From an uncultured Pseudomonadota bacterium (GTDB lineage Bacteria > Pseudomonadota > Gammaproteobacteria > Burkholderiales > Burkholderiaceae): a stretch of 34,801 bases of DNA. Below are positions 1 through 34,801 of this stretch, one piece after another (the first letter of the stretch is position 1; each line of letters begins with the position of its first letter). The stretch lies in NCBI GenBank assembly GCA_946480245.1, contig CAMLIZ010000036.1, forward strand, positions 1 through 34,801. The letters run 5' to 3'. The notes under the pieces are model-generated. The model saw only the letters and a list, made by a program, of their open reading frames with translations. It searched no databases and had not been told where the DNA came from. The translations under genes and the position numbers were made by a program.

Positions 1-146
1 GCCACCGCCTGGTTGCGCGGGCTGAGCCGGCTGCTGCCGCTGCCGTGCGCAAACAGCACCACGCCGCGCGGCGCATCGGGCAATTCCAGCAGGGCCGGCA
101 AGGCATGCGGCGCGATCTCGACCGTGTGCGCGGTGGCCCCGTTCAT
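1..146 (-). CDS. alpha/beta hydrolase (dienelactone hydrolase-like), 5' part only
   Basis: Reading leftward from an ATG at 146, about 48 residues are present before the window edge. They include GVVLFAHGSGSSRLSPRNQ, the beta-strand plus oxyanion-hole HGSGSS motif typical of dienelactone-hydrolase-like alpha/beta hydrolases. The catalytic Ser, Asp and His lie outside the window. The start codon overlaps the stop of the upstream phosphoribosyltransferase as ATGA, so the two are probably translationally coupled. In many proteobacteria this same hydrolase and phosphoribosyltransferase occur side by side or fused (known of the family). The substrate is unknown. Confidence 0.75.
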   Translation of the reverse strand, partial: MNGATAHTVEIAPHALPALLELPDAPRGVVLFAHGSGSSRLSPRNQAV

Positions 147-865
147 GGCGGCGACGCGCCGGCCGGCGGGCGGTGGGCGGCTGCGCCGGCGGACGACGCG
201 GCCGCCATGCCGGGCGCCTGGTCCAGCAGCGCCAGCACCTCGTCGTCGCTCACCTGCTCGAAGTCGGCGTAGTACTGGCCCACGGCCTGGAAGTCGGCGG
301 GCATCTGCAGGCACACCATGTTGTCGGGGGCCACCGGCAACTGCGCCAGCACGCTGGGCGGCGCCACCGGCACCGCCAGCACCACCTGGCGTGCACCGGA
401 TGCGGCCAGCGCCTGCAAGGCCACGCGCACCGTGCCGCCGGTGGCGATGCCGTCGTCGACCAGGATCACGCTGCGGCCCTGCAGCGGCACCGGCGGGCGG
501 CCGCGGCGCAGCACCCGCTTGCGGCGCGCGATCACCTCGAGCTGGCGCTGCTCCTCGGCCTGCAGGTAACCGGGCGGCGGCTGCACCGCGTCGATCACCG
601 GCTGGTTGAGGAAGCGCGTGGGGTGCGGCCCGTCCACCACCGCGCCCAGCCCCAACTCGGGGAACCCGGGCGCGCCGAGCTTGCGCACCAGCAGCACGTC
701 GAGTGGCGCGCCCAGCCGCACCGCGATCTCGAAGCCCACCGGCACGCCGCCGCGCGGCAGCGCCAGCACCACCGGCGCGCGATCGTGACGGTGTGCCAGC
801 CGCTCGGCCAGCTGGTGCCCGGCGTCGGCGCGGTCCGCAAAGAAGGCCTGGCGTGGAAGAGGCAT
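143..865 (-). CDS. phosphoribosyltransferase-family protein
   Basis: A protein of about 240 residues with the type I phosphoribosyltransferase signature [12 protein letters not shown] at residues 134-145 (PRPP-binding loop, two acidic residues then TGGT) and an N-terminal [13 protein letters not shown] segment characteristic of the stand-alone 'predicted phosphoribosyltransferase' family. The true nucleobase or other acceptor is not known for this family. An ATG at 865 is preferred because GGGA lies about nine bases upstream; an ATG at 880 would add five residues. The C-terminal 20 residues are Ala/Pro-rich and probably disordered. It is followed with a 4-bp overlap by an alpha/beta hydrolase gene, suggesting a two-gene unit, and it is divergent from the histidine kinase gene to the right. 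Confidence 0.85.
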
Positions 866-1019
866 GCTGCTGCGTCCCATGCCGGCAATGGCGGCAAGGC
901 CTGTACCCGTGCCGGCGAGGCGGGCCGCAGGCCGCGCGCAGAAGTTCACGAACGATACGCCTTGGCGCCGGCGGCGATGCCGCATGATCTCGCTTCCATC
1001 CAGGGTATTGGCCAGGGGC

Positions 1020-2750
1020 ATGCACTCCGAGGATCTGCGCGCCGGGGAGAGCCGGCTGCTGAAGATGATGGCGCGCGGCGCGCCGCTCGACGACACGCTG
1101 GCGCAACTGGCGCTGCTCATCGAGACGCAGGCCGAAGGGCTGTATTGCACGCTGGTGCTGCTGGGCGAGGACGGCGTGCACCTGCAGCGCGCCATCGGTC
1201 CGCACATGCCGCCCGACTACCTGAAGGCGCACGAGGGCCTGCCCATCGGCCCGGTGGGCGGCTCCTGCGGCACCGCGATGTACCGGCGAGAGCCGGTGAT
1301 CGTGAGCGACCTGCTCGTGGATCCGCTGTGGCAGCCGTATCGGGCGCTGATCGCACCGCACGGCTTTCGCGCCTGCTGGTCCACCCCCATCGTGCAGGGC
1401 GATACCGTGCTCGGCACTTTTGCGATGTACCACCGCGAGGTGCGCACGCCCACGCCGCACGAGATCAGCCTGACGCAGCTGGCCACCCACATTGCCGGCA
1501 TCGCGATCGAGCACGACCGGCGCGAGCGCGAGCTGGTGCGCTACCGCGAGCACCTGGAGGAGCTGGTGCGCGAGCGCACGGTGGAGCTGCAGGCCGCGAA
1601 GGAGCGCGCCGAGGTCGCCAACCAGGCCAAGAGCGCCTTTCTCGCCGCGATGAGCCACGAGCTGCGCACGCCGCTGAACGGCATCCTCGGCTTCGCGCAG
1701 CTGCTGCAGTGGGACCCGCAAGCCAGCGTGCGCCAGCGCGAAGGGCTGGCCGCCATCCAGAGCAGCGGCGAACACCTGCTGACCCTGATCAACGACGTGC
1801 TGGACCTGTCGCGCATCGAGGCCGGCCGTTTCGACCTGCTGCCGGCGCCCTTCGACCTGGCGGAGCTGGTAAAGGGCGTGGGCGAGCTGTTCCGCGCCAA
1901 GGCCGAGGAGAAGGGCCTGGCCTTCGTGTGCGAGCTGCCGCCCGATCTGCCGGCCACCGTCGAGGCCGACGACAAGCGCCTGCGCCAAGTGCTGCTGAAC
2001 CTGGTGGCCAACGCGGTGAAGTTCACCGACCGCGGCGAGGTGCGGCTGGCGGTGCGCCTGATCGGGCGTGACGCGGCGCGCGCGCAGCTGCGCTTCGAGG
2101 TGCAGGACACGGGCGTGGGCATCTCCGCGGCGGTGCTGGAGCGCATCTTCGAACCGTTCGAGCAGGTCGGCGAGTTGCAGCGCCGCGCCGGCGGCACCGG
2201 CTTGGGGCTGTCGATCAGCCGCCAGCTGGTGCGGCTGATGGGCAGCGAGATCGAAGTGCGCAGCCAGCCCGGCAGCGGCAGCAGCTTCGCGTTCGAACTC
2301 ACGTTGCCGGTGCAGGCGCAAGCGCTCGCCGTGCCCGTGGCGCCGGCACGCATCACCGGCTACGACGGCGCGCGTCGCAAGGTGCTGGTGGTGGACGACG
2401 TGGCGGTGAACCGGCTCGTGCTGGCCGAACTTCTCGGCTCGATCGGCTTCGAGGTGGCGCAGGCGGCCGACGGCCTGGAGGGCGTGCGCTGCGCGCAGGC
2501 GATGCAGCCCGACCTGATCGTGATCGACAACGTGATGCCGGTGATGGACGGCCTGGCCGCGATGCGCTGCATCCGCGCCATGCCGCAACTGAAGGCCGTG
2601 CCGATCATCGCGGCCTCGGCCAGCGCGTCGCAGGAGAACCACGCCGCCTGTCTGGCGGCCGGCGCCGACGTGTTCCTGCCCAAGCCGATCGAACACACCG
2701 CATTGCTGCAGCACGTGGGCGAGCTGCTGCAGCTGCGCTGGAGGCGCTGA
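1020..2750 (+). CDS. GAF-domain hybrid sensor histidine kinase with receiver domain
   Basis: About 576 residues with no membrane segment, so a cytoplasmic sensor. Order of domains: GAF (about 15-165), a short coiled linker ([20 protein letters not shown]), HisKA with phospho-acceptor His213 in [10 protein letters not shown], a HATPase_c domain with DTGVGI and GGTGLGLSI nucleotide-binding boxes (about 320-435), and a C-terminal receiver domain (about 453-570) with phospho-acceptor Asp503 in VIDNVMP. It would autophosphorylate and relay phosphate to its own receiver and then to an unseen Hpt or regulator. An in-frame ATG at 984 (12 residues longer) is an alternative start; neither has a well-spaced Shine-Dalgarno site. 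No cognate response regulator is adjacent, so the input and output are unknown. Confidence 0.88.
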
Positions 2751-2824
2751 AGCAAGGCGCGGCGGGCACGGCGCTTGCCCACCTCGGTGTGGTTGAGATT
2801 CCAAACACCGAGGAGACGATTGGC

Positions 2825-3346
2825 ATGGGCCCGCTGCCTCTCCCTTGCCGCCTGGCGCCGCTGCTTTGCGTGGCTGCCGGTGCGCTGCTGGCCGCGTGCG
2901 CCAGCGACGACCAACCGACCTTGCGCAAGGCGCCGATCGTTGCCGCCGTGCCCAAGGCCACGGCCGACGACCCGCTGCCAAAGGTACAGGTCACCTCCGC
3001 CATAGGGACCGAGCACGCCGTGCCGTCGGTGATCTACTTCGACTCCGACCGTTACCGCGTCAGCGACGAATACAAGAGCGTGCTGCAAGCACACGCCAAG
3101 CGCCTGCTGGCCGACCCCAACCTGCACCTGCGCATCGACGGCCACGCGGACGGCGTGGGCCCGGCGGACTACAACCTCGAGCTCGCGCGCATGCGTGCGC
3201 AGATGGTCAAGCGCGAGCTGATCGACCTGGGCGTGCCGGCCGACCAGCTGCAGGTGGTGGGGCACGGTGACGGCCGGCCGGCCGCCAAGGGCGCCAGTGC
3301 GCAGGCGCTGGCGGCGAACCGGCGCGTGGAGTTGAGCTACCGCTGA
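2825..3346 (+). CDS. OmpA-family outer-membrane lipoprotein
   Basis: 173 residues. The N-terminus is a lipoprotein signal peptide ending in the lipobox Leu22-Ala-Ala-Cys25, followed by Ala at +2, which suggests export to the outer membrane. The C-terminal half is an OmpA-like peptidoglycan-binding domain: VIYFDSDRYRV, then HLRIDGHADGVGPADYN, then ELARMRAQMVKRELIDLGV and a final NRRVELSYR, as in Pal/MotB-type domains. The start at 2825 is chosen because AGGAG at 2811-2815 is ideally spaced and because it places the signal peptide at the N-terminus. Likely role: anchoring the outer membrane to peptidoglycan. The last 10 bp overlap tail-to-tail with the phosphofructokinase gene. Confidence 0.85.
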   Translation: MGPLPLPCRLAPLLCVAAGALLAACASDDQPTLRKAPIVAAVPKATADDPLPKVQVTSAIGTEHAVPSVIYFDSDRYRVSDEYKSVLQAHAKRLLADPNLHLRIDGHADGVGPADYNLELARMRAQMVKRELIDLGVPADQLQVVGHGDGRPAAKGASAQALAANRRVELSYR

Positions 3347-4548
3347 ATCAGCTTGTCCACCGCGTGCCCGCGCAAGCGGTGCAGCTGGGGCATGTCGCCG
3401 AGCAGCGGACGCAGGTAGTTGCGGAAGGCATCGGTCACGTCGGTGCCGCCGGCGGCGATGAAGGCGTCGTCCATCACGCGCGTCTTGGCGGCCACGGTCT
3501 CCAGCGGCACCAGGTCGTAGTGCACCGCGTAGTCGCCGCTGCGGCGGATGGCCACCGAGCCGTCGCGATCGCCGCGCAGCGCGTACTGCACCGCCATCTC
3601 GCCGACTTCGCGCGCCTCGCGCTGGTCCACCTCGCTCACGCAGCCGAGGAACGAGCGCTGCAGGTAGCCGAAGGTGTCGCCGCGCACGCGCTTGATCTTC
3701 AGCTTGTCCTTGATCTCGTCACACAGCTGGTCGGCCAGCGCGCCGGTGCCCGACAGCTGCACGTTGCCGTGCGCGTCGCGCTCCACGCGCTTGGCCAGCT
3801 GCGCTGCGATCGCGTGGCCCGATGCATCGTGGATGCCTTCGGACACCGCGATCACGCAGCGGCCCAGGCGGTCGTGCACCGCCTTCACGTCGGCCAGAAA
3901 GCGCTCGATCGAGAACTCGCGCTCGGGCAGGTACACCAGGTGCGGGCCGTCGTCGGGCATCGTGCGCGCCATCGCCGCCGCGGCGGTCAGGAAGCCCGCA
4001 TGCCGGCCCATCACCACGCCCACGTACACGCCGGGCAGCGCGGCGTTGTCGAGGTTGGCGCCGGCAAAGGCCTGGGCCACGAAACGCGCGGCCGACGGAT
4101 AGCCCGGCGTGTGGTCGTTGCCCATCAGGTCGTTGTCGATCGTCTTCGGGATGTGCACGCAGCGCAGCGCATAGCCCTCGGTGCGGGCCTGCTCGCTGAC
4201 GATGCGCACGGTGTCCGACGAATCGTTGCCGCCGATGTAGAAGAAGTGCCCGATCTCGTGCGCCTTCAGCACCTTGAAGATCTCCTGGCAGTACTTCAGG
4301 TCGGGCTTGTCGCGGGTGGAGCCCAGCGCCGCGGCCGGCGTGTGCGCCACGCGCTCCAGGTGCAGGGTGCTCTCGCGCGTGAGATCCAGGAAATCCTCGT
4401 CGACGATGCCGCGCACGCCGTGCCGCGCGCCGTACACCTGCGCACTGCCGTCGAGCCGGCGCGTCTCGAGCACCACGCCGGCCAGGCTCTGGTTGATCAC
4501 CGCAGTGGGGCCGCCGCCCTGGGCGACGAGGATCTTCTTGGGGGACAT
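3337..4548 (-). CDS. pfp: 6-phosphofructokinase, probably pyrophosphate-dependent
   Basis: 403 residues, phosphofructokinase fold. It has the GGGPTAVIN nucleotide/PPi loop near the N-terminus, GGNDS at 106-110 and PKTIDND at 134-140. In ATP-dependent enzymes the equivalent positions read GGDGS and PGTIDND; Asp109 and Lys135 here replace the two glycines needed for ATP binding, which is the established mark of PPi-dependent enzymes. It would interconvert fructose 6-phosphate and fructose 1,6-bisphosphate reversibly in the cytoplasm. The ATG at 4548 is preferred over a GTG one codon earlier because the AAAGGAG ribosome-binding site sits at the right distance only for the ATG. It lies upstream of, and convergent with, the OmpA-like lipoprotein gene. 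Confidence 0.9.
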   Translation of the reverse strand: MSPKKILVAQGGGPTAVINQSLAGVVLETRRLDGSAQVYGARHGVRGIVDEDFLDLTRESTLHLERVAHTPAAALGSTRDKPDLKYCQEIFKVLKAHEIGHFFYIGGNDSSDTVRIVSEQARTEGYALRCVHIPKTIDNDLMGNDHTPGYPSAARFVAQAFAGANLDNAALPGVYVGVVMGRHAGFLTAAAAMARTMPDDGPHLVYLPEREFSIERFLADVKAVHDRLGRCVIAVSEGIHDASGHAIAAQLAKRVERDAHGNVQLSGTGALADQLCDEIKDKLKIKRVRGDTFGYLQRSFLGCVSEVDQREAREVGEMAVQYALRGDRDGSVAIRRSGDYAVHYDLVPLETVAAKTRVMDDAFIAAGGTDVTDAFRNYLRPLLGDMPQLHRLRGHAVDKLIQR

Positions 4549-4593
4549 CACGCTCCTTTGCCGTGTCTTGGAAACCTGAAGCAGCGCGCGCCC

Positions 4594-5259
4594 TCAGCCG
4601 AGCGTGAAGGGCCCGCCCTGTTCGAGCGCCCTCTTATACGCCGAGCGTTGGTGGATGCGCTGCAAGAACCCTTGCAGCTTGGGGTAGCGCGCGTCGAGCC
4701 CGGCGCGCGCGGCCGAGGCCTCCACCGGGAAGCTCATCTGGATGTCGGCGGCGCTGAACTCGTCGCCGGCAAACCAGGTGCTGCGGCCCAGCTCGGCCTC
4801 CATGAAGGCGAGGTGGCGCTGCAGGTTGGGCGTGACGATCATCGCCTTGGCCTTGCGCGCGATCGCGGTGGCGATCGGCCGCACCAGCAGCGGCGCCTTG
4901 GTCTCGATGCTGTCGAACACCAGCTTCATCAGCAACGGCGGCATCGCGCTGCCCTCGGCGAAGTGCATCCAGTACAGGTAGCGCAGCGCCTGCGCGGTGC
5001 CGGGCCGCGGCTTCAGCCGGCCGTTGCCGTATCGATCGACCAGGTATTCGAGGATGGCGCCGCTTTCGGCCAGCGTGACCTCGTCGTCGGTGATCACCGG
5101 CGACTTGCCCAGCGGGTGCACCTTCAGCAGCTCGGGCGGCGCCAGCATCGTTTTCGGGTCGCGCTGGTAGCGCCGTATCTCGTACGGCAGCCCCAGCTCC
5201 TCGAGCAGCCACAACACGCGCTGCGAGCGCGAGTTGTTGAGGTGGTGGACGACGATCAT
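4594..5259 (-). CDS. glutathione S-transferase family protein
   Basis: 221 residues. The N-terminal thioredoxin-like domain carries HHLNNSRSQRVLWLLEELGLPYE (a Ser/Asn-type glutathione site) and the conserved cis-Pro and Glu-Ser pair in GKSPVITDDEVTLAESGAILEYL. The C-terminal helical domain includes FSAADIQMSFP, the usual N-capping-box region. This is the cytosolic GST class of the Ure2p/YfcF-like bacterial kind; the electrophile is unknown. Its ATG overlaps the stop of the CHRD gene by one base (TGATG), so translation is probably coupled to it, although no functional link between the two products is obvious. Confidence 0.88.
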   Translation of the reverse strand: MIVVHHLNNSRSQRVLWLLEELGLPYEIRRYQRDPKTMLAPPELLKVHPLGKSPVITDDEVTLAESGAILEYLVDRYGNGRLKPRPGTAQALRYLYWMHFAEGSAMPPLLMKLVFDSIETKAPLLVRPIATAIARKAKAMIVTPNLQRHLAFMEAELGRSTWFAGDEFSAADIQMSFPVEASAARAGLDARYPKLQGFLQRIHQRSAYKRALEQGGPFTLG

Positions 5260-5666
5260 CAGGGCTTGATCTGGGCCCGGATCTCGCCGCCCTTGTGCGC
5301 CGCGCTGTGCACGTTCACGTAGAGGTCACCGGCCTGGTAGGCCTTCATCTGCTCGGCGCTGAGCTTGGCGCCGGCCGGCACGCTCCAGGTGCCACCCGCC
5401 CCTTGCGTGAGCGGGACGATCACCGGCCCGTTCTTGCCGGCCCCGGCCATGTGGATGTGCGCCATCGTGCCGTCGACGCCTGTGGTGCTGACGCTGCCGC
5501 TGACCGCGCCGTCGGCGGCCACGTCGATGTTGCCGCTGCCGCTGGCGCTGGTCTGCACCGGCGGCACCTCCTGGCTGCCTTCGAGCTTGACGGGAGCGGC
5601 CCACACGGTGGCCGCACTGGCAGACAACAGGGCCGCGGCCGCGGCAATGCGAAGCATGGAGTTCAT
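5259..5666 (-). CDS. secreted CHRD-domain protein
   Basis: 135 residues. A Sec signal peptide (MNSMLRIAAAAALLSASAATVWA) is followed by a single CHRD domain: KLEGSQEVPPVQTSASGSG, VDGTMAHIHMAGAG, NGPVIVPL and a final DLYVNVHSAAHKGGEIRAQI. CHRD domains are named from chordin; bacterial stand-alone members are periplasmic or secreted and of unknown function. The start is set at 5666, where AGAGG lies six bases upstream and the signal peptide begins; longer in-frame extensions lack both. It is the first gene of a pair with the GST and is divergent from the XRE regulator. Confidence 0.85.
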   Translation of the reverse strand: MNSMLRIAAAAALLSASAATVWAAPVKLEGSQEVPPVQTSASGSGNIDVAADGAVSGSVSTTGVDGTMAHIHMAGAGKNGPVIVPLTQGAGGTWSVPAGAKLSAEQMKAYQAGDLYVNVHSAAHKGGEIRAQIKP

Positions 5667-5800
5667 CCGGAACCTCTTGCAGGAGTGGAGTGGAGCGCGA
5701 TCATGCCCCTTCGGCCGGATGCCGTCGAGGCTCGGCGCGCGCCCCCCGATGACCTGCGAGGTCATGGCGCGGCGGCGCCGGCTTTCGATATCGTGCGGGC

Positions 5801-6619
5801 ATGAACCTGGCCACCTCCCGCCCCGTGGGCGAACTGATCCGTGACTGGCGCCAGCGCCGCCGCATGAGCCAGCTCGACCTGGCTTGCGAGGCCGAGATCT
5901 CCACGCGCCACCTCAGCTATGTGGAAACCGGGCGCGCGCAGCCCAGCCGCGAGATGCTGCTGCACCTGGCCGAGCGGCTGGAGGTGCCGCTGCGCGAGCG
6001 CAACGCGCTGCTGCTGGCCGCGGGCTTCGCGCCGATGTTCAAGGAGCGCTCGCTCGACGACCCGGCCCTGCACGCGGCACGCCAGGCGGTGGACCTGGTG
6101 CTGCGCGGGCATGAGCCCTTCCCCGCGCTGGCCGTGGACCGGCACTGGAACCTGGTGGCGATGAACGGCGCGGTCGCACCGCTGATGGAGGGCGTGGCGC
6201 CCGAGCTGCTGCAGCCGCCGGTCAACGTGCTGCGCCTGGCGCTGCATCCGAACGCGCTCGCCCCGCGCATCGCCAACCTGGGCGAATGGCGCGCCCACCT
6301 CGTCGCGCGGCTGCACCAGCAGATTGCCGCCAGCGGCGACCCCGCCCTGGCCGCGCTGCTGCAGGAGCTGCTGGACTACCCGGTGCCGACCGATGCCGGC
6401 ACCCACGCGGCCACCGACTACGCCGGTGTGGTGGTGCCGCTGCGCCTGCACACGCCGCAGGGCTGCTTGAGCTTCTTCAGCACGATCACCGTGTTCGGCA
6501 CGCCGGTGGACGTGACGCTTGCCGAGCTGGCGATCGAGGCCTTCTTTCCGGCCGACGAGGGCACGGCGCAGGCCTTGCGTCGCGTGGGCGACAAACAGCG
6601 CGCCGCATCTGTCGCATAA
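5801..6619 (+). CDS. XRE-family transcriptional regulator with MmyB-like ligand domain
   Basis: 272 residues. An N-terminal helix-turn-helix (about 8-62, with MSQLDLACEAEISTRHLSYVE and ETGRAQPSREML) is followed by an MmyB-type ligand-binding domain (HEPFPALAVDRHWNLVAMN, then a helical region and GCLSFFSTITVFGTPVDVTLAELAIEAFFP). In this family the C-terminal PAS-like domain is thought to bind a small hydrophobic ligand. The next gene on the same strand, a molybdopterin oxidoreductase, begins only 24 bases after the stop, so the regulator and enzyme are likely co-transcribed and the regulator may control that oxidoreductase. It is divergent from the CHRD-GST pair. Confidence 0.9.
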   Translation: MNLATSRPVGELIRDWRQRRRMSQLDLACEAEISTRHLSYVETGRAQPSREMLLHLAERLEVPLRERNALLLAAGFAPMFKERSLDDPALHAARQAVDLVLRGHEPFPALAVDRHWNLVAMNGAVAPLMEGVAPELLQPPVNVLRLALHPNALAPRIANLGEWRAHLVARLHQQIAASGDPALAALLQELLDYPVPTDAGTHAATDYAGVVVPLRLHTPQGCLSFFSTITVFGTPVDVTLAELAIEAFFPADEGTAQALRRVGDKQRAASVA

Positions 6620-6643
6620 ACACGGGCTGCCCCGGAGCACCGC

Positions 6644-8839
6644 ATGACCGACACCACCACCACCTACCGCATCTGCCCCTTGTGCGAAGCCGCCTGCGGG
6701 CTGGAGCTGCGCGTGCAGCAGGGCCGCGTGATCTCGATCCGCGGCGACGAAGCCGACCCGTTCAGCCGCGGCTTCCTGTGCCCCAAGGGCGTGGCGCTGA
6801 AGGAGCTGCATGAAGACCCGGACCGGCTGCGCCAGCCGCTGATCAAGCGCGACGGCCGCTTCGTGCCGGCGAGCTGGGACGAGGCCTTCGACGAGATCGA
6901 GCGCCGGCTGGTGCCGCTGCAGGCAGCGCATGGGCGCGACGCCGTGGCCGCCAGCATCGGCAACCCCACCGTGCACAAGCTCGGCCTCACGTTGGCGATG
7001 CCGCGGCTGCTGAAGGCGCTGGGCACGCGCAACCTGTTCACCGCCAGCACCTTGGACCAGATGCCCAAGCAGCTGTCGTGCAGGCTGATGTTCGGCCACT
7101 GGTTGTCGGTACCGGTGCCCGACATCGAGCGCACGCAATGGCTGCTGGTGCTGGGCGCCAACCCGATGGCCTCCAACGGCAGCCTGTGGACCGTGCCCGA
7201 CTTCCGGGCCAAGGCCAAGGCGCTGCGCGCGCGTGGCGGCCGCCTGGTGGTGGTCGACCCGCGCCGCACCGAGACCGCCGCGGTGGCGGACCGGCACCTG
7301 CCGATCCGTCCCGGCGCCGACGTGTTCCTGCTGCTGGGCATGCTGCACACCTTGTTCGACGAAGGCCTGGTGCGCACCGGCCGCCTGGCGCCGCACCTGG
7401 CCGGCATCGACGCCGTGCAGTCCGCGGTGGCGCCCTTCACGCCCGAGGCCTGCGCGCAGCGCTGCGGCATCGACGCCGCCACCCTGCGCACCCTGGCGCG
7501 CGAGCTCGCCGCCACCGAGCGCGCCGCGGTCTATGGGCGGCTGGGCACCTGCACGCAGGCCTTCGGCACGCTGTGCAGCTGGCTGGTCGACGTGCTGAAC
7601 GCGCTCACCGGCCACCTGGACGAACCCGGCGGCGCGATGTTCCCGAAGGCGCCGGCCTTTGCGGCCAACACCGAAGGCGAGCCCGGCCGCGGCCGCGGCA
7701 TCGTCACCGGCCGCCATGCCAGCCGCGTGAGCGGCGCGCCCGAGGTGTGGGGCGAGTTGCCGATGGGCTGCCTGGCCGAGGAGATCGAGACGCCCGGGCC
7801 GGGTCAGGTGCGTGCACTGGTCACGGTGGCCAGCAACCCGGTGCTGTCGGCGCCCAACGGCGAGCGCCTGGCCGCCGCGCTGGAGCAGCTCGACTTCATG
7901 GTGAGCGTGGACATCTACCTCAACGAGACCACGCGCCATGCGCACGTGATCCTGCCCGGCCTGTCGCCGCTGGAGGAGCCGCACTACGACGTGTCGTTCG
8001 CGCAGCTGTCGTACCGCAACCAGGCGCGCTACAGCGCACCGGTGCTGCCGGCGCCGCACGGTGCGCCGAGCGAGTGGACGATCCTGTTGCGGCTGGCCGC
8101 CATCGTGAGCGGCCAGGGTGCGCGGGCCGACGTGCACGCACTGGACGACGCACTGCTGGCCAAGACGGTGCAGCGCGTCGCAGGCACGCAGGCCCCCGCT
8201 GCGTTGCAGGCACTGCAGGCCGTGCCGCCCGGCCCCGAGCGCTGGCTCGACCTGGCGCTGCGCAGCGGCCCCTATGGTGATCGCCTGACCCTGCAGGCGC
8301 TGAAGGACGCGCCGCACGGCATCGACCTGGGCCCGCTGCAGCCACGCATCCCGGAGCTGTTGCGCACGCCGTCCGGCCAGGTGGAGCTGGCACCGGCCGC
8401 GCTGCTGGCCGACCTGCAGCGTGCGCTGGCCGACCTGCACGCCACAGCGCCCGACCTGGTGATCGTGGGCCGGCGCCAGGTGCGCTCCAACAACAGCTGG
8501 CTGCACAACCTGCCGCTGCTGGCCAAGGGCCCGCAGCGCTGCACGCTGCTCGTGCACCCGGATGACGCCGCACGCCACGGCCTCGTCGACGGCGGACGCG
8601 CGCGCGTCGAGCGCGCGGGCCGCCACATCGAAGCCACGGTGCAGGTGAGCGACGAAATGGCGCCCGGCGTGGTGAGCCTGCCGCACGGCTGGGGCCATGC
8701 GCAGCCCGGCACGCAGATGCAGGTGGCCGCCGCGCGCCCCGGTGCCAACCTCAATGCCGTGCTCGACGAGCGTCTGCGCGACCCGCTGTCCGGCAATGCG
8801 GTGTTGAGCGGCGTACCTGTGGCGCTGCAGCCGGCCTGA
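6644..8839 (+). CDS. molybdopterin-dependent oxidoreductase with [4Fe-4S] cluster
   Basis: 731 residues, family of bis-MGD molybdenum enzymes (formate dehydrogenase/nitrate reductase type). The N-terminal cluster site is Cys11, Cys14, Cys18 and Cys46 (CPLCEAACG ... GFLCPKG). Next come the molybdopterin domains (VLGANPMASNG, VVVDPRRTETAAVADRHLPIRPGAD, VASNPVLSAPNGER) and a C-terminal molydopterin dinucleotide-binding domain (RRQVRSNNSWLHN, LPHGWGH, NAVLDERLRDPLSGNAVLSG). There is no twin-arginine signal, so it is predicted cytoplasmic. Cys146, in MPKQLSCRLMFG, sits where the metal ligand may lie. No electron-transfer subunit is adjacent. It follows an XRE/MmyB regulator by 24 bases. The substrate cannot be deduced. 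Confidence 0.88.
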   Translation: MTDTTTTYRICPLCEAACGLELRVQQGRVISIRGDEADPFSRGFLCPKGVALKELHEDPDRLRQPLIKRDGRFVPASWDEAFDEIERRLVPLQAAHGRDAVAASIGNPTVHKLGLTLAMPRLLKALGTRNLFTASTLDQMPKQLSCRLMFGHWLSVPVPDIERTQWLLVLGANPMASNGSLWTVPDFRAKAKALRARGGRLVVVDPRRTETAAVADRHLPIRPGADVFLLLGMLHTLFDEGLVRTGRLAPHLAGIDAVQSAVAPFTPEACAQRCGIDAATLRTLARELAATERAAVYGRLGTCTQAFGTLCSWLVDVLNALTGHLDEPGGAMFPKAPAFAANTEGEPGRGRGIVTGRHASRVSGAPEVWGELPMGCLAEEIETPGPGQVRALVTVASNPVLSAPNGERLAAALEQLDFMVSVDIYLNETTRHAHVILPGLSPLEEPHYDVSFAQLSYRNQARYSAPVLPAPHGAPSEWTILLRLAAIVSGQGARADVHALDDALLAKTVQRVAGTQAPAALQALQAVPPGPERWLDLALRSGPYGDRLTLQALKDAPHGIDLGPLQPRIPELLRTPSGQVELAPAALLADLQRALADLHATAPDLVIVGRRQVRSNNSWLHNLPLLAKGPQRCTLLVHPDDAARHGLVDGGRARVERAGRHIEATVQVSDEMAPGVVSLPHGWGHAQPGTQMQVAAARPGANLNAVLDERLRDPLSGNAVLSGVPVALQPA

Positions 8840-8967
8840 CAGGCACGCCCTACACGGGAATCGGCGCTCCCGGGCTGCGCCCCGTGGGGCGGCCCGACAG
8901 CTTGTGCCGCGCGCGCTGCGTACCGTGGAACGGTCACTTGTTTGGCTTCGAAGAAGGAGACCCCCAA

Positions 8968-9414
8968 ATGAACCGCTCTCACGAACACGCCGCGCACGAG
9001 CTGCGCCTGCTCGCCAACCCGTCGCTGTGGGTGTGCGCGATCGCCGCCGCCTTCACGCTGGGCACGGCCCGCGCGGCCGACACGCCCGACGACCTCACGC
9101 CGCCGGCCAACGCCGCGTCGATGACGCCCAAGCAGGCCTACCAGCACGACAAGGACTTCTGCAACAGCGGCCGCTCGACCGAGCCGCGCGCGGTATGCCT
9201 GAAGGAGGCCGAGCACGCCTACCGTGAAGCGCGCGCCGGCACGCTGGAGCCGAACAGCGGCGCCATGGCCTCGGGCGACAACAGCGACCGCGCCAGCACC
9301 AGCGGCACCAGTGACACCATGCCCCGCAAGCACATGAAGCCCCGCCACCATAAGGCGAAGCGTCCCGCCGCGGCCGCCAGCGCCGCCGACAACGGCAGCG
9401 GCACCACCAAGTAA
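8968..9414 (+). CDS. small secreted protein of unknown function
   Basis: 148 residues; family not recognised. A signal peptide runs to about Ala36 (hydrophobic WVCAIAAAFTLGTARA). The mature part has a compact region with two cysteines (KDFCNSGRSTEPRAVCLKEAEHAYREARAG), likely a disulfide and a helix, then a low-complexity Ser/Thr/Gly stretch and a basic His/Lys tail (PRKHMKPRHHKAKRPAAAA). The start at 8968 has an excellent AAGGAGA eight bases upstream. It stands alone, with 128 bases before it and 50 after. Short proteins with this two-Cys pattern are common in Burkholderiales but I know no function for them. Confidence 0.75.
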   Translation: MNRSHEHAAHELRLLANPSLWVCAIAAAFTLGTARAADTPDDLTPPANAASMTPKQAYQHDKDFCNSGRSTEPRAVCLKEAEHAYREARAGTLEPNSGAMASGDNSDRASTSGTSDTMPRKHMKPRHHKAKRPAAAASAADNGSGTTK

Positions 9415-9464
9415 GCCGGCCGGCCCGGTGCTACGCTCGTCTCCCCCGCCATGAGGAGACGAGC

Positions 9465-10448
9465 GTGTTCAAGGCATTGATGCTCACGCAGCAGGAGCGG
9501 CAGACCCGCGCCGAGCTGCTCGATCTGGACGAAGCGCAGCTGCCGCCCGGCGACGTGACGGTGCGCGTGGAGTACTCCAGCCTCAACTTCAAGGACGCCC
9601 TGGCCATCACCGGCCGCGGCGCCATCGTCAAGCGCTGGCCGCTGGTGCCCGGCATCGACCTCGCCGGCACGGTGGAGCACAGCGACAACCCCGCCTGGCG
9701 GCCGGGCGACCGCGTGGTCGTCAACGGCTGGGGCCTGGGCGAAACCCACTGGGGCGGCCTGGCGCAGAAGGCGCGGCTGGAGGCAGGCTGGCTGCTGCGC
9801 CTGCCGCAGGCGTTCAGCACCAAGCAGGCGATGGCCGTGGGCACCGCCGGCTACACCGCCGCGCTGTGCGTGATGGCCTTGCAACGCCACGGCCTGAAGC
9901 CGGGCGACGGCGAGGTGCTGGTCACCGGCGCCGCCGGTGGCGTGGGCTCGGTGGCGGTGGCCCTGCTGGCCGGCCTGGGCTACCGCGTCACCGCCTCCAC
10001 CGGGCGCCCGCAGGAGGCCGAGTACCTGCGCTTCCTCGGCGCGGCCGACATCATCGAGCGCGGCACGCTGTCGCAACCGGGCAAGCCCTTGCAGAGCGAG
10101 CGCTGGGCCGGCGTGGTGGATTCGGTGGGCAGCCACACGCTGGCCAACGCCTGCGCCGGCACGCGCTGGCACGGCGCCGTGGCCGCCTGCGGCCTGGCGC
10201 AGGGCGCGGATTTCCCCGCCACGGTGATGCCCTTCATCCTGCGCGGCATCACGCTGTACGGCATCAACTGCGTGTTCGTCGACAACGCCACCCGCACCCG
10301 GGCGTGGGAGCTGCTGGCCCAGCACGTGGCCGGCCCCAAGCTGGACCAGATGACGGTGCAGATCGGGCTCAGCGAGGCGATCCCGATGGCCAGCGCGCTG
10401 CTCGAGGGCAAGCTGCGCGGCCGCACCGTGGTGGCGGTGGACGCGTAA
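9465..10448 (+). CDS. acuI: acrylyl-CoA reductase / YhdH-family quinone oxidoreductase
   Basis: 327 residues, medium-chain dehydrogenase/reductase fold without zinc ligands. It matches the YhdH/AcuI family in length (E. coli YhdH is 324) and in motifs: SSLNFKDALAITGRG, PLVPGIDLAGTV, GDRVVVNGWGLGETHWGG, the NADPH-binding TGAAGGVGS at 154-162, and LRGITLYGINCVF. Characterised AcuI enzymes reduce acryloyl-CoA to propionyl-CoA with NADPH. The start is GTG at 9465, with GAGGAG six bases upstream; no ATG fits. It appears to be monocistronic. Confidence 0.9.
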   Translation: MFKALMLTQQERQTRAELLDLDEAQLPPGDVTVRVEYSSLNFKDALAITGRGAIVKRWPLVPGIDLAGTVEHSDNPAWRPGDRVVVNGWGLGETHWGGLAQKARLEAGWLLRLPQAFSTKQAMAVGTAGYTAALCVMALQRHGLKPGDGEVLVTGAAGGVGSVAVALLAGLGYRVTASTGRPQEAEYLRFLGAADIIERGTLSQPGKPLQSERWAGVVDSVGSHTLANACAGTRWHGAVAACGLAQGADFPATVMPFILRGITLYGINCVFVDNATRTRAWELLAQHVAGPKLDQMTVQIGLSEAIPMASALLEGKLRGRTVVAVDA

Positions 10449-10468
10449 GCGGAGCACCCCCGACCCGG

Positions 10469-10494
10469 GGGGCGCGGGCGCCGGCGGGCGCCCC
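10469..10494 (+). terminator. possible hairpin terminator after acuI
   Basis: GGGGCGC at 10469-10475 can pair with GCGCCCC at 10488-10494 around a 12-base loop, 20 bases after the acuI stop. No T-run follows, and the surrounding G/C-only sequence offers competing pairings, so this is only a weak candidate. Confidence 0.25.
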
Positions 10495-10542
10495 GGCACC
10501 ACTATGCTCGGGGCACCTGCGCAGCGCGTGTCCACGCACCCC

Positions 10543-11223
10543 ATGTCAAAGATTCTGGAGATCGCCGGAGCCTGGCTCGAGCGCCTCAGTGGCGCCCGCG
10601 CTCGTGGCCGCCACGCCGCGCGCGACGCCGGGCCCAGCACGCTGCACTCGCGCTACCCGGCCGACGAACACGCACGCGCTTGGGCGCACGTGTCGGGCTG
10701 GGCCCAGCTGTCCGGGCGCCGCCAGCACCTGTCGTGCGTGCTGCTGGCCCACAACCAGGTGGCCGCGTTGGGCACCTTGCTGCCCGAGCTGAGCGACCTG
10801 CTCACCGAATGCGGCTACCCGTGGGAGATCATCCTGGTCGACCGCGGCAGCAGCGACGCCACCGAGGCCTTTGCGCGCAGCTGGTGCGAGCTGCCCGGCT
10901 TCCAGGCGCTGGTGCTCAACGCGGGCGCCGGCCGCGCGCAGGCGCTCACGATCGGCCTGCAGGCCGCGCGCGGCGACGCCGTGCTGCTGCTCGACGCCGG
11001 CAGCGTGGAGGCACTGCCGATGGCGCAGCGCATGGTGCGCGCCTGGGAGGACGGCAGCGAGCTGGTGTGGCTGGAGCACGATCCGGTCTCCGGCCGCCGA
11101 CGCCTGCAGCGCTGGACCGCCAGCCCGCACGAGGGGCGGCCGCCGGCCGTGCTGCCGGCCTTTGCGACCGAAGGCCACCTGACGCTGATCGACCGCCGCT
11201 TGCTGCAGACCGTGCTGGCCTGA
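10543..11223 (+). CDS. glycosyltransferase family 2-like protein, atypical
   Basis: About 226 residues. Residues from about 55 on show the GT-A nucleotide-binding half of a family 2 glycosyltransferase: LSCVLLAHNQVAALGTLLPEL, then WEIILVDRGSSDATEAFA, then NAGAGRAQALTIGLQAARGDAVLLLDA. The usual metal-binding DxD reads Asp-Ala-Gly (LLDAGSVEAL), and the acceptor half is much shorter than normal. It may therefore be catalytically inactive or a regulatory remnant. Possible starts are ATG at 10504 or 10543; neither has a ribosome-binding site. I prefer 10543, whose N-terminus (MSKILEIAGAWLERL) looks like a helix. It is an orphan, not in a polysaccharide cluster. Confidence 0.65.
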   Translation: MSKILEIAGAWLERLSGARARGRHAARDAGPSTLHSRYPADEHARAWAHVSGWAQLSGRRQHLSCVLLAHNQVAALGTLLPELSDLLTECGYPWEIILVDRGSSDATEAFARSWCELPGFQALVLNAGAGRAQALTIGLQAARGDAVLLLDAGSVEALPMAQRMVRAWEDGSELVWLEHDPVSGRRRLQRWTASPHEGRPPAVLPAFATEGHLTLIDRRLLQTVLA

Positions 11224-11298
11224 GCGGCCCTGCTGCGCTGCGGCTGCAAAGCCGGGGCATCGCGCTTGCTGGGAGTCCGTGGACCATACTGGCCCACG

Positions 11299-12765
11299 AT
11301 GACCTCTGCCCCATCCTCGGACGCCGTCAAGCGCTACCTGCCCTGGGTGGTGGCCACCGCGCTGTTCATGGAGCAGCTCGACTCCACGATCGTCAACACC
11401 GCCGTGCCGGCGATGGCGCACAGCCTGCAGGTGGCGCCGCTCAGCCTGAAGGCGGTGGTGGCCACGTACATCCTCAGCCTGGCGGTGTGCATTCCGTTCA
11501 GCGGTTGGATGGCCGACCGCTTCGGCACGAGACGCGTGTTCTCGCTGGCGATGCTGCTGTTCACCGTGTCGTCAGTGGTGTGCGGCCTGTCGGTCAACGT
11601 GCCGATGCTGGTGGCCGCGCGCCTCGCGCAGGGCGTGGGCGCCGCGATGATGATGCCGGTGGGCCGGCTGACCATCGTGCGCACCTTTCCGAAAGCCGAG
11701 CTGCTGAGCGCGATGAACTTCGTCGTGATGCCGGCGCTGATCGGCCCCCTGCTCGGGCCCACGGTGGGCGGGCTGATCGTGCACTGGCTCAGCTGGCGCG
11801 ACATCTTCTTCGTCAACGTGCCCGTGGGCGTGGCCGCGCAATGGCTGATCCACAAGCACATGCCCGACTACCGCGGCCAGCCACGCCCGCTGGACGTGGT
11901 GGGGCTGGTGCTGTTCGGCGGCGGCATCGCGCTGCTGTCGTGGCTGCTGGAGATCTTCGGCGAGCACCGCATCGACACCACCTCCAGCGCCGTGCTGCTG
12001 GCCGTGGCGCTGGGGCTGCTGGCGGCCTACGTGTGGCATGCGCGTCAGGTGGCGCATCCGCTGCTGCAGCTGGCGCTGTTCAAGGTGCGCACCTTCCGCA
12101 TCTCGGTGGTGGGCGGCTTCGTCACGCGGCTGGGCATCGGCGGCCTGCCGTTCCTGCTGCCGCTGCTGTACCAGCTGGGGCTGGGCCTGCCGGCCTGGAC
12201 CTCGGGCCTGCTGATGATGCCCACCGCGGCCGCCGCCATCACGATGAAGCTGGTGGCCGGCCGCATCCTGGCGCGCCTGGGCTACCGGCGCGTGCTCGTG
12301 GTCAACACGGTGATGATCGGCGTGGTGATCCTGCTCTACGCCAGCGTGAGCAGCCACACGCCGCTGGCCGTGATCGCGCTGATCGGGCTGGCGCTGGGCT
12401 TCTTCAACTCGCTGCAGTTCTCGAGCATGAACACGCTGGCCTATGCCGACGTGGCACCGGCCGACACCAGCATGGCCAGCACGATGGCCAGCTCGCTGCA
12501 GCAGCTGTCGATGAGCTTCGGCCTGGCCACCGGCACCTTGCTGGCCGGCTGGTTCCTGGGCCGCGTGTCGCAGGACAACGCGGCGGCCGTGACCGGCGCG
12601 CTGCACCACGCGCTGATCGCGCTGGGCGTGCTCACGGCGCTGTCGTCGATCAGCTTCTGGCGCCTGCGCCCCGGCGATGGCGAGAGCGTGAGCCGCGGCG
12701 CGATGGGCACCGAGGGCGATGCCGATGCGGGCGCCCCGGTGCAGGCCGCGGCCGCGGCCGAGTGA
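11299..12765 (+). CDS. MFS transporter, DHA2 (EmrB/QacA) drug:H+ antiporter type
   Basis: 488 residues with about 14 hydrophobic segments, as in the DHA2 family. Diagnostic motifs are FMEQLDSTIVNTAVPAMA in helix 1 (motif D1), FSGWMADRFGTRRVF (motif A), ARLAQGVGAAMMMPVGRL (motif B) and GPLLGPTVGGLI (motif C). It resembles E. coli HsrA more than EmrB, and no membrane-fusion partner (EmrA) lies nearby, so it is probably a single-component inner-membrane exporter. The substrate is unknown. The start at 11299 gives the expected short cytoplasmic N-terminus. The C-terminal tail after the last helix is acidic and Ala-rich. Confidence 0.9.
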   Translation: MTSAPSSDAVKRYLPWVVATALFMEQLDSTIVNTAVPAMAHSLQVAPLSLKAVVATYILSLAVCIPFSGWMADRFGTRRVFSLAMLLFTVSSVVCGLSVNVPMLVAARLAQGVGAAMMMPVGRLTIVRTFPKAELLSAMNFVVMPALIGPLLGPTVGGLIVHWLSWRDIFFVNVPVGVAAQWLIHKHMPDYRGQPRPLDVVGLVLFGGGIALLSWLLEIFGEHRIDTTSSAVLLAVALGLLAAYVWHARQVAHPLLQLALFKVRTFRISVVGGFVTRLGIGGLPFLLPLLYQLGLGLPAWTSGLLMMPTAAAAITMKLVAGRILARLGYRRVLVVNTVMIGVVILLYASVSSHTPLAVIALIGLALGFFNSLQFSSMNTLAYADVAPADTSMASTMASSLQQLSMSFGLATGTLLAGWFLGRVSQDNAAAVTGALHHALIALGVLTALSSISFWRLRPGDGESVSRGAMGTEGDADAGAPVQAAAAAE

Positions 12766-12829
12766 CCCCACGCTGCGCGGGACACCGGTGCACGCCGAGA
12801 ATCGGCGCCGACCTCAGCCAGGAGCCAGC

Positions 12830-13540
12830 ATGACCGATCTCTCCGCCTTCCCCATCAGCAGGAAGTGGCCGGCGCAGCAGCCCGACCGCATCCAGCTCTA
12901 CTCGCTGCCCACGCCCAACGGCGTGAAGGTGTCGATCATGCTGGAGGAGACGGGCCTGCCGTATGAGCCGCACCTGGTGCGCTTCGACGCCAACGACCAG
13001 CTGTCGCCCGAGTTCCTGTCGCTCAACCCGAACAACAAGATCCCCGCCATCATCGACCCGCAAGGCCCCGGCGGAAAGCCGCTGCCGCTGTTCGAATCGG
13101 GCGCGATCCTGGTGTACCTGGCCGACAAGGCGCAGCAGCTGATGCCGGCCGACCCGGCGCGCCGCTACCAGGCGCTGCAGTGGCTGATGTTCCAGATGGG
13201 CGGCATCGGGCCGATGTTCGGCCAGGTCGGCTTCTTCCACAAATTTGCCGGCAAGGACTACGAGGACAAGCGCCCGCGCGACCGCTACGCGGCGGAGGCC
13301 AAGCGCCTGCTCAAGGTGCTGGACCAGCACCTCGAGGGCCGTGCGTGGATCATGGGCGACGAGTACTCGATCGCCGACATCGCCACCTTCCCGTGGATCA
13401 ACAACCTGATCGGCTTCTACGGCGCCGGGGACCTGGTGGGCTTCGGTGACTTCGCCCAGGTGCAGCGCGTGCTGCAGGCCTTTTTGGCGCGGCCCGCCGT
13501 GGCGCGCGGGCTCAACATCCCGAAGCGGCCGGAGGCCTGA
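12830..13540 (+). CDS. glutathione S-transferase, YfcG/YghU-like (Nu class)
   Basis: 236 residues. The N-terminal thioredoxin domain has IQLYSLPTPNGVKVSIMLEETGLPY, then NPNNKIPAIIDPQGPGGKPLPLFESGAILVYLA; the Thr-Pro-Asn-Gly turn and the GGKPLPLFESGAI stretch are marks of the YfcG/YghU class, known for disulfide-bond reductase and organic-peroxide activity with glutathione. The C-terminal helical domain contains MGDEYSIADIATFPWINN. GGAG five bases before the ATG supports the start. Its 3' end overlaps the convergent reductase gene by 29 bases. Confidence 0.9.
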   Translation: MTDLSAFPISRKWPAQQPDRIQLYSLPTPNGVKVSIMLEETGLPYEPHLVRFDANDQLSPEFLSLNPNNKIPAIIDPQGPGGKPLPLFESGAILVYLADKAQQLMPADPARRYQALQWLMFQMGGIGPMFGQVGFFHKFAGKDYEDKRPRDRYAAEAKRLLKVLDQHLEGRAWIMGDEYSIADIATFPWINNLIGFYGAGDLVGFGDFAQVQRVLQAFLARPAVARGLNIPKRPEA

Positions 13541-14567
13541 GCCACCGCGGCAGCGGCAGGCTCACGCTCAGGTGCTCCGGCACCAAGGCCGCCAGGACCT
13601 GCCGCGCATCGAAGGCCTCGCCCAGCGCGCGCGTGCCGACCCGGTCGAAGCCGGGCGCCATCAGGCGCGCCGCCGCCTCCACCACCATCGGCGCCGACAC
13701 CGCATAGATGTCCTGGCCCCGCGCCACCGCGGTGCGCAGCGCTGCACCCTCGCGCAGCTGCACCACCATCTCGAAGCGCTGCGGCGAGCGGCCGCGTGCA
13801 TCGTGCGCCACCGGCGGCGGCGTGGCCGCATCGCGAATCTCGTTCAGCGAGGACTGCGTGAGATGCGCACGCAGGCTGCGCACGCGCAGGTGGTGCGAGA
13901 TCGTGATGACCTCGCTGAACGGCAGCTCGACGATCGCCTGCTCGCCATGCGGCGCGCCGAATTGCCAGGTAGCCGTGCGCGCCGGAAGCGGCATCGGCAC
14001 CAGGCGGTGGTCGTCGACGATCAGGCGCGGCACGCGGTTGCGCTCGCCGGTCTTGCGCGTGCCCTCGGTGGGCCACCAGTGGTCGAGCGCGATCGCAACG
14101 GTCACCTCGTCGGCCTCGCCCTCGGGGCCGAGCAATGCGGTTGCCAGCAGATCGGCCAGGCCGCCGTAGAACCCCGCGGCCGGTATGACCGCCACGCCGG
14201 CTGCGCGAGCGGCGGCGTCGAAGCGCTCGAAGGTCTGCTGCGCGCTGGCCTGCTCGGCCGTCACATCCAGGTAGCTGGCGCCCGCTTGCACAGCCACTTG
14301 CGCCACGGCAGCGGCCGTGTCGAGAAACGGGCCTGCGCAATTGATCACCACCGCGCAGCCGGCAAAGGCACGGCCCAGGGCCTGCGGGTCGTCGAGGGCG
14401 GCCACCCGCCCCGGCACGCCGGCGGGCAGCGCCGCCGCACGCCGCCCCACGGCGACGGCCGCGATGTCGCGACGCCGCAGTTCGTCGATCACGAAGCGGC
14501 CGGTGTGGCCGCCGGCGCCGTACACGGCCACGGGCCGCGAGTGCATGAGGGGTGAAGTGCTTGTCAT
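13512..14567 (-). CDS. saccharopine dehydrogenase-like NAD(P)-dependent oxidoreductase
   Basis: 351 residues. The N-terminal Rossmann fold starts with VAVYGAGGHTGRFVIDELRRR, followed by VVINCAGPFLDTAAAVAQVAV and GASYLDVTAE, which is the saccharopine-dehydrogenase NADP-binding domain layout shared with trans-acting enoyl reductases. The rest (GFYGGLADLLATALLG and beyond) is family-specific. The substrate is unknown. The gene is divergent from a TetR regulator, with only 58 bases between the two start codons and two operator-like sequences in that gap, so TetR most likely controls it. The operator begins two bases upstream of the chosen start and no Shine-Dalgarno site is seen; an ATG at 14546 is an alternative. 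Confidence 0.85.
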   Translation of the reverse strand: MTSTSPLMHSRPVAVYGAGGHTGRFVIDELRRRDIAAVAVGRRAAALPAGVPGRVAALDDPQALGRAFAGCAVVINCAGPFLDTAAAVAQVAVQAGASYLDVTAEQASAQQTFERFDAAARAAGVAVIPAAGFYGGLADLLATALLGPEGEADEVTVAIALDHWWPTEGTRKTGERNRVPRLIVDDHRLVPMPLPARTATWQFGAPHGEQAIVELPFSEVITISHHLRVRSLRAHLTQSSLNEIRDAATPPPVAHDARGRSPQRFEMVVQLREGAALRTAVARGQDIYAVSAPMVVEAAARLMAPGFDRVGTRALGEAFDARQVLAALVPEHLSVSLPLPRWLRPPAASGC

Positions 14568-14568
14568 A

Positions 14569-14617
14569 CGATACAGACCTGTCTGTTTCTTGCGATCGTA
14601 AAGACAGGTCTGTATCG
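14569..14617. promoter_or_regulatory. duplicated TetR operator in a divergent promoter
   Basis: A 16-base element, CGATACAGACCTGTCT at 14569-14584, recurs perfectly inverted at 14602-14617. Each copy is itself a near-palindrome, ACAGAC-CT-GTCTGT at 14573-14586 and AAGAC-AG-GTCTGT in the second, of the kind bound by TetR dimers. The two dyads are arranged symmetrically about a central CGATCG at 14593-14598. They occupy almost the whole 58-base gap between the reductase and TetR start codons, so repressor binding would block both genes. Confidence 0.75.
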
Positions 14618-14625
14618 TGTCAAGC

Positions 14626-15219
14626 ATGACCAAGCAGAGCAGCGAACCGGCGGACGTGCGCCAGCGCATCCTCGACACCGCATCCACCCTGTTCTATGAG
14701 CGCGGCGTGCGCGCGGTGGGGGTGGATCTGGTGGTGGAGGCCTCGGGGGTCGCCAAGACCAGCCTGTACCGCTACTTCCGCACCAAGGACGACCTGATCG
14801 TCGCCTTTCTCGAGCGTGAAGACATCGAGTTCTGGTCCCTCTGGGACGAGGTCAGCGGGCGACATGCCGGCCACCCCCTGGCCGAGCTGGAGGCCCACAT
14901 GCGCTGGATCGGCAAGCGGCTGGCACGCGCCAATTACCGGGGCTGCCCGCAGATCAACGTGGCGGCCGAATTCGCCGAGGCGGACCATCCCGCGCGCGAG
15001 GTGTCGCGGCAGCACATGAAGGCCATGCGCGAGCGGCTGACCCAACTGGCGCGCGCGCTCGGCGCCGCGCGCCCGGGCGACCTGGCGGCTCAGCTGGGCC
15101 TGCTGATCAACGGTGCGTTCGTGAGCGCATCGCTGCTCGCGCCGGAGGAAGCCACGCGCGTGCTGCTCGGGTCGGCGCGCGCGCTGGTGGCCGCCGCCAC
15201 CCTGTCGCGCGGCGGCTAG
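14626..15219 (+). CDS. TetR/AcrR-family transcriptional regulator
   Basis: 197 residues. The N-terminal helix-turn-helix is typical: RQRILDTASTLFYERGVRAVGVDLVVEASGVAKTSLYRYFRTKDDLIVAFL. The C-terminal helical ligand domain contains YRGCPQINVAAEFAEADHPA, seen in the YcdC/TetR_C groups. The ATG at 14626 is preferred over an in-frame GTG at 14617, which lies inside the operator. Neither has a ribosome-binding site, so the message may be nearly leaderless. It probably represses itself and the divergent reductase through the paired palindromes. The stop overlaps the convergent cheZ stop by four bases. Confidence 0.9.
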   Translation: MTKQSSEPADVRQRILDTASTLFYERGVRAVGVDLVVEASGVAKTSLYRYFRTKDDLIVAFLEREDIEFWSLWDEVSGRHAGHPLAELEAHMRWIGKRLARANYRGCPQINVAAEFAEADHPAREVSRQHMKAMRERLTQLARALGAARPGDLAAQLGLLINGAFVSASLLAPEEATRVLLGSARALVAAATLSRGG

Positions 15220-15848
15220 AAGCCGAGGCTGGCGAGCAGGTCGTCCACTTCGCCCTGGTTCTGCACCACGTCGGTCCGGCCCTCGGGGCTCACCACCGGG
15301 CCGTGCAGGATGGTGTCCTCCACCTTCTTGGCCTGCTCGGGCGGCGCGGCCTGCACCAGCAGCTTGACGAGGCTGTCCTCGAGGTCGGTGGCCAGCGACA
15401 CCACCTTGGCCACCACCTGGCCGGTGAGGTCGTGGAAGTCCTGCGCCATCATGATGTCGGTCAGGTGCTGGTCGATGCGCGCGGTGCTCTTCTCCACGTC
15501 CGACACGAAGTTCAGCACCGCACCCGAGGCCACGGCCTTCACCGGGTCGGCCACGATCGCCTCGGCGATGCGCCGCGTCTCGGAGCTGATGTGGCCATGC
15601 TCGAGCTTGGCCTGGTCGACCGAGTTCAGCACCTTGTCGGCGGCTTCGCCGGTTTTCCGGGCGATGTAGCTCAGGCGGCTGCGCGCGTCGGGCAGGCCGT
15701 CGGCGGCCTGCTGCAGCTTGGGCATCACGCCCAGCTGGTTCAGCGTGTCGTGCAGCTGGCGCGTGATGTGGCCCAGCTGCTGGAAGATTTCGGGGCTGGC
15801 CTGGGCGGCCATCTGCGGCGCCAGGGTTGCAAGGTCATCCATTTTCAT
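15216..15848 (-). CDS. cheZ: chemotaxis protein CheZ, CheY-P phosphatase
   Basis: 210 residues (E. coli CheZ 214). It dephosphorylates CheY-P at the flagellar motor or receptor array. The long helical hairpin contains MMAQDFHDLTGQV, with the catalytic pair Asp140 and Gln144 (E. coli Asp143 and Gln147). The C-terminal peptide VDDLLASLGF is the CheY-binding helix and matches the E. coli protein. An ATG at 15842 is an alternative start with slightly better GAGG spacing. It is the last gene of the motA-motB-cheY-cheZ unit, 20 bases after cheY. Confidence 0.95.
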   Translation of the reverse strand: MKMDDLATLAPQMAAQASPEIFQQLGHITRQLHDTLNQLGVMPKLQQAADGLPDARSRLSYIARKTGEAADKVLNSVDQAKLEHGHISSETRRIAEAIVADPVKAVASGAVLNFVSDVEKSTARIDQHLTDIMMAQDFHDLTGQVVAKVVSLATDLEDSLVKLLVQAAPPEQAKKVEDTILHGPVVSPEGRTDVVQNQGEVDDLLASLGF

Positions 15849-15868
15849 GTCCTCGGTTCCTTCAGGCG

Positions 15869-16264
15869 TCAGGCGGTGGTCGCCATCTTCTGCATGATCT
15901 TCTGCACCTTCTCTTCCAACGTGGCCTTGGTGAAGGGCTTCACGATGTAGCCGGCCGCGCCGCTCTGGGCGGCCAGCACGATGTCTTCCTTGCGCGCTTC
16001 GGCCGTCACCATCAGCACCGGCAGGTGCTTCAGGCTGTCGTCGGCCTTGATGGCCTTGAGCAGGTCGAAGCCGTTCATGTTGGGCATGTTGATGTCGGTG
16101 ACGACAAAGTCGAACTTCTGCGCCTTCAGCATGTTCAGCGCGATGGCGCCGTCCTCCGCTTCGTCGGCGTTGTTGCAACCCATTTCCTTCAGCAGGCCGC
16201 GCACGATGCGGCGCATGGTCGAGAAGTCGTCGACGATCAGGAACTTCAGGTCGGTTGGATTCAT
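15869..16264 (-). CDS. cheY: chemotaxis response regulator CheY
   Basis: 131 residues, a single receiver domain with all canonical residues at E. coli numbering: Asp12 and Asp13 (Mg binding), Asp57 (phosphorylation, VVTDINMP), Thr87, Tyr106 and Lys109. [20 protein letters not shown] and [13 protein letters not shown] confirm CheY rather than a generic receiver. CheY-P binds FliM to switch motor rotation. It lies between motB and cheZ. The CheA kinase is not in the window. Confidence 0.97.
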
Positions 16265-16285
16265 GGCGGGCTCGTCCTTACGGCG

Positions 16286-17290
16286 TCAAGGCTTGCGCAG
16301 GTTATCGGGTAGATCGGGTCGAACTTGAGGAACGATGTTGACCGGCTCGGGCCGCGGCACGGCGGCGGCCGCGGGGCCGGTTGCGGGGGCCGGCGCGGCG
16401 GCCTCGGCGTCTTGCGCCGGGTTGTGGAAGAAGCGCTCTTCCGCCTCGCGGTTCATCACGATGATGCTGATGCGCCGGTTCACCGGGTTCAGCGGATCGT
16501 TGCGGTCGAACAGCATGCTCGAGGCCAGGCCCTGCACGCGCAGCACGCGGTCCTCCGGCAGGCCGCCGGCCAGCAGCTCGCGGCGCGACGCATTGGCGCG
16601 GTCGGCCGACAGCTCCCAGTTGCTGTAGCCGCGATCGCCGGCCGAGTAGTTGTGCGCGTCGGTGTGGCCTTCCAGCGTGAGCCGGTTCGGCACCTCGGCC
16701 AGCACGCTGCCGATGTCCTGCAGCAGCTCGCGCATGTACGGCTTCACGACCGCGCTGCCGGAGTCGAACATCGGCCGGTTCTGGTCGTCGACGATCTGGA
16801 TGCGCAGGCCGTCGGCCGTCATGTCGAGGCGGATCTGCGAGCTGATCGGCGCCAGCTTCGAGTTGGCCCTGATCTTCTCCTCGACCCTGCGCTTCAGGTC
16901 CTCCAGGCGCGCCACCTCGGCGCGGATCTGCTCGGCCTTCAGCGCCTTGATGTTCACGTGCGCTCGGTCGGCGGCCACCTCGCCGCGCTTGACCTGGCCG
17001 GTGGTGCGCGTGAGGTCCTGCCCGCCGCCCTTGACCACGTGCGACGAATCGCCGGCGCCCGAGCCCGACGACAGCAGCGCGATCTTCAGCGGCGACGAGA
17101 AATACTCGGCAATGCCCTTCTTGTCGCCCTCGGTGGTGCTGCCCAGCAGCCACATCAGCAGGAAGAACGCCATCATCGCCGTCACGAAGTCGGCATAGGC
17201 GATCTTCCAGGCGCCGCCATGCGCGGCATGGCCGCCGCGCTTGACGCGCTTGACGATGATGGGTTGGAGCTTCTTGCTGTCGCCGGCCAT
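16286..17290 (-). CDS. motB: flagellar motor stator protein MotB
   Basis: 334 residues. A single transmembrane helix near the N-terminus contains the proton-carrying Asp34 (WKIAYADFVTAMMAFFLLMWL). A plug and linker follow, then an OmpA-like peptidoglycan-binding domain with LTLEGHTDAHNY, ELSADRANASRRELL and NPVNRRISIIV. The last 45 residues are an Ala/Pro-rich tail. MotB anchors the stator to the cell wall and forms the proton channel with MotA. The motA stop lies eight bases upstream. Confidence 0.97.
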   Translation of the reverse strand: MAGDSKKLQPIIVKRVKRGGHAAHGGAWKIAYADFVTAMMAFFLLMWLLGSTTEGDKKGIAEYFSSPLKIALLSSGSGAGDSSHVVKGGGQDLTRTTGQVKRGEVAADRAHVNIKALKAEQIRAEVARLEDLKRRVEEKIRANSKLAPISSQIRLDMTADGLRIQIVDDQNRPMFDSGSAVVKPYMRELLQDIGSVLAEVPNRLTLEGHTDAHNYSAGDRGYSNWELSADRANASRRELLAGGLPEDRVLRVQGLASSMLFDRNDPLNPVNRRISIIVMNREAEERFFHNPAQDAEAAAPAPATGPAAAAVPRPEPVNIVPQVRPDLPDNLRKP

Positions 17291-17298
17291 GGTTCAGC

Positions 17299-18165
17299 TC
17301 ATGCGGGCTTCTTGCCCTTGACGTGGCTTTCCAGCTCGAGGAAGGTGGGCCGCTCGGTGGAATACAGCACCTTGCGCCCGAACTCCACCGCCACCTGCGG
17401 CGCATAGCCCTGCATGCTGGCCAGCAGCGTGGTCTTGATGCACTGCAGTTCCTTGCTGCCTTCGTCGATCTTCTGCTCCAGCAGGCCGGCCAGCGGCTCG
17501 AAGAACGCGTAGCTGAGCAGGATGCCGAGGAAGGTGCCCACCAGGGCCGAACCGATCATCGCGCCCAGCACCGACGGCGGCTGCCCCACCGAGCCCATCG
17601 TGTTCACCACGCCGAGCACCGCCGCCACGATGCCGAAGGCCGGCAGGCCGCCGGCCAGGCGCTGCAGGGCCGCCACCGGCGCATGGCTCTCGGCGTGATG
17701 CGTGTCGATCTCGCTGTCCATCAGCGACTCGATCTCGTGCGCGTTGAGGTTGCCCGACACCATCATGCGCAGGTAATCGGTCATGAACTCGACCACGTGG
17801 TGGTCGTTGCCGATGGTGGTGTACTTCTGGAACAGCGGCGAGTCGTGCGGCGTCTCGATGTCGTTCTCGATCGACATCAGGCCTTCCTTGCGCGCCTTCT
17901 GCAGGATGTCGTACATCAGCGCCATCAGCTCCATGTAGCGCGCCTTGGTGTACTTGCTGCCCTTGAAGCAGGCCGCCAGCCCGCTCATCGCCGCCTTCAG
18001 CACCTTGGGCTGGTTGGTGGCCAGGAAGGCGCCGCCGGCCGCACCCATGATCGTGATCATCTCGAAGGGCAGCGCCTCCAGCACGACGTGGATGTTCCCG
18101 CCGTGCGCGACGAACACGCCGAACACGCAAGCCAGGGCGACAACCCAACCGATGATGACGAACAT
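17299..18165 (-). CDS. motA: flagellar motor stator protein MotA
   Basis: 288 residues with four membrane segments. Arg92 and Glu100, in the cytoplasmic loop (ARKEGLMSIENDIE), correspond to E. coli Arg90 and Glu98, which interact with FliG. Pro175 (GGLPAFGIVAAVLG) and Pro224 (FFEPLAG) correspond to Pro173 and Pro222. The start at 18165 gives the family's usual MFVIIGWVV N-terminus; a GTG 16 codons upstream lies just after the promoter -10 and is rejected. Expression is expected from the sigma-28 promoter at 18197-18224. Confidence 0.97.
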   Translation of the reverse strand: MFVIIGWVVALACVFGVFVAHGGNIHVVLEALPFEMITIMGAAGGAFLATNQPKVLKAAMSGLAACFKGSKYTKARYMELMALMYDILQKARKEGLMSIENDIETPHDSPLFQKYTTIGNDHHVVEFMTDYLRMMVSGNLNAHEIESLMDSEIDTHHAESHAPVAALQRLAGGLPAFGIVAAVLGVVNTMGSVGQPPSVLGAMIGSALVGTFLGILLSYAFFEPLAGLLEQKIDEGSKELQCIKTTLLASMQGYAPQVAVEFGRKVLYSTERPTFLELESHVKGKKPA

Positions 18166-18196
18166 GACGTGGGGGAATACCGAGCAGTCATGGGCC

Positions 18197-18224
18197 TTAT
18201 CGGCCCGGGGCACATCGGTCTTGA
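18197..18224 (-). promoter_or_regulatory. sigma-28 (FliA) promoter for motAB-cheYZ
   Basis: On the minus strand TCAA (18224-18221) is followed after 16 bases by a perfect GCCGATAA (18204-18197). This fits the flagellar sigma-28 consensus TAAA-N15-GCCGATAA and would start transcription about 25 bases before the motA ATG, typical of a class 3 flagellar operon. Confidence 0.8.
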
Positions 18225-18298
18225 GTGTCGAGGCGGCGCCGCGGCGGCGGTCGCCTCATCAGCCCGGAATTGCGGGCTTACTTCTCGCGCTGCAGCAA

Positions 18299-18327
18299 CA
18301 AAAAGAAAGCGGGCCACGAGGGCCCGC
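18299..18327 (-). terminator. intrinsic terminator after flhDC
   Basis: On the minus strand GCGGGCC (18327-18321) pairs perfectly with GGCCCGC (18315-18309) around a 5-base loop, followed by TTTCTTTTTG. It lies about 100 bases after the flhC stop and before the motA promoter, so it separates flhDC from motAB-cheYZ. A second dyad, AGCCCG/CGGGCT at 18261-18278, lies just downstream. Confidence 0.85.
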
Positions 18328-18426
18328 AGAAATAGCACAGGGGATGTGCCAGGAGGAGACAAGCAAGCAAGAAACCGAAACCTTTGGACCCTTATCGGCA
18401 GGTCCGCGCCGTTGTTAAACGAAATT

Positions 18427-18966
18427 TCAGTGCAGGCTCAAGGCGCCCGCCGCCTTGCCCTTGCCGGCGCGCGCCGGCGGGTTGCACATGCCGCACACGA
18501 AGTGCTTGGCGATCTCGTGCGGATGGGTCACGAAGTGGCCGCCGCACTTGGAGCACTTGGTCATCGTGAGCATGCCGTTGTCGATGAACTTCACCAGGCG
18601 CCAGGCGCGGGTGACGGACAGCAGCGGCTCCAGGCTCTGCGCCTGCGCCTGCTCCAGGTAGAGCTGGTAGGCCTTGATCACCGTATCGATCTCGTCGATC
18701 TCGGCGGCCTTGTTCAGGTATTCGTGGATGTTCAGGAACAGGCTGGCATGGATGTTGGGCTGCCAGGTCATGAACCAGTCGGTGGAGAACGGCAGCTGCC
18801 CCTTCGAAGGCGACTTGCCCGACACCTCCTTGTACAGGCGCAGCAGGCGCTCGTAGGAGAGATCGGTTTCCGACTCCAGCACCTGCAGGCGCGCGCCCAG
18901 CTTGATCAGCGTGACCGCACGGTCGATCTGCTTGGCTTCGGTGAGGATGCTCTTCTGACGCGTCAT
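18427..18966 (-). CDS. flhC: flagellar transcriptional activator FlhC
   Basis: 179 residues (E. coli 192). It has the FlhC helical body and the C-terminal zinc site Cys138, Cys141 (CSKCGG), Cys158 and Cys161 (CGMC). With FlhD it forms the FlhD4C2 complex that turns on class 2 flagellar promoters. It is separated from flhD by 30 bases, and the pair ends at the terminator around 18310. Confidence 0.96.
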   Translation of the reverse strand: MTRQKSILTEAKQIDRAVTLIKLGARLQVLESETDLSYERLLRLYKEVSGKSPSKGQLPFSTDWFMTWQPNIHASLFLNIHEYLNKAAEIDEIDTVIKAYQLYLEQAQAQSLEPLLSVTRAWRLVKFIDNGMLTMTKCSKCGGHFVTHPHEIAKHFVCGMCNPPARAGKGKAAGALSLH

Positions 18967-18996
18967 GGGGCGGCTCCGGTGCTGGCGCTGCTGGGG

Positions 18997-19320
18997 TCAG
19001 GCGGCTTCCTGATGGCGCCCGGCCATCAGGATCGAAGCGTGCAGGCGCGAGACGCCGTCGTTGGCGGCGCTCTTGCCGTGGCTGGTGAGCAGGCTCCACA
19101 CGATGTCGTCGTCCATGCGGAAGCGGCACAGCAGCGTGTTGCCGGAGGCGATCTTCATCATCTGCGCCGGGGTCAGCGCGGCGATCAGGTTGCAGGTCTC
19201 TTCCGACACGCCCAGGCGGAACAGGGCCTGGTCGCGGTCGCCGCGGATCAGGCTTTGCGCCAGCATCAGGTACGACAGATTGGCTTCACGGATTTCGGCG
19301 AGGATCTGTTCGGTGTTCAT
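18997..19320 (-). CDS. flhD: flagellar transcriptional activator FlhD
   Basis: 107 residues (E. coli about 116). Typical FlhD sequence: EIREANLSYLMLAQSLIRGD, FRLGVSEETCNLIAALTPAQ and CRFRMDDDIVWSLL. The start at 19320 has AAGGAAC seven bases upstream. As first gene of the master operon it is probably the main regulatory entry point for motility; its upstream region carries the dyad and repeats listed separately. FlhD provides the dimer core onto which FlhC assembles for DNA binding. Confidence 0.96.
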   Translation of the reverse strand: MNTEQILAEIREANLSYLMLAQSLIRGDRDQALFRLGVSEETCNLIAALTPAQMMKIASGNTLLCRFRMDDDIVWSLLTSHGKSAANDGVSRLHASILMAGRHQEAA

Positions 19321-19649
19321 GGCTTGTTCCTTGTGGGCGGGCTTCGGAAGGCACTGCACGTTTGTGTTCAGCGTGGAGTGGATTCTGAAGACCGCAACAA
19401 GCCCGCAACATCGGACCATTTCCGTGGCTTGAGTCCCGCTTCTTCCGTACCGCCTGTCAGGCAAATTCCTACAAGCGCGTCTGCCCCCGCCTTTGCTTCG
19501 TGACGCAGATCACGAACCGCGGCGTGACCGTCCGTGGCACGACGTGACCGCGCGTGACATTTCTCGCTGCTTCGGTACATGGGCGGGCAGTCAATTGCGG
19601 CCCGATTTCTGGCCTGCTCCACCGTTTGCACCGCGGCGCGCGCGGCATC
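19321..19649. promoter_or_regulatory. 329-bp divergent regulatory region upstream of flhDC
   Basis: This gap separates flhD (leftward) from the glycan-unit methyltransferase (rightward). It contains a perfect dyad TTCGTGA-N6-TCACGAA at 19497-19516, similar to the CRP consensus TGTGA-N6-TCACA; two 8-base direct repeats CGTGACCG at 19523 and 19543, exactly 20 bases apart, with further CGTGAC at 19499 and 19553; and a dyad TGTAGG...CCTGACA at 19455-19473. I see no convincing -35/-10 pair or sigma-28 site for either direction. Confidence 0.6.
19497..19516. promoter_or_regulatory. CRP/FNR-family-like dyad upstream of flhDC
   Basis: TTCGTGA-CGCAGA-TCACGAA is a perfect 7-bp inverted repeat with a 6-bp spacer, the exact geometry of CRP-family sites. 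It differs from the CRP consensus at the outer T/A (CGTGA rather than TGTGA). It is about 180 bases upstream of flhD. In enterics CRP activates flhDC; a similar role here is inference. Confidence 0.5.
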
Positions 19650-20411
19650 ATGGCGCTCATGGTCGACTACAGCAGATTCGCCCGCCTGGACTTCGACGGC
19701 TTTCGTGAGCTGGCGCGTGACCCGCAGCTCACGCGTCACGAGAAGGTGGGGTTTCCGGCGGCCTATCGGGAGGGCAAGGAGGCGGCGATCTTTGCCGACA
19801 TCCGCGCCAAGCTGCCGCGCCTCGATTCGCCCGGTGCCACCGTGCTGGAGATCGGCCCCGGCTGCAGCGCGCTGCCGGTGATGCTCGCTGCCCTGTGTGC
19901 CGAGCGCGGCGGCCGGGTGATCTTCGTGGACAGTGCCGAGATGCTCGCGCTGCTGCCCCACGGTGATCACATCGAGAAGTTGCCCGGCGCCTTTCCGGAA
20001 GCGGCCGCCGACCGGTTCGAAGCCCTGCACGGACGCGTCGATGCGATCGTGGCTTACAGCGTCGTGCAGTACGTGTTCGCGCAGGGCAACCTGTGGGATT
20101 TCCTCGACCGTTGCCTGGCGCTGCTGGCCGACGGCGGCGAGATGCTGCTGGGTGACCTGCCCAACCAGACGATGCGCAAGCGCTTCTTCGCCAGCCCGGC
20201 GGGCGAACGCCAGCATCGCGAGTTCACCGGTCGTGATGAAAAACCGGCCGTCGCCTTCAACTGCCTGCAGCCGGGCGAGATGGACGACAGCGTCGTGCTG
20301 TCGCTGCTCGCCCGCGCCCGCGCCCAAGGCTTCCACGCCTGGGTGCTGCCGCAGGCGCCCGCGCTGCCGATGGCCAACCGGCGCGAGGACATCCTGATCC
20401 GCAAACCCTGA
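19650..20411 (+). CDS. class I SAM-dependent methyltransferase
   Basis: About 253 residues. The SAM-binding motif I is ATVLEIGPGCSALPVML, the acidic strand-2 end is RVIFVDSAEML, and the later motif is VDAIVAYSVVQYVF followed by ADGGEMLLGDLPN, as in sugar and small-molecule methyltransferases of glycan clusters. Starts at ATG 19650 or 19659 are both possible and neither has a clear ribosome-binding site. It is the first gene of the rightward glycan unit; the next gene begins 12 bases after its stop. The acceptor is unknown, but its position suggests a sugar. Confidence 0.82.
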   Translation: MALMVDYSRFARLDFDGFRELARDPQLTRHEKVGFPAAYREGKEAAIFADIRAKLPRLDSPGATVLEIGPGCSALPVMLAALCAERGGRVIFVDSAEMLALLPHGDHIEKLPGAFPEAAADRFEALHGRVDAIVAYSVVQYVFAQGNLWDFLDRCLALLADGGEMLLGDLPNQTMRKRFFASPAGERQHREFTGRDEKPAVAFNCLQPGEMDDSVVLSLLARARAQGFHAWVLPQAPALPMANRREDILIRKP

Positions 20412-20422
20412 AGGAGCCGCAC

Positions 20423-21097
20423 ATGAAGAGCAGGAAGCTGGTGATCGTCGGGGATTCCGCGTTTGCAGAGATCGCGCGCGAATACTTCGACGCCGACTCG
20501 CCGTACCAGGTGGCGGGCTTCGCGGTGGAGGCGGCCTACCTGAAGCAGCGCGAGCTGCACGGGTTGCCGGTGGTGCCGTTCGAGGAGTTGGAGCGCCACT
20601 TCGCACCCGCGGAGCACGACGTCTACGTGGCCACGGTCTACACACAGCTGAACCGCCTGCGCACACGGTTGGCCGGCGCCGCCAAGGCGCGCGGCTACCA
20701 GCTTGCCTCGTACGTCAGCTCGCGCGCCTTCGTGTGGCGCAACGTCAAGCTCGGGGAGCACTGCTTCATCTTCGAGGACAACACGATCCAGCCGTTCGTG
20801 ACCATCGGCGACAACGTGGTGCTATGGAGCGGCAACCACGTTGGTCACCATTCCAGCGTGGGCGCCAACTGCTTCATCTCGTCGCACGTGGTGATATCGG
20901 GCTTCTGCACGATCGGCGACAACAGCTTCCTCGGCGTCAACTGCACGATCGCCAACAACGTGAGCATCGGCCGCGACAACTGGCTGGCGCCGGCCATCAC
21001 GGTGATGAAGAGCACCGAGGACGGCGCGATGTTCAAGCCCCCGGCGCCGGAGCTCGCGCGCCTGCCGGCGCCGCGCTTCTTCAAGGTGGCGGAGTGA
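20423..21097 (+). CDS. NeuD/PglD-like sugar acyltransferase (hexapeptide repeat)
   Basis: 224 residues. The N-terminal Rossmann-like sugar-nucleotide domain (KLVIVGDSAFAEIAREYFD, PYQVAGFAVE) is followed by a left-handed beta-helix with hexapeptide repeats (FIFEDNTIQPFVTIGDNVVLWSGNH, HHSSVGANCFISSH, CTIGDNSFLGVNCTIANNVSIG). This is the architecture of PglD and NeuD, trimeric acetyl-CoA-dependent enzymes that acylate amino or hydroxyl groups of nucleotide sugars; a His pair in NHVGHHSSVG is at the usual catalytic position. AAGGAG six bases before the ATG supports the start. It could N-acylate the 3-amino sugar predicted from the downstream genes. Confidence 0.85.
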   Translation: MKSRKLVIVGDSAFAEIAREYFDADSPYQVAGFAVEAAYLKQRELHGLPVVPFEELERHFAPAEHDVYVATVYTQLNRLRTRLAGAAKARGYQLASYVSSRAFVWRNVKLGEHCFIFEDNTIQPFVTIGDNVVLWSGNHVGHHSSVGANCFISSHVVISGFCTIGDNSFLGVNCTIANNVSIGRDNWLAPAITVMKSTEDGAMFKPPAPELARLPAPRFFKVAE

Positions 21098-22017
21098 CCT
21101 GGGTCAAGCACGGCATCGTCTGGCGCCCGGACGGCACCCTGCCCTGGGCGCGCAGCCACGCCACCTGCCCTACGCCGCTGCTGCGGCGCGATGGCGGCCT
21201 GCGCGTCTACCTGCAATGTCGCGACGGCACCAACGTGGGCCGCATCGGCTGGGTCGACCTCGACCCCGACGATCCGCGCCGCGTGCTCGCCCGAGCCGCC
21301 GAACCCGTGCTGGACATCGGCGCACCGGGCAGCTTCGACGACAACGGCGTGTTTCCCACCTCGGTGCTGCGCACGCCCGACGGCCGCGTGTTCCTGTACT
21401 ACGTGGGCTTCGAGCTGTGCCATCACATTCGCTACCGCCTGCTCACCGGATTGGCCGTGAGCGACGACGACGGTGCGAGCTTCCGCCGCGTGCAGGCCAC
21501 ACCCATCCTCGAGCGCTCGAGCGCCGAACTGCATTTCCGCTGCGGCCCGGGCGTGCTGCACGACGGGGGCCGCTATCGCATGTGGTACGTGGCCGGCAGC
21601 CGCTGGGAGACGATCGAAGGCAAGCCGATGCCGCTGTACGACATCCGCCACATCGAGTCACACGACGGCGTGCGCTGGCCTGACGAGGGCCGAGTGGTGC
21701 TGCCGCTGGACGAAGCGCGGGAGCACGGCTTCGGCCGGCCCTTCGTGCTGCGCGTGCCGGGCGGCTACCGCATGCACTACTCGGTGCGCCACCGCGACCC
21801 GGCGCGCTACCGGCTGGGCCTGGCGCATTCCCCCGACGGGCTGCACTGGACACGCGCCGACGAGACCCTCGGGCTGGAGCCGAGCCCGGGCAGCTTCGAT
21901 GCCGACACCTTGTGCTACAGCGCGGAGCTTCGCACCGCCGGCCGCACCTGGCTGCTCTACAACGGCGACGACTTCGGCGCGGCCGGCTTCGCCATCGCCG
22001 AGCAGGCTTCGACATGA
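21094..22017 (+). CDS. beta-propeller glycoside-hydrolase-like protein (GH43/32/130 fold)
   Basis: 307 residues, starting at GTG 21094, which overlaps the upstream stop (GTGA). Repeating blades are visible: PTPLLRRDGGLRVYLQCRD, SFDDNGVFPTSVLRTPDGRVFLYYVG, GPGVLHDGGRYRMWYVAGSRW, GYRMHYSVRH and TWLLYNGDDFGAAGFAIAE. The alternating aromatic/acidic pattern is that of five-bladed propellers of the glycosidase/phosphorylase superfamily. No signal peptide is seen, so it would act in the cytoplasm, perhaps on a nucleotide sugar or glycan intermediate. Catalytic residues cannot be assigned. It is firmly embedded in the glycan unit. Confidence 0.7.
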   Translation: MTWVKHGIVWRPDGTLPWARSHATCPTPLLRRDGGLRVYLQCRDGTNVGRIGWVDLDPDDPRRVLARAAEPVLDIGAPGSFDDNGVFPTSVLRTPDGRVFLYYVGFELCHHIRYRLLTGLAVSDDDGASFRRVQATPILERSSAELHFRCGPGVLHDGGRYRMWYVAGSRWETIEGKPMPLYDIRHIESHDGVRWPDEGRVVLPLDEAREHGFGRPFVLRVPGGYRMHYSVRHRDPARYRLGLAHSPDGLHWTRADETLGLEPSPGSFDADTLCYSAELRTAGRTWLLYNGDDFGAAGFAIAEQAST

Positions 22018-22967
22018 TGCAGGTGCGCCCGTTCAGGCCGGACGAGGCGGCCGCGTGGGACGCCTTTTGCAGCGCTGCGCACAACGCCACCCTGCTGCAC
22101 TCGCAGCGCTTCCTCTCCTACCACGGCACGCGCTTCGACGACCGCTCCCTGGTGATCGAAGCCGATGGCCGATGGCTGGCGGTGCTGCCGGCCGCGCTCG
22201 ACCCCGCGGATCCGCAGTGCGTCGTGTCGCACCCGGGGGCCACCTACGGCGGGTTGGTGCACCAGGGCGCACTGCGCGGACAACGCGCGGTGGACGCGCT
22301 CGAGGCGGTCGTGCGCCACTTCGCGCAGCAAGGCCTGCGGCGCCTGCTGTACAAGGCGGTGCCGCATGTCTATCAGACCGCACCGGCTCAAGACGACCTT
22401 TACGCGCTGTTCCGCCTCGGCGCTCGCCGCGTGCGCTGCGATCTGTCCAGTGCGCTCGACCTGGCGCACCCGCTCGGCTCGAGCGACCGGCGCCGGCGCA
22501 GCCTGAAGAAGGCGCTGCGCGCCGGCTTGCGTCACGAAGAAGGCGTGGCGGTCGCCCCGGCCGCGTGGCCGGTGATCGCGCAGACGCTGGCAACACGCCA
22601 CGGCGTTCAGCCGGCGCACACGCTGGCCGAGATCACGCTGCTGGCCGAGCGCTTCCCGCAGCACATCAGCTTTCACGCAGCGCTGCACGGCGATACGGTG
22701 GTGGCCGCGACGGTGCTCTTTCGTGCCGGGCCGGCGCTGCACCTGCAGTACTCCGCGGCCAGCCCGGCCGGCCAGGAAATCGGCGCGCTCGACCTGCTGA
22801 TCGACCGCGCCATCTCGCTCGCCCGCGCCACCGGCGCGCGTCACCTCGCGTTCGGTGTGAGCACCGAAGACGGCGGTCGTCGGCTGAACGACGGCCTGTA
22901 CCGCTTCAAGGCCGAGTTCGGCGCCGGCGGCGTCGTGCACGAATTCCACGAAATCGATCTGTCCTGA
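22014..22967 (+). CDS. GNAT/FemAB-like N-acyltransferase
   Basis: 317 residues. The layout is that of the FemAB-related double-GNAT family: an N-terminal half with WDAFCSAAHNATLLHSQRFLSYHG, then RRRRSLKKALRAGL, and a C-terminal acyltransferase half with ISFHAALHGDTVVAATVLFRAGPALHLQYSAASP and ATGARHLAFGVSTEDGGR. Such proteins transfer acyl or aminoacyl groups to amines and are common in glycan loci. The ATG overlaps the preceding stop (ATGATG; 22017 is an alternative). With the hexapeptide acyltransferase two genes upstream, there are two candidate acylating enzymes for one amino sugar. Confidence 0.8.
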   Translation: MMQVRPFRPDEAAAWDAFCSAAHNATLLHSQRFLSYHGTRFDDRSLVIEADGRWLAVLPAALDPADPQCVVSHPGATYGGLVHQGALRGQRAVDALEAVVRHFAQQGLRRLLYKAVPHVYQTAPAQDDLYALFRLGARRVRCDLSSALDLAHPLGSSDRRRRSLKKALRAGLRHEEGVAVAPAAWPVIAQTLATRHGVQPAHTLAEITLLAERFPQHISFHAALHGDTVVAATVLFRAGPALHLQYSAASPAGQEIGALDLLIDRAISLARATGARHLAFGVSTEDGGRRLNDGLYRFKAEFGAGGVVHEFHEIDLS

Positions 22968-22982
22968 CCACAGGAGCCGACG

Positions 22983-23390
22983 ATGTCCCTCGACGACTGC
23001 CAAATGCTCGACCTGCCCAAGATCCATGATCCGCGGGGCAACCTGACCTTCATCGAATCGAACCGGCATGTGCCGTTCGACATCCAGCGCGTGTATTACC
23101 TGTACGACGTGCCCGGCGGCTCGGACCGCGGCGGCCATGCGCACAAGACGCTGCACCAGTTCATCGTCGCGATGTCGGGCAGCTTCGACGTGGTGCTGGA
23201 CGACGGGCGCGACAAGAAGCGAGTGCACTTGAGCCGCTCCTACAACGGCCTGTACCTGTGCCCGATGATCTGGCGCGAGCTGGACAACTTCTCCTCCGGC
23301 TCGGTGTGCATGGTGCTGGCCTCGGCGCACTATGACGAGGGCGACTACTACCGCGACTACGCCGATTTCATGCGCGCGAGGTGGTCGTGA
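22983..23390 (+). CDS. fdtA: dTDP-6-deoxy-4-keto-hexose 3,4-ketoisomerase (FdtA/QdtA family)
   Basis: 135 residues, a small cupin of the WxcM-like/FdtA family. Diagnostic features are [34 protein letters not shown] with the catalytic histidine pair His52 and His54, and the C-terminal [16 protein letters not shown]. Characterised members move the keto group of dTDP-4-keto-6-deoxyglucose from C4 to C3, the step before 3-transamination in dTDP-Fuc3NAc or dTDP-Qui3NAc synthesis. Which C4 epimer is made (FdtA versus QdtA) cannot be read safely from sequence. The next gene is the matching aminotransferase, overlapping by four bases. Confidence 0.88.
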
Positions 23391-24490
23391 AGATTCCCTT
23401 CCTCGACCTGGCGCGCGTGAACGCGCCGCACGACGAGGCGATGCGCGCGGCGATCGACCGCGTGCTGCGCTCGGGCTGGTACGTGCTGGGCGCCGAGACC
23501 GAGGCCTTCGAGCTGGAGTTCGCGGCCTACTGCGGCAGCGCCCATTGCGTCGGCGTGGCCAACGGCCTGGACGCGCTGCACCTGATCCTGCGCGGCTACG
23601 GCATCGGCGCGGGCGACGAGGTGATCGTGCCGTCCAACACCTTCATCGCCACCTGGCTCGCGGCCACTCACGCCGGTGCAACGCCCGTGCCAGTGGAGCC
23701 CGATGCCGCCACGCACAACATCGACCCGGCGCGCATCGAGGCGGCGATCACGCCCCGCACGCGAGCTGTGATCGCGGTGCACCTGTACGGGCAGCCCGCC
23801 GACATGCGGCCGATCGCCGAGCTGGCGCGGCGCCACGGGCTCAAGCTGATCGAGGACGCCGCGCAGGCCCACGGCGCGCGCTATCACGGCCGCCGCGCGG
23901 GCAGCCTGGGCGACGCCGCCGCGTTCAGCTTCTATCCGGGCAAGAACCTCGGCGCGCTGGGCGACGGCGGCGCCATCACCACCGACGATCCGCAACTGGC
24001 CGCGCGCCTGCGCAAGCTGCGCAACTACGGCAGCGACATCAAGTACCGCCACGACATGCCCGGCTTCAACTCGCGGCTGGACGAGCTGCAGGCCGCGGTG
24101 CTGCGCGCGAAGCTGCCGCAACTCGACGCCGAGAACGCCGCGCGACGGGCGCTGGCGGCCGCTTACCTGGAGCAGCTTGCCGGCACGGCGCTGCAGCTGC
24201 CGGCGGTGATGCCCGGCGTGGAGCCGGTGTGGCACCTGTTCGTGGTGCGCAGCGCCGTGCGTGCGCGCCTGCAGGCCGCGCTGGCCGAGCGCGGCATCGG
24301 CAGCCTCGTGCACTACCCCACCGCGCCGCACGCGCAGGCGGCCTATGCAGGCCGGGCCTGGCCGCCGCTGCCGCTGGCCGAGCGCCTGCAGGCCGAGGTG
24401 CTCAGCCTGCCGATGGCGCCTTACCTCGGCGCGGCCGACGTGGCCGAGGTGGCGGCTGCGGTGCGCAGCGTGTCCGCGGCCACGGCATAG
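23387..24490 (+). CDS. DegT/DnrJ/EryC1-type sugar 3-aminotransferase
   Basis: 367 residues. PLP-dependent sugar aminotransferase with the catalytic Lys186 in [36 protein letters not shown] and [13 protein letters not shown]. Directly after the FdtA gene it is best read as FdtB/QdtB, aminating the 3-keto sugar with glutamate as donor. The GTG at 23387 overlaps the previous stop (GTGA) and has GAGG at good distance; a GTG at 23381 is an alternative. The last 70 bases overlap, tail-to-tail, the coding sequence of the leftward FkbM gene. Confidence 0.9.
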
Positions 24491-25596
24491 AGCGTGAGGT
24501 CGCTGCCGTCGCCGCCGTGGCAGCGCAGGTGGTAGCGGCTGCCGGGCGCGAGTTCTTCCACCAGCTCGAACAGGTCGAGCAGGTCGTCCGGGCGGTGGTA
24601 CACGCTCACGGCCAGCAGCGGGCGGCGCGCGCGAATGAAGGCCTGCGCACCCTGCAGCACCTCGCGCTCGGCGCCCTCGACGTCCAGCTTCACGAGTACC
24701 GGATCCGACAGGTGCTGTACCGAGGCCAGCGTGTCGGCCGGCACGGCAGGTGCGCCCTGCACGCTCACCGCGGAGCCCACGTGTCCGGTGCTATCGAAGC
24801 TCACCTCGCCCGCGTGCGACCACAGCGCGGCGCGCCGCAGCGCGATGCGCTCGCGCAGCGCGGGCGGCAAGGCCTGCACGCGTTGCACCATGCGCCGGTA
24901 GTTCGCGAGGTCGGGCTCGAACGCCACCACCTGCGAGAAGCGGTCACCGCGCCAGGCCAGGAACTCGGCCACCGTGTCGCCGTCGAAGGCGCCGCCGTCC
25001 ACGAAGGCGGGCCGGGCACTGTCCTCCAGGCCGAGGAAGTCCAGCTCACAGCGCGAATCGGGCAGCGCCGAGAAGTCGGCCAGCAGGCGCATCCTCAGGT
25101 GATCGTCCAGCACGCGGCGGGAGGCATCGTCGGCCAGGGCGGCATGCAGGCGCCGGTAGCGCGGTTGTTGCGCCACCTGGTGTGCGATGTCGCCGAGGTA
25201 CAGGTTGGGCAGGCCGGTGCCCAGCGTGTGCAGCAAGGCGGCGAACGGGTACACCTCGAGCGCGCGTACGCGCTGCAGCCGCTCGCGTGTGAGGGCGAAG
25301 CTGTGGCGCGCCGAGAAGATGCACACCACCACCACCGCGTCGTCCGGCAGCGCCTGCAGTCCGGCCTCCACCGGGTGCACTGGCAGGCCGCCGATCTGCG
25401 TGCCCTGCTTGGCCGGGGTGTCGTCCAGAAAGCAGCAGGCTGCGTCGCCCAGCAGCGCCGCCATCTGGCTGCCGGTCTGGCCGGCGCCCACGAGGGCGAT
25501 CGGTCGGTGCGCCGCCAGCGCGGCGCGCATGTCGCGCGTCGCCGCTTCGACGAAGGCCGACGCGGACCACGGCTCGAACAGGATTTCAGCGCGCAT
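24421..25596 (-). CDS. FkbM-family methyltransferase with N-terminal Rossmann-like domain
   Basis: 391 residues. The C-terminal half is an FkbM methyltransferase: [16 protein letters not shown] (SAM site), [31 protein letters not shown]. FkbM enzymes O-methylate hydroxyls of macrolides and sugars. The N-terminal part (residues 20-110) is a separate nucleotide-binding-like domain with [18 protein letters not shown] and [23 protein letters not shown], similar in style to the PglD/CoA-binding N-domain. Its ATG overlaps the PhyH stop by 11 bases. It is the last gene of the leftward glycan unit. Confidence 0.87.
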
Positions 25597-26404
25597 GCCT
25601 GTCCCGCCAATCGCGCACATCGGGCGCCGGGTTCCAGCGATAGCCGAGAAAGCGCGACAGGAACGGGTCGGCGGAGTGGTCGCGCCCCTGCTGCTGCAGC
25701 ATGCGCGGCATGTCGATCTGCTGCGCGAGGAACGGCGCCCCGACCACATGGTTCACCGCGCGGCGCGTGTGGTGCTCGGTGCTGTTGACGCCGGAGCGAT
25801 GGAACAGCATCGCGTCCATCATCACCACGGCGCCGGGTTCGGCCTCCACCGGCACCTCGTGCCGTGCCGCATAGGCATTGGACGGAAACGCCTCGTGCAG
25901 GTGCGACCCGGGGAGCACCCAGGTGGCGCCGCCTTCGGTGAAGAACCGGTCCACGCACACGAGGTGGTTCAGCGCCAGCGGACGCGAGCTGGTCCAGTGC
26001 TGGTAGTTGAGGTCGCGATGGAAGCGCGACTGCGCCTGGCGGCGCCGCGGCCGGTTGATCACCGCGTTCTGCATCAGCAGCACGATGTTCTCGCCGAGCA
26101 GCCGTTGCGCGATGGCGATCACCGGCGCCGGGCGGGCCAGCTCGAGCATCGCATCGTCATAGGCCAGCGGGCAGCGCAGCAGATCGAGATCGTGCGCGCG
26201 CTCCAAAGCCGCCTCGCCGCCGCATTCGGCGGTCTGCAGTGCCAACAGTTCGTCCAGGCGGTGCGCGGCCGCGGCCATGCGCTCGGGGGCGAACACGCCG
26301 GGCAGTACGGTGAAGCCGTCGCGTCGCAGTTCCTCGCAGTGCAGCGCGATGGCGTCGCCATCGGGTTCGCGTTCGCGCACGCCGTAGGTGGCCACCTCGT
26401 CCAT
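25586..26404 (-). CDS. phytanoyl-CoA dioxygenase (PhyH)-family Fe(II)/2-oxoglutarate enzyme
   Basis: 272 residues, double-stranded beta-helix dioxygenase. The iron ligands are His129-x-Asp131 (RFHRDLNYQHW) and His202 (LFHRSGVNST), and Arg214 or Arg215 (HHTRRAVNH) would bind 2-oxoglutarate, so the active site looks complete. Family members hydroxylate diverse small molecules. Its place between an FkbM methyltransferase and glycosyltransferases suggests hydroxylation of a sugar or acyl substituent of the glycan. GGAGAC before the ATG at 26404 supports the start. The gap to the upstream GT2 gene is 22 bases. Confidence 0.87.
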   Translation of the reverse strand: MDEVATYGVREREPDGDAIALHCEELRRDGFTVLPGVFAPERMAAAAHRLDELLALQTAECGGEAALERAHDLDLLRCPLAYDDAMLELARPAPVIAIAQRLLGENIVLLMQNAVINRPRRRQAQSRFHRDLNYQHWTSSRPLALNHLVCVDRFFTEGGATWVLPGSHLHEAFPSNAYAARHEVPVEAEPGAVVMMDAMLFHRSGVNSTEHHTRRAVNHVVGAPFLAQQIDMPRMLQQQGRDHSADPFLSRFLGYRWNPAPDVRDWRDRHAR

Positions 26405-26426
26405 GCGTGTCTCCGGTTTCGCTCGA

Positions 26427-27425
26427 TCAGGCGGCCGCCGCCTCGGGCGCTGCCGCGGGCTCGACTTCCCCCGTCTCGGCGAGAAGCTCGTCCCAGAAGA
26501 GGCGGAACGCCGACTCGAAGGACAGCAGGTCGCTCGCGTGATCGGCCACCACGCCGAAGAAGCGGTTGATGTGCTCGTCCTCGGCGCCGTACTGTGCGGC
26601 ACAGCGCTCCACCGTGATGGTCAACGCCCGCACGGTCTGCTCGGGCCCCATGCGTCCATCGCGCCACGCAGCCAGTGCCAGCGCGGCCCAGGCGAGGTAG
26701 CCGCACTTGAGGCCCAGCGAACGCGTGTTGGCGGTGGCCTGCGCCGCATGGCTGCGAAAGCCGCTCAAGTGGTCGCGGATGAAGGCGATCGGCGCGTGGC
26801 GCGACACATCCAGCAGCACGCCGATGTCACCCAGGCCGTAGTACGACAGGCCATGCATGCGACCGGCGCGCAGGCGCCGCACGCCTTCGGCGGACAGCAC
26901 GGTGTTCGTGCATTCGCCAAGCCAGTTCTCGCAGGTGGCCACGGTGCTGGCGAACAGCCGGTCCGCCGCCACCAGCATCACGCGCTCGTTGCTGTCGTGC
27001 ACGAACGCAGGCAGCGGCAGGATGGCCGCGGGCCGACCGGCGCTGGAGGTGACCCAGCGCTGACTCACCGAGGCGCCCGGCCCATGGCGCGCATGCGCCA
27101 GTGCGTGCGCGCGGTAGAAGTCGGGATAGATGACGTCGTCGTCCATGTGCAGGTGCACCAGCGGGGTCAGGTGGCCCCAGTGCGCCAGCAGGTGCTGCAC
27201 ATTGCGGAACGACCCGGCGCGCGGGCCCTGCACCAGCGTCAGGTCCAGCCCGCGCACGAGCGGCTCGAATCGGCCCTGGCGCAACAGCTCGGTGATCGCC
27301 CCGCCGGGGCTGTCGTCCGACAGCACCACGCGGAACTCGCGCAGGCTCTGCGTCTGCAGGCCGGCAAACAGCTCGCCCAGGTACTCGGTCTTGTAGGCGG
27401 GGATCAGCGTGGTGATCGCCGGCAT
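26427..27425 (-). CDS. family 2 glycosyltransferase
   Basis: 332 residues. GT-A fold: ITTLIPAYKTEYLGELFAGLQTQS, FRVVLSDDSPGG, and a metal-binding acidic run Asp95-Asp-Asp97 in LVHLHMDDDVIYPDFY. The acceptor part is unlike common lipopolysaccharide transferases. The C-terminal 20 residues are Ala/Glu-rich. The start codon overlaps the stop of the upstream methyltransferase-GT gene by one base (TGATG). Predicted to add one sugar of the flagellin glycan; donor and acceptor are unknown. Confidence 0.85.
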   Translation of the reverse strand: MPAITTLIPAYKTEYLGELFAGLQTQSLREFRVVLSDDSPGGAITELLRQGRFEPLVRGLDLTLVQGPRAGSFRNVQHLLAHWGHLTPLVHLHMDDDVIYPDFYRAHALAHARHGPGASVSQRWVTSSAGRPAAILPLPAFVHDSNERVMLVAADRLFASTVATCENWLGECTNTVLSAEGVRRLRAGRMHGLSYYGLGDIGVLLDVSRHAPIAFIRDHLSGFRSHAAQATANTRSLGLKCGYLAWAALALAAWRDGRMGPEQTVRALTITVERCAAQYGAEDEHINRFFGVVADHASDLLSFESAFRLFWDELLAETGEVEPAAAPEAAAA

Positions 27426-28696
27426 CAGGCGGCCCTCCGGTGACGCGCCACGAAGGCGTCGTCGATCACTCCGCAAAGGGTGTGGATCGGGCCGAAGCCG
27501 CGGTACTTGGCGGCCAGGTAAGCCGCCGATTCGTGGAAGGCCGGCGGCAGCACGTAGTCGTTCCATGAGTCGTGGAACACCGGCAGCCGCACGATGTGCG
27601 GGAACACCTTGTGCTCGCAGATCGCCGCCAGGCACAGCTCGGTGGCCCACAGGTGCCAGCCGATCGCGGGGTCGATGCGGTGGATCGTGTGGCGCGGCAG
27701 CAGCAGCGCGAACTCGTCGATCGACACCGCCGCCTGCGAGGCGGCGTGGTCGAAGCGGCTGAGGCGGTCGATCACGAAGCCGGCCGGGTGGTAGGCGTGG
27801 GTCTGCGCGTCCACCCCGATGCCGGCGAAGCCGATCAGCAGGTGTTCGGTGGCAGCGCCGGAGAGCTCGGCCAGCAGCGCATTCAGGCGATGACCGAAGC
27901 CGCGCGGAAAGTAGACGTCCTGGTGCGCCATCAGCACCCAGTCGGTGTCGCACTGCGGCAGCGCGCGCGCCAGCGCGTCCGCCGGCGAGTGCGCGCCATC
28001 GCACCGGACGACCTTGGCATCCACCTCGTGCAGGCCGGGTGAAGGCAGGATGTCGGCGCGGAACTGCAGCTCGCGCGTGGTGGGAACCACCACGCTGAAG
28101 CGAGCAGGCCCCGGCTGCTGCGGCGCCGCGCCGAAGCTGCGCTCGCCACGCACCACGAAACCGCCCACCGCCAGCGTGCGGCGCGCACTGGCCGCAGGCA
28201 TGCCGTGGCCTTGCGCCACCGCGCACAGCGCGGCGGCCGGCGCCTGGTGTTGCGCTTGCAGGGGCAGCGGTTCGAGCAGGTCCGGCGCCCATCCGCAGTC
28301 CAGCAGCAGCTTGTACAGCGCGGATGCCGACAGGCCCGCCTGTGCGGCCACTTCGGCGAGCGTCGAGTCGTTGATGTCCCCCAGCGCGAGGCGCTCGACC
28401 AGGGCGAAGCGGCCGGTGTTCGAGGTCTGCAGCAGCAACGGTGCGCCCGGCGCGGCCACACGCGCGGCCTGGGTCAGCAGCGCCGCGGCCGCATCGCCGG
28501 GTGGCAGCGCCTGGCTCACCACGATGAGGTCGAAGCTGGCGTCCGGCAGGGCCAGCAGCGAGGGCAGGTCGCCGGCGCGCTGCCAGGTTTCATGGCCGAT
28601 GCGCAGGCGGTGCGAAGCGCGCAGCGCGTCGTCGCTGCCCAGCTCGAGCACGCGCTGGGCCGGCGGCAGGTGCGTCGCGAGGCCCGCCGCGCTCAT
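27425..28696 (-). CDS. two-domain protein: methyltransferase-like N-terminus, GT-A-like C-terminus
   Basis: 423 residues. Residues 10-150 resemble a reduced class I methyltransferase: RVLELGSDDALRAS, SFDLIVVSQALPPGDAAA and APGAPLLLQTSNTG; the SAM loop is unusual (GSDDA), so activity is uncertain. Residues about 200-423 form a glycosyltransferase-like domain: FSVVVPTTRELQF, DTDWVLMAHQDVYFPRGFG (the HQD takes the DxD place) and HTIHRIDPAIGWHLWATELCL. The ATG overlaps the upstream stop as ATGA. This order, methyltransferase then transferase, is the mirror of the next gene upstream. Confidence 0.75.
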   Translation of the reverse strand: MSAAGLATHLPPAQRVLELGSDDALRASHRLRIGHETWQRAGDLPSLLALPDASFDLIVVSQALPPGDAAAALLTQAARVAAPGAPLLLQTSNTGRFALVERLALGDINDSTLAEVAAQAGLSASALYKLLLDCGWAPDLLEPLPLQAQHQAPAAALCAVAQGHGMPAASARRTLAVGGFVVRGERSFGAAPQQPGPARFSVVVPTTRELQFRADILPSPGLHEVDAKVVRCDGAHSPADALARALPQCDTDWVLMAHQDVYFPRGFGHRLNALLAELSGAATEHLLIGFAGIGVDAQTHAYHPAGFVIDRLSRFDHAASQAAVSIDEFALLLPRHTIHRIDPAIGWHLWATELCLAAICEHKVFPHIVRLPVFHDSWNDYVLPPAFHESAAYLAAKYRGFGPIHTLCGVIDDAFVARHRRAA

Positions 28697-30222
28697 CGCG
28701 CCGCTCCGGCCAGCCCCGACTCGCTGATCGCAGCCGCATCCTCCCCGGACGCCACGGCCCAGTCGTCGTCCACCCCGCCGAAGTCGGGCCGCATGGTGCG
28801 CGCCACGGTGCGCTCGCGCAGCGTGGTGGGGATCTTGCGCAGGCTCACGCGCATGAACGCGGCAGCCTCCTTGCCGCAGGGCTTCACCTGGGCGTCCAGC
28901 CAGCACGATTCGGCGATTTCGAAGCGGTACTCGAACCAGCCGAGGTACCAGAACCAGTCGGTGTAGTAGACCCACGAGTTCTCGTTCATCGCGCGCACGT
29001 GCGTCGGATCCTGCCAGGCGGTGAGCGCCTTCTCGTACGGCACCTCGATCTCGAACACGCCGCCTTCGCTCAGCAAGGCCAGCGCATTGCTCATCAGCGT
29101 GGGCAGGTCAGGTACGTGCTCGAGCACGTTGTTGGCGTACAGCCGCTCCACGCTGCCGGCCTCCAGTTGCACCGTGCCGCCGAAACGCGTGGGCAGCGTG
29201 AGCGGCAGTTGCATCGGGCGGCCCAGGTCGAGCACCACGTCCGGTTCGGCGCGGTCGAGCACGTCCACGTTCAGCCACCCGGGCTTGTAGTCCTTGCCCG
29301 AGCCGAGGTTCACCTCCTTCGGCCGCCAGGGGTCGGTGCTTCGGGTGCGGGCGTGGGCCTGCAGGTAGCCTGCACCGAAGGCCAGCAGGTCGGCATAAGC
29401 GTCCAGTGCATCGTGGCGTTGCCATCCGGCCAATCGGCGCCGTGCCGCCTCGAAGTAGGCCGGCGTCTTGAAATCGCGCCCGAAGAAGCTCTCGATCCCG
29501 TGCTCCGGGAGCCAGAACACCGCCTCCTCGAACGGGTCGTCGGCAGCCGTGGCGAGGCTGCGTTCGCTGATGACCGGCGTGCCCAGCGACAGGCAGTGGA
29601 ATGCCCGCACCTGCTCGAAGCGGCTGCTCTCGTAGAAATGGCAGTTCAGCACTGCCTTGGCCTGGCGGATGAAGCTGTCGCGCTCGGCGCCGTATACCGC
29701 GCTGTCGAACAGCGTCACCTGCGTGCCTGCAGCCTCCACCCGTTCAATGAAGGCGCGACGCCGCGGATTCATGCTGCCGAAGAACAGCAGGTCGATCGGG
29801 CGATCCTCCAGCGCGGGCGACTGCTCCGGCTGCAGGTAGGGCGCATGCAGGAACGGCACCACCGGCACGTCGGCCGGGTCCTGGGCGTAGGCAGGCACGT
29901 TGCGGGCGTCGTAGTCGACGACGGCCGAGCCGCGCAGCAGCTGAAGATACTCCGGCGACACATCGGCGCCGCCGGCACCGAGCTGCTCGAGGTTGAAGAA
30001 CAGGCAGGCATGGCGGCGCCGCCATGATGGCGGAAAGCCGAGGTGGGCACCGAAGACGATGTTGATGGCGTCCTCGCGCAGCCGGTTCTTCGCCAGGGTC
30101 ACCTCGGCGCCGAGCCGGCGCATCTGCCAGCGCACGTAGCGCGCGGTGTCGAGGAACACCAGGGAGTGCACGTAGCCGAGCGGCTGCATGACCGCGATGT
30201 GCACCGGTGGCAGGGAGTTCAT
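28693..30222 (-). CDS. bifunctional glycosyltransferase-methyltransferase fusion
   Basis: 509 residues. The N-terminal 290 residues look like a GT-B glycosyltransferase of the CgeB/GT1-like kind: IDLLFFGSMNPRRRAFIERV, then AKAVLNCHFYESSRFEQVRAFHCLSLGTPVISE. From residue 301 a class I methyltransferase begins, EVNLGSGKDYKPGWLNVDVLD, with VERLYANNVLEHVPDLPTLM and LSEGGVFEIEVPYE. One protein could thus add a sugar and methylate it. The start at 30222 has AAAGG eight bases upstream. It is separated by 87 bases, with a hairpin, from the GT2-TPR gene. Confidence 0.83.
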   Translation of the reverse strand: MNSLPPVHIAVMQPLGYVHSLVFLDTARYVRWQMRRLGAEVTLAKNRLREDAINIVFGAHLGFPPSWRRRHACLFFNLEQLGAGGADVSPEYLQLLRGSAVVDYDARNVPAYAQDPADVPVVPFLHAPYLQPEQSPALEDRPIDLLFFGSMNPRRRAFIERVEAAGTQVTLFDSAVYGAERDSFIRQAKAVLNCHFYESSRFEQVRAFHCLSLGTPVISERSLATAADDPFEEAVFWLPEHGIESFFGRDFKTPAYFEAARRRLAGWQRHDALDAYADLLAFGAGYLQAHARTRSTDPWRPKEVNLGSGKDYKPGWLNVDVLDRAEPDVVLDLGRPMQLPLTLPTRFGGTVQLEAGSVERLYANNVLEHVPDLPTLMSNALALLSEGGVFEIEVPYEKALTAWQDPTHVRAMNENSWVYYTDWFWYLGWFEYRFEIAESCWLDAQVKPCGKEAAAFMRVSLRKIPTTLRERTVARTMRPDFGGVDDDWAVASGEDAAAISESGLAGAAR

Positions 30223-30246
30223 GGGCGACGCCTTTCGACCTTCATT

Positions 30247-30272
30247 GGACGGCCCATGCTAGGGGGCCGTCC
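30247..30272 (-). terminator. hairpin within the leftward glycan unit (possible attenuator)
   Basis: GGACGGCCC at 30247-30255 pairs perfectly with GGGCCGTCC at 30264-30272 around an 8-base loop. It lies in the only sizeable gap (87 bases) of the leftward unit. No T-run follows on the minus strand, so it may pause transcription or protect RNA rather than terminate. Confidence 0.35.
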
Positions 30273-30309
30273 GGCGGCTCCAGCGCCCGATAAGCGCTGC
30301 CTTTGCCCC

Positions 30310-31308
30310 TCAGATCGGGCGGCCCAGGTGTGCCCGCAGCAGTGCCAGGTTATGAGCTGCAAGGTGGCTGCCGCGGCCCGCCACCGCACCCTCCAGCCCG
30401 GGCTGCTCGCCGATGGCCAGGCACTCGCGCCAGCTGGCTTCGGCCATCGGCAGCAGCTCGCCCGCTCGAGCCGGCGCTTCGGCAGCCCAGTCGAGCAGCA
30501 GGTCGCCGAGGGCGAAGAAGAAGTCGGGAGAGCGCGTCCACAGCGGCATTTCGCGCTGCGCCAGCGCCAGCGCCTCCGGATGGCGGTGCAGCTGCTTGAG
30601 CGTGAAGAGCGCGCGCACGACGAGGTCGTGGCGCCAGCCGGCCTGTTGCGGCGCGGTCGCCAGCGCGCTCGCATAGGCCGGCTCGGCCTCGGCGTAGCGG
30701 CCGTGCACTTCGTGGTCCTTGCCCATCTGATACAGCAGGTAGGGCTCGCCGGGAGCCTCGGCCAGCGCGAGCTGCAGCAGGCGCTGGTTGCGGCCGTCCT
30801 TGGCGCGCATGGCGGCGTCACGGTAGCCGTCGTGACCGATGTGCACCGCCAGGCGCTCGCGCGGGCAGGCCGATTTCGGCTGCTCGTGCACTCGTCCGGC
30901 GTAGCGCGTGCCGCGCGGCAGCAGGCGCGGCAGCCAGCTGGGGCTGCTGCGCACCGTGCCATCGGCGTCGAAATCACTGTCCACGCACAACAGCCCCACG
31001 AAGCAGGCACCGCGGCGAGCCGCCGCACGCAGCGAATCGCCCCCGCTGACAAGCCACTCGTCGGCATCGAGCACCAGGTGCCAGTCGGTGGGGCTGAGGT
31101 CGAGGGCGGCATTGCGTGCCGCCGCGAAGTCGTCCACCCAATCGAAGTGCGCAACGCGGGCGCCGCCGCGCTGCGCGGCCTCCGCAGTACCGTCGTTGCC
31201 GCCGGTCGCCAGCACCAGCATGTCGTCCACGTGCGCGCGCACGCTTGCAAGAGCGCGCGCCACGCCCGGGCCGGCGTCGCGCGCAATCATCACGAGGCCC
31301 AGGCTCAT
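30310..31308 (-). CDS. family 2 glycosyltransferase with TPR-like C-terminus
   Basis: 332 residues. The N-terminal GT2 domain has LGLVMIARDAGPGVARALAS, VLATGGNDGTAEAAQ, HFDWVDDFAAARNAAL and the metal-binding DADEW at 81-85. This is the subgroup often annotated as TPR-glycosyltransferases (SunS-like in layout). The remainder (about 175-332) is helical and TPR-like: EPYLLYQMGKDHEVHGRYAEAEPAYASAL. Its ATG overlaps the GT41 stop as ATGA, so it is translated together with it. It may extend the sugar laid down by the GT41 enzyme. Confidence 0.85.
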   Translation of the reverse strand: MSLGLVMIARDAGPGVARALASVRAHVDDMLVLATGGNDGTAEAAQRGGARVAHFDWVDDFAAARNAALDLSPTDWHLVLDADEWLVSGGDSLRAAARRGACFVGLLCVDSDFDADGTVRSSPSWLPRLLPRGTRYAGRVHEQPKSACPRERLAVHIGHDGYRDAAMRAKDGRNQRLLQLALAEAPGEPYLLYQMGKDHEVHGRYAEAEPAYASALATAPQQAGWRHDLVVRALFTLKQLHRHPEALALAQREMPLWTRSPDFFFALGDLLLDWAAEAPARAGELLPMAEASWRECLAIGEQPGLEGAVAGRGSHLAAHNLALLRAHLGRPI

Positions 31309-33218
31309 GGCGTCGCCGCGGGCAGGGCCTGGGCCGGCAGGCCCAGCGCAGCACGCTCTGCCATGCGCTCGAGCAGTGCCTCGAAGTCACGCGCGTAGCG
31401 GTCCGTGTCGAACAGTGGCAGCGCCAGGCGCTGCGTGTCCAGGTGCGCCTGCAGTGCACGCAGGCGCGGCGGGTCGTCGGCCAGCGCGACAACCGTATCG
31501 ACATAGCCTTGCGGATCGGCACAGATCAGCGAGTCGAGCCGGCAGGCGCGCAGCAGGCTTGCCGCCACGCGAGAGGCGAAGGTGGGCCCGGGCACGGTGA
31601 GAACGGGCACCCCGGCCCACAGGGCTTCGCTCGCCGTGGTGTGCGCATTGCACGGCCAGGTATCGAGGAACAGGTCCGCGCAGCGCAAGCGGGCAAGATG
31701 GTCCTCCAGCGACAGCTTGTCGCCGAACACGATGCGGCTCGACGGCACGCCCCGGCGGCCGAACTCCGCCATCAGGTTGCGCTCGGCCTGCGCGTTCCAG
31801 CGCAGCAGCCACAGCACCGCCCGCGGCACGCGCTGCAGGATCTGCACCCACAGGTCCAGCATGGCCGGCGAGAACTTGTAGACCTGGTTGAAGCAGCACA
31901 GTACGAGCGCGTCTTCGGGCAGCCCCACCGCGGCACGGGCCGGCCGCGGCGGCAGCGCGCGCTGGCGGTCATTGGGCTGGTAGGACCACGGCATCTGCGC
32001 GATGTGCTCGCTGAAGTGCTCTGCATGCTCCAGCGGCGTGACGACGGGGTCACCGATCACGTAGTCGATGAAGCCGGCCCCGGTGCTGCCCGGAAACCCG
32101 AGGTATGTGGCCTGTACCGGCGCCGGGCGCCAAGCCAGCACCTCGTAGCGGCTGCCGCGCGTATGGCCCTTCAGGTCGATCAGGATGTCGATGCCGTCGT
32201 CCCGGATCCGGCGCGCGATCGCCCGATGGGTGTCATGTGTGACGTCCACGAAGTGGTCGCACGCCTGCATCACCCGCGTGCGGATCTCCGATCCATCGTC
32301 CCGGCTGTGCGAGTACATGAACACCTCGAAGCGGTCGCGGTTGCGGCGCTCGAGCAGCTCGGCGATCAGCACGGCCGTGGCATGGTGGTGGATGTCGCTG
32401 CTCAAGTAGCCCAGGCGCAGACGGCCGGCGGGCAGCAAAGGGCGCGGCGGCAACGGCACCACAAGCCGCGTCAGCGAGCGCGAACGCGCCGTCGCTACGT
32501 GCAACTGTTCCTGCGGACTGCAGTCGACTGCGAGCAGCGCGAAGGGCGAAAGCAGCTGCCCGTCGTCCGCGCCCAGCCGCGCGATGGCCTCGTGCAGCGC
32601 CGCAGTCTCCTCGGCCAGCGCCGACCACCGGCAGGCCTGGCGGCTCTCGTGCACCAGCAGCGCCAGCGCCATCACCCTGCTGCCGCCGCTATCGAGAGCG
32701 GCCACCGTGCGAAAGCACTCGGCGGCCTCCTCCTTCAAGCCCAGGTCCATGAAGCACAGGCCCATGCGGTAGTGCACCAGCACGCTGTCCATCTTCGAGC
32801 TCAAGGCCTTGAAGAAGACACCGATCGCCTCTTGCGAACGACCGGCCTGGAACAGGGCGTTGCCGTGCGCGGCATGAAAATCGTGGTCGCGCGGCGCGTC
32901 CTGCGCCACGGCCTCGAAGCAGGCCACGGCCTCCTCGTTGCGGTGCAGTTGCAGCAAGCCCTCGGCGGCCAGGCGGGCGGCGACGGCACTGCGCGGGTCG
33001 AGCGCCAGGGCGCGCCGGCCGGACTCGATCGAGGCCGCCAGCAGCCCCATGCCGAGTTGCGCGCGGCCCAGGTTGATCCAGTACAGCGGCTGTCCCGGCG
33101 ACAGCTGGGTGGCCTGTTCGAACTGCTCGGCAGCGCGCTGCCACAGCCCGCGCTTGGCTTCGGCCACGCCGGCCTGCCAGTGCTTCAGGGCGCGCTCCTC
33201 GCGCAGAACAGGCTTCAT
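31305..33218 (-). CDS. TPR-containing O-GlcNAc-transferase-like glycosyltransferase (GT41, SPINDLY/OGT family)
   Basis: 637 residues. Residues 8-190 form about four TPRs, and 250-620 form the GT41 catalytic region. Family motifs: LGYLSSDIHHHATAVL (273-283 region, catalytic-His loop), IDLKGHTRGSR (347-357), APVQATYLGFPGSTG (366-380), CFNQVYKFSP with Lys448 at the UDP-contacting Lys place of human OGT, and FLDTWPCNAHTTASEALWAGVPVLTVPG. GT41 enzymes add a single sugar to Ser/Thr of proteins in the cytoplasm, with TPRs choosing the substrate. It is transcribed away from fliC, 309 bases from it, so flagellin is the obvious acceptor. It leads the leftward unit. Confidence 0.92.
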   Translation of the reverse strand: MKPVLREERALKHWQAGVAEAKRGLWQRAAEQFEQATQLSPGQPLYWINLGRAQLGMGLLAASIESGRRALALDPRSAVAARLAAEGLLQLHRNEEAVACFEAVAQDAPRDHDFHAAHGNALFQAGRSQEAIGVFFKALSSKMDSVLVHYRMGLCFMDLGLKEEAAECFRTVAALDSGGSRVMALALLVHESRQACRWSALAEETAALHEAIARLGADDGQLLSPFALLAVDCSPQEQLHVATARSRSLTRLVVPLPPRPLLPAGRLRLGYLSSDIHHHATAVLIAELLERRNRDRFEVFMYSHSRDDGSEIRTRVMQACDHFVDVTHDTHRAIARRIRDDGIDILIDLKGHTRGSRYEVLAWRPAPVQATYLGFPGSTGAGFIDYVIGDPVVTPLEHAEHFSEHIAQMPWSYQPNDRQRALPPRPARAAVGLPEDALVLCCFNQVYKFSPAMLDLWVQILQRVPRAVLWLLRWNAQAERNLMAEFGRRGVPSSRIVFGDKLSLEDHLARLRCADLFLDTWPCNAHTTASEALWAGVPVLTVPGPTFASRVAASLLRACRLDSLICADPQGYVDTVVALADDPPRLRALQAHLDTQRLALPLFDTDRYARDFEALLERMAERAALGLPAQALPAATP

Positions 33219-33527
33219 GGCGCAGCGATTCTCCAAAGGCGTCTGGTCCAGTGTAGGGATCAACCCCGGGGCTGCCGTGCCGATAAGCAGGCCAAAGGCG
33301 GAGCAAATCCGCCCCTGCCCGGCCCCGGGCTGCGCAGGCCGCGGCCGGATTCGAAGAAAAGCCGGCGAAAAATCCCTCAAGTTCCAGATTGCGATGTCCG
33401 AAATGCGTGCTACGTCCCGCGCCATTCGTGATGAACCCCGGGGCGAGGCGACGGCTCCCAGAGCCGCCGCTTCATGCAGGGCCGGCACTTGGGGCCGGAG
33501 GTTCTCCGAAATGCAAGGAGTCGAATC
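33219..33527. promoter_or_regulatory. 309-bp divergent region between GT41 gene and fliC
   Basis: It contains the fliC sigma-28 promoter near its left end and, predicted from that, a long fliC leader of about 235 bases. The leader ends with three small hairpins: CGGCTC-CCA-GAGCCG at 33452-33466, CCGGC/GCCGG at 33482-33498, and CGGAG-GTT-CTCCG at 33496-33508 just before the AGGAG site at 33516-33520. I see no convincing leftward promoter for the GT41 gene. Confidence 0.6.
33260..33286 (+). promoter_or_regulatory. sigma-28 (FliA) promoter for fliC
   Basis: TCAA (33260-33263), 15 bases, then a perfect GCCGATAA (33279-33286), matching TAAA-N15-GCCGATAA. It points toward fliC and predicts a transcript start near 33293. 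Confidence 0.8.
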
Positions 33528-34373
33528 ATGTCGATGACCATCAACACCAACATCTCGTCGCTGAACGCGCAGCGCAACCTGAACATGTCGCAGGATTCGC
33601 TACGTACCGCGATGCAGCGCCTGTCCTCGGGCTTGCGCGTCAACAGCGCCAAGGACGACGCTGCCGGCCTGTCGATCGCCGAACGCATGAACGCCCAGGT
33701 GCGCGGCATGAACGTGGCCATCCGCAACGCCAACGACGGCATCTCGCTGTCGCAGACCGCCGAAGGCGCGCTGTCCCAGGTGGGCGACTCGCTGCAGCGC
33801 ATGCGCGAGCTGGCCGTGCAGGCCCGCAACGCCACCAACTCCAGCTCAGACAAGGACTCCCTGAACAAGGAGTTCGCGCAGCTGCAGTCGGAAATCACCC
33901 GAGTGCTCGGCGGCACCTCGTTCAACGGCAAGAAGATCCTCGGTACCGACGCCGGCGCGCTGAAGTTCCAGGTCGGCGCCAACACCACCACCAACGACCA
34001 GGTGACGGTGACCACCTCGGACATGACCGCCGACACCAAGATCACTGCGGTCACCGTGTCCACCGCCGTGATCGACAGCACCGCAAGCGATGGCGCGATC
34101 GGCACCGTGATCGACAACATCGACAAGGCGATCGATGACGTGAACGACACGCGCGCCACCTTCGGCGCCACCCAGAACCGCTTCAACTCCATCATCGCCA
34201 ACCTGCAGCAAGGCGTGGAGAACCAGTCCGCTGCGCGCAGCCGCATCATGGATTCGGACTTCGCACAAGAGACCGCCAATCTCAGCCGCGCCCAGATCCT
34301 GCAGCAGGCCGGCACCGCCATGGTCGCCCAGGCCAACCAGCTGCCCCAGCAGGTGCTGCAGTTGCTTCGATGA
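33528..34373 (+). CDS. fliC: flagellin FliC
   Basis: 281 residues, a short flagellin with D0/D1 helices and almost no outer D2/D3 domain. N-terminus TINTNISSLNAQRNLN, RLSSGLRVNSAKDDAAGLSIAERM; C-terminus ARSRIMDSDFAQETANLSRAQILQQAG and the terminal QVLQLLR. The central exposed segment 152-187 is rich in Thr and Ser (about 16 of 36), giving likely O-glycosylation sites. AGGAG seven bases before the ATG fixes the start. It has its own sigma-28 promoter and terminator, and a second flagellin gene follows. Confidence 0.97.
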   Translation: MSMTINTNISSLNAQRNLNMSQDSLRTAMQRLSSGLRVNSAKDDAAGLSIAERMNAQVRGMNVAIRNANDGISLSQTAEGALSQVGDSLQRMRELAVQARNATNSSSDKDSLNKEFAQLQSEITRVLGGTSFNGKKILGTDAGALKFQVGANTTTNDQVTVTTSDMTADTKITAVTVSTAVIDSTASDGAIGTVIDNIDKAIDDVNDTRATFGATQNRFNSIIANLQQGVENQSAARSRIMDSDFAQETANLSRAQILQQAGTAMVAQANQLPQQVLQLLR

Positions 34374-34434
34374 GCCTACTGGCTCGGGCCCGGCCGCGCC
34401 CAGCGCGCCGGGCAGCGCCTCCCCGGCGCATTAA

Positions 34435-34458
34435 GACACCCGCCTTCGAGCGGGTGTC
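34435..34458 (+). terminator. intrinsic terminator after fliC
   Basis: GACACCCGC (34435-34443) pairs perfectly with GCGGGTGTC (34450-34458) around CTTCGA. It is 61 bases after the fliC stop; the downstream T-run is short (CGCGTTTCT). The stable stem argues that fliC is monocistronic. Confidence 0.7.
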
Positions 34459-34496
34459 CGCGTTTCTGGCGCTGTGAAAAAGGGCGCTTGACAGAC

Positions 34497-34523
34497 TCAA
34501 GTCGGGCGCTCGTTCGCCCGATA
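34497..34523 (+). promoter_or_regulatory. sigma-28-like promoter for the second flagellin
   Basis: TCAA (34497-34500) then, after 15 bases, GCCCGATA (34516-34523), an imperfect match to GCCGATAA. The position relative to the gene (about 225 bases upstream) mirrors that of fliC. Confidence 0.55.
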
Positions 34524-34749
34524 TATGCACCATCGGGTCTGCAGCAGGGACCCGGGGTCCGGTTAGCCGGCCGAACGAGCGCAGATGCCATTGACCGGCA
34601 CTGCGGTCCCAAGCGGTTGACTAGCGTCGGGCGGAGCCAGCGGCATGACACCGCAGGCTCGAATGGCAGGCCGAAAGCGCACGGGCGCGCCGGCCGCTTG
34701 AAGCGCCCGGCGCTGTTGCCGGGAGTCAACCGAAAGGAAAGGAAGCATC

Positions 34750-34801
34750 ATGTCGATGACCATCAACACCAACATCTCGTCGCTGAACGCGCAGCGCAAC
34801 C
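34750..34801 (+). CDS. fliC: second flagellin gene, first 17 codons only
   Basis: ATG at 34750 with AGGAAG just upstream. The 52 bases present are identical to the first 52 bases of the complete fliC, and encode MSMTINTNISSLNAQRN. The rest lies beyond the window. It is therefore a tandem flagellin paralog; whether it is full-length cannot be seen. Confidence 0.9.
   Translation, partial: MSMTINTNISSLNAQRN

Follow-up and report, generated by a model that had tools for sequence, protein, structure and literature searches.

A probable flagellin glycosylation island between flhDC and tandem fliC genes in a member of the Burkholderiales

Between the flagellar regulator genes flhDC and two tandem fliC genes we found a block of sugar-modifying genes which is very likely a flagellin glycosylation island. 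In this reading cytoplasmic O-glycosylation of FliC would be begun by a TPR-GT41 transferase, and an amino sugar would probably cap the glycan. The block lies on a stretch of 34,801 nucleotides from an uncultured member of the Burkholderiaceae close to Rubrivivax/Ideonella (the window). Islands of this kind are known from other bacteria, whereas the gene mix and the chromosomal slot look new.

Layout and gene content of the island

Open reading frames, start codons and reading frames define 13 intact, closely spaced genes from 19650 to 33218 (Table 1). As the original prediction had it, they form two convergent, coupled strings, g1–g6 on the plus strand and g7–g13 on the minus strand, flanked by flhDC and the tandem fliC genes. 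Eight of the 12 intra-island junctions are overlaps: 4 bp at g2/g3, g3/g4, g5/g6, g7/g8 and g9/g10, 1 bp at g10/g11, 11 bp at g12/g13 and, tail to tail, 70 bp at g6/g13.

Table 1. Features of the island and its flagellar flanks in the window
Feature	Assignment	Position	Strand	Evidence
flhC	Flagellar master regulator (flank)	18427..18966	-	Pfam FlhC E=1.1e-85
flhD	Flagellar master regulator (flank)	18997..19323	-	Pfam FlhD E=3.4e-40 on longer ORF 18997-19464
g1	SAM-dependent methyltransferase	19650..20411	+	Methyltransf_12 E=1.5e-5, Methyltransf_25 E=2e-4; both under Pfam gathering score
g2	Hexapeptide sugar N-acyltransferase, NeuD/PglB/VioB type	20423..21097	+	Hexapep E=5.6e-18
g3	Beta-propeller, GH130/GH43/GH32-like	21094..22017	+	Predicted structure, Foldseek, profile match
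g4	FemAB/GNAT-type acyl- or aminoacyl-transferase	22014..22967	+	Acetyltransf_6 E=3.6e-9
g5	FdtA-type dTDP-4-keto-6-deoxyglucose 3,4-ketoisomerase	22983..23390	+	Pfam FdtA E=9.9e-59
g6	DegT-family sugar aminotransferase, C3 action likely	23387..24490	+	DegT_DnrJ_EryC1 E=1e-118
g13	FkbM-type methyltransferase	24421..25596	-	Methyltransf_21 E=3.3e-11
g12	PhyH-type Fe(II)/2-oxoglutarate dioxygenase (hydroxylase)	25586..26404	-	PhyH E=7.9e-22 on longer same-frame ORF
g11	GT2-like glycosyltransferase	26427..27425	-	Conserved motifs; Pfam only E=0.15 (not significant)
g10	Two-domain protein, possible degenerate methyltransferase and possible GT-A transferase	27425..28696	-	Weak matches
g9	GT-B glycosyltransferase fused to SAM methyltransferase	28693..30222	-	Predicted structure and Pfam
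g8	GT2 glycosyltransferase	30310..31308	-	Glycos_transf_2 E=1.1e-7; C-terminal TPR-like matches weak, E=0.0016 or weaker
g7	TPR and GT41 protein O-glycosyltransferase, proposed initiator	31305..33218	-	Glyco_transf_41 E=2.3e-101 and TPR
fliC1	Flagellin, proposed acceptor, Thr-rich centre	33528..34373	+	Flagellin_N E=2e-44, Flagellin_C E=9e-26
fliC2	5' end only, truncated by the window	34750..34801	+	52/52 bases identical to fliC1 start

Searches of Pfam, NCBIfam and PDB sequences confirmed FlhC, FlhD, CheY and flagellin, and in the island hexapeptide acyltransferase, FdtA, DegT, FkbM, PhyH, GT2 (g8) and TPR plus GT41. Most family assignments made beforehand were upheld by these searches. The same holds for one of the two presumed fusions of a glycosyltransferase with a methyltransferase (g9); the other, g10, gave weak matches only.

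The plus-strand string contains three enzymes of the kinds used in the dTDP-Fuc3N/Qui3N pathway, judged by family and nearest structures: isomerase g5, aminotransferase g6 and N-acyltransferase g2, which stay together in relatives. The closest PDB entries to g5 were 5tpu (E=2.9e-36) and 2pa7 (E=1.9e-34), with QdtA behind (E=3.8e-28); the leading ones for g6 were 2oga, QdtB 3frk, 7n63 and 5u1z. With the NeuD_NnaD model g2 scored 150.3 bits (E=4.9e-44; cut-off 160.8). Its top PDB match was a perosamine N-acetyltransferase, which acts at 4-N (E=9.7e-13), and QdtC, of the 3-N type, was farther away (E=3e-5). The match of g4 to the FemAB family XrtA/PEP-CTERM model (E=1.5e-11) was far under the cut-off of that model. 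The structure of g3 was predicted with a pLDDT of 94.7. Foldseek related this model to mannoside phosphorylases (GH130) and to further propeller glycosidases with TM values up to about 0.75, and a profile match to 1,2-beta-oligomannan phosphorylase was obtained (E=1.2e-16); the predicted fold thus resembles GH130 and neighbouring propeller families.

Translation of g7 most likely starts at 33218, giving 637 amino acids, rather than at one of the longer in-frame starts. TPR matches lie inside residues 14–176, and the GT41 match reaches residue 611. In the PDB search XcOGT was matched with E=4.9e-102, and human OGT is also a relative. H279 and K448 of g7 align with XcOGT residues 218 and 388, which we take to have catalytic roles, and are invariant in all 22 GT41 proteins aligned. 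For g9 a GT-B fold over residues 3–290 is predicted, followed by a C-terminal methyltransferase found with Pfam. The weak matches of g10 are to Methyltransf_11 (E=0.0037) and, with its C-terminal part, to the PDB profile 2qgi/2nxv (E about 0.001); its motif HQDVYF is invariant in 6/6 aligned proteins. In g11 the motifs TLIPAYK and DDD are invariant in 8/8 aligned proteins, and PDB profiles gave no match. Profile comparison revealed no relation of g10 to g11 or to g8. A single HxD motif, HRD at residue 129, is present in g12. Both g12 and g13 look accessory, since no FkbM or PhyH match was found in three relatives carrying a near-complete block (L045, L046 and L048).

RmlB and NeuB, together with GT41, were searched for in eight hand-chosen genomes, among them G001–G004, which are MAGs carrying a near-complete block. 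RmlB was above the family cut-off in seven of the eight and absent from the island proteins. No NeuB was found among the 13 island proteins; a match was present in five of the eight relatives including the island-bearing G002–G004, and none in the island-bearing MAG G001. Judged from these sequences, pseudaminic acid is not supported as the donor of g7, although the NeuB matches in G002–G004 would be compatible with it.

We also searched for promoters. The strict flagellar sigma-28 consensus occurs at a single site close to cheY and before neither island operon. A looser pattern gave nine sites against 4.4 expected (at least nine in 3 of 100 shuffles), some of which precede fliC genes and none an island operon. 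Sigma-28 control of the island was rejected, and the lack of a flagellar-type promoter match ahead of its operons counts against the flagellin reading. A sigma-70 scan of 18900–34801 returned no site.

GT41 beside fliC and the fliC–flhDC interval in relatives

That the block acts on flagellin had been deduced from its position, and a survey of relatives for the block beside fliC had been suggested. In our survey two exact peptide patterns retrieved 104 stretches, of which 84 were confirmed as GT41 loci and 80 kept. At 52 loci the GT41 protein is at least 45% identical to that of the window, a cut set after the table had been seen and applied to rounded values (L044 has 44.6%); in 43 of these fliC lies within 2.3 kb of GT41. 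Nine loci lack fliC: in five the upstream contig is shorter than 1 kb, and at L014, L015, L018 and L024 no fliC was found in the at least 2.9 kb visible upstream of GT41. Below 45% identity fliC was in view at 4 of 28 loci, where the FliC query from the window may miss divergent flagellins. Four loci (L042, L045, L046 and L048) carry a near-complete block beside fliC, consisting of GT41, g1–g6, g8, g9, g11 and g10, the last being cut by the sequence end in L042; flhDC is visible on the far side in three of them. Both results, the 43 loci and the four blocks, support the proposed action on flagellin; the four loci with enough upstream sequence yet no fliC and the low count below 45% identity speak against it.

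Five of the eight genomes searched (G001–G005) have a single GT41 gene, which in G001–G004 is the island gene; the other three have a second one. In a separate search, 104 of 250 genomes gave a GT41 match. The best 30 matches, taken with flanks of about 1.5 kb and overlapping with the loci of the peptide-pattern scan, comprised 19 with fliC (in one case just its edge), nine with g8 beside GT41 and two with neither. GT41 identity to the window rose with the identity of the best divergent fliC next to it (Spearman 0.77, n=34). No positive relation was seen for flhC (-0.38, n=14), and the value for flhD was 0.46 (n=16, p=0.07); all three coefficients ignore phylogeny.

The interval itself was examined in 20 flhC regions, hand-picked for spread and likely room on the contig among those 55 of 80 genomes that have flhC. 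G001 and G479, whose GT41 loci were already known, were left out, and where a genome has two flhC copies one was sampled. Because fliC is upstream of flhD in 16 of the 20, with a gap below 1.8 kb in 11 of these, the interval looks like a slot into which genes are placed. A GT41 match was present in four regions (L138, L144, L148 and L149), two of which have it on the opposite side of fliC. Sixteen intervals, measured from the GT41 end to flhD, span 0.28–9.8 kb. The gene caller used for the relatives yields shadow ORFs. The cargo, described from the 20 of 109 ORFs that were sent to Pfam, varies between species; it includes UDP-GlcNAc 2-epimerase, UDP-galactopyranose mutase, sulfotransferase, RmlD and CDP-glycerol glycerophosphotransferase. 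At locus L007 (Rhizobacter sp. Root1221) GT41 is the sole gene between fliC and flhDC. Islands range from this single gene up to thirteen, so that a comparison of natural versions could serve to test in which order the sugars are added. The fliC–flhDC interval of these Burkholderiales would be a place where flagellin sugar genes swap while TPR-GT41 stays next to fliC.

Proposed pathway and alternative explanations

From enzyme families and gene positions we infer the following pathway. RmlA and RmlB encoded elsewhere would supply dTDP-4-keto-6-deoxyglucose, which would be isomerised by g5, aminated at C3 by g6 and N-acylated by g2 to an activated 3-acylamino-3,6-dideoxyhexose, Fuc3N-like or Qui3N-like. 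Further acylation, methylation or hydroxylation of the sugar or its acyl group may be carried out by g4, g1, g12 and g13, and the GH130-like propeller g3 is encoded in the same amino-sugar module. The TPR part of g7 would recognise FliC in the cytoplasm before export, and g7 would place the first sugar on Ser/Thr within the Thr-rich centre of FliC, a stretch of 60 residues with 14 Thr and 4 Ser in fliC1. The chain would be extended by g8, g9, g10 and g11 and probably capped by the modified amino sugar, an N-acylated 3-amino-3,6-dideoxyhexose.

The amino-sugar module g1–g6 is separable from the rest of the island. As a portable Fuc3N-type unit that includes a GH130-like propeller, it offers a way to ask which part a fold of degradative type plays in the biosynthesis of a sugar. 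When it was searched for without GT41, it was near fliC in three of five judgeable genomes (G001, G179 and G305), twice beside multi-GT2 proteins, and away from it in G045 and in G100, where it adjoins an ABC transporter and GT61. No fliC was seen with the distant versions in G170 and G237. With the window and three genomes found through GT41 included, seven of nine have the module near fliC. Finding the block far from flagellar genes in relatives had been named as evidence against the original prediction; this was observed for the g1–g6 sub-block only. As it lies away from fliC in some genomes, the module may contribute to other polysaccharides too. Only g7, g8 and g9 might then act on flagellin, while g1–g6 and some of the transferases provide for LPS O-antigen, for another polysaccharide or for both. 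The arrangements in G100 and G045 fit this, as do the separate, convergent string that g1–g6 forms in the window and the genes common to flagellin glycosylation and O-antigen in Burkholderia, given in an excerpt of PMC3958885. We nevertheless hold it to be distinctly unlikely, considering the three genomes with the module near fliC and the lack of export or polymerisation genes in the window island (Pfam).

GT41 and its partners could instead glycosylate another protein, their place beside flagellar genes then stemming from joint regulation with motility. The targets of GT41 enzymes are indeed varied. An example is HMW1C, which serves adhesin glycosylation (PMC3012730, excerpt). This we consider very unlikely: GT41 adjoins fliC both divergently and codirectionally, with another type of flagellin in the codirectional case, and also in a few alphaproteobacterial loci, and the combination of TPR and transferase is that of FlmG, in which flagellin is bound by the TPR domain (PMC7591256, excerpt). 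Chance proximity of an O-antigen or capsule cluster to flagellar genes has to be weighed as well. The enzyme families are common to these pathways, and FdtA and DegT occur in O-antigen and capsule clusters. Pfam, though, detected no flippase (Wzx), polymerase (Wzy), ABC exporter or lipid-linked initiating transferase (phosphoglycosyltransferase) among the 13 proteins. One of the 13 belongs to a family of protein O-glycosyltransferases, and linkage to fliC is seen repeatedly. O-antigen synthesis was rejected as the main reading on the grounds of these absences and the recurring linkage, and chance proximity is extremely improbable.

A bolder version of the flagellin glycosylation reading, unlikely though of some weight, would see g1–g6 as a portable unit with its own GH130-like enzyme, the sugar being remodelled or built by reverse phosphorolysis. 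The unit could work with unrelated flagellin transferases, either TPR-GT41 or giant multi-GT2 proteins, and the TPR-GT41 of this lineage would have shifted to a donor other than UDP-GlcNAc or pseudaminic acid, e.g. dTDP-rhamnose.

Comparison with known systems

The original prediction had not recognised the combination as a described system. Its kind is in fact described (PMC4875605 and PMC7591256, both in excerpt), while for the exact combination no description was seen among the matches listed, most subscription papers lying outside the search. Nor did any of those matches deal with how flagellin is glycosylated in Rubrivivax, Ideonella, Leptothrix or Sphaerotilus; PMC3443583 mentions flagellin only in its references. 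The systems below are compared from excerpts of the papers cited.

The flagellin islands of Enterobacteriaceae (De Maayer and Cowan 2016, PMC4875605) are likewise variable inserts by fliC with genes for GT41, DegT/FdtB, NeuD, FkbM and other methyltransferases. GT41 occurs in 14 of 42 island types, and rhamnose-type islands mostly lack rmlB, which is located elsewhere in the genome. Their site is fliC–fliA, in contrast to fliC–flhDC here. Glycosyltransferase families are reported to be mutually exclusive per strain island, whereas TPR-GT41, GT2-type and GT-B enzymes co-occur here, and most of their GT41 proteins carry a methyltransferase domain. The window island has a GH130-like propeller, PhyH and a FemAB-like gene, features stated for the window side only.

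FlmG of Caulobacter crescentus, a TPR glycosyltransferase modifying flagellin, resembles g7 in domain design, with N-terminal TPR and C-terminal GT-B, and acts on flagellins in the cytoplasm (PMC7591256). It needs pseudaminic acid, whereas the window island proteins include no NeuB. A Caulobacter vibrioides control genome gave a PF13844 match, not tied to FlmG itself.

In Pseudomonas, islands also lie by the flagellin gene and are polymorphic in P. aeruginosa, and in P. syringae the terminal sugar of the glycan, attached to rhamnose, is an N-acylated and O-methylated 4-amino-4,6-dideoxyglucose (PMC3958885). Compared by sugar and not by locus, this is a 4-amino sugar as against the 3-amino sugar proposed here. 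The flagellin glycan of Clostridioides difficile, Fuc3N-Rha-Rha3OMe-GlcNAc-Ser, has Fuc3N at the end of a short rhamnose-containing chain on Ser, and its Type B locus has an FdtB-like aminotransferase and a putative acyltransferase (PMC5207245). There Fuc3N bears a taurine-Ala-Gly cap, and the locus has no FdtA homologue; the window island, in contrast, has FdtA, the propeller, PhyH and FkbM, with TPR-GT41 as the proposed initiator.

Composition and probable insertion site of the island

The G+C content of the window is about 70%. By ORF analysis 13 intact genes lie between flhD and fliC, arranged in two convergent strings with overlaps at 8 of the 12 gene junctions. Beyond flhDC the island is flanked by motA, motB, and cheY, and beyond g7, the GT41 gene, by fliC1 and the start of fliC2. 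A central stretch of 60 residues in fliC1 contains 14 Thr and 4 Ser, which are plausible acceptors of a glycan. The best match of GT41 in the protein search was 84% identical, and the named homologues include Rubrivivax, Ideonella, and Piscinibacter, which places the source probably among the Burkholderiales, near these genera.

Features of the window and of related loci (L, relative's locus)
Feature	Coordinates	Assignment	Place
g1		methyltransferase	rightward string, from flhDC
g2		hexapeptide acyltransferase	rightward string, from flhDC
g3		propeller	rightward string, from flhDC
g4		FemAB/GNAT-type transferase	rightward string, from flhDC
g5		FdtA	rightward string, from flhDC
g6		DegT aminotransferase	rightward string, from flhDC
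g7		TPR-GT41	leftward string, from fliC
g8		GT2	leftward string, from fliC
g9		GT-B/methyltransferase	leftward string, from fliC
g10		two-domain protein	leftward string, from fliC
g11		GT2-like	leftward string, from fliC
g12		PhyH	leftward string, from fliC
g13		FkbM	leftward string, from fliC
Promoter match	16302-16328 (-)	sigma-28-like, 3 mismatches; 0 in 100 shuffles	just upstream of cheY
L007	7860-10051	GT41, the only gene present	between several fliC copies/pieces and flhDC
L011	11974-12939	RmlD (dTDP-rhamnose synthesis)	directly between GT41 and g9
L126	1630-6162	giant protein (1510 aa), several GT2 domains	adjoins g1-g6, near fliC
L129	3540-8138	giant protein (1532 aa), several GT2 domains, RgpF-like	adjoins g1-g6, near fliC
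L148	5754-19397	two GT41-like genes (27 and 31%), PhyH, propeller, acyltransferase, DegT	11.4-kb fliC-flhDC gap

A search for flhC in 80 genomes of the family gave matches in 55, from which 20 regions were picked by hand. Upstream of flhD, fliC was seen at a distance of no more than 11.4 kb in 16 of these 20 regions, the gap being smaller than 1.8 kb in 11 and 2.8–11.4 kb in 5, and was not seen in the other four. The adjacency of fliC and flhDC therefore seems to be the older arrangement, into which the island appears to have been inserted. GT41 matches were present in four picked regions (L138, L144, L148, and L149); in L144 and L149 they lie beyond fliC, outside the gap. L148 belongs to a more distant genome, and its island-like genes are overall 27–42% identical to those of the window.

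Relatives carrying GT41

Scanning the species genomes with an alignment of 22 GT41 sequences yielded 84 confirmed loci. In the 80 that were kept the window proteins were searched and distances then computed, with a 45% identity cut applied to rounded values. Where GT41 was at least 45% identical, fliC was found at most 2.3 kb away in 43 of 52 loci; below this cut it was within 1.3 kb in 4 of 28. Among the 43 linked loci 34 are divergent like the window, and nine are codirectional with a flagellin only 37–40% like that of the window. In the nine loci where fliC was not in view, the upstream contig is shorter than 1 kb in five (L017, L036, L041, L043, L044), although not in L014, L015, L018, and L024. 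Three alphaproteobacterial loci (L050, L051, and L056, from a Beijerinckiaceae MAG, Beijerinckia, and Lichenibacterium) combine a GT41 of 40–42% with flagellin matches within about 1 kb. L113, L115, L039, and L005 have, beside the flagellar arrangement, either a tandem pair of GT41 genes or an additional GT41 fragment.

flhDC was visible on the far side in 16 loci, and the distance from GT41 to flhD spans 281 bp (L007) to 9.8 kb (L052). L007, from Rhizobacter sp. Root1221, is a natural minimal version of the arrangement. Pfam assignments of 20 cargo proteins from other intervals include UDP-galactopyranose mutase, UDP-GlcNAc 2-epimerase, sulfotransferases, RmlD, CDP-glycerol glycerophosphotransferase, and WbqC.

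Four whole-block relatives (L042, L045, L046, and L048) contain g1–g6 and g8–g11; in L042 g10 is cut by the contig end and flhDC is out of view, and only this locus of the four has FkbM and PhyH. The sugar module g1–g6 has been rearranged, since it directly follows g9 in these loci but forms a separate convergent string in the window.

Loci with a GT41 more similar to that of the window also tend to have a more similar divergent fliC next to it, judged by the best adjacent copy (Spearman 0.77, n=34). The values were 0.58 for g9 (n=17), 0.24 for g8 (n=26), 0.46 for flhD (n=16, p=0.07), and -0.38 for flhC (n=14, p=0.18); all these correlations ignore phylogeny and are only suggestive.

The sugar module apart from GT41

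In the whole-block relatives FdtA is 86–89% identical to the window protein and GT41 just 45–47%, whereas L001, L006, and L011 gave no FdtA match despite a GT41 of 59–62%. The sugar module thus seems to move independently of GT41.

Of 399 genomes of the order searched for the propeller gene g3, eight matched at E<=1e-60, and wider stretches were taken for all of these but G001. The module lies between fliC and motA in G179 and about 5 kb from fliC in G305, adjoined in these genomes by the giant multi-GT2 proteins. The stretches taken from both gave no GT41 match; G179 has a 41% match on another contig and flhC on a third. In G100 the module has an ABC transporter and a GT61 as neighbours, and fliC is absent from the roughly 17 kb to each side of it; in G045 no fliC was seen in the 7–8 kb visible on each side. 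G237 and G170 show more distant arrangements with fliC not in view, and G117 was left out of the count, its contig being just 7.3 kb. Accordingly, the module is near fliC in three of five judgeable genomes (G001, G179, and G305 vs G045 and G100), or in 7 of 9 when the window and G002–G004, found through GT41, are added.

Proposed pathway and comparison with known islands

Family searches for GT41, RmlB, and NeuB covered eight relatives chosen by hand, G001–G008. G001–G005 each have one GT41 gene, matched in two stretches, and G006–G008 have two each. RmlB scored above the family cut-off in seven, the exception being the MAG G002. NeuB was found in five, including the island-bearing G002–G004; the island-bearing MAG G001 gave no match.

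Three observations argue that the TPR-GT41 would attach the first sugar to flagellin: it is located beside fliC, it occurs alone in L007, and G001–G005 have a single copy of it. It would thus act like FlmG in Caulobacter, whose TPR part binds flagellin (PMC7591256). As they recur beside GT41 (26 full-length copies of g8 and 17 of g9 in the loci tested), g8 and g9 are likely the next transferases. The RmlD gene of a single locus, L011, hints at rhamnose near the chain start. If the type B flagellin glycan of C. difficile, Fuc3N-Rha-Rha3OMe-GlcNAc-Ser (PMC5207245), is taken as a model, the amino sugar that g5, g6, and g2 are predicted to make is most likely added late or caps the chain.

In the open-licence literature searched we found no description of fliC–flhDC islands of this Burkholderiales group. 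The flagellin islands of Enterobacteriaceae, as described in PMC4875605, include GT41 in 14 of 42 types as well as FdtB, NeuD, and FkbM. They differ in being located between fliC and fliA instead of fliC and flhDC, and their GT families are reported as mutually exclusive within a strain, whereas GT41 and GT2-type enzymes co-occur here. The least ordinary parts of the present system are the propeller inside a biosynthetic module, the range of natural island sizes, and the separability of the sugar module, which is found together with transferases of two unrelated types.
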